From contig CM037476.1 of the NCBI GenBank assembly GCA_021014325.1, positions 15,660,827 through 15,724,826 of the forward strand: a stretch of DNA of 64,000 nt, in the 5' to 3' direction. The DNA comes from Plazaster borealis (lineage: Eukaryota; Echinodermata; Asteroidea; Forcipulatida; Labidiasteridae). Made by a program: the position numbers and the translations under genes. Positions within the stretch are counted from its first letter, which is position 1; every line of letters starts with the position of its first letter. The notes beneath the pieces were generated by a model. The model saw only the letters and a list, made by a program, of their open reading frames with translations. It searched no databases and was not told the origin of the DNA. Below, piece by piece: positions 1 through 64,000 of the stretch.

Positions 1-149
1 ATTAGTTGTCAGTACTGTATCATTTGAAACCATAAAATTGCAGAAAATTTGTTGACCCACATTAAAAAATTTCACCATAGCAGCATGCTGATTTTTAAAA
101 AAGGTTTTTGATATAATGTCATTATGATTGTTGGTTTTCATGTGTTTGT

Positions 150-487
150 GTTGCATGGTTGGCTTGTGCATAAAGCGCTCGCCTCTCACCAAGGTGACCC
201 AGGTTCGATACCCGGCCAGGGCCATATGTGAGTTGAGTTGTGCGTTGGTTCTCTGCTGTGCCACGAGGGTTTTCCAGACCATCCGGTTTTCCTCCCTCGG
301 AAAAAATCAAACACTTTCGATCCCTGGCTGTGCTCCGTGGTCATAATGGGTTGATGTGGCTGGCTGCCAAAGGCGCCCTTGCATGCCTGCTTCTCGAATA
401 CGTTGTAGCCGCGTCCTTCGCAATTCAGCTCTTAGCTGCCAGTAAGGATGATTAGCCTCCCAATTTATTATTATTATTATTATTATT
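150..487 (+). repeat. tRNA-derived SINE
   Basis: A tRNA-like head has a pol III B-box-like GGTTCGATACC near 202-212. A conserved-looking body follows (bases about 225-440), then an (ATT/TTA)n tail at about 460-487. The body, with a 'ttttcc..ccggttttcctccctc' block, resembles the conserved central domain of Nin-DC type SINEs, but that assignment is from memory. The tail runs directly into the polypyrimidine stretch of the next splice acceptor. Confidence 0.7.
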
Positions 488-496
488 TGTGAACAG

Positions 497-732
497 GCTC
501 ACCGGCGCAGCTTACGTGGGATAACTATTACAAGTTCCGCGACGTAGAGCGTGTGCCCAAAGCACTTCGTCGCATCCATGAGGCTCTTGTCAAGAACAAT
601 GGAGGAATACTCAGTCTGGATACGGATCTACCTGATACCTACATGAACTCTGTGTTCATGATGGACTACCTCATTGAGACGTCAGGATTCAAGATGGTAC
701 CTATCAATGAGTGTATTGCGAAATCAAAATAG
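497..732 (+). CDS. 3'-terminal exon of an unidentified host gene
   Basis: A splice acceptor (T-rich tract then ACAG, ending at 496) opens a clean reading frame whose first whole codon is at 499 and whose stop is TAG 730-732, giving 77 codons. Readable peptide includes WDNYYKFRDVERVPKALRRI and, near the end, SGFKMVPINEC. Composition and codon use look like real coding sequence, and the frame has no ATG near its start, as expected for a last exon. The ending loosely resembles the C-terminal strand of NodB-type polysaccharide deacetylases ('..f.vs.Cl'), but I cannot confirm that. The rest of the gene lies left of the window. Confidence 0.7.
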
Positions 733-862
733 ACAAAATAGACAAGAATAGTTTTTTTGCAACACTAGACTCTGAAAAGGTATCTAACCAATTCAATTTT
801 ATAGGCCTAACGTTTTCTAAATTTTGGTAAGTATAGGTGCTGCTTCTGTTATGCATACTGTC

Positions 863-1245
863 TTTGAATCAAGATATGGTACAGCAGTGGTGAGATTTAT
901 CAAACTTCAGCCACTGGTGCACTTACCTTCTGTGATTCAAGATATGGTACAGCAGTGGTGAGATTTATCAAACTGCAGCCACTGGTGCACTTACCTTCTG
1001 TGAATCAAGATATGGTACACAAGTGGTGAGGTTTATCAAACTGCAGCCACTGGTGCACTTACCTTCTGTGATTCAAGATATGGTACAGCAGTGGTGAGAT
1101 TTATCAAATTGCAGCCACTGGTGTACTTACCTTCTGTGAATCAATATATGGTACAGAAGTGGTGAGGTTTATCAAATTGCAGCCACTGGTGCACTTACCT
1201 TCTGTGAGTCAAGATATGGTATACCAGTGGCGAGATTGATCCTAT
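863..1245. repeat. 68-bp minisatellite, about 5.5 copies
   Basis: The motif AAGATATGGTACAGCAGTGG recurs at 871, 939, 1007, 1075, 1143 and 1211, an exact 68-bp period. Copies differ by a few substitutions only. There is no coding potential across units (68 is not divisible by 3). Confidence 0.95.
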
Positions 1246-1592
1246 TGTTTGAATCCATACACAATAATAAGGTGTCAGAATTCGCCGTATACTTGACCGC
1301 GTGAGGGCGTATCTGGACTAATTTCACCTGATGAAAGACAAGTAAACAAAAAGGTTTTTTCATTGTTATTATTATGTTTATGTATTTCGTCAGTGATGCA
1401 AGAAAACTACGTTGAGGCAATTAAAATAAGATGAACCTGTAATTGTGATGGAATACATTCCCTGAAGAAAGCGTCTTCATGCGTTCAAAAATATGGTCAA
1501 TTGTTGGTGTAACTGATACAGTCATGAATGGCCATCTTTATTATTGTTTACGATTTCCATGATTCTATGAACAGTTTAATGTTCTGTAGGGT

Positions 1593-1921
1593 GTCGTGTG
1601 GCCGAGTGGTTTTAGAACATCGAATTCCGATGGTTAAGTTATCGGGGTGTGGGTACGAATCCCGGTCATGACACTTGTATCCTTGAGCAAGACACTTCAC
1701 TCTCATAAGTGGGTACCTGCGAGGGTAGAGGTTGATAATGTGTTTGAGAAGCCTTCGGAGCACCACGGCAGCTCGGGGCTGTATACTCCCCAGGTAGCTG
1801 AGAAAGATTAAAGGAATGTTATTTGCCCAATGACCAGGGCACTAAAATGTAAAGCGCATTGATACGTTATTGTAAAATGCGCTATATAAGAACTAGTTAT
1901 TTTTATTATTATTATTATTAG
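1593..1921 (+). repeat. tRNA(Leu/Ser)-like SINE with L2-type tail
   Basis: The head reads like a class II tRNA: an A-box-like TGGCCGAGTGG near 1599 and a B-box-like GGTACGAATCC near 1652. A 'ccttgagcaagacactt' block follows, then a tail with 'gcgctatataag' and (TTA)n. This 3' end resembles L2/CR1 LINE tails, consistent with mobilisation in trans by such a LINE. Confidence 0.75.
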
Positions 1922-2947
1922 AGGAGACTAGTAAAATTGCGAAATGCATCTTAGGCCGTCTTCAACAGGACTGCTTGGGCTCCAGCTTAGGCTCAGTACC
2001 GAAAGAATCAGGGTTTTAAAACAACTGACAGAGCCTAAGCCGGAGACCCAGCTGAGGCCGTGGTTCAGAAAATGGCCAATTTTGGAAAGGGGAATTCATC
2101 AGAAAAAGGTAACTGCCATAAAATTGGAACCATTTTCATGGTACATATTCATATGTAATTCCAACAAGTGGTGTTGAACATGCTGCATATCTGTACTATT
2201 GTGCAGCTGAAAATTTTAAATGAGCCATCTCCTGGGACGTTGAATCGCTCAACCAAATAATTGGACAAATGTAGTAAGTACTAAGTCATGCTTGTTAAGA
2301 TTTTACTTTGTAACAAGAGTTAATTTGTATTCTTGTTCTGGTTTTTCGTTGTTGTGGTGAAATGTACTGTGTTGCCTCTGCTTTCTCTCTGATCGAACTG
2401 GTGCATTTGACTCACTTTTGGCAATGATTGTTTTACATTTAACTACAGGCAAGTGGAAGTTGTGCAGTTTTGCATGTTACATGTGTGAATTGTCACCTGG
2501 CATACGCGACAGTTTTTGAATGTATTTCGTTCTGAAACAGTTTCATCTGTTAAAATTTGTTCAGAGAAAACAACTGCAACCTAGGTTTCCTAAAAAATTG
2601 TCAAATGCACGAGAGGATTGCATGGTCTATTTGCTAACCTGTAAGATCAATATTATCTTTGCAAAGTTTAGTTTCTTTTAAAGCTTTCTTCACATTTTAC
2701 GAGATTCATTTTTAAAACTACTTTTGATTTGCTTTAGACGCAGTACAGTATGCATTCTGTTGGATCGTAGCTGATGGTTGTCATTTCCTGTTTGTAGAGG
2801 GAGGGGCTAATAAAATTATTATCATTATTATTATTTTGTATTTTATTGGGGGGAATCTTTGACTTGCCTATGTATTCCTTCTTACTGGTCCCTCCCTCAT
2901 TTTTACCTTTATCATTTACTGACTTTTAAAAGATCTAAACTAACTAT
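1922..2947. other. Gene-free interval
   Basis: AT-rich, with short (ATT)n at about 2815-2835. No exon, RNA gene or repeat border could be supported. Confidence 0.5.
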
Positions 2948-3319
2948 TAAAGGCACTGTACACGTTTGGTAATTACTCAAAATATATATTAGCATAAAAA
3001 CTGACTTGGTAACGAGCAACAGAGAGCTGTTGATAGTATAAAACATTGTGAGAAACGACTCCCTCTGAAGTAACGTAGTTTTTGAGAAAGAGGTAATTTC
3101 TCACTAAAATAATAAAAACTTCTTGCAAGAAGTTTTTATTCCTATCTGAAAGCACACAAATTTGTACAACAAGGGTGTTTTTTCTTTCATCATTTTCTTG
3201 CAAGTTCGATGACCAATTGAGCCCAAATTTTCAAAGGCTTAATATTTTATGCATATGTTGGGATACACCAAGTGAAAACACTGGTCTTTGACAATTACCA
3301 AACGTATACGATGCCTTTA
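2948..3319. mobile_element. MITE family 1, copy a
   Basis: Terminal inverted repeats start TTAAAGGCACTG..CACGTTTGGTAATT and end AATTACCAAACGTATACGATGCCTTTAA. The centre holds a hairpin, AAACTTCTTGCAAGAAGTTT. Other copies are at 19242-19611, 22574-22954 and 35502-35856. The ORFs inside it are only readings of the repeat. Confidence 0.85.
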
Positions 3320-5002
3320 AACACTTTAAGACCAAGCGTGCTGTTTAGGACCATATATATTTTGAAAGCTTTAACCACGAAGTGCCTTTTAGAACTTCTG
3401 AATTGTTTACAGCAAGTGTTATTAAAGAGGGAATCCATGGTCAAATTGAGTTTTGTGATTCACACGTATTCCAATAGATAAAGTCCTTTATGAAAATGGA
3501 TACAAAATTACAAGTCTCTTGAACCTCACATTAAAACAATCTAAAATGCCACTGTGCTTGATAACCCTTCAAAATGGCAAAATCGATGACGTTACATTTC
3601 AAATAAATGGTCTGACTCTGTACATTTTTCTTTCAGAGAATTTTAAGTTTATTCCTGAATTTTGATGATATTCAAACAAAAATTCCTCTTTGGAATTAAC
3701 AGACCTGTTTTTGTTCTCCGATGACGTCATGTTACAAATTTTGCTTTGAAAGAGAATAAAATAAAACAACATTTTGGGAAATGGGAGCGTCACAAAACTT
3801 AATTTGACCTTGGAGTCCCTCTTTAAGTTTTGTATAATCTTTATATTTCTAACATTAATATAAATAAGGATTTTTTTATTGTATTGTGTAGAACTTATTT
3901 ATTTATCAAATGATGTCACTTAATGTGTAGATCTTACTTGCGCCATTTTGGGAGTCACGTTCTCGGTGTGTTTCGTTGTGTGCCTTTTTAAGCGGTCTTC
4001 ACACGCATTTTGATTTTGACTCCCATAATGGCTTAGAGTGGATTTAAAAAAATCGTTGAAAACAATTTATTCACTGCAGGAAATTAACAACCAATCTGGA
4101 GTTTATTTGCTTTGGTCATGTAACAAAACTTAGCCAAAATAGTCCTGCAATGCGATATGTGCAAATGTATCGTTAGAGGTACTTGCTAAGACAATTAGGT
4201 CAGATTTGATCAAATTGTATTTTTATTTTCACTTTTTAGACTAATGTGTGAAGGCCAGAGCATTCTCAACCGGACACCAACCCTCAGATATCTGTGAAAC
4301 GATTAATGCATGAATCGTTTCTCAGATTCAAACGTTTTTATTGATTTCTTATCAATGGGGTGGGGGGGGGGCATTTCAGATGAAATAATTTTTGCAAGGT
4401 GCCTACTACCGTTACCATATTTATAACAAGTAAGCTTTCAAATAGAAATTACACAATTTTTTTCCCCGGGGTCATTACCAAAGTATGACACTACCTATAA
4501 AAGCAGCTCTTGGCCTATATGTAACATACATTGATTGGAATCAAGAATGCCATCGTAATGTGCAATAATTTTGATTATATAATAACAATGGAATTTAATA
4601 CATTGATCACAGTTGAATAAAATGATTCAGTACTTTAAACAAGTGGTGCTCATGCCTGTTCGTAAGTGTGACGTAATTTCACTGTAAGCCACGCCCACTT
4701 CATACAAACTACCAGAAGGTAGCTTTTCTTTGATGATTTTTGCAAGACAAGTCTTCTCAGAATAGTTTCTGTCTTAACAAATGCTTTTGAACGATGAAAT
4801 GGGTGATTTGGGGGGGGTATTACACGCAAACCTATGCCAGCTTTGGAGTTGCTGTCATAATGGGATTTTGTCCTCCGGTGTGTGTGTGTGTGTCCCCCAT
4901 AGGGTAAATTAACATGGACTGAAGTAAGTCGATTGAAAAGAGGGTGGTGGTCTACACAATTTTGCTGTATGGGGGACAGAATCTCGGGGGGGGGGGTTAA
5001 GT
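3320..5002. other. Gene-free interval
   Basis: No supported exon. It includes a poly-G run near 4363 and a short (TG)n at about 4881. From 4885 there is a fragment of the 'ggggacagaatctc' repeat that recurs near 9.8, 34.2, 39.5 and 47.0 kb. Confidence 0.5.
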
Positions 5003-5365
5003 TATTCAAAATGGATGCTACAGCTACGGCTATGACTGTTGCTAAGGGTGTTGCTAAGGTAATCCTATACTTCAACACATGATGACGCGGGTATCTAGCC
5101 GTAGCCGTAGCTGTGGCCACTAATTTGGACAGGGCTGTAGACCGACATTGGCGTCCAATAACCACGTGTCCTAAATTATCCAAAATGGATGCTACAGCTA
5201 CGGCTACGACTGTTGCTAAGGGTGATGCTAAGGAAATTCTATACTTCAACGCATGATGACGCAGGTATCTAGCCGTAGCTGTAGCCACTAATTTGGACAG
5301 GGCTGTAGCCACTAATTTGGACCGACATTGGCGTCCAATAACCACGTGACCAAAGAGAACTGGTT
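5003..5365. repeat. Tandemly doubled palindromic element (GCTACGGC family)
   Basis: Two units about 175 bp apart (ATGGATGCTACAGCTACGGC at about 5011 and 5186). Each contains 'gctacagctacggct' facing its inverse 'agccgtagccgtagct' around a 'ttgctaagggtg..catgatgacgc' core. A single ~140-bp copy is at 21296-21437 and a relic near 63450-63500. A long open frame on the - strand here is a by-product of the doubled repeat. Confidence 0.75.
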
Positions 5366-5373
5366 TCTCTATA

Positions 5374-5582
5374 TCACAACTCTTCCAATACACAGCTCTG
5401 GGTACAAAAACTACAAGTGTTGGAAAGCAGGCTATTGCCCAATTCATCATTGTGACAGTGGATACCAGCCGGTACGAGACCGTAGAGAAAAGGACTAGAT
5501 GCTGTGGCATCGGACGGAGATGATTCACTAGGCTTGTCAAGACCAAGACCTTTGGAGGCCGAGACAGAGTAGTCCTTAAAAC
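5374..5582 (-). CDS. Candidate 3' exon of an unknown gene
   Basis: On the - strand a long pyrimidine tract (complement of 5590-5635) ends in AAAG, a good acceptor. It is followed by an open frame to a stop at 5374-5376. The peptide includes KGLGLDKPSESSPSDATASS and is Cys-containing near its end. I do not recognise it. A second open frame overlaps it, so the reading frame itself is uncertain. Confidence 0.25.
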
Positions 5583-6821
5583 CTTTAAACAAAAGTAAAA
5601 AGACAAAACAAAAAACAAAACACCAACAATAACAACAACAGACTAAGCCAAGTCGAGCATTTTCTCAAATTTGAGTACACAAACTGAGAAGTATACCATG
5701 TAAAATTATCAAGGATGCCTGGACCATTATTTTAATTTTGTATTTTGTAGCCATGATATTATTCTCTCTACTTTAGTCTGATTTCTGATTTTGTTGCCAT
5801 TGGAAAAATCAGAAAAGGCCAAATATTATGCCTGCATTATGCTTACATCCAGACCGTTTGCCGAGTTCACAAACGTTGCAAACGCCTATTCGACCCAGAA
5901 ACAATGATTACAATTACTACATACATTCAAGAGTTATAAAAATAACGGCTGTAGACATGTTTTGAGATGTGCCCATTTTCTTCATATAAAAAGTGATACA
6001 AATCGTACGATGCAATCTCCATAAAATGTAAGATTTTATGTGTTGTTTTTCATTAAGCTGTGTACAAATTGTGCCTGCAGAAAGTCTAGAATCTAGATGT
6101 TACAAGTTCGGTCAATACACTGTTGTTATTTTTTTTCTTCTTTTCTTTTTCTAAAAAACTTCTGATAGGAAGTGACTCGCACGTTCCATTCTTTAATGGG
6201 AGTATTCATTTAGGGTGGGCAAATCTCAAAGACCCTTATTCCTTGCCCATCTTTACAATAGTCATCCTTCAACGCAAATGAATATGTATTTTGAATGAAA
6301 AATACAATTATCATGTCAACAGTTTTGTATATCTTTGTTTTGCATTACCCCTTCCGCTTCACTATAAAAATGTTACCCATCCAAAGTAGGCCTTGCCTGT
6401 CTCATGGACAGTCTTTTGATATGCAAATTAGTTAAAGTTTGCACCATGCAATCGCGCGAGGGCGCCCAAACGGAAACAAATAAAATGGCCGACAGTCTCC
6501 AGTTTGTTTCTCCTCAGCTTTCCACATTTTAAAGCAAAATTCTATGGATGAAACCACCGCAAAGTGATCCAGGTGAGTTGAGTATTATTCAAGGAATCAC
6601 CAGAACTATAGCTACGGTGACTATGAGGTTCTGAAACCATTACAAATTAAGCAAACATAAGGCTTTACTGTTTCGGATGGCGGTGATTTTAAAATACACG
6701 TGTGTTACAGTTGTATCCAGCTCGTGCTTTGTGTGAAAAAACCATCACATCAAACTGTACGTGTGAAAAGAACCTCCCAAAACTGTTGATCTGTTCTATT
6801 TCCCTGGCCTTCTTTACTTAT
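5583..6821. other. Mostly gene-free; possible untranslated first exon near 6440-6572
   Basis: A GC-richer block with 'cgcgcgagggcgcccaa' and 'aaaatggccgaca' leads to CAG|GTGAGT at 6570-6577, a strong splice donor. Both ATGs before it hit stops within 7-16 codons, so if this is an exon it is 5' UTR. Nothing else is supported. Confidence 0.25.
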
Positions 6822-7276
6822 CGGGGCTCGAATTCGGAGGGGAAATCCACAATACTGTTGGGCTTAACTAAGCTCAAAGTGTTTACTGTACCAGAAATGT
6901 TCTTACATGGCCAGAAAGAAAATGAGAAAAAACTTCCTGACACCTGGACACTATTGCATTTAACATGCTTAACTGTTTTTTATTTGAACAAGGGAACAAG
7001 CACTATAAAGGCATGTTTGGAAAGTTTTATCTCATTTTGTCTTTATTGGTATTAAGTATACTTCATTACTTAACAGAACTGAAAGACATTATGATAATGG
7101 GACTCAAAGTCAACATTTTAAAAAACGTAATTTGTTTTTATTATTACACAGTGAAGTATTGTTACTCAATTGAAAAACACAAGCCAGCCAGACTTGTCCA
7201 GTCGTAAGTTTACTGCAGGCCTGACACTAAAATCACTGGCCTCGGGCCTGCGGTCTAGTGTAAAATTCGAGCCCTG
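6822..7276. mobile_element. Non-autonomous hAT-like element
   Basis: The left end CGGGGCTCGAATT is inverted at the right end AATTCGAGCCCTG (7264-7276). CAGGGCTCGAA-type ends are typical of hAT MITEs. No clear 8-bp target duplication survives. Confidence 0.5.
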
Positions 7277-7825
7277 ATAATGATGTTATCACGTGTCTGG
7301 TCTTTGTAGTGAGTAGTTTCCTGACGAAGTTTAACTTCTCAATTTCATTTTATCCGTTCATTATTATCTATGTTCAATTTGATTTGTAAACTTGTTATTT
7401 CTGATTACATGATTTACAGGCTACTGATGTGATCTGCACTTTAATTTTTTGTTGTCGTGTTTTATATTGTTTATCATTCTATAAGGTTATACATTTAATA
7501 ATTTCTCCATTGTCATTCTATTGTTTATCTTAATATGTTAACTGTCTGTTTATTATATTGTGGTGGTTGTAGCTTGGGTCCTTTCCTATCCTTTGATGTA
7601 CCCAATCTGCAACAACATAATTTAGGAGGCCCAAACTCGACAAGCTGTGCTTTTTGTGGACCCCTCCACTTCCAAGCTTTGTTGTTATTCATTGTTTAAA
7701 CTTTCTTTTCATTGCATTCTGTATTTACATTTCCATACTCTCTGTGTAATTGTTCACATGTCATTCCTGTTTGAATTTGGAAATAAAGTTCAGTTAGGCC
7801 TAATAATAATAACTATCTTTATCAT
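7277..7825 (+). repeat. Possible LINE 3' UTR
   Basis: T-rich sequence with 'gaggcccaaactcgacaag' and 'tggacccctcc', ending 'gaaataaagttcagttaggcc' followed by (TAA)n. That layout fits a LINE 3' end. No reverse-transcriptase coding is visible, so the assignment is weak. Confidence 0.35.
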
Positions 7826-8076
7826 GAAATATTTGAAAGTAAAATAAATATTTAAAAAATCAACGACATGACAACAAGACTTGAGTTTTGCCCAACTGAC
7901 GTTCATGTTATCATTAAACCTATGTATGCCAAATGGTCGCACAATTTCGGTTGTGATTGACAAATGGGCTTTCTGAGAAGTGAGGGAACTCACTAACAAG
8001 ACTGTATCCAGGTTTTTTTTCAATGGGCAGTGGGGGAAATCAAACATAGTATGTTGAGCTCAACTTCACAAACTGG

Positions 8077-8290
8077 GGTGTTAAAATTGACACCATGGGT
8101 GTTGTCACATATGATATAGATACCAAAGAGAGACTCAACACTAACATCATAGGGTTATAAAATAACACCATTGTAATTGTGTTGACAGAAAGTATTGTTA
8201 TTTTAACACCCTATGGTGTAAATTTATATATTTTTTTGTATCTATATTTGATAGCACCCATGGTGTAAATTTTAACACAGTTCTTTACAG
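8077..8290. mobile_element. Palindromic MITE
   Basis: 'gtgttaaaattgacaccatg' near 8079 faces 'catggtgtaaattttaacac' near 8260. A further internal inverted pair with 'aataacacc' and 'aacaccctatggtg' lies between them. Confidence 0.7.
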
Positions 8291-8753
8291 TGTGAGTATA
8301 AGGGTCAAACCATGTTATTTACAGGACTAAAATTAATGGTGAAATAAAAATAAATAAAAAGTTTGACATTAACATTTGATTGAAGCCTCATTAAAAAATA
8401 TAAATTATTATCATGGGGATTTATGAAACTTAATTATTTAAATTTGTTCAATGTGGATAGATGCTCATCAAGAACAAAAGATGATCAACTAAGATGTTTC
8501 CGACACTATCTTGGCAGGGGGTGGGTCCCTCAATCATCCCTCACTGTTGGAAGTGGAGAAGGAGGAATGCACTTATTTTTAAGGTAAACACAATATTATA
8601 AGATAGTTTCTCCATGGAAGGAGCATAGTACAAGACATGCATGGGATTTGGGTTTGGGTAGGACTACCGTCGGATAACTGGGCGAGGGGGGGGGGGGGTC
8701 CTCAATTGAACCCTTAACATTGGAGGTGGACAAACAGGGAAGTTTCTTACTTA

Positions 8754-9243
8754 GGCCACATTAAAAAAAAATTGTTGATCGTCCCCGCACGACCCTACAA
8801 AACCCCCCCGACCCCATTTTTTTTTTTTTTTTTTTTTTTTTAATCATAAAAACGGTATTTTTTATGATCTTTTCAGTCAAATTTGGCTCCCAGATTTTTC
8901 AGCTGATATTTTTTCGAAATCCATAGGTCGGAAATAGATGATTGAAGAAAGATTATTCATGTTGGGAACACAAGAAAAATTCTTCAAATATTTACTTAGG
9001 CTGCGTTTTAGTTTTTGAAAATGTTTACAGAAAAAGTCATCTAGGATTTGAAAGGGTTTAACAAAACAATTCAAAACATCAAAATCACACAAACCCTTTG
9101 TTTTATAGTGATTATGATGATATCTTTATTCTTTATTTCATATTTTGCCATGTCAAAAAAAAAAAAAAAAAAAAAACCCGCCCTCCCTCCCCCACTTCCC
9201 ATAAAAAAAGGACGATCAACAATTTTTTATTTTTATGTGGCCT
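8754..9243. mobile_element. MITE with long degenerate inverted repeats and poly-T/poly-A
   Basis: The left side 'aggccacatta..attgttgatcgtcc' is mirrored on the right as 'ggacgatcaacaat..atgtggcctt'. A C-rich stretch and a ~25-nt T run on the left mirror an A run and a C-rich stretch on the right. Confidence 0.75.
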
Positions 9244-9599
9244 TAAGGTTAATTAGGTAATTAGGTAAACATAAAGTTAGACAGTTTCTCCTTTGAGAGA
9301 AGACCAAGTAAATAATCATTGAGGCACTCTTAGGTTCGGGTTGGGTGGGACAACTGTGTCCGTCAACTGCAGGGGGATCCCCAGTTATCACCCCCTCAAC
9401 TTTGGATGTGCGGACTAAGGAAAGGTCTTGTAAGATAAACATTTTATGATAAAGTTTTGATCCTTTGAGATTTGAGTAATGTTCAGTATTTATGTAACAC
9501 GCATACTGTGTTAGGAGTTGGAACTAAAGTGTGTTAGATAATGCCCAATGGTTTGTCTGTTACGGTCTGCAATATGTATATCAATGGATTTACATTATT

Positions 9600-9735
9600 G
9601 ATGGTAATACAGTAAGCAGTAGGATTAAGTGCAAACTTCTGCTTTATGTGTATAAATCACTCACTAAAAGTGCCCCTGCAAAACCATACGATCCTCCTCG
9701 CAAACTCTGGTCTTACAATTCTAACCTATTGAGCC
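9600..9735 (+). pseudogene. Non-LTR retrotransposon ORF relic
   Basis: One frame reads RIKCKLLLYVYKSLTKSAP, matching the C-terminal 'RI.fk.l..vYKSLn..AP.Y' signature of CR1/L2-like ORF2 proteins, as in the better copy at 45383-45786. It has no start and no continuation. Confidence 0.4.
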
Positions 9736-9749
9736 CATATCCAATCATT

Positions 9750-9884
9750 CATGGGGAGACCAGGGAAATCTGTCCCCATACGGGAAATTAACATGGGCTG
9801 GAGGAGGATGATTCAAAAGAGGGCGCTATCAACAGAAGTTTGTGCACAGTTTGCCGTAGGGGGGACAGAATCTCCTGCCACACC
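9750..9884. repeat. Dispersed 'GGGGACAGAATCTCCTGCC' repeat
   Basis: A block with 'ggaaatctgtcccc', 'aattaacatgggctggagga' and 'gggggacagaatctcctgcc'. Related blocks are at about 4885-4995, 34165-34590, 39478-39635 (inverted) and 47035-47205 (inverted). Confidence 0.7.
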
Positions 9885-9892
9885 GGTGTCAG

Positions 9893-10235
9893 ATGCAATT
9901 GTGTCCGCCATGCAATACTGTCCGCTCCGGACACTTTTGCATATGCAATCGTGTCCGGGGCTATGCAAAACCGTCCGGCGGACATGTACATGTACATGTG
10001 CGTGAGCGAGCGTGGGGTTGACAATTATCAGGGCGTTTAATTTACTGCAAGGACGGTTTTGCACGGGGGCGGACACGATTGCACATGCAAATGTGTCCGG
10101 GCGGACACAATTGCATTATGCAGCAGCGTCCTGGCGGACACGATTGCATATGCAAAACCGTCCGGCAGACATTATTGCATATGCAATAATGTTCGCCGGA
10201 TAGTATTGCATAGAGGACATAATTGCGTGTGCCAC
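9893..10235. repeat. Cluster of short palindromes around GCATATGCAA
   Basis: At least seven occurrences of GGACA-x-x-ATTGCA(TA)TGCAA..GTCCGG in both orientations, spaced irregularly, plus a TGTACATGTACATG palindrome near 9987. Stops do not explain the regularity, and it is not coding. Confidence 0.8.
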
Positions 10236-10646
10236 GCCTGTATGGAACAAATTGACACCACAAGTAAAATCATCTGATTCTTTAATACCCAATTTAAAAT
10301 TTTTAAATAAAGACTCATCTTTTCAATCAATTATTTGAGTAGTGTTATGGGTTTTTTCATGTGTTGTTTGTACTTGTATTTCTTTACTATTGCATTCCGG
10401 TTTTTTTCTCAAGATAAGTTTCATTTTAACTGTTGTACATGTACATGTCCTTGTTTGTATTATTACGCGGCGTGAGCACTTTTGTAGCTTTGTGCACTTT
10501 GTAAGTTTTCAATAGTAGCATTATTGTATTATTATATGGTATTTGGCAAGTGAGTTCCTATACTAAATAAGACACTCTCCCCCCTCTTGTGCAGAAGTAC
10601 CCACCCGAAAGAATTCCATAGCTTCCCGAGACACATTTAATACACA
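10236..10646. other. Gene-free interval
   Basis: AT-rich, with no supported feature. Confidence 0.5.
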
Positions 10647-10797
10647 ATGGGGGACTTTTGGGATGCTATAGGTGGCAGCAAACTTACCAGGTAAATCCAT
10701 TGTTCTTGGTAATGTGCGCATGCTCAGAACTACGTAAACAATGAAAATTTACCTGGTAAGTCTGCTGCCACCTAGCGTTCCAAAGTCTCCCATTGAA
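10647..10797. mobile_element. Short foldback MITE
   Basis: 'aatgggggacttttgggatg' is answered by its near-exact inverse ending 'aagtctcccatt'. The pairing runs on through 'ggtggcagca' and 'ttaccaggtaaat', with about 50 bp of arm each side. Confidence 0.85.
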
Positions 10798-11118
10798 TGG
10801 GGGTGGGGGAGGGGGGCTGGGGGAGCACCAAGTGATTTAATTAGCAATGTGTCCAACGCTCTCATCGGGTTGGTGAAGGTCCCTAAAAATTACAAACGAA
10901 AACATCTCTCATAATAATATCTACGAAGTTGTTTGTGCTTCTCCAACAGATGTTCTGTCACCGTCAAACGAATGGCGTGATTTTCCAAACGGGGGAAAAA
11001 CATTTTCAACCCTGACCAACATTTTATCTGTCAATAGTTGGACGTCCATCTGCTAACCTTTTTCAGTCAATCTAAAAGGTAAGCGACCTTTTTTGTAATT
11101 TTCGAATCATGCTGTTAA

Positions 11119-11299
11119 TAATGGACCTTATGCATTGACGTCATCCAGCCGCCATCTTAGAGGTAAAACAATGACGAAACAATCGAAACGCACCGATTTG
11201 TACGCGTGGCGCACAGGATTGGCCAATGAACAACCTCCTCTTGACCTCTAGGCGAGGGCGCCCTACTGTTATGACATAATGTGCATAAGGTCCATTGTT
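11119..11299. mobile_element. Short MITE with AATGGACCTTATGCA ends
   Basis: The left end AATGGACCTTATGCA is inverted at the right as TGCATAAGGTCCATT. It contains 'gacgtcatccagccgccatctta' and 'gcgagggcgcc', promoter-like blocks also present near 6450 and 20090. Confidence 0.75.
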
Positions 11300-11552
11300 A
11301 CAAAATCATTAGTCTTGCGAATTCTAAAAGGTGTAGTTACAAAGTATAATCTCAGCATGAAACGTACTTTATCTGATGGTCTCTCTTATAAGAAGTTTTG
11401 CTGGAACGCTGTCTGTAATTTTTGAAGACAATTTACTGTTTATATTTTTTAAAGACCTACTTGAACGAAAATGGCAACAAGTGAACTTTGCTGAAATTCA
11501 TTTAAAATGGGTTCAATCAATAAGGAAATTGAGTTCACATTAGAATAGCCCT

Positions 11553-11945
11553 CCAATGGCCTACCGGTTTGCAGCCAGTAGACCGAAAACACATTTTAGA
11601 AGTTACTCGTTCAGTTTTTAGCAAAAATAGGTGAAACCCTTTTAAGTTCTATCGTCAGACAGGCCCGATTGACATAGTCTATGACCCTATATGCATCATG
11701 GACTCGGAATCTCCAGTTAGAAAACACTTTCTACATAGGCTTGTGCACAAAAATACTGCGGTTTTACAGTGTAAAAACATACTAATTAACAAACAAACAA
11801 TTCAAAATTAATATTTGTAATTTGTGTGTCAAACTGTCTTTAAAACATCGAAAGGTTATTAGCTTTGAAAAAAGCATGACATCAATATTACAAAGGAGAT
11901 ATACACGTTTCCCAACGGTCTACTGGCTGCAGTAACCAATGGCAG
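11553..11945. repeat. Weak inverted-repeat pair, possible decayed element
   Basis: 'gcagccagtagaccg' near 11571 faces 'cggtctactggctgc' near 11917 about 345 bp away. The borders are not clear. Confidence 0.4.
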
Positions 11946-12116
11946 TATGTGCAGTAAATCTGATAGGGGTCGGTCATCGCAGGGTTTAATATTTACCCCG
12001 AAATATACCCAACTGTGACCTAAATTATTTACACCACAGATGTGTTCAAATTTAACAGAAACTATGCCGATCATAATTATGTCAAAATTAGTTCAATGAC
12101 GAACATTTGTAGATGA

Positions 12117-12276
12117 TTGCTCTATATTCCGACACCCCTGTGTGCCGACACCTGTTCCGACAACCCCCTCATGATTTACACACTATAGGGTTAGGGTTAG
12201 GGTTAGGGTTAGGAATAGGAAAATACACCAGTGTCGGAACATAGGGGTGTCGGAACATAGGGGTGTCGGAAGATAT
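12117..12276. repeat. Interstitial TTAGGG run inside an inverted repeat
   Basis: About four GGGTTA units at 12187-12212. On the left is 'ccgacacccctgtg'; on the right are two copies of 'cataggggtgtcgga'. The arms are inverse to each other, so the telomere-like run sits at the centre of a foldback. Confidence 0.8.
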
Positions 12277-14589
12277 AGGTGTGTAACCCATTTGGGCAGA
12301 TGCTTGCATCTGACCGTGCGCTAGGGCCATTAAGATTGACCACACCCAAAGACTGGTTATTATTGGGTTGTATAAGGAAAATTCCAAGAACAAACAAATA
12401 TAAAAAATGTTTTTCTAAAAAATACATTTTCGGCGAGCTGCGAAGCAGAGTGGGCCTATGTATGGACACTGTCCGTCTGTCGGTCCGGACAGACAGACGC
12501 TCTTACGAGACCCGTGTTGTCTGGAAGTGGTGTCAAACGTTGTTTGATACCGGTTCCATTCTTCTTGACAAAACAAACGAGGTAGAAAAAAAGTAGTAAA
12601 AAACTAGTAGAAGCAAACTTGTAATTGAACTAAGTTGAACTGATATGGAGTGCAGTGGAATAGGCTCATCTAGAAGGATACGAAAAACGTTGTTTCTAGT
12701 GAAATATTTAATACCTGGTAATTAGTGGTTTTGCTGGTGCTGCTTTAGGGTTTGAAACAATTGACCGCATGAGGGCGCTTTCAAAGGCTAATTTCCTTGC
12801 ATGACAATCTTATTCTGACTGTCTGTATGTTGTTGTCTTGTATCATTGGCCAAATAAATTGTTACAATAATGACAACAATGGAAAGAACAGTTCGTTTTA
12901 CTTGTTTTGCACGGTCAAAAATACTGCGAATTGAGGTTAAAGGTGTTTATAGTCACATATTGCCAAAGTTGTACGATGTCTTAAAGAGGCAGGCTCGTCA
13001 TTACAAACAGCACTTTTATTATAGCGCCCTCTGTCATTCGTCCTATGAAAGGAGAATGTATTTCGAAGTTTTCGTTGTTTGGTATTGCTGTTCTGGTAAT
13101 AAACAATATCCTCTGCGTGAACGTCGGATTGTGTCCTGGGATTATTGACATCCAACTGGGGTATTTTTTTGTAACCTAGACGCAGGAATATTGGTCTAAT
13201 TGGTTGGAGTATTATTGGACCTAAGCTTGGTCTCGGTCCCCCCACCACCCGTCTTCTACTTCCATACTACAACATGCCTAGTTTGTCCTCAAAAATCAAG
13301 ATGGGTGCTACCCTGTTTTGAAAGTATTCATTGTCGGCTATAAAAGGTTGTTATTAGTTTAAGGGGGCTGTACTATAACCAAACCCATTAAAGTTTACTT
13401 ATTTCCTGTGTCACTGCATGAGCCAATTTCGTTTGTTTTCTGTTGGTCGCCATAGACTGTAGTATAATAGCAGACTTGATGCTCTTCCTGCTTAACAATA
13501 GTGAATTTAACTATAGGAGAACAAGATATTAACCTTCACCCAAAATGAATGAGTGCAGAGAGTCCATTCCTTCAAACCAGAAAGTGCCATTTCAGATCAT
13601 CATTGTTATTGGACGTTTGAATCTTGTACATTGTCAGACATGTTTCATTTTGTTAAATCCATTTGCCTCATAAACATGTATTGCTGACGACCCAACTGTT
13701 TCAACTGAGCAATTTGATTGTGCACTTTCTGTTTCGCATCTGAATAACTTTTGTTCTTTTAAGTTCCTTTGTTTGAAAGGAGAGACCATAATATTCATTC
13801 TATGCCCTGAAAATACACTATTGGTATTGAAAATATGCACATTCTACCATGCATTTTTATTCTTTCTTTTACCCTTAGGCCTACACCTAGACCTAAACGA
13901 ATAGGTTGACTTTTGAATAGAAAGTTATTAATTTTCTGTAGCTTGATAATTCACTGCATTATCTCAATGACAAGCCCGCGTTTTTAATCGAACAAGGAAA
14001 CACAATGGAATATATTTGATAGAAACATGGACCTCTGAAACTGTTTGCGAGTGACACCCTATCCCAAATGAAAAATTGCGTCAGTCTTTCCGTTGTTTTT
14101 CCAGTGGATCAGGAAATAACATTGACACCAAATATAAAATAGCCTAGGACTTTAATTAATCCTATGAAATGTTTCGCACATTAACCGCCCTACCTCCTGT
14201 AAACATTTTCAAGCTGCGACTGGAACATTAATTATTTTGCAACCAAACTACATGAATTGCGTAAGGGGGCACAAATTGTCCTCAAAAACAAAGGAAAAAA
14301 CAGCAGCAACTCTACAGGGATGCAACAATGGGTATTTGTGTCGCTGTACTTCCTACTACTGTCTCTGTCTCGCTCTAGAGATTATACATTTCCACCCATT
14401 CATATTTTTAGTTTCCATCGACTTTGCCTGAGGTATCAGATTTTCGCCTTCTTGAACTTGACATATCCACTAATTCCAGATGGGAGAGGTATATCTCAGG
14501 CATTTCAAAGAGTGTTTCAATGCGAGTTGTTGGTTGTCTTTAAATTGAGATCGGAAGTTCTTACCTCCTGATGCTACATACCTGTATAA
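12277..14589. other. Gene-free interval
   Basis: Several open frames of 60-105 codons occur but none has splice signals, recognisable domains or a second copy in frame. A 'gaccgcatgagggcgc' block at 12764 also occurs near 1298. Confidence 0.45.
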
Positions 14590-14878
14590 GACAACTATAG
14601 TATACGTCCCCTTATGGAGTACTGTTGTCACAAATGGGCCGGTGCTTCTGCTTGTCAGTTATCTTTACTATAGATAGAGTGCAGAAGCGTATTGTTAATC
14701 TTGTTGGTGAAGTGTTGGGATCAACGTTACAACCTCTTTCCCACCGTAGGTCTGTAGCCAGCCTCTGTATTTTCTGCAGATATTTTCATGGTAAATGTGC
14801 CGCCAATTTGTTCAACCTAGTTCCAACTATTACTATTAGGGTCTTTGAGCGTGAAACCAGGCTTTCATATCTCTGAGA
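14590..14878 (+). pseudogene. Non-LTR retrotransposon ORF relic (3' end)
   Basis: Two adjacent frames together carry the C-terminal signature of Jockey/RTE-like reverse-transcriptase ORFs. One reads DRVQKRIVNLVG, then LQPLSHRRSVASLCIFCRYF and NLVPT. A frameshift lies before the DRVQ block. Inactive fragment. Confidence 0.55.
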
Positions 14879-15373
14879 TGTAGAACAAAGAGCCATTAAC
14901 AGGTTCACATTTAACTACACATTTCACATTTCACATTTTGTTTGGGGCGAACTTGCATGAAACAAATACGGGCAAAATCTATCCAAATACTGTGTTATTA
15001 CGGTATGTCTATTATGATGTTATTGTAAATTAAACTGTCTGACCACAGGCTAAACAGTGGATTTTGCAATATTATTTTTGTACATCTAGTTCCTTGTAAT
15101 AAGTTCGTCTCGATCAGTATCATTAATTCGATGCGTACATCATTCGTATGGCACTCAGAATCCCTCGCAAATGAAACTGGTTCATGGCAAATATGACAGG
15201 CGAATACGGAATGAAAAACAGCATGGTTTCCTGCATGGTAAAGCAATGTGGTCTGTGTGGTGAAGCATAAGTGCATGTGTCAACGTCAGCATTTATAGAC
15301 AAGTGCATTCAAATTTACATCAAAAGTTGCATCTTTGTGTCTCGAAACTTGATTTTTCTCTCCGGGGAGAAAA

Positions 15374-16874
15374 ATGGGCAGCCTGATGTACGTTAGCTGC
15401 GTGTTGCTAATGACGACTGCGCCACTAACTGACTCGTACACGCTAAAACCTACTACGACCAGCGTGGACGTCTGTCTCGGTGAAAAGTTACATCTATCTT
15501 GTGGTGTCAGATTTGGACCTGGCAAAGATATACGGTCTCTCTCCGAGGTGGGTTGGAACCGTGGTGAGGGTTCTTACGGTAGGATTAACGTGACTGCCTG
15601 TAAGCCCGAGTCCACGTGTACCGAATCAACAACTGACGATCGTGGAGTTTTGCAATATTACTTCAATAAAAATGCTAGCAATGTTGCATCGTTGACACTG
15701 ACTATTAGTAACAGCACACTGAAGGACAGCGTCACATTTTCTTGCTTTGCTCTCAATAAGACCGGTGTCCAGACTTCTGAGAACATATCTGCAATCGTCC
15801 ACAGTCTTCCCAATAAAGCATCTTATCCGAATTGCTCGATAAAGACATGCTCCTCTGAAAATGCCGACAACGCCTGTACTTTATCGTGCATGGCCGAGAT
15901 AACCCAGCCAAGGGTGTCCTTAGAGTGGATCGTCTCTGGGACCAACTCGACCGAAGTTAGACTTTCCAATAACACCGAGGTAATTGGGAATCATGTCGTG
16001 CTACTTTATAACACAACGGAGCGATACATTAACACAATAACTTGTCGTTTGTCAAGTGATGAGCTTCCATGTTTGAATTTGAAAAGCTGCTCAATTGAAC
16101 CGGCCATCTGTTCTGAAGAATGTCCGCCTGGGGAATTTACAAGCGTGCCCTCGCCAGTTTTCACGCGGGCGTCTGGGGATCAAAGCCCCACTGGTTTGTC
16201 TCTCGTCATGATCATTGTCATTGCAGCCGCCGGCGCTAAAATCGTCATCGTTCTCCTGCTTATTCTAGTGTGCTTTGTTCGCTCCAAGGGCAGCAAAATG
16301 AAGCGAACCAAAATGGAAGGGACGACGGCCACTTCTACGACGACTGCTTTAACAAGACGCCAGCAAAACGCCTTTGAAGATGTGGACATCTACACTATGC
16401 CAGATTGCGAGCAAGCGTCACATCATACACCCGTCGAACTTGAACATCTGCCGGGTGGGAAAGCTGGACCACCCGGTGCCCCCTCCCTGGCATATGAGGT
16501 GGTTTCCGAGGCAGTCGATGATGATGACAACCAAGTTGTGGTGAAGACACCGAGTCAGACAGCACCAGTCTACGAAGTGCTAAAACAAGACGAGATGGAT
16601 AGAGCAACAGACAACGAAGGACCTACGAGTGGCGGAAGCGAGGTTGTGGTAAAGACACCGAGTCAGACTGCACCAGCCTACGAAGTGCTAGAACAAGACG
16701 AGATAGATACAGCAACAGACAACGAAGGACCTACGAGTGGAGGAGGCGAGGTTGTGGTAAAGACACCGAGTCAGACTGCACCAGCCTACGAAGTGCTGGA
16801 ACCAGACAAGGCTAAGATACCGAGGAGTTACGAAGAAGCTACGTATGAAGAATGCGATGTCCATGCACACCAAG
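15374..16874 (+). CDS. Receptor A, exon 1: two-Ig transmembrane receptor with repeated tyrosine tail
   Basis: ATG 15374 follows an A-rich stretch and opens a signal peptide (residues 1-21). Ig domain 1 has Cys43 and Cys124 with Trp61, plus an extra CX5C (Cys76, Cys82). Ig domain 2 has LSC, LEW and a later TC. A Pro/Ser/Gly stalk leads to a transmembrane helix at about 274-302, then KGSKMKRTK. The tail carries IYTMP (Tyr340), LAYEVV (Tyr373, fits the ITIM pattern), then three 36-residue repeats with AP[VA]YEVL (Tyr400, 436, 472), then SYEEATYEE. Read straight on, the frame ends nine codons later at 16891. CAAG|GTAAGG at 16871-16880 is a strong donor in phase 1, and exon 2 (18953-19116) continues in frame. 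It is the most diverged member of the array. A surface signalling role is inferred. Confidence 0.85.
16535..16812 (+). repeat. Coding 108-bp tandem repeat in receptor A tail
   Basis: GTTGTGGT[GA]AAGACACCGA begins at 16535, 16643 and 16751, an exact 108-bp (36-codon) period. Two units are complete and a third is truncated after its tyrosine motif. Units are nearly identical, implying recent expansion. Confidence 0.95.
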
Positions 16875-17282
16875 GTAAGGAAGCACCGTAACTACTGACA
16901 TTACGTCATCAATCTCAATTAGGAGATACTCATATTTTTTGTCACATTCTCCTTGGATAATATAAAAGTGAGGCTCTTGCAGTTTACTCACTGCATGCAT
17001 CAGAGAAAATACGAAAAAGGGATGAAAGTTAAACAATATTATCAATACCACGTTATTCCTGACTTTAATGTAACTCTGCGCGTAGCTCGTTCATTTAACC
17101 AAGCAAGAATCATTTGCAAGCGATATTGTCCAGAAAAAACCAGTATGGTTGCCATTTAGCAATGTACGCTTTACAAACCCTTGTGTACGGGGAATAAGAC
17201 CATGCAGTCGTGACTGACTCATAAATAAGGTGTCCAGGGTGCACCGATCTCCCTTATAGTTTATACTGGGTGCTTCAACAAC

Positions 17283-17676
17283 TTAAAGGCATGGTACACG
17301 TTTGGTATTAATGACTCTGAAAATGAATGGCAATAAAAACTTACTTGGTAAGAAGTATAGCAACTTTGGATAGTATAATGCATTTTGAGAAACTTTTCAC
17401 TTCGAAGTACTGCGGTTATGGAAAAATATATCACTTTTTATCCCCCGAAAATTGAATCTGAGAAGTTACGCGTAACGCTTCTCAGAGTGTGTATTCCAAT
17501 GCAGATTATTCTTCCTGTGTGGACATCACCGCTCCAGATTTTCGGCAATATCTCAAAAACGCTACCACCTTTTGAAATGAAATTTTCACAGGTTAGTTTT
17601 ATGGTATACATCTACAACTATATAGGTTTGAAACGAACAATAGGCTCCAATTACCAAACGTGTACGATGCCTTTAA
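17283..17676. mobile_element. MITE family 2, copy a (in receptor A intron)
   Basis: It ends like family 1 (TTAAAGGCATGGTACACGTTTGGTA and TACCAAACGTGTACGATGCCTTTAA) but has a different core: 'gattattcttcctgtgtgga', 'ccgctccagattttcggcaa' and a hairpin around 'gaagttacgcgtaacgcttc'. Copies at 57351-57747 and, partial, 38733-38993. Confidence 0.85.
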
Positions 17677-17677
17677 C

Positions 17678-18795
17678 CCTTTTCACACTACAATTCACAG
17701 GAAATAAAACTCCAGGAAATTCCTTGGGAATGTATAGCTCCACCTCCGCCAATCCCATGTTTGTTTTCACACTTGCAGCAATTTTCCTGTGGAAAACGGC
17801 ACACTCGGCATTTGCTTACCCCGGGGTTATCTCGCTTAACCCTACTCCCAAGCAATGGTAACTAATTCCCCGGGATTTAGTACAATTCAAGTGTGAAAAG
17901 GTTGACCAACTTTTGAAATTTATCTAGCGTGAAAAGGACCATAAGCTGTTTGACTATCATCTATTCCATTTTGTATTATTACTCCATATACCTTAGCCCT
18001 TCACAGCATGGTGACTTTTACATGCATCTCTTCTGAAGATCATATTGTTTTAAAATTTTAACCGAAACTTGTTTTGTTTTTTAAATTTTTGTCAAATGGT
18101 TTTTTAAACAACACACACTTGGATCATTTACTACAAGTAAAAACTCCACTGTTTCGCAATAAGGATAAAATGGGTCAAACTGACCAAGAAATGGGTCAAA
18201 ATGACGCAGAATTCGAGTTAAAATCCCAGTTATTTTTTACCACCTTCCGGGTTAGCCTGACCCGGGGGCCCTCCTGGTACCCCGGAATCCGCGTCAATTC
18301 TGACCCGGGAGTTTTTAGGGTGCAAAATCCCGGGAAATAGCTATACTCCGGCTTGGGACCATTTTTTGGAGGAGGGTTAAATGAGATAACAGCGGGGTTA
18401 GCATTTGGGGAAAATTGCGCTGCTTAACGGCAAGCAGATTTTTTCGTGCTAACTATAGCAGAACAATTTGCTTAAGCGTAAGCGTATTTCACAGGTTAGC
18501 AATAAACTTGGGCGGCCAGCTTGCGCGTTCACCATGGATTTGCCTTGTTACGTCATTCATGTTCATACAGCAAGCACCGGAAGGTTAGCATGCCTTTTGG
18601 TGTGCTCACGGTTAGCAGCGATACGAAATGGAAACTCGCGCCGTAATCACAAAATCAGCCGTTTAGCAGCTCTATGAAATTAGACCCTGGTGTGCATTTT
18701 GACCAGGAAAACTGCATCAAGGGTGGGGAAAAAAGGTGGGGAAATTTCCTAGGGTTTTATGTCACGGGAATTGTTTCTGTAGTGTGAAAATGGGG
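17678..18795. mobile_element. Non-autonomous DNA element (in receptor A intron)
   Basis: CCTTTTCACACTACA at the left is inverted at the right as TGTAGTGTGAAAATGG. Nested inside are a TGACCC-palindrome element (about 18165-18340) and a relic of the 'aatttcatagagctgctaa' foldback family (about 18400-18690). No transposase is visible. Confidence 0.6.
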
Positions 18796-18952
18796 CTTAA
18801 TTTGTGAAGGCAAGCAAGAATTATGATGTACTTCTTTCATTCCGAGGCCTAGTAGATAAAGGAAAGGTAAATTATTGCTTGTGTCCGAACCCAAAAAAAG
18901 GGAACTCACTTTTGGGTCTTTGACTGCGAGCTTTTTGTTATTTTAATTCCAG

Positions 18953-19116
18953 TAGAAAAGGAGACGTTTGCGACCGAGGACCATAAAGGTAAAGCCGAGG
19001 AGGGTCCAAACAAAGGGGCGAGGTCCCCCAGGTCATTCATCCAAGATTCGGAGGAGGGAAAATTGATTGAGAATATCTGGTACGTGCCTTACAAGGAAAC
19101 GCGGATGACTGAATGA
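18953..19116 (+). CDS. Receptor A, exon 2 (true C terminus)
   Basis: The acceptor 'ttttaattccag' ends at 18952. Joined in phase 1 to exon 1, the frame runs to TGA 19114-19116. It includes FATEDHKGKAEEG and ends SEEGKLIENIWYVPYKETR plus three residues. The EEG-x-LIENI-x-Y block matches the second exons of B, C and E, which is the main evidence that this exon is real. It adds two tyrosines (WYVPY). Confidence 0.85.
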
Positions 19117-19241
19117 ACCGGGAAATGTCCTTGAAAAGGTCACTTGCTTTCCAAGGAAATAACTGTCACGGTATAACAACATATTAGATAGATAAACAAA
19201 TTAGATAGGTCATCAATATCCACTAACTGGTTGTGATTGTG

Positions 19242-19611
19242 TTAAAGGCACTGAACACGTTTGGTAATTGTCAAAGACCAGTGTTCTCACTTGGTGTATC
19301 CCAACATATGCATAAAATAACAAGCCTGTGAAAATTTGGGCTCAATTGGCCATCGAAGTTGCAAGAAAATAAAATAAAAACCACCCTTGTTGTACAAATT
19401 TGTGTGCTTTCAGATAGGAATAAAAACTTCTTGCGAGAAGTTTTTATTATATAGTGAGAAATTACCTCTTTCTCAAAAACTACGTTACTTCAGAGGGAGT
19501 CGTTTCCTACAATGTTTTATACTAACAACAGCTCTCCGTTGCTCGTTACCAAGTAAGTTTTTATGCTAATATTTGTTTTGAGTCATTACCAAACGTGTAC
19601 GATACCTTTAA
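19242..19611. mobile_element. MITE family 1, copy b
   Basis: Inverse orientation relative to copy a: starts TTAAAGGCACTGAACACG, ends CGTGTACGATACCTTTAA, with the same central hairpin (AACTTCTTGCGAGAAGTT). Confidence 0.85.
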
Positions 19612-21295
19612 GAATAGCTTTTCAAGGAAATAACTGTCGCGAAAAAACCCCGATGCTGTTTTATTGAAATTACATGTCATCAAACCGCTATCCTTAACAA
19701 AATGTAATGTTTTATTCATGCTGTTTTTCTCCAAAAAAAGAATAACAATAATATGTGTAAAAAACCCACCCATATTCATGTTTGGCTAGTATACTTTTAA
19801 TCACGTGCATTAATCAAATAAAGTATTATTCATGAACGTAGCATGTTATCCAGAAAGTGTTTCCTTAGACTTGATTTCAAGTCTGAGTTCGCGGTTAGTT
19901 CTCTGCATCAGCCACGCAAAACTCCCCCGCAAATTAGCTATCACACGCTCTGACTCGTAGGTTAATGACGGAGATAAAGCCACAAGAGGGCGCTATTTCA
20001 GGCAATAAATGTAATGGCTATCAGGTAGACTAAAAACCACGATCACAGACTTGGAACCAAGTCTATTGTTTCCTATGTCTGTTGATCCAATTCACATGAC
20101 GTCATCATCACAATAATCTTGGTTGCGTCATTTTTTGCAGTCAATGTCCTTGTGTGTTATACAGTGTAGTGCGCATTTTAGGCAACGCGGCGTTTACACG
20201 CTTATCATACTTTACGTGCAACTAACTTGAACCCCTAAAATGGCGCGCGTGACAGGCGTGTGACGTTGGTGCAGGGAGTCAAACGGTCTTATTATTGTAT
20301 TGAAAATGTAACTTGAAAAGCAATGTTCAAATAAATATTAATACAACAATTAAGATTAACCAATATGTTAAAAGCGTGTGTAAACTAAGAGACAGAATTG
20401 TTGTTTATAAAATTAATTATGTCGTCTTTAAAAATGCAAGATTTGTAAAGATTTTGTTCGAATGAAATGAAAGGATCGGAAACTAATATAAATTTTCTGT
20501 CCGCGGTATCTGATACGCAGTCTTGTAAATAGGTGTAAAAAGTTGTGAGTATGCTTTTAGTTATTCATTTTGTTCGCCCAGAAATTGATTGACCCAGTCA
20601 GTTTCCCTCGTGATTTAATACCTGATAAGTAGTCATGTATAGTAAAAATCTAAAATGATAATACAAACAACGATATGGTTTCAAAACGGTTGAAAGGTGT
20701 GGAAGCGTCGATGAATGGAAGTAACATTCTGTTATCTAAATTTTAAATTTCAAATCTTACCAACCCAACTTTGGCCTTTCGTCAAGGCGGATGACGTGTG
20801 TGAGTTAGTGAAAGTTAAACTGTACTGAAACCATCATTAGTTGACATGTTACCACTCCAATGAGCAAGGTATATTGTGATGGGGAAAAGTGAAGAAAAAC
20901 ATGTTTCTTGTATATGTACAGTGTAGTTTATTGCCTCCAAGTTGCCTAATAACTTTATGTAATTATTCCACCAAAATACGCTGACAGTAGACTGGGTCCC
21001 CTGTTTTTATCCGTATAGCGCAGGCGCTGCAGTGGTCTTACAAACCCAAATTTGATAAATACACGCCATGACGCACCGTACGTAGAAGTGATAATACACA
21101 CACATTAATTATGTGTAGTGTGTACACGCACAGTGTTTGTTTGTTTAGATGATCTTCCCAATAAACAAGGGAACTCGGCAAAACTCCCACAAGGGAATAT
21201 AGAAAACGCCCACCTGGCAACATCTCTCGTATACAAGCATTGGTTAAACGTCTATGATTTATGAATTGCACAAATCAATAAATAATTGTGACTAA
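19612..21295. other. Gene-free interval
   Basis: A block at about 20088-20275 with 'gacgtcatcatcacaat', 'atcttggttg' and 'gtgtagtgcgc' recurs at about 36772-36955, so it is a dispersed repeat. Otherwise nothing is supported. Confidence 0.5.
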
Positions 21296-21437
21296 GGCCG
21301 TATCCGATTTGGCGACTACAGCTACGGCTACGGCTGTTGCTAAGGGTGTTGCTAAGGACGTCCTATTCTTCAACGCATGATGACGCGGAAATCTATAGCC
21401 GTAGCCGTAGCTGTAGCTACCAATTCGGACACGGCCT
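21296..21437. mobile_element. GCTACGGC-family MITE, single copy
   Basis: AAGGCCGTATCCGATTTGG..CTACAGCTACGGCTACGG at the left is mirrored by CCGTAGCCGTAGCTGTAG..CCAATTCGGACACGGCC at the right. This is the best-defined copy in the window. Confidence 0.85.
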
Positions 21438-21589
21438 CGGTAACTGGATGACAATACTTATTCTAGTCATTGTGAAATCAGCGGTCAGCTTGGTTGGATT
21501 GGCATGCAATGTTAGATCTGGCAGGAACTGCCACAGGTTCTAAAGGTCGGTTTTATCTGGCGTTATTCACGAGCCTCGAAGTGTGATAT

Positions 21590-21838
21590 CAGGGCCCAAT
21601 TTCATAGAGCTGCTAAGCACAACAATTTGCTTAGCATGAAATTTCTTCCTTGATAAAAACAGGATTACCAACCAAATTTCCATGTGTTGCATATTGCTTG
21701 TTACTGTATTCAGCTGTTGTTTGCTTATCCTGAAAATCACGTGGAAATTTTGTTGGTAATCCTGTTTTTATCAAGGAAGAAATTTCATGCTAAGCAAATT
21801 GTTGTGCGTATATAGCAGCTCTATGAAATTGGGCCCTG
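21590..21838. mobile_element. Long-arm foldback element
   Basis: CAGGGCCCAATTTCATAGAG at the left and its inverse at the right. The arms pair for roughly 100 bp, including 'tttcttccttgataaaaaca', leaving only a ~50-bp loop. Related, more decayed copies are at about 18640-18690, 24750-24830 and 61722-61918. Confidence 0.9.
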
Positions 21839-22573
21839 ATGTTCTGGCTACAGTGACCGTTGCTTCAAATTTTTGGATAAGGAAAGGGTGATATGTCTTG
21901 ACAAGTTTAAACGTGTAACTTCAATAGGTTATTTCTACCACATTATAGCTGCATTTTGAACCCAACACATATCAAGACAGAAAAATGTCTGACTTTATTA
22001 ATAATCGATTCTTACACCACAAAAAAAGAAGGGATTCGAGATTCGATGGCTTGAAAGAATACTGATGGCAGCTTCCGTTGGGAAATATATAATCTGTAAT
22101 AACTTATGGAGTGGTCATTTTGTTTGTAAAAATAAATAAATGTACATAATATTTTGATTCTTTTTTTACCATTTTGTTATGCATTTGATTAAGCAAATTG
22201 GCAAATCAAATGTACACATTCGCAGCAATATAATCAGTTCTTATTGTGTAGTGTTGTTGTACTCGTACTCGATACTCGAGTACTACCCGAGTACCGTTTT
22301 GATGGTAGGCCTATACTTGGCTATATAGCAAATTACATCCCCTCGAAGTCAATAATCGATACTCGGCTAAAAAAATTATCTGTACTCGAAATCATGTATT
22401 CGATACTCCACTGAAAAATTTTCTCGAGCTCGATTGTAAGTGCTCGTGGTCAAATCACAGTTCTCTATGTTGCATTAATGTAAACTTACGCCACTGTATA
22501 TTGATATCCAAGGAATAGAGGAATAAAAGCATCGGAAAAAGTAAAATTGAAGTTGCATTTAATGTATTCATGC
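21839..22573. other. Gene-free interval
   Basis: Includes a CTCGA-rich stretch (about 22258-22445: ACTCGATACTCGAGTACT and related words). No coding or RNA feature supported. Confidence 0.45.
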
Positions 22574-22954
22574 TTAAAGGCACTGAACACGTTTGGTAAT
22601 TGTCAAAGACCAGTATTCTCACTTGGTGTATCCCAACATACGCATAAAATAACAACCCTGTGAAAATTTGGGCTCAATTGGTCATCGAAGTTGCAAGAAA
22701 ATGATGAAAGAAAAAAACACCCTTGTTGTACAAATGTGTGTGCTTTCAGATAGGAATAAAAGGCTTCTTGCAAGAAGTCTTTTATTATTTTAGTGAGAAA
22801 TTACCTTTTTCTCAAAAACTACGTTACTTCAGAGGGAGTCGTTTCTCACAATGTTTATACTAGCCTATCAACAGCTCTCCGTTGCTCGTTACCAAGTAAG
22901 GTTTTATGCTAATATACATTTTGAGTAATTACCAAACGTGTACAGTTCCTTTAA
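22574..22954. mobile_element. MITE family 1, copy c
   Basis: Starts TTAAAGGCACTGAACACG, ends CGTGTACAGTTCCTTTAA, with the same hairpin core. Confidence 0.85.
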
Positions 22955-23769
22955 AATATAGTTATCATAACAAGCACACGTTGCCATTTAAATACTACAT
23001 GTAGTCCAAAAACAACAGTACAACAATAGTACTGTGTTTATACCTCATTTTGCAGTATTTTTTTAAATGAAGTATTCGTCTCGTAGGCCTACTTGTATCT
23101 TGTAATCTGCGATCCAAGTACTTTCCCTGTTGGACTCGGTACTCCGATACTTGTAAAGGGAGTCTGTCTCGGGGACACATTCCTGCCACACCGGACGCCA
23201 ACGAGCATGACGTTGTGCTATTTATGTTTTTCCGGCCAATTTCAGCAAAAACTCATTATATTTCATAAACACGCATTCAAATTCACGCATTTTACCCTGA
23301 TTCACACAAACTAGGGTTTCGCGTTAGCTATTGATGCATTCAATTTCGTTTTCGTGCACACATGATTTCGTTCTATTCATTCAGGTTCGTTGCAGTCATT
23401 CTATTTCATTTACAGGCACTCAAGACTACACTTTGACAATTCTTATAGTTGCATTTTCTACTACACTCTTAAAGTGCGAGATTTAAAACGTTAATCTATT
23501 ATGGGATTCATAACAAAATTAATCTAAACTATTAAAAATTTATCTTAAAAGATTTAAAAAAGCTAAAATTAACCATCAATTCGAAAACGAGTTTTAATCC
23601 CCCGACTGATTTAAAAAGGACGCTACAATTATCGACAAAGGACCAATCCGGTGATTGGCTTGCATCACGTGATGAGCATTTCGGGGAGCGGGATTTTCAA
23701 CGACATCCGCCATCTTGTTTTACGAAGGGCGATCGTCCTTTTGTTCTAACGTTGCTTTAAGCTGCATAG

Positions 23770-23845
23770 ATGGAGGATCAATTGCTCCTGTTTTTAAACA
23801 CAACGCTTGGTGACAGGACAGCCACCGTTCTTGAAATTTTTCAAG
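23770..23845 (+). CDS. Candidate first exon of the split element's gene
   Basis: ATG 23770 opens 25 codons (MEDQLLLFLNTT, then LGDRTATVLEIFQ) ending at CAAG|GTAAGT, a consensus donor in phase 1. A GC-richer, 'gccatcttg'-containing stretch precedes it, as in many promoters. No recognisable domain. Confidence 0.5.
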
Positions 23846-24970
23846 GTAAGTAAATCTAGTTTTTATGTAGAAAAACGGTATGTTTTAGGCCGTTAAAAGG
23901 TTTCTTGACTAGCGTCGTTAGGCCTCGACTACAGTACCGTGATAGTACACATAGTACACACACAGTCAGGCTGTGTGATTAAAAAATGTATTTGTTCTTT
24001 GCCCAGCTGCAAATCTGCAATATTACTGCACTGGCTTGCAGATTAAGACATCTAATACGATTCAGTGAATGTTTAACTTCTCCAATTACTTACTAATTTC
24101 TTATCACTTATTGGCGTATTGCCATAGTAATTAGTCAAAGATAAAACAACAAACGTGAGATGATAATCACCAGTTTAGTCACACACACTCTACGCCCGTG
24201 TGTTTTACGTATACGCGCATCGCTTGATCACGCACACACGGTATACAAGTACTGATGACAGTGAGTGTACTACTGTAGTTCTTCATCGAAAAACAAGTTG
24301 ACATGTACATTACACACATTTCTGGTTCTTCATTGAAAATGTAATACATTGTATCTTTAACTTACAAGATATACTTTAGACATAAATAACTCAACATCTA
24401 GCTGATGTGGCCACTGTATTAACTAGACGAGTACGTCCAACGCTAGTGCTATGCCTAACTTGCTTAACACGATAATTATAGGGGGTGGGGCTAGATTAAA
24501 TACCTAATTTTCTAATTTCCACAAAATTCTAGAACAGATACACAACATTATCATGTCAATTTTGTTTTCCTTCATTCATAACGAATGTTTTATTCCGTGC
24601 TTCGCAGACGAAAGCTGAACTGAAAATGATTTGCTGAAACAATGATTTACAGTAAAATAAATAGACACAGAACTTGGTCGTTTACTTGGTCGTGAAACGA
24701 CCGCTAGAGAACAAAACAATAACATGATTTCAGCAAGTTTGTAAACAGCAAGGTCCAATTTCATAAAGCTGTAAAGCAACAAAAATCTGTTTAGCAACAA
24801 AAATCTGCTTAGCAAAAAATTGCAAGATGCAAAATTCATGCAAAATTCATCAAAACATTTCCTTACGACCAGAACAATACTTCCTCCCATTTAATAACAG
24901 CAACTTTCAAACCTTGTCAAAATAAATCTCTATATTTGAATTACATCTGTTTGTTTTCTTTAAAAAACAG

Positions 24971-25246
24971 GCGGGGACACATATCGAACATGCAGTTGAC
25001 AGCATCAAAGCGAAAGGGATAAGGCAGCCAGTAATAATCTCCCTGGGGCCAGAAAAGAAGCCGAATCAGTTTTTCTTGTGCGTGGACTCTATTCCTATCA
25101 GTGGCGGTTCGACAGCGGTGGAAGCATTTGATAAGTTGTTCAAAACTTTCTATGTGTTCGGGTTGGACTACCCAAAAGTTTTGAACAGCTTTTTTGAATT
25201 CTTTGCCGCTTTCATCTATGGAGTGATGCCTCCCTCTCCAGGGTAA
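24971..25246 (+). CDS. Coding exon of unknown protein, next to LTR insertion
   Basis: After 'tttgttttctttaaaaaacag' a frame of 91 codons reads AGTHIEHAVDSIKAKGIRQP, then FFLCVDSIPISGG, then AFDKLFKTFYVFGLDYPKVL and FFEFFAAFIYGV, ending at TAA 25244-25246. The 'A.D.LFK.FYVF...YP..L..F..F' pattern recalls the C terminus of uncharacterised multicopy proteins in fish and invertebrate genomes (from memory). With a 1-base shift at 25241-25243 the frame would continue, cross the LTR insertion point and stop at TAA 30122-30124. Alternatively the stop at 25246 is genuine and the LTR element lies in the 3' UTR. A second acceptor at ..CATGCAG (ending 24994) would match the phase of the 23770 exon. Confidence 0.6.
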   Translation, partial: AGTHIEHAVDSIKAKGIRQPVIISLGPEKKPNQFFLCVDSIPISGGSTAVEAFDKLFKTFYVFGLDYPKVLNSFFEFFAAFIYGVMPPSPG

Positions 25247-25266
25247 AGCCTCTGGTTCGATCTTTC

Positions 25267-25271
25267 GCAAC
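25267..25271. repeat. Target-site duplication, left (GCAAC)
   Basis: GCAAC directly precedes the 5' LTR and is repeated at 30101-30105 directly after the 3' LTR. Five base pairs is the usual Ty3/gypsy integrase spacing. Confidence 0.95.
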
Positions 25272-25480
25272 TGTAATGGCCTGAGTGCAGTATAATTTCT
25301 AACACCCACACTCCACAGGTGCATCATGGGAAATAGCACATGAGAAGTTTGTACCTTGGTTTGTACACACAAAAGATACACAGTAAATGTGAAGCAGGAA
25401 AGTTAACTTTATCTCCAGTCCCAGTCTGTTATTCTTCATTCTGTTTACGTTACTAAAGTTGTCAGACTAAGGACAATACA
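25272..25480 (+). repeat. 5' LTR
   Basis: 209 bp, begins TGTAATGGCC and ends GACAATACA. Base-for-base identical by eye to 29892-30100. A short LTR with TG..CA ends. Confidence 0.97.
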
Positions 25481-25496
25481 CTGGCGACGAGGAGTA
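25481..25496 (+). promoter_or_regulatory. Primer binding site
   Basis: CTGGCGACGAGGAGTA follows the LTR. TGG matches the CCA end of a tRNA. The tRNA species is not assigned. Confidence 0.7.
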
Positions 25497-25647
25497 CAGT
25501 ATTTAACACGTATTGACCCATCATACTGGTTTTTCCAACTACAATTTGGTGAAATTTCAAGTCGTTTTGGACTTCACTTCGTAGTGAACTGAATTGAACT
25601 GAACTCTAGTAAGTGTAAACGCAGCGTTTTCTCTTGCCAATATCGCT

Positions 25648-27228
25648 ATGGCAAACTACCTCCCACCGTTCCCATCCTTCGAGTACGAATCAGACAAAAC
25701 CAACGTGGCCATCCGTTGGGATAAATGGGTGAAACGCCTGGAGAATTTATTTGTTGCCATGGACATCACGAATGGGGAGAGACAGCGAGCACTCTTACTT
25801 CACTACGCCGGCGAACAAGTACATGAAATCTACGAGGCAGAGAAGCAGACAGACACTGATGACACAAGCGACAACTACGTCGACACTAAGACAGTACTAG
25901 ACAAATATTTTCGGCCAAAGAAGAACACGCAAATGGAGATTTACACCTTCAGATCTTGCAAGCAAAAGGAAAGACAGACGCTGGATGAATATGTGACGGA
26001 ATTGCGAACACTATCCAAGACATGTGAGTTCACATCTACCGATAAGGAAATCCTCACACAAATCATACAGCACTGCACCTCCAACCGACTACGCCGTAGG
26101 GCTCTTCGGGAACCGGACAAGACCCTCACACAAATCATTGACATCGGTCGCACACTTGAGATGGCTGACACACAGGCCTCTGCTATGGAGCGCGAGACCG
26201 TCCATGCAGTGAAGCCAAAGTACAACAACAACAACGGAAAACGACCCCAAGCCAGAAATACTAACAATACCAGTGGCCCTACACGCTCGACACAGCACAA
26301 CCCAAAAGCTACGCAACAACCGGGTAAGCTCTGTATTTATTGTGGTGGTAGCTACCCCCACAGCGGTTCATGCCCAGCACAGGGGCAAACTTGTAACTAT
26401 TGTGGTAAACCAAATCACTTCCAGCGGGCCTGCATCAAACGCAAGAAAGACAAGGCCATCCATAACATACAAGAGCATGATGACCTAGCACAAAACACTT
26501 GTGCACAACAGTCAGACTCCAGTGGAGACGAGTACAGCTATATGGTGCATGCCAAACAACATACATTGTACACACTGTCACTGCCCACTGCCCCTGTCAA
26601 AGTGAACAACCACGACGTCCAACTTTTGCTTGACACGGGGTCTACTGTGAACATTCTCGACCAACGCACATACGCAAATGTGGGTAGTCCACCCATCAAA
26701 CGCCACAAACAGTCAAAGGTTCATGCTTACGGTGAGGATAATCCAATACACATACTCGGTGAGTGCATCCTTACAGTGGAAACAGCATCCTTGATACAGA
26801 CTCACCGATTCTTGATCGCGCAAGGCAATCACGGTTCTCTGCTTGGCTACGAGACAGCAACCAAGCTCAAACTTATCCACGTTGTACACACCGCAACATA
26901 CAAAGACAAGTGCCGGGAGAAATATCCTGGGCTTTTCCATGACATAGGCAAGTTGAAAGATACACAAGTGAAACTCCATGTGGACAAAACAGTGAAACCC
27001 AAGGCAATTACTAACCGCCGTACACCCTTTCACCTCAGAACAAAGGTGGAAACAGAGCTCAAACGCCTTGAACAGCAAGACATCATCGAACATGTACTTG
27101 GGGAACCAACCCCCTGGGTATCCCCAATCGTAACGCCCCCAAGAAAGACGGCTCAATACGCCTCTGTGTTGACATGCGAGAACCCAACAAAGCCATTATG
27201 CGTGAACGCCACAGCACGCCAACAGTAA
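25648..27228 (+). CDS. gag: Gag-protease frame, running into the start of reverse transcriptase
   Basis: ATG 25648, 526 codons. The N-terminal ~200 residues are a retrotransposon Gag-like region. Residues about 228-262 hold two zinc-knuckle motifs: an irregular CIYC..H..C and a classical CNYCGKPNHFQRAC (CX2CX4HX4C). The aspartic protease active site is LLLDTGSTVNIL at about 326-337. The last ~60 residues enter the reverse-transcriptase fingers (TPWVSPIV) and then lose the frame in a run of five C at 27136-27140. Conserved reverse-transcriptase coding resumes in the next frame at 27141. The break lies inside the domain rather than at a gag-pol junction, so a one-base loss or sequencing error fits better than programmed frameshifting. 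Confidence 0.92.
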   Translation: MANYLPPFPSFEYESDKTNVAIRWDKWVKRLENLFVAMDITNGERQRALLLHYAGEQVHEIYEAEKQTDTDDTSDNYVDTKTVLDKYFRPKKNTQMEIYTFRSCKQKERQTLDEYVTELRTLSKTCEFTSTDKEILTQIIQHCTSNRLRRRALREPDKTLTQIIDIGRTLEMADTQASAMERETVHAVKPKYNNNNGKRPQARNTNNTSGPTRSTQHNPKATQQPGKLCIYCGGSYPHSGSCPAQGQTCNYCGKPNHFQRACIKRKKDKAIHNIQEHDDLAQNTCAQQSDSSGDEYSYMVHAKQHTLYTLSLPTAPVKVNNHDVQLLLDTGSTVNILDQRTYANVGSPPIKRHKQSKVHAYGEDNPIHILGECILTVETASLIQTHRFLIAQGNHGSLLGYETATKLKLIHVVHTATYKDKCREKYPGLFHDIGKLKDTQVKLHVDKTVKPKAITNRRTPFHLRTKVETELKRLEQQDIIEHVLGEPTPWVSPIVTPPRKTAQYASVLTCENPTKPLCVNATARQQ

Positions 27229-29732
27229 ACGAACTGATCCATGATCTCAATGGTGCATCGGTTTTCAGCAAGCTTGATCTTCGATCAGGTTACCACCAAC
27301 TTGAACTCGAACCAAGTTCGCGATACATTACTACGTTCCACACACACATGGGGCTCTATCGCTATAAACGCATGAGTTTTGGAATCTCCTCAGCGAGTGA
27401 AATCTTCCAAGAGAACATTCGCAACGTCATCTCCGGCATCGCGGGAGCCCGAAATATCAGTGACGACATCATCTGTTTTGGAGCAGGTCCCAACGCGCAA
27501 CGCGACCATGACGCAGCACTAGAGGCAACGCTCACACGTCTCCATGACCACGGCCTCACAGTGAATTGGGACAAATGTGAGTTCAACTCACACACTATAA
27601 AGTTCTTCGGCCTTGTATTCAGCCCGAAAGGCGTATCACCAGACCCAGAGAAAGTGGACGCCATACGCAACACACCACCACCGCAGACTGCACAAGCGTT
27701 ACGCAGCTTCCTCGGAATGACCAACTACAGCTCACGTTTCATCCGCAACTATGCCACAATCACAGAGCCGTTGAGACGACTCACGAAAAACAATATGCCA
27801 TGGGTTTGGTCTCAAGAACAACAGGACGCCTTCAAAACACTCAAGAACGCCCTGTCTGAAGACGCGAGCATCGCTTACTTCGACATACGCAAAGACATTG
27901 AAATCGCAGTGGATGCTAGCCCTGTTGGCCTAGGGGCCATACTGACACAGGACGGACGCGTTGTAGCTTACGCGAGCCGTGCCTTGACTCCCGTCGAATC
28001 CCGATACAGTCAAACAGAACGCGAAGCCCTTGCTATTGTATGGGCGTGTGAACACTATGACATGTATGTTCGAGGAACACCACACTTCGTAGTCACCACT
28101 GATCACAAACCCCTCGTGAACATATGGCAGAAGCCACACCCGCCGCTACGCATCGAACGGTGGGGTCTCCGACTACAACCCTACAAACTCACAGTCAAGT
28201 ACAGTCCCGGACACGCAAATCCAGCAGACTACTTATCGCGTCACCCGCCTGCCAACTCAAAGAACACTTCACGCGAACAGAAAATCGCGGAGCAATATGT
28301 CAACTTTGTTACAACAACATCAGTGCCTCGTGCAATGAACATCAACGACATCCAGACAGCGACTTTACATGATCCAACCCTGATGAAAGCCATTGACCTC
28401 GTATGCACAGGCCGCTGGTTCGAGATCGCAAAGATCACTGACCCCGCTATTAACATGAACGAACTTCGTCAGTACCACAACAGCAAGGATGAACTTACAT
28501 GCCATGTAAATAACATTCTACTACGCAACGACAAGATTGTTATTCCACAATCACTACGTGACCTGGCAGTCTCTCTCGCACATGAAGGTCACCAAGGCAT
28601 GGCACGAACAAAAGCTATGATACGATCAAAGGTCTGGTTTCCAGGAATCAATGAGAGAGTCGAACAGACAATACACAAATGCCTTGCATGTCAATCCGTC
28701 TACAGCAAACCAGGGCCCTTTGAGCCACTTCGCATGTCAGATTTGCCACCAGGAGCATGGCAAAATCTGAGCATGGACTTCTGTGGACCGCTACCAACAG
28801 GCGAATACCTCATGGTCATCATGGACGAGTACTCCAGGTACCCAAACGTTGAAATTGTGAAATCCGTGTCCGCAAACACAGTTATACCTGTCTTGGACAA
28901 AGTACTGTCAACGTTCGGCTGTTGCAAAGTAATCAAATCCGACAATGGCAGCCCATTCAACTCGCACGCCTTCGCGAAATTCACAGAACACAGCGGTTTC
29001 AAACATCGCCGCATCACGCCTCACTGGCCACGGGCCAACGCACAGGCTGAGGCATTCAATAAACCGCTGATGAAACTTGTTCGTACTGCTCATCTTGAAC
29101 ACAAATCTTGGAGGCAGGAGCTCCATAAATACCTTCGGCAGTATCGCGCCACACCACACCCATCCACTGGGGCCACGCCATACCAACTAATGTTTGGACG
29201 CGAGCCACGCACTCGACTCCCACAGATCGACCACAACAATCCATCCACATTGGATCGTCAAGCTCGAGCAAATGATGAACAGGCCAAATCCAAGCAGAAA
29301 CGCTACGCCGACATTCGTTTGAATGCCCGACAAAACGACATCATGGTCGGTGACACTGTCCTTGTAAAACATGACACCAAACCGTCCAAACTCTCCACAC
29401 CATTTGACCCCCAGCCATACAGTGTCACCGCCAGGAAAGGCAGTATGATCACCGCCTCTGCGAATGGCCACAACATCACTCGGAACTCCTCACGTTTTAA
29501 GGGCATCCCCTCGGACTCCAACGACAGCTACCAACGCGATTACATTGAAGATGAAGAGGAAAAGGATTATACTCCACCCAGCACCCAAACCACAGAAGCA
29601 ACACCTACTTCATTGCCACATACCTTGCCAACACAAACTACTACTCAACCACCGCACACTCGACCAACTCGCATTCGCAAAACCCCAAATATCTTGAGGA
29701 CTATGTGGTCAAATAGACTGATCCACAGCTAA
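27141..29732 (+). CDS. pol: Pol: reverse transcriptase, RNase H, integrase
   Basis: Conserved coding is readable from 27141 in the frame whose first in-frame ATG is 27168. Reverse transcriptase: FSKLDLRSGYHQ (about 27264), FGISSA, and the catalytic ISDDII (about 27460). RNase H: IAVDASPVGLGAIL (about 27905) and TDHKPL. Integrase zinc finger H..H..CLAC (about 28590-28690). Integrase core Asp in SMDFCGPL (about 28771), Asp in KSDNGSPF (about 28936) and Glu in AQAEAF (about 29041), so all three acidic residues are present. A C-terminal region with a GPY/F-like fold precedes a Thr/Pro-rich end. Apart from the break at 27136-27140 shared with the gag frame, no stop interrupts it. Confidence 0.93.
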   Translation, partial: KKDGSIRLCVDMREPNKAIMRERHSTPTVNELIHDLNGASVFSKLDLRSGYHQLELEPSSRYITTFHTHMGLYRYKRMSFGISSASEIFQENIRNVISGIAGARNISDDIICFGAGPNAQRDHDAALEATLTRLHDHGLTVNWDKCEFNSHTIKFFGLVFSPKGVSPDPEKVDAIRNTPPPQTAQALRSFLGMTNYSSRFIRNYATITEPLRRLTKNNMPWVWSQEQQDAFKTLKNALSEDASIAYFDIRKDIEIAVDASPVGLGAILTQDGRVVAYASRALTPVESRYSQTEREALAIVWACEHYDMYVRGTPHFVVTTDHKPLVNIWQKPHPPLRIERWGLRLQPYKLTVKYSPGHANPADYLSRHPPANSKNTSREQKIAEQYVNFVTTTSVPRAMNINDIQTATLHDPTLMKAIDLVCTGRWFEIAKITDPAINMNELRQYHNSKDELTCHVNNILLRNDKIVIPQSLRDLAVSLAHEGHQGMARTKAMIRSKVWFPGINERVEQTIHKCLACQSVYSKPGPFEPLRMSDLPPGAWQNLSMDFCGPLPTGEYLMVIMDEYSRYPNVEIVKSVSANTVIPVLDKVLSTFGCCKVIKSDNGSPFNSHAFAKFTEHSGFKHRRITPHWPRANAQAEAFNKPLMKLVRTAHLEHKSWRQELHKYLRQYRATPHPSTGATPYQLMFGREPRTRLPQIDHNNPSTLDRQARANDEQAKSKQKRYADIRLNARQNDIMVGDTVLVKHDTKPSKLSTPFDPQPYSVTARKGSMITASANGHNITRNSSRFKGIPSDSNDSYQRDYIEDEEEKDYTPPSTQTTEATPTSLPHTLPTQTTTQPPHTRPTRIRKTPNILRTMWSNRLIHS

Positions 29733-29882
29733 CTGTGTATACATGTAGAAAAAGACAAAACTGGAAGAACTGAAAGAACTGAAACTCTTATTTGAGCTTT
29801 GCTTGTTTGCGCAAATCGTTTTATTGTTAACTGTTAATTGTTAAGCGCCTTTGATCAACATGTGTTATTTTCAATTCAACTT

Positions 29883-29891
29883 AAGGAGGGA
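29883..29891 (+). promoter_or_regulatory. Polypurine tract
   Basis: AAGGAGGGA abuts the 3' LTR and would prime plus-strand synthesis. Confidence 0.8.
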
Positions 29892-30100
29892 TGTAATGGC
29901 CTGAGTGCAGTATAATTTCTAACACCCACACTCCACAGGTGCATCATGGGAAATAGCACATGAGAAGTTTGTACCTTGGTTTGTACACACAAAAGATACA
30001 CAGTAAATGTGAAGCAGGAAAGTTAACTTTATCTCCAGTCCCAGTCTGTTATTCTTCATTCTGTTTACGTTACTAAAGTTGTCAGACTAAGGACAATACA
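29892..30100 (+). repeat. 3' LTR
   Basis: Identical to 25272-25480. Followed directly by the GCAAC duplication at 30101-30105. Confidence 0.97.
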
Positions 30101-30761
30101 GCAACCGCTGTTAAATCTGTTTAAAGGGAAAGTATACTTTTGGTTTTTGGAAGTGTTCCATTGTGTTAATCCTATATAAGTTACGAGGTAAAAATAAAAA
30201 TTAAATGTGCACATTTCAGTTAAAAAAGGTGTTTTAGTTTTTTAAAAAATACCGCTAAAAATCTGGAGCGGTTATCTATGACCATTTGCTGGTTGTGTAA
30301 TCTGAGTTCCCATGTCTGCACTTGTGTAGGACTGGTAGTAATACTTCTGCTCGGGTTGTACTGACTGCAACACTGCCTGGACTGGTCGTTTGCTGTGGGC
30401 CTAAAAACTGGTGGTGAAACTGTTTACACTGGATTCCATTCCCTGTGCACTATCCTCTTCTTGAACATGTACACACATGGCCCTTTCCTGGCTTTCGAGG
30501 CAGCTGAAGCAGACTAGACATGGTTCTCTTTAACAATGTTGAATCCGTTGTCTAAACTTATCCTCTTAAGCTTGATACACGTCGCAAGTGTACGATCCAT
30601 CGGATATAAGTCAAAACTATTGGTGTTTTTTCTCATTCTTAATTCAATCTTTCGCACTTATACAAAAACAGTTAACAATCTAAAAAATGTACCTCTTGTA
30701 ATTGACGTACTATGTAAAGGTTTATCTGTGAAACTTTGTGCATTGTATTTATTTACTTGAC

Positions 30762-30767
30762 AATAAA
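30762..30767 (+). terminator. Polyadenylation signal AATAAA
   Basis: AATAAA lies about 640 bp after the possible stop at 30124, in an AT-rich stretch without coding. It is consistent with the 3' end of the gene split by the LTR element. Confidence 0.4.
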
Positions 30768-31424
30768 GTTAAAAAATTGGTCGAGAATTTCGATTGGCTG
30801 TTTCCGATTATTGTTATTTATAGGTAAATCTTCTGGTCCATAATTGGGTGTTTATATTTTAATCCCAAGGAAAGTTTATAAATAAATCCAAACAGACTAG
30901 GTTTTAATTATCAAAGGGTAAAGGTTAAATCTGTAAAGATTGAAACATTTTAATCCACTGGGATTAATTTAATTAATCCTCCATAGACTAATTTTTTTAA
31001 ATCTTTTGAAAGATTCATTTTAAATCCACGCAGATTGGTCCCTAACCACACTCCTTGAAAGATTTAAAATTTAATCCTGTGGATTTAAATTTAAATCCTT
31101 GTAATTTAGAGTGTACCTATTTACACATTAGATGAAATTGAATGGTTGACCAGCTCTTGCTGCTGGCTTTTACACAAATGAATGAGTCTTGCGGCCTAGT
31201 GAAATTGAATAATCTTATTTGACCAGTGAATGCTAAAGTTATGAAATTGAAGTAGGCCCTACTCCTTTTGACTGTTGAATGCTGATTCAACGGGGCATTC
31301 ATTTTCAAACGAAATAGAATGAGCCGGGAGTTAAAATGAATGGATTTTTGTTGAAATTGGCCGGGAAAACCTATAATAAAATAATATTAGTGGCTTATTC
31401 TATAGCTTATATATCCGTCACTCA

Positions 31425-31533
31425 GTGACAATCGAGGTGACCAGTGACGTAGTGACAGTTCGAGAAGGTGAACAGCTCAATTTATCATGAAGCATAACAT
31501 TAGATGGTCAAGGTATTGTGGAAGTTCGATGGG
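31425..31533 (+). pseudogene. Ig domain 1 fragment of the receptor family
   Basis: Reads TIEVTSDVVTVREGEQLNLS, a stop, then SITLDGQGIVEVRW before losing homology. It corresponds to residues about 22-57 of receptor B. The codon of the first Ig cysteine is TGA instead of TGC. It has no signal peptide and lies 370 bp upstream of B. Confidence 0.9.
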
Positions 31534-31793
31534 CGTTCAAGGCGCTTTAATTTAGAATTTAAATTAGATTTTAGTTTTACTTTCGAGTTTTGTTTTTACA
31601 GAGATTGTAATCACTCGGTTTCATGAAAACCATAGACTATGTTGGACAGGAAATCCACGCACAGCATGGGTACACATACGTTGTGGTTTTCCTTAATGTT
31701 TCGTTCACGACAGTTTGATATTGGAGCGAATATCGTGCGGTGCAAAGCTCATAAAACAACATCACCATCATTTGACGCTTCATCGTTTGGAAG

Positions 31794-33144
31794 ATGGACT
31801 CCATTGTGTTTGTCCTAATACTGTTGGTGACAGCTGTAACACGGACAACGATGCTGACAATCGAGGTGACCAGTGACGTAGTGACAGTTCGTGAAGGTGA
31901 ACAGCTTAATTTATCATGCAGCATAACATTAGATGGTCAAGGTATAAGTGAAGTTCGATGGTATAGAGGCTCGGACCAGATACCGTATGGTTCCATTGAT
32001 GTAACAAACTGTGGTATTTTCCCTCTATGTCCAGAGGTAAACACTACAGACAACCGTGGAGTTGTACAATACACAGGAGGTTTTCTCAATGATGCAACAT
32101 TGACACTAGTGATCGATCATAGTTTAGCAAGCGACAACACAAGTTTTTCATGTGGTGTAGGGAAAAAGACTGGTAACTTCCAAAGTGCTGAGAAATTAAT
32201 TAGCGTGATTGTTCAGCATCTTCCAGATCCAACTTATCCCATGTGTTTAAGATCCAACTCATCTACCCTGACAGACATTCTCTCCTTGTCTTGCTGGGCT
32301 GAACTAACCCTGCCCGTGGTTTCTTTGGAATGGACAGTGGAAGGAATTAGTTCCGATCGAATATCATTTTCCAATAAAACCGAGATCGATGAGTACCGAG
32401 TTGAAAACAACCTGTTCCTTAAGGAAACAAGGGTTTCTTCTGGCAGCTTTGTCTTCACTTGTCATATGACAAGTTCGGCTTTTCCTCATACCAGGAGGAA
32501 CTGTTCGATTGGACCCATTCTCACCACCGGTGACCAAACTACTGAAGGTATTCTGTCGGACGCAACAACAACAACAACAACAACAACCCCGTTTGCCCAA
32601 GATGGAACACCCGCCACACCCACTACCGATGGCATCACCACCCGAAGTGATCCCCCACTGAACACTATAGTCATCGCATCAATTGCGTCAGGCAGTGTTG
32701 TCATCATCGTCATACTCTTGATCATCATCGCGTGTCTCGTCTCCTCAAGACGAAAACGAAGAAGGGCAACACCGAAAAACCCGCAAGATCTCAGCATCCG
32801 ACTATCCGTTGCAATCGCACAACCAAGATCAAATACCAGCCTCTACGCCAATCACAGCTACACGACCATCAGTTCCAACAACCAACAACCGGCGAGTTTC
32901 GATCCTCGACCGGGGGACACAGCAGCGGATTCCCCGTCCCCGCTGTACGCGGAAGTTCCATCGGACAAAAAAGTATCGTACGATAAATCAACAGAGGTTT
33001 TTTCGTACGCGGTGTCGAAGGGAGATCCACGCCACAAGAGTACGGCACTTGAAGAAGATCAACCCAACATGAGGCATCAAAGTCAGGATCCACCGGAGTA
33101 TTATTCGCTTGAACCTGAACCAGGCACCCGACAAATGACCCATG
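31794..33144 (+). CDS. Receptor B, exon 1: two-Ig transmembrane receptor
   Basis: ATG 31794 starts a signal peptide (1-20). Ig 1: Cys42, Trp56, Cys120, extra CX5C at 73-79 (NCGIFPLC), then TTDNRGVVQY. Ig 2: Cys167, Trp180, Cys223 with an extra Cys pair 151/237. Thr-rich stalk about 258-265 from an ACA repeat. Transmembrane about 292-315, then RRKRRR. Tail tyrosines: YANH (351, Grb2-type YxN), YTTI (356), YAEV (385), YDKS (396), YAVS (405), YYSL (436/437). Donor CATG|GTAATT ends the exon at 33144 in phase 1. Unspliced, the frame would continue to 33287. Surface receptor signalling through SH2 proteins is inferred. Confidence 0.88.
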
Positions 33145-33924
33145 GTAATTCTCACAATTCCTCGTTGAAAAAATTACATCAAGATGGTTCTATTGAAGAA
33201 AAAAAATGGTACTGGCCTTTTGTTCGAACACTGCCGTGGCTTTGTTCAAATGCGTACACAGCACAAACTTACAATTACCATTATTAGGGTAACTTAGAAT
33301 GTGACTTATTTTTTGCAACAGTTGTGATAATTATTGGTGTACAGTTTTCGTTGAAAACGGTAGATTTGTTATCTTCAACATAAACAAAATATATGACTTC
33401 AAAATATTGTTTAAGCAAACCTTACAATTTCTGTATGTTTATGAGACGGACAACAACATCGATAATTCTAACTGTCTTAAATTCCAATTCTAATTTCACC
33501 GGTATGTTCAAGGTTTGACCTTAACTTGTTCAGTGACTATCCAGCAGGACCAGCTTTTCATTTCACTGGTCCGTTAGCTAAGATTGTTCACTTAGTCCGC
33601 ATAAAATGTCATGTTAAATAACGATACTTTTTTACACTGAACTAACCAGCTGGACCACTTGGAGGGATATTTGACTGGTCCTCGGGTGTTTTATCTGGCA
33701 TTTGGCCAGCGGACCACTGTTAAAGGAGAAAGCTGATGTTCATACTTCAGAACACTTGTCCAAAGTCAAATCGTACCAATTCCATTGAGAAAAAATAATA
33801 ATAATAATAGCCATTTTCTTTTATCGAACTTATTTATCGCGACAGAAATTATGATTCTCATTTGAGAATTCGAACATATAGCTTCAGAATTTATAGGAAA
33901 TATTCTCTAAAAAACTTTTCACAG

Positions 33925-34073
33925 GACGAGGGCCCAAGACGATCGAGGACCAGTGCGTGTACGCCGAGGCGGGTCAAGGCCAAGGGGTGAGGTCATTGCG
34001 ATCCTCCAAACTGGACTCCGAAGAGGGCATGCTGATAGACAACATCCTGTATGTATCAGCTGACAAGGAATAA
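33925..34073 (+). CDS. Receptor B, exon 2 (C terminus)
   Basis: Acceptor 'aaaaacttttcacag' ends at 33924. The phase-1 join gives G then RGPKTIEDQCVYAEAG, ending DSEEGMLIDNILYVSADKE and TAA 34071-34073. It carries a further tyrosine (VYAEA) and the shared EEG-x-LIDNILY block. The intron is 780 bp. Confidence 0.88.
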
Positions 34074-34164
34074 AGACACACTGGTGTGTGCCCGGCAGAA
34101 GAGCGTAAGGCTCTACGCCCTTCTTCTCCAAGGCACACAAAGTACTTTAATGTCGAGGCACAGG

Positions 34165-34590
34165 AAGGAGGGCGGTGTCATAGGGAAATCTGTCCCCCCG
34201 GAGATTCTGTCCCCCATAAGCCTTTTTGAGATATGGCGGACACAATGCTACAACACTATAAGGTTTGGGTAAATTTGTGTGTATACACACCCAAACCAAA
34301 CAGTACACTCCTATCACGTCCGCCATACCTCAAAAAGGCTTATTAACATGGGCTGGAGGAGGATGTTTCAAAACGCCCTTCTTCCAGGCATTCAAAGTAC
34401 TTTAATGTAGAGGCACGGGAAGGAGCCCGGTGTCATAGGGAAATCTGTCCCGGAGACTCTGCATGTCCCCATGGGAAATTAACATTGGCTCTGGAGGAGG
34501 ATGATTCAAACGAGGGCGCTATCAGAAGACGTTTGTACACAGTTCGCCGTATAGGGGTGGGGGCACAAAATCTCCTGCCACACCGGCCCT
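34165..34590. repeat. 'GGGGACAGAATCTC' repeat with nested foldback
   Basis: Two copies of 'atagggaaatctgtccc' (34182 and 34436) flank a foldback at 34215-34342 whose arms are 'agcctttttgagatatggcg' and its inverse. The block ends 'aaatctcctgccacaccgg'. Confidence 0.7.
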
Positions 34591-35501
34591 CTAACGAACA
34601 TTCAACTAAAATAATACAGCAAAATCCACATGACGTCTAAAATATAAATTGATTAATCTCCTACGACTAGAATTTATTCTTCACAAGAAAATAGCAGGCC
34701 ACAGTATAAATAGCACAGCACAGTCACTTAAGGGCAATGAGGTAAACACGAGTTTACAATACCCGATTCAACTAGCCCTAAAAATTAAATTATTTCTCTG
34801 ATAAAAAGATGATTTAATCACAAAACAATACTCACAGAGAGCTCTAGGACATTATCCCTCCCAAGAAACAGTATTCAGAGCATGGTCAGAGCCATGCTCC
34901 ATACAGACAGAGAAATACCCACAGAAAATAAATGTGCTGTCTCGTGCTCAAAGCACAATAAGGGGAACAGAGAGTGAGTCCAAAGGTCGCGGACCCAAAC
35001 ATAACTTTTCATTGTAAATACTATAATTACAAAGTTGGATCAGACACTTTAACACTGAGGGCGCACAAGGGTTCCCTACAGTAACAGAAGGCCGTAAGCA
35101 ACAAAATTGTCCCTGACAAAAAGTATATCACTTCTGTTACATTTTGGTTGCTAGAATTATCCCTAAGACAATATTCTCCTATTCTCGTGCAATTTAATCT
35201 TCGTATGGTGACTTACACTTACACTTACAATTTAATGGGAAATACGCCTTTCAATACCCCACATCTTTCCAATATCTATCGAGCTCATTTTTGAAGGCAT
35301 TGGTAGTTTTCGCTCCAATCACATACTTTGGGAGTTTGTTCCAGTGATTGATGACTCTCTGCGAAAAGAAGTCTGCTCTGCACTTCAGTGACTTTTCTAA
35401 CCTTGGTTTGAATAGCTTCAGGTTGCCTCTTGTGTCTGTGTTTGTTAGTTGGAAGAAGTGGCTCGGTTGTGTTCTTTCGAAACCTTTTACTTGAAGGGTC
35501 T
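34591..35501. other. Gene-free interval
   Basis: A - strand stretch at 35251-35517 reads KSLKCRADFFSQRVINHWNK then LPKYV.., which resembles the very end of non-LTR retrotransposon ORF2 proteins ('r..fFs.Rvi..WN.LP..v'). It is a fragment only. Confidence 0.5.
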
Positions 35502-35856
35502 TTAAGGTATCGTACACGTTTGGTAATGACTCAAAACAAATATTAGCATAAAAAACTTACTTGGTAACAAGCAACGGAGAGCTGTTGATAGTATAAAACA
35601 TTATAGGAAACGACTCCCTCTGAAGTAACGTAGTTTTTGAGAAAGAGGTAATTTCTCACAAATATAATAAAATCTTCTTGCAAGAAGTTTTTATTCCTAT
35701 CTGAACGCACACAAATTTGTACAACAAGGGTGTTTTTTCTTTCATCATTTTCTTGCAACTTCGATGACCAATTGAGCCCAAATTTTTTACAGGCTTGTTA
35801 TTTTATGCATATGTTGGGATACATTGACAATTTCCAAACGTGTTCAGTGCCTTTAG
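35502..35856. mobile_element. MITE family 1, copy d
   Basis: Starts TTTAAGGTATCGTACACG, ends CGTGTTCAGTGCCTTTA. It has lost part of the right arm ('ccaagtgaaaacactggtc') present in copy a. Confidence 0.8.
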
Positions 35857-35994
35857 GTTAGAAATGACAGAAAACCAACCAAACTTTCACACAGTTGTCT
35901 TGAAACACAATTTTGCACATTAATTGCTTACGCCCTTTCTCCGGTAACTTTTCGTTTCGCCCTTCTTCCGGGCACATGACGTCATACTCGTAAC

Positions 35995-36660
35995 ATGTTT
36001 GTATATAATTATTAAATGAATCAAAAGGTTTTGTTACGGAGAACATCAGCAAGAAAATGACAAATAAATCAGTAAGTTTTAATGCACTTTATCAGACAGA
36101 GTATTGAGATATAACGGTCTGGTATCCTGTCGTCTTTAATGAGATAAACGATGCACCACGCGTCCTGTGCGTATTCGAACCTTTCTGGTAGCCGTGGGTT
36201 CGCCCGTGCATTGCTTGATGCAATAGAATTAAAGTCTATTCGTGAGCGTTATCCCGTTTGGGGTGGTATTATGTTCCCTTTGTGACATAAAATAATGTTT
36301 ACATGTAAACTTTGAAACAAGGAAGGTAGTGGTAGCACTTAAAGACTTACTTATTACATTAAAAAAAACTGCATGAGCTTTCGCAGCAAGAACTACTTGC
36401 ATCAGATGCAACTACTTCAGCAGACTATCACAGCTATCTCTATCAATGTAAACGTTAGTACATAATGTAATGTTAAATACTTTAACGCCTGTATTTCTAC
36501 TCTCTTTTTGCCATCGACTTGTAAAATATTTAACTAGATTTGATTTTGATGTGATTAAAACTTTTTAACAAAAAAATAAAACACATTGAAAATTATGTTA
36601 ACACCTGAACAAGCTCATGAATATGGAAATTTTGAAAGCTTTGTACGGCCGACAGCATTA
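35995..36660. repeat. Receptor B downstream flank, homologous to C and E flanks
   Basis: Words such as 'ggttttgttacggagaacat', 'cctgtcgtctttaa' and 'gctcatgaatatgga' align in order with 43290-44110 and 52900-53760. The duplications that made this array therefore carried downstream flank as well as the gene. Confidence 0.7.
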
Positions 36661-37020
36661 GGGTCTTTATCGTGTCAAGTTTACATACTTCACATATTAT
36701 TTAATATAGTTAACTATGACAATCTAAGACTTTGTTTTCATTGAAGTAATAAATGAAAGGAACGCGCTGTATATTGACCCAATTCACCTGACGTCATCAC
36801 CACAATGATCTTGGTTGTGCCATTTTTTTTGCCATTTTGGAGGTCAATGTCCCCGTGTAGTGTAGTGCGCTCTTTTGGGTTCTTTGGCGTTTATGGCGAG
36901 CGTTGCAAAAAGTGACGTAGCAACATATGGCGAAACGCACCGTATTCAAGTTCTGTTGTTAGCAGATTGAGGGCTTCAATCCCGTCCTGGTCGGACGCAA
37001 TGCTTGTATAACTATGCAAC

Positions 37021-37251
37021 ACACTATAAAAAAAAACTTTGGGGTCAGAGTTGACCCAGACCGCGTCCCGTGGAGCCTGATCCCATTTGGGTCAGTGTTA
37101 CCCGAAATCTGTGTCAAAAATGACCCAGAAATTGGTCAAACTGATGCAGAATTTAAGTTAAAATCCAATTTTGTTTAACCTATTTCCGGTGAGTCAGACC
37201 CCATTGGACCCGGAATCCGGGTCAATTCTGACCCGGGAGATTTTAGAGTGC
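37021..37251. mobile_element. TGACCC-palindrome MITE
   Basis: Ends ACACTATAAAA and TTTTAGAGTGC. The inside is built from 'gggtcaaaatgaccc'-type palindromes. Related copies: 18165-18340, 42947-43241, 52500-52863, 62215-62330. Confidence 0.7.
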
Positions 37252-37337
37252 ACCGTTTGATTCCTTTCTTTAGATGTGATGTTGTGAAGCCAAGGTCCTG
37301 TGTGCTAGGATAGGTACTGCCTTGCATGGTAAAGAAC

Positions 37338-37485
37338 CTGGGGTCGATTTCACAAAACTCTTCCTAACTTAGGACTAGTCCTAGGCAATGCTAAGAGATA
37401 GGACTAGTCTTTAAGTTAAGACCAGTTACTGGTCCTAACTTCAGATAAGACTAGTCTTATATCTCTTTGTGAAATCGGACCCTGG
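37338..37485. mobile_element. Foldback element with GGACTAGTCC core
   Basis: 'ggggtcgatttcacaaa' faces 'tttgtgaaatcggaccc'. Internal 'taggactagtccta' palindromes. Confidence 0.8.
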
Positions 37486-37936
37486 AACACTTATATTTGA
37501 ATAGTAGGGGATTCACCTCTGGCTTATCAGTATGCCAAGTATCTTGTTTCCAGGTTGTTATACCTTCTGAGCTGCAGTGATTAAGTTCGCTGTTGAGGCA
37601 TCCTTGGTTGTCATTATTTTCAGAATGTACACTGGTTCCATGTCATCGTGACACGTGTGTGTGTACAATCACACACACATCGACTGCCAGCTGGTAAAAA
37701 CCTGTTTCTTCACGATCTTACAAAAAATGACTCATACAAAATCAGTCTGTACCGGTGTCACGGTCTCAGCTATCTGGCGTTCTCAGCTATCCGGGTGACC
37801 AAATACGGTAGCATTGCGTTATGCCATGTCTGCGCACAGCGAGCGAAAGTAGTCCGTTTTAGTGCCGCGCTGAGTCGTGTTGCCAATACCTGTACTACCG
37901 TACTCTCCGCACGGCCGCGGCGGAGAGGTAGCTGTC

Positions 37937-38155
37937 ATGGCGGCGTCCATGAGCAGAAGTGCGAGCGGAGAATCCTTGGATTGTTTTAGAGAATTTTGTG
38001 AGAAGAGCAAGAGTATCATTCACGATTTAAACAGCGGGACAAATGCAGAAGGATCGACAGAGGTTCAGAAGAGGGTCATTCGTTGCCAATCCAAAAATTA
38101 TACACGTAGGCCTACGGGAGACCACGACTATAGAACGACTACGGAACTATTATAG
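37937..38155 (+). CDS. Candidate CpG-rich first exon or small ORF
   Basis: A CpG-rich stretch (37860-37935, with 'cacggccgcggcgg') leads to ATGGCGGCGTCCATGAGC at 37937. The frame reads MAASMSRSASGESLDCFREF then CEKSKSIIHDLNSG and runs 72 codons to a stop at 38153-38155. The first ~55 residues look protein-like and the rest does not, so an unseen donor near 38100-38110 (CAC|GTAGGC) is possible. I do not recognise the product, and no later exon was found before the receptor array. Confidence 0.4.
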   Translation: MAASMSRSASGESLDCFREFCEKSKSIIHDLNSGTNAEGSTEVQKRVIRCQSKNYTRRPTGDHDYRTTTELL

Positions 38156-38732
38156 ACAGTTTTTTTGTTTTTTTTTAGGTCAAAACAGCCAACACCCCCA
38201 CTTTGTGATAAACTGTTGCAATCAGATTTAATATTAAATGTATATGTATTGATAAATATATTTGCATTTTTACTATTTCGTTCTTTTCATATATTTATCC
38301 GTCGACCACAATTTTGTATTTGTTTTCCTTTCTTGTAACGTTAGTTTGCAAAAACAAGCTGTGGCACCCTCACATGTCTTTTTTCCCAACATCCACACAA
38401 GATTTTTCTTAGTGTCATTTGTTCCTCTCCAAATTTCCGTTTGAAATAACATCTTCATCATTTCCTTTTATTCAACCAAAGCATAGTTTATTAATCTTGT
38501 ACATCTATTATTCTCTGTAAAGTGTCTTGTAGGATTCCCAAGTAAAGCTCGTATTTTAGATTGACTTTCAAGTTGAGGTTCTGCCCATTGGCGGTCATTG
38601 TACATATCGATGCTTCCATGTTTAAAAATGTTGCTATGTATGTGTTTAGTGTAATATTTCACACTTGCACACACGCACACAAGCGTGTGTTACAAACACT
38701 CCGTGGGCATTACTTTGTTCTGTTGACATAAA
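38156..38732. other. Gene-free interval
   Basis: AT-rich. Open frames here lack splice signals or recognisable motifs. Confidence 0.45.
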
Positions 38733-38993
38733 TAGGGTCTGTATACGTTTGGTAATTAATGGCAATAAAAACTTACTTGGTAAAAAGCAGTAACGTTTCT
38801 CAGATTGTGTATTCCAATTGCAGATTATTCTTCCTGCGTGGACATAACCGCTCCAGATTTTCGGCAATACCTCAAAAACGCTACCACCGTTTGAAATGAA
38901 ATTTTCACAGACTATTTTATGGTATTATATCTACAACTATATAGGATTGAAACAAATAGTGGGTTCCAATTACCAAACGTATACAATCCCTTA
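38733..38993. mobile_element. MITE family 2, truncated copy c
   Basis: Ends 'tctgtatacgtttggtaatt' and 'aattaccaaacgtatacaat'. The left half of the core is deleted; 'ccgctccagattttcggcaa' remains. Confidence 0.75.
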
Positions 38994-39477
38994 GAAGAAA
39001 AAAACCATAGGGCCTATTCTTCAACACTAGTGAAAACACTGTTTAGACTTGTGTCAGTCTACATATTATTTACATTGTGGACCTTTTTTGTTCTAAGGTC
39101 CACACTTCGTAAACGGCCATTTTTACATCCCAGTGGAGACTTCTATTGTTCTTTTCTTTTGTCCCTGTAGACTACGGTACTTAACATCCTCCCGTAGACT
39201 TTGTACATAAAATTCATTGCTTTTTAAATTGAGACATACCGATAATCTGTCAAAATATGAGTTGTCATTTCGTTCGTAATTTTTTTTTTTTTTTTTTTTG
39301 TTTGTTGGGGGTGTTTATTTGTTTGTTTTCTCTTAGAATGTACACAATATTCTGGATATAATAATTGTTCACTATTTCAGTAATGAAACAAAATGGCACT
39401 TGGGGGATGCAATCAGTTCACGTTGAGTCAATCGGTGGGGGCGCACTTTAAAAATACTATTGCAGAATGGGGACTTT

Positions 39478-39635
39478 CAGTTCCGGTGTGGCAGGAGATT
39501 CTGTCCCCCCATACGGCGAACTGTGTACGAACTTCTTCTGATAGCGCCCTCTTTTGAATCTTCCGCCTTCACCCCCATGTTAATTTCCCAGAAAATCCGG
39601 GGGGACAGATTTCCCTATGGCACCGGTACATAGAG
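39478..39635. repeat. 'GGGGACAGAATCTC' repeat, inverted (unit C copy)
   Basis: 'ccggtgtggcaggagattct' through 'cagatttccctatggcaccg'. The duplicate in unit D is at 47035-47205. Confidence 0.7.
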
Positions 39636-40494
39636 GGGAAACCCCCTTTTCTACGATTTTTATTGATGCGTCATACCTATATTCATTCAAGTCGACATAG
39701 TGCATTGTAGTGTGACGTGATTCCACTATAAACCACGCCCACTTCACACAGTTTGACACCAAATGATCAGAAACCCCATAGGGAAATGCAATGAGCTAGT
39801 AATACTGTTTTGTCTTGCATGATTACGCTTGAAACCACAAGTGACTTGCCTGTCACTTGTTTGTTTTTGCAAAGTCTCGACGTTTCATTGAAAACGTCGT
39901 CTTAACAGTTGCTTTTAGAGCGGTGAAACAAGAGAAACTAGGTTTTTGAAAGTAATACACACATTAAAATTTCCATCCCGTGGGAATTAGGGTTTGCATC
40001 ACAACATGCCTTGAAATGTTTGAACCAATAACAAAAACTGTGACTTAGGGGGTTGGTTCCAAGTCATTTAAAGGGTAGGAACTTAAGAGGAGTGAAGTTC
40101 GTTGACCCAGTGACCCCCTAGTTATTACCCCAACAAATCAAAATAGTACTATTTTCTTCAGTACTGTGAAGGGTATACGTGCAGAATACCAGCTTTGGTG
40201 ACGGACTCGAGCATTCCATGTATGACGTATTGCCTTATTACTAATAGGATAGCATTTCATCGGCCTATACTTTCCATAGAAATTTTGTTTATGCAGAGAT
40301 TTGCTTCAATCGGTTCAATGAGTATGAATACCGGAGGCCAAGTTGGACTGAGATCGTGTACTGTAAAAAGAACGGGAACACGGTGCATGAACTATGTGGT
40401 TTGGTGCAGTGGTTGGTACACGGTAGTTTGTCATTGGAGCGAATAGTGTGTGGTGCAGGCTTATGACACTACCATCATTTGGCACTTTTGGAAG

Positions 40495-41268
40495 ATGGAC
40501 TCCATGGTGTTTGTCGTACTACATTTTGTGACAACTTTTACCACTATAAAGACATTGACATTCGAGGTGACGAGTGACGTGACAGTTCGAGAAGGTGAAC
40601 AGCTCAATCTATCATGTAGCATAACATTAGATGGTCGTGGCATATTGGAAGTTCGATGGTACCGAGACACGAACCAGGCAGTGTATGGTTCCATTGATGT
40701 TAGACACTGTGGTATTTCCTCTCTATGTCCTGTGGTAAACACTACAGACAATCGTGGAGTTGTACAATACAAAAGAAGTTTAAGTAGGCCTGAACACCCA
40801 ACATTGACACTGGTGATCGATCATACTTTAGCACGCGACAACACGAGTTTTTCCTGTGGTGTATACACGGCGAGCAATACCTTCCAAAGTTCTGACAGTA
40901 TATATGTGATTGTTCAGCATCTTCCAGATCCAACTTGTCCCATGTGTTTACTAAGATCCAACTCATCTACCCTGTCAGACATTCTCTCCTTATCTTGCTG
41001 GGCTGAAAAAACTCTGCCCGTGGTTTCTCTGGAATGGACAGTGGAAGGAAACAGAACCGATCAAATATCAATTTCCAATAAAACCGAGATCGATGAGAAC
41101 CGAGTTGAAAACAACCTGTTCCTTAAGGAAACCAGGGTTTCTTCTGGCAGCTTAGTCTTCACTTGTCATATGACAAGTTCGGGTTTTCCTCATACCAGAA
41201 GAAACTGTTCGATTGGACCCATTCTCATCACCGGTGACCAAACTACTGAAGGTATTCTGTCGGACGCG

Positions 41269-41299
<31 letters not shown>

Positions 41300-41869
41300 C
41301 CCCGTTTGCCCACGATGGAACACCCAGCACACCCACTACCGATGACATCACCACCCGAAGTGATCCCCCACTGAACGATATAGTCATCGCATCAATTGCG
41401 TCAGGCAGTGTTGTCATCATCGTCATACTCTTGATCATCATCGCGTGTCTCGTCTCCTCAAGACGAAAACGAAGCAGGGCAGCAAAGAAAGACCCAAAAG
41501 ACCTCAGCATCCGCTTGTCCGTTGCCATCACTTCATCCGGATCAAATACCAACCTCTTCCACGAGGCGCATGTCTACGCTAATCAAATCGATCCGGCCAT
41601 CAGTTCCAACAACCGACCGGGCCGTTACGAACTTCCACCGCCGGACAAAACTGCGTCTCCCCCGTCCCCGCTGTACGCGGCAGTTTCATCGGTTAAAAAG
41701 GTTCCACACGTACAAGTTGGAGATCATTCATACGCGATGGTGTCCAAGCGAGATAAACGACGTGGCGGTACACCGCTTGAAGAAGATCAACCCAACATGG
41801 GGTATGGAAGTCAACATCCACCGGAGTATCATACGCTTGATGAACCAGACGACCGTCAGTTGACCCAAG
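40495..41869 (+). CDS. Receptor C, exon 1
   Basis: ATG 40495 (MDSMVFVVLHFVTTF) is chosen because D and E share it at the same place; an upstream non-ATG extension is not conserved. Ig 1 has LSC, VRWYR, SFSC and the CX5C HCGISSLC. Ig 2 has LSC, LEW, FTC with the extra Cys pair. Eleven-Thr stalk from (ACA)n, transmembrane VIASIASGSVVIIVILLIII, then RRKRSR. Tail: HVYANQ (YxN), PLYAAV, HSYAMV, MGYGSQ, PEYHTL. The exon ends at CAAG|GTAAAC in phase 1; read through, the frame would stop at 41904. Nearly the same protein as D and E, differing mainly in Ig 1. Confidence 0.9.
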
Positions 41870-42774
41870 GTAAACCCTCACTGTTTGTTATTCCTCGTTT
41901 GTGAGAGAAAAAATGAATCATATCCAAATAGTTCTAACGCAAAATATGGTAATGGCTTCATGCTTTAACCCTATTGGCAGTGGCCTTATGCTTCAACCCT
42001 ATTGGCAGCGTCTTTCTCGAAGGGTAAAATGACAACACAACACACGTTTGTCAACCCTGTGGACTTCTCTTTGTTCTTGGTTCTTGGTTGGGGAGACCTC
42101 CAAAATACTCCAATTGGAGTTTTATCTGGAGGTGTTCTCCCATTGTTTGGACTACAGGGACGTCCCTATTGGTTTCGTACAATAAAGTAGCGAGGACGTC
42201 CTCGTTCTGGATCTGTCAAAACACCCGGAGCCCTTTTGTTAAAGTTAGGTTCGACGGGTAGACACCCCACATGTTTGTCGACCGTGTACATCGAGGACTT
42301 CTTATTGTTCTCCAAAATGTTTTGGACCAAGTTTTTTGGCGATGTCCTCTTTGGTTTTGTACACGAAAATTAAGCGAGGTCGTCCTCGCTCTGTCAAAAC
42401 CCCGGGTCTTTTTTGTTTAAGTCCTAAGTTTCATCACTTTGACACCCCCATACACTTGCGAACGGTGACTTAGATTGTTTTATGAATTGATCGAAGAGGT
42501 CAAAAGCTATGATCGATATTGTTGCGGGTGCGGTTTGCAATCACTGTCTTCCAAAACCGCAAAGATGTTATCGACTCAGTAAAATAATATCGTAACACAA
42601 AAAATGTAAACACCAAACCGGTATTTAATTGCTTCACAGCAATAACAATTGCGGAAATGAAAATCGACACTCTCTTTCCTGTTTTAGAAAGAGGGTCATG
42701 GATATAGATTCATTTGAGATTTCAGGCACGAACCCTTAAATTATGGAATTTGCTCTGTAATTTTTTTGGAACAG
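41870..42774 (+). other. Receptor C intron with doubled palindromic block
   Basis: GT 41870 to AG 42774. It contains a ~180-bp internal imperfect duplication, each half centred on a GCGAGG[AT]CGTCCTCGC-like palindrome (about 42191 and 42378). The same intron sequence follows D and E. Confidence 0.8.
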
Positions 42775-42929
42775 GACAAGCGCCCAAGTCGACCGAGGGC
42801 CAGGTTGAGTACGACGTGCCCAGTCCAGGCCAAGGGCTGAGGTCACGGGGGTCATCCCAGCTGGACGAAGATGAGGGGAAGCTCATTGACAATATCCTGT
42901 ATACAACGACTGGCAATGAATACAATTAA
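42775..42929 (+). CDS. Receptor C, exon 2 (C terminus)
   Basis: Acceptor 'tttttttggaacag'. The phase-1 join reads GQAPKSTEGQVEYDVPSPG, later DEDEGKLIDNILYTTTGNEY and N, with TAA at 42927-42929. It adds YDVP (Crk-type YxxP) and NILY tyrosines. Almost identical to 52327-52481. Confidence 0.9.
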
Positions 42930-42946
42930 AGAAATAGATATTGGTA

Positions 42947-43241
42947 CAATCTAAACATTACCGGGTCAGAATTGACCCGGATTCCGGGTCAGAATTGACC
43001 CGGATTCCGGGTCAGAATTGACCCGGATTCCGGGTCAGAATTGACCCGGCATCCGGGTCCTAGGAAGCCTGACCCGTTTCATGGTCAGGCTGTCCTTGAC
43101 ACTGGTTTTAGCTCGGATTCTGCGTCAGTTTGACCCATTTCTTGGTCATTTTGCCACATATTCCGGGTCATATTGACCCATAAATTGATCAGGTCCCAGG
43201 GGATCCGGAATCCCGCTCAATTCTGACTTTTTTTTAGTGTA
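42947..43241. mobile_element. TGACCC-palindrome element after receptor C
   Basis: Four head-to-tail copies of CCGGGTCAGAATTGACCCGG (each itself palindromic) at about 42962-43055, then decayed copies to TTTTTAGTGT. It starts 18 bp after the stop codon, so it is probably in the 3' UTR. Confidence 0.8.
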
Positions 43242-44214
43242 GGCCTTCAGATATTTTTCGATGTAATTTAATTAATCAACCAAACGGTTTTGTTTAGGAG
43301 AACATCGGCGAAACAAAGTAAAATCAATTAGTAATTTTGTAATGTACTTTTACCAGACTGAGTCTGAAATATTACAGTCTGTGATCCTGCCGTCCTTAAA
43401 ATAGACGGTGCAAGTCTTGGGCGTTTTGGTTGGGACATTTTTATAGCGGCCTTGGTTCCCATTTACAATTTTGCTTCAATGTTTGAAGAAATCTAAATCA
43501 GGCCATCTATAACAGCCAATGTTAAAATTAGACAGTATGTTTTTTCACACCGCCTTGTTTTGGTGACAAAAATGAAAAATCCAATTGAAACATTTCCAAC
43601 AAGGCTGGTGAATGTCTATTTTGCCCGGGTTGAACCATTGACCCAGAAGTCGACAACCAAACACCCGCCAAGTTATACCATTCCCATTGGTCGTTATGGA
43701 AGATTTCCTTGTTTACTCTATTGAAAAAACAGGTAGGATCTTGTGAGTGCGAGAGCTCACAGCATTGTTTTCTAGAGTCTAGAGGGCCCATATCTATCTG
43801 TTTAGACCACGTGAGGAGAGTGTGTTCACAAAGTAACATGGACGAAACTTATAAAATATATTACTGAATGTTAATATCTCGCTGGGGTAATTTTGGATGT
43901 AGAATAATGGATTGAATCACATGTAAACGCTAACAAAATATAATGTTAATTACTCATCCAGCTACTTGTAATTTTACTCTCTTTTAGCCACTAACTTGCG
44001 TGACAGTTTTAATTATTAAATTGGATGTGAACAAAACTTTATAGCACTGAAATCAGATGTTATAGAATATACCTGTACATACTCATGAATATGGACATTT
44101 CGAAAGCTTGCTATTTCCGATAAATTTAAAGGCGTTATGTCTTGTTGAATTTTCACTTATACCCAGTCTGACCTTTGACCAATTTGGGGCCTTTATTATT
44201 GGAGCCAAATTTGA

Positions 44215-44440
44215 CTTAACGGCGTGCACAGCATATCTTATTTTTAACGTTAGAGGTATGGTATAATATGCCGTACTCGAGGTCTGTTGTTAGTAGTGGG
44301 GGTTCGAATCCCGTCGTAGTCGGATGCACTGATTTTGTCTCTTGAGCGAGACACAAATTGCTTCGTTCTTCGGATGGGATGATAAACCAATATCTCATGT
44401 CCTCTTAGTACATGGGAGAACCAAGAAACACTTATCCGGA
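44215..44440 (+). repeat. tRNA-related SINE fragment (unit C)
   Basis: B-box-like GGTTCGAATCCC at 44301, then 'tctcttgagcgagacacaaa' and 'cttcggatgggatgataaac'. Its duplicate is at about 53905-54050 and a third scrap at about 56345-56430. Confidence 0.5.
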
Positions 44441-45382
44441 TCTACCCATATAGCTTGTTCTTCTTCATTAGAAGTAACACTACATCTACATCTATTCTGC
44501 TACTTGTCAAAGCCTGTTCAGCAACTTTGTTGGCTGGTTTTGTTCTGGCTTCCTACTATACGGTTGTTAACTAAGCTTTCAAGGCTTGATTCAAATACTA
44601 AAAATATAAATAGACTGTGCAAGTCTCGCGCATATTTGAACTTCCGGGACCATTGTGGTCCAAACCATATGGAGATTTACGTGGAATGGGCAAGATTTTG
44701 TTGTGTCAATTATTTTAGTTCAACGTGGTTTATGACCAAGAAAAATAGACATGTGGTTGAGAATGTATTACTTGGTGATAAAAAATATGAAAGTAAAATC
44801 AATTCAACAATATAACGAAGAAAACCCGATAATTAAACTTGACCTCAGCTTCCGGTTGCTGCAAAAATAAAAATTTTGTGCTCACAAAACTTATGTAAAC
44901 GCTTGTTTTGGATGCGCGATGATAATCGCATGATGTTGTAATTTCAACGCGAAGCCTTTTCATAGCAGTCTATGGTTGTTGAGGCGTCAGCGTCCTCTAA
45001 ACTGCGTCAAGCGTTAATTTTACGCCCATGTGACCATCGCGAATCCACGAAAGTGGTTTCTGAAAAGTTAAGATCAAATAAGCATCCTTGTCCCAGAGTT
45101 TAAATGTTGCTTCAATAATAATTAACAAATTATTTGTGTGTTTATTATAAACACTAAAACTGATGTAATGAGTATTTTTGTTGCTCAGATTTTATCATTA
45201 AATATAATTTAAAACACACATTTGATCTCAGAGAAAGAAATGTTCTTCGTTTGACGTGTTTTCTCGTTCCGATAATGCGCAGTCTATTACAAAATCACAG
45301 TCCATTATCGTCATACCTGTACCATGAGTGTGTACAATCCGTTTTACATTGACTGCTTGCCAGATTATTTTATACGATTTCC

Positions 45383-45896
45383 TCAAAAACTGGTTTGTAT
45401 CTCGCCTTCAACGGCTTCAAAACGGATGTGCCAGACTTATCTTTAAGTTACCCAAACACACCCACACATCTCCACTTCTCAAGCAACTACACTGGCTTCC
45501 AGTTGCCCAACGTATTCAATTCAGTACAATGGTCCACACTTATAAATCACTCAATCACTGCGCCCCGGATTATCTCTCTTCTCTCCTTCCACTCCAGACC
45601 TGTTCTTATTCCCTTCGCTCATCAGACGGTAAATCCCTCGCAGTCCACAAAACACATAAACCTGCAGGTGACAGGGCCTTTTCCATTGCCGCTCCCCGAT
45701 TATGGAATAGTCTACCCACCAAAACCAGAAACTCCAACAGTGTCTCAGCCTTCAAACTGGCTCTAAAGACCAATCTTTTCCCCTAGTCTGTAGCTGGTCG
45801 ACAGCGTCTTTGTACTGTCTTTTTCTTCTTCAGCGCCTTGTATCCTTTGCAATTTGGCGCTTTATAAATATATTATTATTATTATTATTATTATTA
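45383..45896 (+). mobile_element. 5'-truncated CR1/L2-like LINE
   Basis: The frame from about 45388 to TAG 45784 reads SRLQRLQNGCARLIFKLP, LLKQLHWLPVAQRIQF, YKSLNHCAPDYLSSLL and APRLWNSLP, the C-terminal signature of CR1/L2 ORF2. It ends 'ggcgctttataaata' plus (TTA)n. Unit E lacks it: 55020-55030 is the matching empty site. Confidence 0.85.
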
Positions 45897-47974
45897 TATA
45901 CAGAATCAGACTTTAGTATAGATAAATGTCAATCTGTGAGAATAAACTTTTGTAATCAAAAATATATTATACATAATGGCATGTACATAATGTTTCCCTT
46001 TTACTCATGACTTTCCATATTTCCACATATTCCCCACCTACCACATGTGATCTCTTTTGTTACAGTGTTCGTTTTACCAAGTGATAAACCATGAGGGAAA
46101 CTGACTGGGTAAATTTTCAATAATTTTGAGTTGAACAAAGAAAAATTGACTGTAAACGAATTTTTTTAATAGCCATCACACAGACGTAAATTTGTGTAAT
46201 ACTCGCAGTAGAAGGCGCGGTTAATTACATCTTCATCTTTTCTTCTGATTCGAACAAATCAGTCTTTATTTATCTGTTATTATTATTTAACATTCACTTT
46301 CATTTAATTATCAACGTGTTTTGTAAAGTTTTGTATTCGGAGTGATTTTTAAGTTGCTGCCGGTCATTATACAAAGTTATCCGTTGGCGGGAAACGTTTT
46401 ACGTTTTGAATATATTTTACTTTGTAGTGTGTTTATTGTAATATTTACATTACGCAGCCACAGTGTAAATCTGTCTAGATTTTGGGGGTTTTTAACCAAG
46501 AAGTATTTTTGTTTTGTCAAATAAAACACGCCACACTCAGAAGATATATTTTTTAACGTTTTTATTTAGTTGAAGATTTACTTGGTATAAAATTAATCAA
46601 CTTCTACTAGTCGGAGGAATAAATTGTGTGCAATAGCAAAAATTTAAAAAGAAAAAAAAAAATTACATACAAGTTATCTTGTTTTTACATCCCAGTGGAG
46701 ACTTCTATTGTTCTTTCCTTTTGTCCCTGTAGACTACGGTACTTAACATCCTCCCGTAGACTTTGTATACAATTCTGGGATTTTTAATTTGAGACATACC
46801 GATAATCTGTTAAAATACGAGTTGTCATTTTGTTTGTGTAATTTTGTTTGTTTGTTTTTTGTTTGTTGGGGGTGTTTCTTTGTTTGTTTTCTCTTAGAAT
46901 GTACACAATATTCTGGATATAATTGTTCACTATTTCAGTAATGAAAACAAAATGGCACTTGGGGGATGCAATCAGTTCACGTTGAGTCAATCGGTGAGGG
47001 CGCACTTTAAAAATACTATTGCAGAATGGGGACTTTCAGTTCCGGTGTGGCAGGAGATTCTGTCCCCCATACGGCGAACTGTGTACAAACTGTGTACAAA
47101 CTTCTTCTGATAGCGCCCTCTTTTGAATCTTCCGTCTTCACCCCATGTTAATTTCCCAGAAAATCCGGGGGACAGATTTCCCTATGGCACTGGTACATAG
47201 AGGGGAAACCCCCTTTTCTACGATCTTTATTGATGCGTCATACCTATATTCATTATTTCGTCCTCGCAAATCAAGTCAGTATAGTGCATTGTAGTATGAC
47301 GTGATTCCACCGTAAACCACGCCCACTTCACACACTGAGTTTGACACCAATGATCAGAAACCCCTTAGGGAAATGCAGTGAGCTATTGATACTGTTTCGT
47401 CTTGCATGATTAGGCTTGAAAGCATAAGCGACTTTCCTGTCACTTTTTGTTGTTGCAACGTCTCGACGTTTCATTGAAAATGTCGTATTAACAGTCGCTT
47501 TAAGAGAGGTGAAACAAGCGAAATTCCCGTGGGAATTAGGGTTTGCCTCACAACATGCCTTGAAATGTTTGAACCAATAAAAAAAAAGCTGTGACTTAGG
47601 GGGTTGCTACCAAGTCATTTAAAAGGTAGGAACTTAAGAGGAGTGAAGTTCGTTGACCCAGTGACCCCCTAGTTATTACCCCGAACAAATCAAAATAGTA
47701 CTTTCTTCAGTACTGTGAAGGGTATACGTGCAGAATACCAGCTTTGGTGACGGTCTCGAGCATTTCATGTATGACGTATTGCCTTATTACTAATAGGATA
47801 GCATTTCATCGGCCTACTTTCGATTCCATAGAAACTTTGTTTATACGTCAAAAGAACGGGAACATGGTGCATACACTATGTGGTTTGGTGCAGTGGTTGG
47901 TACACGGTAGTTTGTCATTGGAGCGAATTTATGGTGTAGCTTATGACACTACCAGAATTTGGCACTTTTGGAAG

Positions 47975-49322
47975 ATGGACTCCATGGTGTTTGTCGTACT
48001 ACTTTTTGTGACAACTTTTAACACTATAAAGACAGTTACATTGGATGTGACGAGTGACGTAGTGACAGTTAGAGAAGGTGAACAGCTCAATTTAGCATGC
48101 AGCATAACATTAGATGGTCAAGGTATTGCGGAAGTTCGATGGTACCGAGACACGAACCAGACACTGTATGGTTCCATTGATGTTACTAATTGTGGTATTT
48201 TCCCTCTCTGTCCTGTGGTAAACACTACAGACAATCGTGGAGTTGTACAATACACAAGAGGTTTTCAGAATGATGACACGTTGACACTAGTAATTGATCA
48301 TAGTTTAGTACGCGACAACACCAGTTTTTATTGTGGTGTAATCACGCAGACCAATAACTTCCAAAGTTCTGACAATATATATGTGATTGTTCAGCATCTT
48401 CCAGATCCAACTTATCCCATGTGTTTAAGATCCAACTCATCTACCCTGACAGACGTTCTCTCCTTGTCCTGCTGGGCTGAAAAAACCCTGCCCGTGGTTT
48501 CTCTGGAATGGACGGTGGAAGGAATTAGTTCCGATCAAATATCATTTTTCAATACAACCGAGATTAATGAGTACCGAGTTGAAAACAACCTGTTCCTTAA
48601 GGAAACAAGGGTTTCTTCTGGCAGCTTTGTCTTCACTTGTCATATGACAAGTTCGGCTTTTCCTCATACCAGGAGGAACTGTTCGATTGGACCCATTCTC
48701 ACCACCGGTGACCAAACTACTGAAGGTATTCTGTCGGACGCAACCACAACAACAACCCTGTTTGCCCAAGATGGAACACCCACCACACCCACTGCCGATA
48801 ACATCACCACCCGAAGTGATCCCCCACTGAACACTATAGTCATCGCATCAATTGCGTCAGGCAGTGTCGTCATCATCGTCATACTCTTGATCATCATCGC
48901 GTGTCTCGTCTCTTCAAGACGAAAACGAAGCAGGGCAGCAAAGAAAGACCCAAAAGACCTCAGCATCCGCTTGTCCGTTGCCATCACTTCACCCGGATCA
49001 AATACCAACCTCTTCCACGAGGCGCATGTCTACGCTAATCAAAGCGACCCGGCCATTAGTTCCAACAACCGACCGGGCCGTTTCGAACTTCCACTGCCGG
49101 ACAAAACTGCATCTCCCCCGTCCCCGCTGTACGCGGCAGTTTCATCGGTTAAAAATTTTCCACACGTACAAGTTGGAGATAATTCATACGCGATGGTGTC
49201 CAAGCGAGATAAACGACGTGGCGGTACACCACTTGAAGATCAACCCAACATGGGGTATGGAAGTCAACATCCACCGGAGTATCATACGCTTGATGAACCA
49301 GACGACCGTCAGTTGACCCAAG
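47975..49322 (+). CDS. Receptor D, exon 1 (terminal exon missing)
   Basis: ATG 47975 (MDSMVFVVLLFVTTFNT). Same architecture as C: CX5C is NCGIFPLC, Ig 1 closing Cys is in SFYCGV, and the Thr stalk is short (five). Tail HVYANQ, PLYAAV, NSYAMV, PEYHTL. The donor CAAG|GTAAAC at 49319-49328 is intact, but the next receptor starts 750 bp on with no matching second exon before it. Either the transcript splices over receptor E to 52327, or it reads through to the stop at 49355-49357, giving a tail ended GKPSLFVIPRL. Probably expressed, since it keeps the full C-like 5' flank. Confidence 0.85.
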
Positions 49323-49926
49323 GTAAACCCTCACTGTTTGTTATTCCTCGTTTGTGAGAGAAAAAATGAATCATATCCAAATAGTTCTAACGCAAAATAT
49401 GGTAATGGCTTCATGCTTTAACCCTATTGGCAGTGGCCTTATGCTTCAACCCTATTGGCAGCCTCTTTCTCGAAGGGTAAAATGACAACACAACACACGT
49501 TTGTCAACCCTGTGGACTTCTCTTTGTTCTTGGTTCTTGGTTGGGGAGACCTCCAAAATACTCCAATTGGAGTTTTATCTGGAGGTGTTCTCCCATTGTT
49601 TGGACTACAGGGACATCCCTATTGGTTTCGTACAATAAAGAAGCGAGGACGTCCTCGCTCTGGGTCTTTCAAAACACTCGGAGCCCTTTTGTTAAAGTTA
49701 AGTTCGACGGGTAGACACCCCACATGTTTGTCGACCGTGTAAATCAAGGACTTCTTATTGTTCTCCAAAATGTTTTGGACTAAGTCTTTTGGAGATGTCC
49801 TTTTTGGTTTTGTACACGAAAATGAAGCGAGGTCGTCCTCGCTCTGTCAAAAAAAACGAGTCCCTTTTGTTTAAGTCCTAAGTTTCATCACTTTGACACC
49901 CCATACACTTGTAAACAGTGACATAG

Positions 49927-49952
49927 ATTCAATTCAATTCAATTCAATTCAA
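49927..49952. repeat. (ATTCA)5 microsatellite
   Basis: Pure AATTC repeat near the D/E junction, absent from the corresponding place in C. Confidence 0.9.
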
Positions 49953-50074
49953 ATACACATTTAGATTGTTTTATGAATTGATCGAAGAAGTCAAAAGCTA
50001 TGATCAATATTTCCATTACTGTCTTTTATATGTTGTATACTTATGACACTACCATCATTTGGCACTTTTGGAAG

Positions 50075-51428
50075 ATGGACTCCATGGTGTTTGTCGTACT
50101 ACTTTTTGTGACAACTTTTACCACTATAAAGACAGTGACATTGGATGTGACGAGTGACGTAGTGACAGTTCGAGAAGGTGAACAGCTCAATTTATTATGC
50201 AGCATAACATTAGATGGTATTGGTATGAGGGAAGTTCGATGGTACCGAGGCTCGGACCAGACACCGTATGGTTCCATTGATGTTACACGCTGTGGTTTTG
50301 TCTTTATGTGTCCTGAGGTAAACACCACAGACAATCGTGGAGTTGTACAATACACAAGAAGTTTAAGTAATGATGCAACACTGACACTAGTGATCGATAG
50401 TACTTTAGCATGCGACAACACAAATTTTTCCTGTGGTTTATATATGGCGAGCAATAACTTCCCAAGATCTAACAATATACACGTGATTGTTCAGCATCTC
50501 CCAGATCCAACTTATCCCATGTGTTTAAGATCCAACTCATCTACCCTGACAGACATTCTTTCATTGTCTTGCTGGGCTGAAAAAACCCTGCCCGTGGTTT
50601 CTCTGGAATGGACAGTGGAAGGAATTAGTTCCGATCAAATATCATTTTCCAATAAAACCGAGATTGATGAGTACCGAGTTGAAAACAACCTGTTCCTTAA
50701 GGAAACAAGGGTTTCTTCTGGCAGCTTAGTCTTCACTTGTCATATGACAAGTTGGGCGTTTCCTCATACCAGGAGGAACTGTTCGATTGGACCCATTCTC
50801 ATCCCCGATGACCAAACTACTGAAGGTATATTTCCATACGCAACAACAACAACAACAACCCTGTTTGCCCAAGATGGAACACCCACCACACCCACTGCCG
50901 ATAACATCACCACCCGAAGTGATCCCCCACTGAACACTATAGTCATCACATCAATTGCATCAGGAAGTGTCGTCATCATCGTCATACTCTTGATCATCAT
51001 CGCGTGTCTCGTCTCCTCAAGACGAAAACGAAGCAGGGCAGCAAAGAAAGACCCGCAAGATCTCGGCATCCGCTTGTCCGTTGCCATCACTTCACCCGGA
51101 TCAAATACCAACCTCTTCCACGAGGCGCATGTCTACGCTAATCAAAGCGACCTGGCCATCAGTTCAAACAACCGACCGGGCCGTTTCGAACTTCCACCGG
51201 GGGACAAAACTGCATCTCCCCCGTCCCCGCTGTACGCGGCAGTTTCATCGGTTAAAAAGGTTCCCCACGTACAAGTTGGCGATGATTCTTACGAAATGGT
51301 GACCAAGCAAGATAAACGACGTGGCGGTACACCACTTGAGGAAGGTCAACCCAACATGGGGTATGGAAGTCAGCATCCACCGGAGTATCATACGCTTGAT
51401 GAACCAGACGACCGTCAGTTGACCCAAG
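50075..51428 (+). CDS. Receptor E, exon 1
   Basis: ATG 50075 (MDSMVFVVLLFVTTFTT). Ig 1 is the most changed among C-E: GIGMREVRWYRGSDQTPYGS, CX5C RCGFVFMC, NFSCGLY. Ig 2 and the transmembrane helix are close to D. Thr stalk of six. Tail HVYANQ, PLYAAV, DSYEMV, PEYHTL. Donor CAAG|GTAAAC in phase 1. Only about 35 bp upstream of the ATG is homologous to C and D, so an own promoter is doubtful; read-through or alternative splicing from D is possible. Confidence 0.87.
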
Positions 51429-52326
51429 GTAAACCCTCACTGTTTGTTATTCCTCGTTTGTGAGAGAAAAAATAAATCATATCAAAATAGTTCTAACGCA
51501 AAGTATGGTAATGGGTTTATGTTTCAACCCTATTGACCGCGTCGTTCTCGAAGGCTATTGACAACACAACACACGTTTGTCAACCCTGTGGACTTCTCTT
51601 TGTTCTTGGTTCTTTGTTCTTGGTTCTTGGTTGGGGAGACCTCCAAAATACTCCAATTATGGTTTTAACTGGAGGTGTTCTCCCATTGTTTTGGACTACA
51701 GGGACGTCCCTATTGGTTTCATACAATAAAGAAGCGAGGACGTCCTCGCTCTGGATCTGTCAAAACACCCGGAGCCCTTTTGATAAAGTAAGGTTCGACG
51801 GGTATACACCCCACATGTTTGTCGACCGTGTACATCGAGGACTTCTTATTGTTCTCCAAAATGTTTTGGACCAAGTTTTTTGGCGATGTCCTCTTTGGTT
51901 TTGTACACGAAAATTAAGCGAGGTCGTCCTCGCTCTGTCAAAACCCCGGGTCTCTTTTGTTTAAGTCCTAAGTTTCATCACTTTGACACCCCCATACACT
52001 TGCCAACAGTGACTTAGATTGTTTTATTAATTGATCGAAGAAGTCAAAAGCTATGATCGATATTGTTGCGGGTGCGGTTTGCCATTACTGTCTTCCAAAA
52101 CCGCAAGGTTGTTATCGACTCAGTAAAATAATATCGTAACGCAAAAAATGTAAACCCCAAACCGGTATTTAATTGCTTCACAGCAATAACAATTGCGGAA
52201 ATGAAAATCTACACCCTCTTTCCGGTTTTAGAAAGAGGGTCATGGATATAGATTCATTTGAGACTTCAGGCATAGCGTTTGAACCCTTAAGTTATGGAAT
52301 TTTTCTCTGTAATTGTTTTGGAACAG

Positions 52327-52481
52327 GACAAGTGTCCAAGTCGACCGAGGGCCAGGTTGAGTACGACGTGCCCCGTCCAGGCCAAGGGCTGAGGTCACAG
52401 GGGTCATCACAGCTGGACGAAGATGAGGGGAAGCTCATTGACAATATCCTGTATACTACGACTGGCAATGAATACAATTAA
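52327..52481 (+). CDS. Receptor E, exon 2 (possibly shared with D)
   Basis: Acceptor 'tgttttggaacag' ends at 52326. Reads GQVSKSTEGQVEYDVPRPG, later DEDEGKLIDNILYTTTGNEY and N, with TAA at 52479-52481. It is the only intact terminal exon downstream of receptor D. Confidence 0.9.
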
Positions 52482-52499
52482 AGAAATAGATATGGGTAC

Positions 52500-52863
52500 A
52501 TTCTAAACATTACCGGGTCAGAATTGACCCGGATTCCGGGTCCTATGAAGCCTGACCCAGAATGGGTCAGGCTTTCCCGGAAACTGGTTAAAAATTGCGT
52601 TTTTAACTTGGATTCTGCGTCAGTTTGACCCATTCCCGGGTCAGAATTAACCCGGATTCCGGGTCCTGAAGCCTGACCCATTTCTGGTTCAGGCTGTCCC
52701 GGAAACTGGTTGAATTTCTTTTTAAAACTCGGATTCTACGTCAGTTTGACCCATTTGTGGGTCATTTTGCCACAGATTCCGGGTCCTAACTGACCCAGAA
52801 ATGGGTCAGGTCCGAGGGGACCTGGACTCCCGCTCAATATTCTGACCCGGCAGCTTTTAGAAT
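52500..52863. mobile_element. TGACCC-palindrome element after receptor E
   Basis: Inverted ends GTACATTCTAAA.. and ..TTTTAGAATGTAC enclose repeated 'gggtcagaattgacccgg' and 'ctgacccatt' words. Same position relative to the stop codon as in C, but with a different internal copy number. Confidence 0.8.
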
Positions 52864-53904
52864 GTACAGATATTTTTTGACGTAGTTAAATTGATCAACC
52901 AAACTGTTTTGTTTAGGAGAACATCAGCGAAACAAAATAATCAATAAATTAGTAATTTTTTAATGTACTTTTATCAGACTGAGTCTGAAATCATACAGTC
53001 TGTGATCCTGTCGTCCTTAAAATAGACGGTGCAAGTCTTGGGCGTGTTGGAACATTTTATATTTTACATTTTATTTTATAGGGGCCTTGGTTCCCATTCG
53101 TAACTTTGCTTTAACAGCTGAAGAAATCAAAACCAGGCCATTTATAACAGCCAATGTAAGAATTAGACAGTAATGTTTGTAAACAAAACAAAAAAAGTTC
53201 ACACCGCCATGTTTTGGTTAAAATAAATCCAAAATCCAATTGAAACATCTCCAACTAGGCTGGTGAATGCCCATTTTGCCCAGGTTGAACCATTGACCCA
53301 GCAATCGACACCCAAACACCGGCCCAAAACAATTCACATTGGTCGTTATGGAGGAATTTTCTTGTTTACACTATTGTAAAATTAGGTAGGATCTTGTGAG
53401 TGTGTGAGCTCACATAATTGTTTTCTAGAGTCTAGAGGGCCCAGATATATATGTTTAGACCACGTGAGGAGGGAGTGTGTTCACAAAGTAACATGGACGA
53501 AACTTATAAAGTGTATTGCTGAATGTTAATATCTCGTTTGAGTAATTTGGGATGTATAATAATGGATTGAATCACATGTAAACGCTAACAAAATATAATG
53601 TTAATTACTTCTCCAGCTACTTGTAATTTTACTCTCTTTTAGCCACTAACTTGCGTGACAGATTTAATTATTTATTTGGATGTGAACAAAACTTTATAGC
53701 ACTGAAATCAGATGTTATAGAATATACCTGTACATACTCATGAATATAGTAATTTTGAAAGCTTGTTATTTCCGATAATTTTAAAGGCGTTGTCTTGTTG
53801 AGTTTTCACTTATACCCAGTCTGACCTTTGACCAATTTGAGGCTTATATTATTGAAGCCAAAGTTGACTAAAGGGCATGCACAGCATATCTTATTTTTTA
53901 ACGT

Positions 53905-54050
53905 TAGAGGTACGGTATGCCGTACTCGAGTTCTGTTGTAAACACTGGGGGTTCGAATCCCGTCGTAGTCGGATGCATTGATTTTGTCTCTTGAGCGAGA
54001 CACAAATTGCTTCGTTCTTCTGATGGGATGATAAACCAGTATCTGGATCT
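53905..54050 (+). repeat. tRNA-related SINE fragment (unit E)
   Basis: GGTTCGAATCCC near 53950, then 'ctcttgagcgagacacaaat'. Duplicate of 44215-44440. Confidence 0.5.
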
Positions 54051-56339
54051 ACCCATATAGCTTCTTCTTCTTCATTGGAAGTAACACTTCATCTACATCT
54101 ATTCTGTTATACTTGTCAAAGCCTGTTCAGCAACTTTGTTGGCTGGTATTGTTCTGGCTTCCTACTATACAGTTGTTAACTTGGCTTTCAAGGCTCTTCA
54201 AATACTAAAAATATATATAGACTGTGCAAGTCTCGCGCGTATTTGAACTTCCGGGACCATTATGGTCCCAACCATATGGAGATTTACGTGGGCAAGATTT
54301 TGTTGTGTCAATTATTTTAGTTTAACGTGGTTTATGACCAAGAAAAATAGATATGTTGTTGGGAATGTAATACTTAGTGATAAAAAACATGAAGGTAAAA
54401 TCAATTCAACAATATAACGAAGAAAACCCGATAATTAAACTTGACCTCAGCTTCCGGTTGCTGCAAAAAATAAGAATTTTGTGCTCACCTCCGATCACAA
54501 AACTTATGTAAACGCTTGTTTTGGATGCGCGATGATAATCGCCAGATGTTGTAATTTCAACGCGAAGCCTTTTCATTGCAGTCTATGGTTGTTGAGGCGT
54601 CAGCTTCCTCTAAACTGCGTCAAGCGTTAATTTTACGCCCATGTGACTAACGAATCCACGAAAGTGGTTTCTGAAAAGTTAAGATCAAATAAGCATCCTT
54701 GTCCCAGAGTTTAAATTTTGCTTCAATAATAATTAACAAATTATTTGTGTGTTTATTATAAACACTAAAACTGATTTTATAAATAGGTAATGGGTACTTT
54801 TGTTGTTCAGATTTTATCATTAAATATAAATACAAAGATTTGATCTCAGAGAAAGAAATGTTCTTCGTTTGACGTCTTTTCTCGTTCCGATATATGCGCG
54901 AGACTTGCACAGTCTATTACAAAATCACAGTCCATTATCGTCACACCTGTACCATGATTGTGTACAATCCGCTCTACATCGACTGCTTGTCAGATTATTT
55001 TGTACGATTTCCTAAAAAATGGTTTATATACAGAATCAGACTTTAATATAGAGTGAGAATAAACTTTTGTAATCACAATACATAATGGAACGTACATAGG
55101 CCTAATGTTTCCCTTTTACTCATGACTTTCCATTTCCATATATTCCCTGATATAAACTGACTACGTACATTTTCAATAATTTTGAGTTGAACAAAGAAAA
55201 ATTGACTAAAGACGAATTTTTATAATTTTACCTATAACGATGGCTTTGGAGCCATCACACAGACGTCAATTTTGGTCACACTCGCAATAGAAGGTGCGGT
55301 TAATTACATCTTCATCTTTTCTTCTGATTCGACCAAACCAGTCTTTATTGATCTGTTATATTATTTAACATTGACTTTTATTTAGTTTTCTACAATTAAG
55401 TGTTTTGTAAAGTTTGTATTTTAGAGTTATTTTTAAGTTAAGTTGCTGCCGGTCATTATGCAAAGTTATCCGTTGGCGGGAAACGTTTTACGTGTTGAAT
55501 ACTTTGTATTGTGTTTATTGTAATATTTATATTACGCAGCCACAGTGTAAATCTGTCCAGATTTTGTTATTTTTAACCAAGAAGTATTTTTGTTTTGTCA
55601 AATAAAACACGCCGCACTCAGAAGATATATATTTTGTTTAACGTTTTTATTTAGTTGAAGATTTACTTGGTATAAAATTAATCAACTTCTACTAGTCGTT
55701 CGGGAGGAATAAATTGTCTGCAATAGCAAAAATTTAAAAGAAAGAAAACAAATACTTAAAAGTAATCTTGTTGCGTTAATACCTTCAAAGTGAGCAACAT
55801 GAAGCGGATAAAATTTATCAGATTGTTTTACTTCTTCTTTTAGATGCTGAAATCATACATCTAAAATATAAAACTTTACATACAATTTCACGCAGGTTAT
55901 TATTTGAAGAAACATTTTTGTATCAACTTATTTGGTTTGAGTTCATGAAATATTCATTAAACTACATTGAAACATACCTTAATGAATCAATGTGACGAAC
56001 CTTTGAAATAATGACATGCCAACAAATTAAAATACCGTGCAGTTCTTGCGAGTATTCGAACAGTTTTGAGAAGCTTGGGTTCCTACGAGCCTGAATATTC
56101 TGACGTCATCGCTCCGGGCTCGTGAGGGTGCACCCTATTAAATAAACTCCCATAGCATACAGTGCAAAATGCTAAATATTCAAAAATCTAAAAAACCCAG
56201 TCTCACACAGCTTTTTACAGGGATGATCCAGTGACTCTTGAAATTTTATTACCTGCTCAATTTAATATTGGGAGTCCCAAGGCCCCGGAGAGTTATTCTC
56301 CCTCCAAAATAAAAAACACCCATACAGCAGTGAAATTTT

Positions 56340-57240
56340 ATTTTTAACTTAGAGGTACGGTATAATATGCCGTACTCAAGGTCTGTTGTTAACAGTGGGG
56401 TTCGAATCCCGTCGTAGTCGGATGCAAGATGTTGTCATCACAACGCTAAGAACCGTTGTCTGGCCCGTATGCGCCCACTTCCACGAATTGGCTGTGTTGA
56501 GGAGTTTTTTTAATTTCAATACTGCGCAGTCCATCTTATAAGTGACTGAAAGACCACTCCACTGTGTCAAGTTGTTCACCCAACTGGCTCGAGAGCGTCC
56601 TTGCTCTCCTTGTATGCGCTGCAAAAAAAAAATGCAATCACTGCAGCTGCTAGATCGGCACTTCGCATGGCATGACAACACCAGCTTGCTTTGCGCAAAC
56701 TCCAGCACAGGAATCGACATTGTATACACACTTGTCGTTTGCACCTCCGACATTTCCGGCCAACAATAATACAGTGCACAATCCAAACAGTGTAGAAGAC
56801 AATTTCTTGCGTCCTACAATTCCACACGGGGTCACATGATGATTGTGAATATTTAGCAGTGATACTCAGAGAAATGTGTACTGATGGTGTTACGTTTACT
56901 TGGAATTACGTTTACTATTTATATTACGCAGGCACAGTGTATAAATCTGTCCAGATTTTGTTATTTTTAACCAAGAAGGATTTTGTAATGGCGATTTTTG
57001 TTTCGTCAAATAAAACACGCCGTACTTCTAAGACGGGGTATGGCTTAAGGATATTTATATGTAACGACTTTTTATTTTAAGATTTACTCGGTATAAAATT
57101 ATTCAACTTCTATTAGTCGTCGGGAGGAATAATTCGTCTGTAATAACGAAAATTTAAAAAGAAGAAACAAAATACCTAGGTGTTATCTTGTTGCGTTTAT
57201 ACCTTCAAAACAACAGCATGGAGCGGTTAAAATCTGACAT
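56340..57240 (+). repeat. Degenerate third copy of the downstream flank
   Basis: 'gaggtacggtataatatgcc' (56350) and then, from about 56880, 'ctgtccagattttgttattt', 'aaataaaacacgcc' and 'cgtcgggaggaat' follow the order seen at 53905-55830 with large deletions. It lies just upstream of receptor F. Confidence 0.7.
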
Positions 57241-57350
57241 ATATATTTTTCTTCTTCGCTTTCGCCCCAACCCAACCCCACCTCGCCCCAAACCCACATC
57301 CACCTCGCCTGCCTTCTCGGACTTGAACGTCTCTCCCAAAAGCACATGCC

Positions 57351-57747
57351 TTAAAGGCATCGTACACGTTTGGTAATTGGAGCCTATTGTTTGTTTCAAT
57401 CCTATATAGTTGTAGATATATATACCATAAAACTAACCTGTGAAAATTTCATTTCAAAAGGTGACAGCGTTTTTGAGATATTGCCGAAAATCTGGAGCGG
57501 TTATGTCCACGCAGGAAGAATAATCTGCATTGGAATACACACTCTGAGAAGCGTTACCGTAACGCTTCTCAATATTCAAAATATTTTTGGGATAAAAAGT
57601 GATATATTTTTCCATAACCGCAGTCCTTCGGAGTAAAAAGTCTCTCAAAATGCATTATACTATCCAAAGCTGCTGTTATTCTTACCAATTAAGTTTGTAT
57701 TGCCATAAATGTTCAGAGTCATAACCAAACGTACACGATGCCTTTAA
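57351..57747. mobile_element. MITE family 2, copy b
   Basis: TTAAAGGCATCGTACACG to CGTACACGATGCCTTTAA, inverse orientation to copy a. Core hairpin 'gaagcgttaccgtaacgcttc'. Confidence 0.85.
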
Positions 57748-57892
57748 CAATGTCTCTATACACCCTGCAAATTAAATCATGTACATTCAGTTGAGAGTTC
57801 CAGTTTACATTATAAAAAAAGATTATCATTGCATTGTAAAAGAAATTCTGCAAAAAACTCGACAAGGAAATGGCCTGTTTATTTACCAAATT

Positions 57893-58200
57893 GCTAGAAT
57901 GGTTCAATGACTACGTCATCGCTATGACGCTATATTACTTTCAAACAAAACTTGCTTCCATTCTCAAATTTCATTTCTTGAACAGGTTTGCATTAATGTA
58001 GTTCAGTAAATACGAAAACAGAGGTCAATATTGATTGTGTGAATCTGACGTATCGAATACATGCACCATGTTTTGTAGGCCCATAATGTACGGAATATTA
58101 CAACGCATTGCAACTGTGAATCTTATACTGCCATGCTGTGATATCGATGTGGCTTATTATCGACTGTTTGTCATAACTTGAGGATCGATTCATTGGAAAG
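57893..58200 (+). promoter_or_regulatory. Receptor F 5' flank (promoter candidate)
   Basis: About 300 bp upstream of the F ATG, repeated almost intact at 60931-61219. Includes TGACGTAT (58046-58053), a CRE/ATF-like word also found upstream of C (40223) and D (47772), and 'gctgtgatatcgatgtggct'. No TATA box at a convincing position. Confidence 0.5.
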
Positions 58201-58956
58201 ATGAACCACTCCGTGTTTATCTTCGCACTTTTAGCGACATGTTTTAACAGGACAACGACATTGTCATTCGATGTGACCAGTTACGTAGTGACAGTTCGAG
58301 AAGGTGAACAGCTCAGTTTATCATGTAGCATAACATATGGTAAAGATAAAATTGTGGAAGTTCGATGGTACCGAGACACGAACAAGACACTGTATGGTTT
58401 CATTGGTTTTAAAAACTGTGGTATTTCTACTCTATGTCCTGAGGTAAACACTACAGACAATCGTGGAGTTGTACAATGCCTCAATTATGCAACACTGACA
58501 CTAGTGATCGATCATAGTTCAGTTAGCGACAACACAAGTTTTTCATGTGGTGTAGGGAAAAATAATGGTAACTTCCAAAGTGCTGAGAATTCAATTAACG
58601 TGATTGTTCAACATCTTCCAGATCCAACTTATCCCATGTGTTTAAGATCCAACTCATTTACCCTGACAGACATTCCCTCCTTGTCTTGCTGGGCTGAAAT
58701 AACCCTGCCCGTGGTTTCCCTGGAATGGACGGTGGAAGGAAGTAGTTCTGACCAAATATCACTTCCTAATAAAATCGAAATCTTCGGGAACCAAGTTGAA
58801 TTCAACCTGTTTATCAACACGACAGGGGTTCCTTCTGGAAGCTTAGTCTTCACTTGTCCGATCAAATATCATTTTCCAATGAAACCGAGATTGATGAGTA
58901 CCGAGTTGAAAATAACCTGTTCCTTAAGGAAACAAGGGTTTCTTCTGGCAGCTTAG
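58201..58956 (+). CDS. Receptor F, 5' part: frame broken in Ig domain 2
   Basis: ATG 58201, signal peptide MNHSVFIFALLATCF, Ig 1 with CX5C NCGISTLC and SFSCGVGKN, Ig 2 as far as SLVFTC. At 58857-58859 the sequence jumps back to the middle of Ig 2: 58747-58858 and 58857-58966 are two diverged copies of one ~110-bp segment, so the frame shifts. It ends after 33 novel residues at 58954-58956. As it stands it encodes a 251-residue protein with a signal peptide and no transmembrane segment, hence possibly secreted. It may instead be a pseudogene. Confidence 0.7.
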   Translation: MNHSVFIFALLATCFNRTTTLSFDVTSYVVTVREGEQLSLSCSITYGKDKIVEVRWYRDTNKTLYGFIGFKNCGISTLCPEVNTTDNRGVVQCLNYATLTLVIDHSSVSDNTSFSCGVGKNNGNFQSAENSINVIVQHLPDPTYPMCLRSNSFTLTDIPSLSCWAEITLPVVSLEWTVEGSSSDQISLPNKIEIFGNQVEFNLFINTTGVPSGSLVFTCPIKYHFPMKPRLMSTELKITCSLRKQGFLLAA

Positions 58957-59068
58957 TCTTCACTTGTCATATGACAAGTTGGGCGTTTTCCTATGTCCAG
59001 AGAAACTGTTCGATTGGACCCATTCTCATCCACGGTGGCCAAACTACTGCAGGTATTCTGCCGGACGC

Positions 59069-59131
<63 letters not shown>

Positions 59132-59387
59132 CACAACAACAACAACAACACCCATCACACCAACTGCCGATGACATCACCATCCGAAATGATCCGCCACT
59201 GAACAATTACACTGTAGTCATTGACGTAACCGTATCAGCTTGCGTGGTCATCATCATACTCTTGATCATCATAGCTTATCTAGTCTCCTCAAGAAAGAGG
59301 AGACCCAACGACGCAGAACCAAGGGATGGCTTACACCTGTCGCCAGTGAATCAGAACACGACGCCGCATACGTACGAGCGTACGCTG
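58857..59387 (+). pseudogene. Receptor F, middle part: second Ig 2 copy, stalk, transmembrane
   Basis: In the shifted frame: SDQISFSNETEIDEYRVENN, FTCHMTSWAF, then a stalk of about 30 Thr, transmembrane VSACVVIIILLIIIAYLV and SSRKRRP. The tail starts SPVNQNTTPHTYERTLGN and is then interrupted by the hAT element. The second Ig 2 copy looks closer to E than the first does, suggesting recombination between paralogs. Confidence 0.8.
59068..59150 (+). repeat. (ACA)n microsatellite encoding the Thr stalk of F
   Basis: Near-pure CAA/ACA repeat of about 27 units with one TCA interruption. The same position holds 5-11 Thr codons in B-E. Confidence 0.95.
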
Positions 59388-59395
59388 GGAAACAC

Positions 59396-60691
59396 CAGCG
59401 GCGTAGCCACAGAGGGCCTGGGGCACGTGCCCCCACAAATTTCTAGTGCCCCCCCAGGTGCCCCCCCCCCATGAAAAAATTGCAATAGTGCCCACACAAA
59501 AAGAAAGTTAAAAGAATGAAAACAAAACATTACAAAACAAAATACATCTGCTATTTGTAGGCCTTCATTTACAATAAAGTAAAACAAAACTTTAGTCGTA
59601 TTCAAAGCAATTAGCCAATAATTATTGTTTAACTTATGCTGTGGGGATTGTCGCTATCATCACCGGAAGCGCGCGCGCCCACGTGTTGACCAATGCAATG
59701 CAGCGGAATGAACAGTTAGTGTGCATGCCGGAGAGACCAAAAAGTTCTGCTACGCGCACGCGCAACGATGGTCCAAATAAACCAATGTTTTGTACATGAA
59801 CCGTTGGTTATCATTACCAGCGATTACGGCGGCGGCCATATTGCTACCGGAAGGCGAGGATTCTGAAAAACAGTGAGATTTTAACTTTTTTTTGAGGAGT
59901 GGATTTTCTGGACCCGCGCCGAGCTCACTGTGAGAACAAAAAACACGTAGAGCCTAATTTTCGCGAGATCCGGTTTCAAAAGAGAACTCCAGGTGCATTT
60001 AAATGTGAAGGGCAACAAGTTTCTAATAGGATTTTGTACATGGCACTCTATGGGTGCACCCCACTAGTTCCACTCCCATAGCATTCAGCGCAAAAGGCTA
60101 AATATTCAAAAATACACGAAAAATACTTAAAAGTCTCACAGCTTTTTACAGTAAAGGGAAAAGTATTAATTGACTCTTGAACTTTTATTCTCTGCTCAAT
60201 TTAATATGGGGAGTCCCTGGTCCCGTCGAGTTATTCTAGCTCCAAATAAATACACCCCTACACCGGTGTAATTTTCCAAACGTCCGAGCATCAATCTTGA
60301 AAAATGTCCCTACACCGCTCGGCAAATAGGACCATTTTTTCAGGGCCTATGTCATCCAAAATACCTGAAGTTGGAAGTCAACAACCCCCAGGTTACAATT
60401 GGGCAACATTTTTACACTCTACTCCTTTTTGGGGCTCTCAAATCTGTCTAATATAGGATATTTTGAGGGCCTACAAAATATTCATGAGCTCGACGCTCTG
60501 TTTTCTCCATATTTAGTGGGGTGCACCCCTATGAGGTTCGTGGAGACGATAGCGGATCAAACCTCATAGTTCTAGGGCTAGGAGTACATGACCCCACCAC
60601 TGACACACCCATTCTCCCTGGCCCCCCCCCCCACTTGGAAGCAATCCCCCCCCCTGTGCCCCCCACCGAACAATTCCTAGCTACGCCGATG
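59396..60691 (+). mobile_element. Non-autonomous hAT element in receptor F tail
   Basis: 1296 bp. Ends CAGCGGCGTAGCCA.. and ..TAGCTACGCCGATG are inverted repeats with one mismatch in the first 12. An exact 8-bp target duplication GGAAACAC is at 59388-59395 and 60692-60699. 8-bp duplications and CAG-GGCGTAGC ends are hAT hallmarks. No transposase frame; an ORF at its right end merely runs on into the receptor tail. Confidence 0.92.
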
Positions 60692-60699
60692 GGAAACAC

Positions 60700-60916
60700 T
60701 CCAGTGAATCAGAACACGACGCCGCATACGTACGAGCGTACGCTGGGAAACATTGATCAGCAAGACGGAGACAAGTCGACCGGTGAGCAGCCTTCGGCAG
60801 TTGACGCTTTGCCAACACACTACGAGCCAATGCGTGAAGTGCACAGGGATACAGGAGGCAAGACTTTAGCAATCACCAACAAATTAGCTGATTCGCACTA
60901 TTTAGAAGTGATATAA
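60700..60916 (+). pseudogene. Receptor F, 3' part of cytoplasmic tail
   Basis: After the target duplication the frame is the one interrupted at 59395 (element plus duplication is 1304 bp, matching the frame change). It begins with a second copy of the PVNQNTTPHTYERTLGN motif, then HYEPM (YxxM, PI3K-type) and SHYLEV (ITIM-like S-x-Y-x-x-V), ending VI and TAA 60914-60916. There is no EGxLI[DE]NI block, so F differs from A-E in tail design. Confidence 0.75.
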
Positions 60917-60930
60917 AACGTTATTCTAGT

Positions 60931-61219
60931 GGTTCAATAACTACGTCATCGCTATGACAACATGACTTCTAAACAAAACTTGCTTTCCATTTTCAAATTT
61001 CATTCTTGAAAGGTTTGCATTATTGTGGTTAAGTGAATATGAAAACAGAGGTCAACATTGGAAAGTGTGAATCTGACGTATCGAATACATGATGTGTACT
61101 GTAGGTCCATAATGTACGGAATATTGTAACGCATTGCAACTGTGAATCTCTTACTGCCATGCTGTGATATCGATGTGGCTTATTATCGACTGTTTGTCAT
61201 AACTTGAGGATCGTTTCAT
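60931..61219 (+). promoter_or_regulatory. Orphan copy of the receptor F promoter region
   Basis: Aligns end to end with 57893-58195, including TGACGTAT (61074-61081) and 'cttattatcgactgtttgtc'. It stops just where the F start codon would be; no receptor coding follows. Confidence 0.85.
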
Positions 61220-61721
61220 ATGTGTTCATTGTTATTTGTATAAAATTAGTAGGGGAGATGGCCTTAGCTTTCGATCCAAACCGAACCTTCGTCAGAGGCA
61301 TAAAACAAACACAGACACAAACATATCCATTTATAGCGAAAAAAGTGAAGCAAAAGATTCTGAAAAGAACAAGTAAGAAGGGGGGGGGGAAGATAAAATG
61401 GATATTGTATTATAAACGAATAAAAACAAAGAACAAGCAACTCATAGGGATCAACACAAAGGGATACCACAACAGAAAAAATAATTTTTTACTACGACTG
61501 GTGGGGGTCTGTTAAAACCGCTGAGTTGCAGACAGGAGAATCCTGATGACCGGTGATATATATGTATATTTTTATATTTGAAAGTTAGAATGTACGAATT
61601 TGAGTTACATTTTGTCATGAACTATAGTCTTTATTTTATAATTTGTAGACATTCCCTTCGAAAATGAAGAAATATGGTTTACATTCCATGATCTAGTTCT
61701 GCACCCTAAAATTGACCCGGG
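61220..61721. other. Gene-free interval
   Basis: A 103-codon open frame at 61204-61515 begins inside the orphan promoter copy and is Lys/Thr-rich with no domain; not supported as a gene. Confidence 0.5.
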
Positions 61722-61918
61722 CTGAATTTCATAAAGCATGTAAGCATAAAAAACTTGCTAAGCACAGAAATATATTGCTTAGCAGAAATAGGTTACCAGC
61801 CAAAAAACCATAAAGTTTACATTGCTGCGACTGGTACCCCACTCAATACTTTGCTTAGCAAAGATATTTGCTAAGCAGAATTATCTGCTTAACAGCTTTT
61901 TGAAATTGGACCCCGGAT
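61722..61918. mobile_element. Decayed foldback of the 'AATTTCATAAAGC' family
   Basis: 'gggctgaatttcataaagca' faces 'gctttttgaaattggacccc'. Several 'tgcttagca' words in both orientations lie between. Confidence 0.7.
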
Positions 61919-62062
61919 CCAGGTCCCGTGTAGACTTGACTCAAGTCTCAATCCCGTGCCATCGCCAGAAAACTATTGTTTTGTGATGGTCTGTCCCCAA
62001 CCTGTTCCGCACGCGGAACCACATTCTCGGGACCACATTTTGACGGCGAGCGCGCACTGTAC

Positions 62063-62213
62063 GGCTTGTACTAGTTGGCGCGATATACTTGGGGGACCTC
62101 TCGCACGAGAACGGGACTTGAATCAAGTCTGGGTCCACGGCTTGTGCTAGTTGGCGCGATATGCTTGGGGACCTCTCGCACGAGAACGGGACTTGAATCA
62201 AGTCTAGGTCCCG
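62063..62213. repeat. 76-bp tandem duplication
   Basis: 'ggcttgt[ag]ctagttggcgcg' at 62063 and 62139; each unit ends with 'gggacttgaatcaagtc', which contains a GACTTGAATCAAGTC palindrome. Confidence 0.9.
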
Positions 62214-62214
62214 T

Positions 62215-62330
62215 GGGGCCTGATCCATTTCTGGGTTTGTTTAACCAGGGTGTCAAATGGGTCAAAATGACGCAGAATCTGAGTTAAAATTACATTTGTT
62301 TAACCATTTTACGGGTCAGCCACTTTGGTG
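62215..62330. repeat. TGACCC-family fragment
   Basis: 'tgatccatttctgggt' and 'gggtcaaaatgacgcagaat' match the inside of the 37.0-kb copy. Confidence 0.55.
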
Positions 62331-64000
62331 AGCATGGCAAAGTCACCGCGCGTGACGTGCGTGCAATGTGTCAATAGGCCTAAAGTTGTGATTTGGTTGT
62401 GTTGTTTAGATAAACTTTGCCTTTGTATTTTAAGATTAAAATTATACACGAAATTAGCTATATTATTTATACTATCATCAAGCTTCCATCGTGAATCGAT
62501 GCCAAGGGGCACGTTGCCTTCGGATTGGGCCTTTTGGGCTCTAAAAAGAAATGAATATGGTTGGAAATATAATTTAAAAGTAGAATACAATGATTCACAT
62601 CATTATTATCCCTTAAAAATGTGGTTGTTTTTTGTAATTTCATGACAGAACACGGTCCACTATTTTGTAGACCCAAAGTTTTGACTCACAAAATGGCGGA
62701 CCGAATGATCTGCTGTTTGTATTTCAAGAGTCAAATTTGTGCCTTTTTAATCACTACTCACTATAACTACACCATACTGTAGGTGTTTTTGTGCATGAAC
62801 AACTCTTAAAAAGGAGCAATTCCAAACAACAACATTTGAGAGATTTCAAGGCAGTGTGGCAAAATCTGGCCTTACTTACAATTCACGTGCATGAATAGTT
62901 TATACATTGGGTTGAGGTAATTTTGGTGGTAAGATAATGACAAATATACGTGGTTACGGTAATGAAAGGGATTACTTATTAAGCTATAAGATGTTCATTT
63001 TAAAGATTAAAATCATACACAATGTTTGTAATCAGATGTTATATGCAACTTCACGCTGCCATTATTCTTTGGTCACGATCCCTGTGTACAATTGGAATTT
63101 TGAATACTACTTCTCAGTATACAAGAAGGGGACAGACTATTATTTGTCTTTCTAGTGCTAGTTTCATTTGGTGCTCGATATGGTCTCCGCCCCCGCCCCC
63201 GCGCCCGCCCTCTGTTGTGTCTTTATTGTGTGTTTGGAATCCCAGGGAATCTTTGGTGATGTTAGGGGGCTCTTCTGTACAAGAGAACAATAGTGTGTCT
63301 TAAGGTATGGGAACATTGGGGGGGGGGGCTACCCTCTGCCCCCATATCAGGCATGGTATACATGGCCAGTTAGGTTGCATAAGCTGTATCTGGATTAATG
63401 GCTTCCGTAATGGCTGCGGCGGGATCGCTGGAAAGTCCTATTCTCCAATGTTGTCGCTGTAGCCAACGGCCACAGCCGTAGCCGATGCCGCTTGATTCAG
63501 ACGCATGAAGACTAACGGAGTGTATTAACTGTTCAAGCTACTGATATAATAAGACAAGTGCTTTCTCGGAGTCCTTTATGAATGAATGAATGAATGAATT
63601 TCACCAGAATGCAACAACAATACAAAATCACTACAACATTAATTACAATGGGTGGTACCGGGAGTACACAACAAAATACTATCGAGGCCAGTCCACTTTT
63701 AGAGCTCAAGCGAGAGGTATGATAACTACTTTTACTCAATAAACGTGAGACAGAAAATACATTCAAATAACTATATAGATGATTAAAGTGAAAATAAATG
63801 ACAGACAGGAAGGTGCTGAGATGAACAGGAATGTGACAAAAATATAAATATATTTAAATTTAGGTAACAAATCGTGCACATGTATACATTACTGTATAAT
63901 CAAAGAGGTGAAGCATTTTGTTCGCCAGCTTTTTGAAGGTTATGGGTTTGTTGGCTGTGGCTTGGATATTGAAATGCCTAGTTAACACACTCGAAAACTC
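62331..64000. other. Gene-free end of window
   Basis: Contains a GCTACGGC-family relic (about 63450-63500), a G-run at 63320-63328 and (GAAT)5 at about 63578-63598. No exon supported. Confidence 0.5.

Follow-up and report, generated by a model that had tools for sequence, protein, structure and literature searches.

Part of a probable tandem array of variable immunoglobulin superfamily receptors with a predicted short terminal exon in a sea star close to Asterias

The mammalian paired receptors CEACAM1 and CEACAM3 are encoded, as appears to be the case here, by clustered immunoglobulin superfamily (IgSF) genes with similar ectodomains and different signalling tails; likewise, their similarity is kept by gene conversion and the ITAM occurs besides other tyrosine motifs (available part of PMC2832619). 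According to the same partial text the CEACAM tails are composed of several exons and contain ITIM versus ITAM, whereas the sea-star tails lie nearly completely in one exon. The CEACAM counterpart of the non-ITAM tail is an ITIM, while in the sea star, where genes B to E lack a strict ITIM, its place is taken by an endocytic/PTB-type cassette. Clustered invertebrate IgSF receptors with ITAM or ITIM in candidate allorecognition genes are known from the Alr family of Hydractinia (excerpts of PMC11999971 and PMC12065747), which is likened here by description only. FcgammaRIIA carries the ITAM in its own chain (PMC6433993, in part), a feature paralleled by the sister tail class that lies beyond the window and not by genes A to E. 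The tails of CED-1 and Yolkless, which function in uptake or engulfment, contain YxxPhi (CED-1), dileucine-type and NPxY sites (accessible text of PMC11228867). Compared with these, the sea-star tails possess an NxxY without the proline, and their sites lie side by side within a single small exon. The ectodomains of CED-1 and Yolkless are unrelated to those of the sea-star array.

Echinoderms belong to the invertebrate deuterostomes and possess cellular immunity. Allorecognition occurs in sea stars, as described for Patiria pectinifera in PMC9763293, the available text of which does not use the word "receptor". Among the matches listed for open-licence PMC papers, judged by titles and the starts of abstracts, there was no study of the receptor family. 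The compact locus described here, which combines variable Ig1 loops with tails of both the ITAM and the endocytic/PTB type, offers testable exon coordinates and short motifs.

Within the window, the stretch of 64,000 nucleotides that was analysed, the locus on balance probably belongs to a tandem array of variable IgSF receptors with a single membrane pass, organised like the paired receptors of vertebrates, in a sea star close to Asterias, this estimate referring to the whole of our best explanation. The six-receptor array of an earlier note on this DNA was recovered with regard to genes A to E; F is frame-shifted, interrupted and equipped with another tail, and for D no separate terminal exon is present. 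The architecture attributed to A-E, consisting of signal peptide, two Ig domains, stalk, one transmembrane (TM) helix and tyrosine tail, agrees with Pfam matches and the model of B. Ectodomain, TM helix and most of the tail are encoded within a single coding exon, located on the plus strand at 15374..16874 in A (with a YEVL-repeat tail; Asterias orthologues P0008/P0009, 67% identity), 31794..33144 in B (AF2 model of the coding part), 40495..41869 in C, 47975..49322 in D and 50075..51428 in E. The array continues past 60916, its previously assumed end, since seven further one-Ig ORFs and a tail-only fragment were detected downstream, up to C22:15763422. This extension of about 39 kb beyond the window consists of one-Ig genes, and tblastn with the proteins of A and C plus a one-Ig protein gave no further members in the flanks C22:15610827-15660826 and 15764827-15804826.

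The Ig fold together with Pfam Ig matches places the genes in the immunoglobulin superfamily. Curated Pfam cut-offs were exceeded by C (Ig_3, 31.0 against 30), D (ig, 23.4 against 21.8) and the first half of F (V-set, 33.6 against 26); A, B and E matched Ig below the cut-off with best E-values of 4.7e-5, 2.3e-6 and 7.9e-6, respectively. The AF2 model of B comprises two beta-sandwich domains (block pLDDT 77-94 in Ig1 and 63-87 in Ig2). The fold-search rows listed for this model were Ig-containing chains, and the search yielded no family assignment.

In A, B, C and E, phase-1 donors (GT at 16875, 33145, 41870 and 51429) and downstream acceptors (AG ending at 18952, 33924, 42774 and 52326) were found at all positions claimed before, and the junctions 16874/18953, 33144/33925, 41869/42775 and 51428/52327 match the splice signals read in the sequence. 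The four joins, all from phase-1 donors, are in phase and result in proteins of 554, 499, 509 and 502 aa, each of which stops 6-10 residues past a block of the form [DE]EGxLI[DE]NIxY. The terminal exons, also on the plus strand, are located at 18953..19116 in A (EEGKLIENIWY, then a stop; tandem acceptor CAG/TAG of the NAGNAG type), 33925..34073 in B (EEGMLIDNILY; orthologous to the tails of P0001/P0002), 42775..42929 in C (VEYDVP and DEGKLIDNILY; orthologous to the tails of P0003/P0004) and 52327..52481 in E, with one further conserved tyrosine in B, C and E. Homology between B and C in blastn ends four bases past the donor (33148/41873) and returns in exon 2 at the protein level (51%). When the B and C introns were aligned globally, the resulting 88% over 551 columns (583 gap columns) was dismissed as a gap artefact, there being no blastn match.

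Based on these signals the terminal exon is presumably spliced in vivo. That single-ORF prediction gives a wrong C terminus was borne out by the Asterias proteins P0001-P0004, which share the splice point and carry the spliced terminal tail. Since these NCBI-named proteins enter the same tail at the same point, it is single-ORF prediction alone that overlooks the exon; the locus exemplifies how a C-terminal exon is missed when exon 1 reads on to a nearby stop. The exon-1 frame was said to read a few codons past the donor, which applies to A (5 residues) and to C, D and E (11 each), and not to B (47).

Gene D has a donor at 49322/49323 and no terminal exon of its own. At the D/E junction (50012..50040), a putative duplication breakpoint, part of the D intron is fused about 35 bases upstream of the ATG of E. 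D and E appear to have arisen by tandem duplication inside a single gene. On this view D probably uses the terminal exon of E, which would then be common to both (intron 49323-52326). That D is instead a separate truncated gene ending at the exon-1 stop, with E as an independent gene, seems doubtful: both ORFs are intact and an AATAAA is located at 49634 in D, but this does not account for the fused junction, for the missing acceptor and exon 2 of D, or for the absence in E of the 5' flank common to C and D.

The block appears to be restricted to the array. Its regular expression matched four times in the window, always on the plus strand and in the terminal exons of A, B, C and E, and not once in 200 first-order Markov windows. 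Genome searches located the terminal exon at the same four places only, and the 164 kb around the array contained no block besides these. As a DNA pattern the block gave 20 places in the genome, fewer than the 26 of the reversed control; three of the 20 were the B, C and E exons themselves, and none of the other 17 encodes the whole block when translated. Two copies of one repeat (L007, L057) read EEGKLIEN, followed by a stop. A match of the C tail at C22:20285423 (E 2.15) carries a stop and was taken as chance. The tail region alone as query gave one candidate and no homologue at E<=10, a weak negative result since full-length searches did return tails.

With respect to its composition, the block consists of an acidic dileucine, [DE]xxxL[LI], directly followed by a PTB-type site, hydrophobic-x-N-x-x-Y, which lacks the usual proline of the NPxY-type criterion hydrophobic-x-N-P-x-Y (meaning of the motifs: PMC2882754; PTB specificity: PMC3507883; CED-1, Yolkless, PTB and AP2 in uptake: PMC11228867; each in the part available). 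Among eight aligned exon-2 peptides, which are not independent, given how closely C resembles E and the two Asterias species resemble each other, the N and Y of the block are invariant. The PTB-type site occurs in all eight (shuffle expectation 0.01-0.04 each) and the dileucine in six. This combination makes an internalisation and adaptor-docking cassette the most likely identity of exon 2. The previously proposed role of the block in signalling is plausible, with internalisation and PTB docking fitting at least as well. A stricter version, in which the block is solely a phosphotyrosine SH2/PTB signalling site and the dileucine matches by chance, is possible and not probable. It would be consistent with the NxxY being more constant than the dileucine and with the majority-tyrosine tail columns without gaps, all six of which are invariant in seven rows (60 of 168 columns overall), but the dileucine is present in all four window copies, including the diverged A, at a shuffle expectation of 0.01-0.07 per peptide.

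Related, uncharacterised genes of the same architecture are present in Asterias rubens and A. amurensis (P0001-P0005, P0008 and P0009; e.g. LOC117296988, LOC117296274, LOC117296766). The expected conservation of the block in other species is seen within Asterias, in the tails of P0001-P0004. Its retention in diverged A holds for this genome, whereas both Asterias A orthologues found, P0008 and P0009, end in VSFPQGPR without the block. The B orthologues P0001/P0002 keep NILY and have lost EGxLI, i.e. the dileucine. Judging from these proteins, the block motif is not strictly kept across Asterias.

The ITIM consensus [ISVL]xYxx[LIV] was not found in the tails of B, C, D and E; the A tail has one match (LAYEVV, expectation 0.22), and P0001-P0004 have 2, 1, 0 and 1, respectively. 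In the tails of A-E other tyrosine motifs were not far above shuffle expectation (YxN 0-1 versus 0.3-0.5, YxxP 0-2 versus 0.7-0.8, YxxV/L 3-4 versus 1.3-1.4). In the hexamer, dN/dS, identity and motif comparisons the D row overran the donor by 5-6 bases, at most two intron codons, which leaves the conclusions unchanged. As to potential partners, the genome contains 26 matches to SH2 exons, two partial matches to PTB exons, one of them with a stop, and a gene resembling SHP2 that has two SH2 exons.

F (58201..60916, plus strand) is a broken gene with a two-Ig ectodomain and a tail related to the one-Ig class, in which the ITAM has been lost. Its ectodomain contains a 112-base out-of-frame partial duplication (58747-58858/58857-58968), and an insert of about 1.3 kb lies between 52-base repeats (59343-59394 and 60701-60752). 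An ITAM (YxxL/I x6-12 YxxL/I) is absent from the tails of A-E. Beyond the window four of the seven one-Ig ORFs encode it in frame (YQALEMTNQPPAEYTKL), two have it just downstream, outside the ORF, and one (C22:15761716) lacks it; it also occurs in the proteins P0005, P0006 and, at two places, P0007. All six intact F-type tails (four of this genome, P0005 and P0006) carry one ITAM each, at a shuffle expectation of 0.00-0.02, and one ITIM-type match each (SGYQAL). The spacing of 9 agrees with the consensus YxxL/I(6-12)YxxL in the accessible text of PMC6433993 and falls outside the stricter 6-8 in that of PMC2832619. The pairing of a B-E-type two-Ig ectodomain with an ITAM tail is intact only in A. 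amurensis P0005, the counterpart of the broken F; P0005 shares with P0004 88% identity in Ig2, 69% in Ig1 and 23% in the tail.

The best reading of the segment-wise divergence is a paired-receptor-like array in which Ig1 varies, the region from Ig2 to the TM helix is homogenised and the tails differ. Between B and C, synonymous changes amount to 9/133 in Ig2-stalk-TM compared with 28/93 in the tail (p=5.6e-6) and 21/80 in Ig1 (p=1.6e-4). Ig2 identity is 87-96% among B-E and 73-79% to the presumed Asterias orthologues, while tails and exon 2, unlike Ig2, follow orthology. Some pairs showed no homogenisation (C-E p=0.55 and 0.45; B-E Ig1 p=0.069), and Asterias paralogues reach only 81% (P0001-P0003) and 77% (P0002-P0004) in Ig2. 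Differences in Ig1 are denser in the CC', DE and FG loops, which were picked post hoc (0.61 versus 0.28 in the rest of Ig1); overall, this modest enrichment was reached by 10 of 120 circular shifts. Positive selection on Ig1 was not supported (dN/dS 0.34-1.12).

What we propose on expression, ligands, adaptors, signalling direction and an immune role of the array is deduced from its sequence. Ig1 may bind a variable ligand, and the exon-1 YxxV/L and YAN tyrosines, once phosphorylated, may recruit SH2 proteins. The terminal exon would drive internalisation or engulfment dependent on AP-2 and PTB adaptors, as in CED-1 or Yolkless, and the sister genes with the ITAM tail might provide activation signalling through a Syk-type kinase; eggs of another sea star, Patiria miniata, reportedly contain Syk, Grb2, PLCgamma and Cbl (available part of PMC11593052). 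With low confidence we put forward a gene-converted paired-receptor locus in which one kind of Ig ectodomain is joined either to an ITAM, for activation, or to a removable one-exon internalisation/PTB cassette, D/E uses two ectodomain exons with one tail exon, and the whole is a candidate for coelomocyte recognition, including allorecognition.

The short exon-1 forms might also be real, with intronic polyadenylation giving a surface-stable tail and splicing giving the long, internalised form. In the interval from the exon-1 stop to exon 2, AATAAA is present in A (three), C (one) and E (two, one at 51471, eight bases past the stop) and once in D before 50000. However, B has none, the hexamer is common in AT-rich DNA, the read-through residues of A, B and C/D/E are dissimilar by eye, and every one of P0001-P0004 is a long form, which leaves room for other isoforms; such a dual use seems unlikely. 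Adhesion or wiring receptors similar to Kirrel/SYG-1, varying for self-recognition or reproduction instead of immunity, are equally improbable, since the Kirrel/SYG-1 fold match is tied with many Ig chains, TCR and Fab chains scoring the same or higher Z at larger rmsd, and since Kirrel genes differ from a tandem array with homogenised Ig2 and ITAM sister tails that matches, in searches of limited sensitivity, only Asterias-named or unnamed proteins.

By eye, the last gene of the array (C22:15761716) and P0007 may likewise read past a donor.

The proposal of the earlier note that the tandem two-Ig receptor genes A, B, C and E end in a short exon (exon 2) missed by single-ORF prediction proved true and useful overall. 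Every splice position checked was exact, and when exon 1, which encodes the ectodomain, transmembrane helix (TM) and most of the tail, is joined to exon 2, the predicted products are open and in phase, with 554, 499, 509 and 502 aa, respectively, and the block [DE]EGxLI[DE]NIxY at the end. Four copies of the block lie in the window (C22:15660827-15724826 of a 560.6 Mb genome), against none in 200 Markov windows. Among the best candidates scored across this genome, the tail of C recovered C, E and B, plus a weak match containing a stop, and the tail of A recovered A and B. The blastn homology between B and C stops 4 bases beyond the donor.

The nearest named proteins are those of Asterias. NCBI-named models of B type (P0001, A. 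rubens; P0002, A. amurensis) and C type (P0003, A. rubens; P0004, A. amurensis) continue past the splice point into a homologous tail. Since exon 2 of B (67% identity to P0001 and P0002) and of C (74-76% to P0003/P0004) are nearer to their Asterias counterparts than to each other (51%), the two tail lineages appear from these identities to be older than the split from Asterias. The note took the block to be kept even in the diverged gene A; this is so in the present genome, but the two Asterias orthologues of A that were found (P0008 and P0009) end in VSFPQGPR and lack it. A tandem acceptor (CAG/TAG) at exon 2 of A would fit the one-residue difference between their tails. The tail of A contains a 108-base repeat (16535-16807, 2.5 copies) with a YEVL tyrosine motif per unit, of which the Asterias orthologues, by eye, seem to carry more units.

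The structural model of B comprises two Ig domains and a helix (289-324) over the TM, with stalk and tail at low confidence. Six tyrosine columns are invariant in the tails of B, C, E and P0001-P0004 (in order Y[AS]N, LYA[AE]V, SYA or SYE, EY[HY][ST]L, [EV]Y and N[IV]LY), the last two of which sit in exon 2. The fifth reads YDVP in C and E and YAIP in P0003/P0004, which we take to be Crk-type YxxP; this motif is absent there from B and has a shuffling expectation of ~0.7. Exon 2 of A lacks the fifth tyrosine.

Within the block, [DE]xxxL[LI] was detected in six of eight exon-2 peptides and hydrophobic-x-N-x-x-Y in all eight. PMC2882754 gives three classical endocytic signals, namely acidic dileucine, YxxPhi and FxNPxY; exon 1 contains YxxPhi, and FxNPxY is approximated by the block. 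According to PMC11228867, signals of this kind act in CED-1 together with CED-6, a PTB adaptor. Based on this precedent and the endocytic-type signals in these tails, we propose that the terminal exon may act as an uptake and adaptor cassette, although motifs of such short length can mislead.

Synonymous changes between B and C or D are few in Ig2-stalk-TM (9/133 and 9/131) and many in Ig1 and the tail (p 1.6e-4 to 5.6e-6), a pattern that we read as putative homogenisation of Ig2-TM among the copies. For B and E the contrast is weaker, with p=0.069 in Ig1 and p=0.0014 in the tail, and no contrast between segments was found for C and E, whose introns (95.8% identity) are more alike than exon 1 (92.1%). 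Ig2 of the Asterias paralogues is 77-81% alike, not above cross-genus orthologues, with the exception of P0005 (A. amurensis), a two-Ig ectodomain on an ITAM tail, which shares 88-90% with P0003/P0004 in Ig2 and 23-25% in the exon-1 tail. In a comparison of ten sequences, the density of differences in Ig1 peaks in the CC', DE and FG loops, a set chosen with the data already in view; all loops taken together lie modestly above strands (10/120 shifts reach the value). Ig1 dN/dS is 0.34-1.12.

The count of six like receptors with a terminal exon has to be corrected, as D has no exon 2 of its own. Its homology to C ends inside the intron and then jumps to ~35 bases before the ATG of E, and the upstream DNA common to C and D is missing from E. 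The simplest history suggested by this arrangement would be that exon 1 was duplicated in tandem inside one gene. D is thus predicted to use exon 2 of E (joined product 500 aa), and E's own expression would be in doubt. The broken sixth member, F, contains an out-of-frame 112-base partial duplication and an insert of ~1.3 kb bounded by 52-base repeats. It is immediately flanked by a ~295-base direct repeat (57900-58193 and 60930-61219, 88.6%). Just upstream of B, a 110-base piece homologous to the Ig1 start (31423-31532) represents a further, incomplete copy that contains one stop.

The array is ordinary in kind; its exon layout and the contrast between two tail classes are unusual. No study of it was found, by title or abstract start, among the open-licence PMC matches listed. 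The second class belongs to one-Ig genes outside the window, where seven one-Ig ORFs (starts C22:15726359, 15730136, 15733957, 15737962, 15747040, 15751247 and 15761716) and a tail-only fragment near C22:15756809 are located. In this stretch (C22:15726359-15763422), one-Ig receptor genes have tails encoded by a single exon that end in the ITAM YQALEMTNQPPAEYTKL, preceded by an ITSM-like TYYEPV. The ITAM is in frame in four of the seven ORFs, and those at 15733957 and 15737962 have an intact ITAM tail directly after the stop. A genome search with the ITAM tail gave nine places, all in the array (six clean, one with a stop, two at about half identity).

Gene E has 43 matches in the genome, 27 of them outside the array (C7, C8, C12, C17, C18, C19, C20 and C520). 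At fifteen loci of ~3.5-4 kb each, representing 14 of these 27 and the last array gene, the open frames are long and encode a TM and tyrosine-bearing tails; the block was not found within their fetched flanks. Apart from the array, loci L023-L038 (C12, C7, C8, C18, C520) hold clusters of long open frames that match the Ig receptors and have tyrosine-bearing tails, whose C termini differ (YASIMSK, YQNINK, YAVLNEYS).

Between A and B (25648-29732), gag-pol-like ORFs with CCHC, reverse transcriptase and integrase signatures, recognised by eye, mark a retrotransposon. Tandem repeats are located at 861-1241 (period 68), 42961-43059 (period 23) and 52508-52810 (period 121); the latter two adjoin the 3' side of exon 2 in C and E, and both contain CCGGGTCAGAATT.
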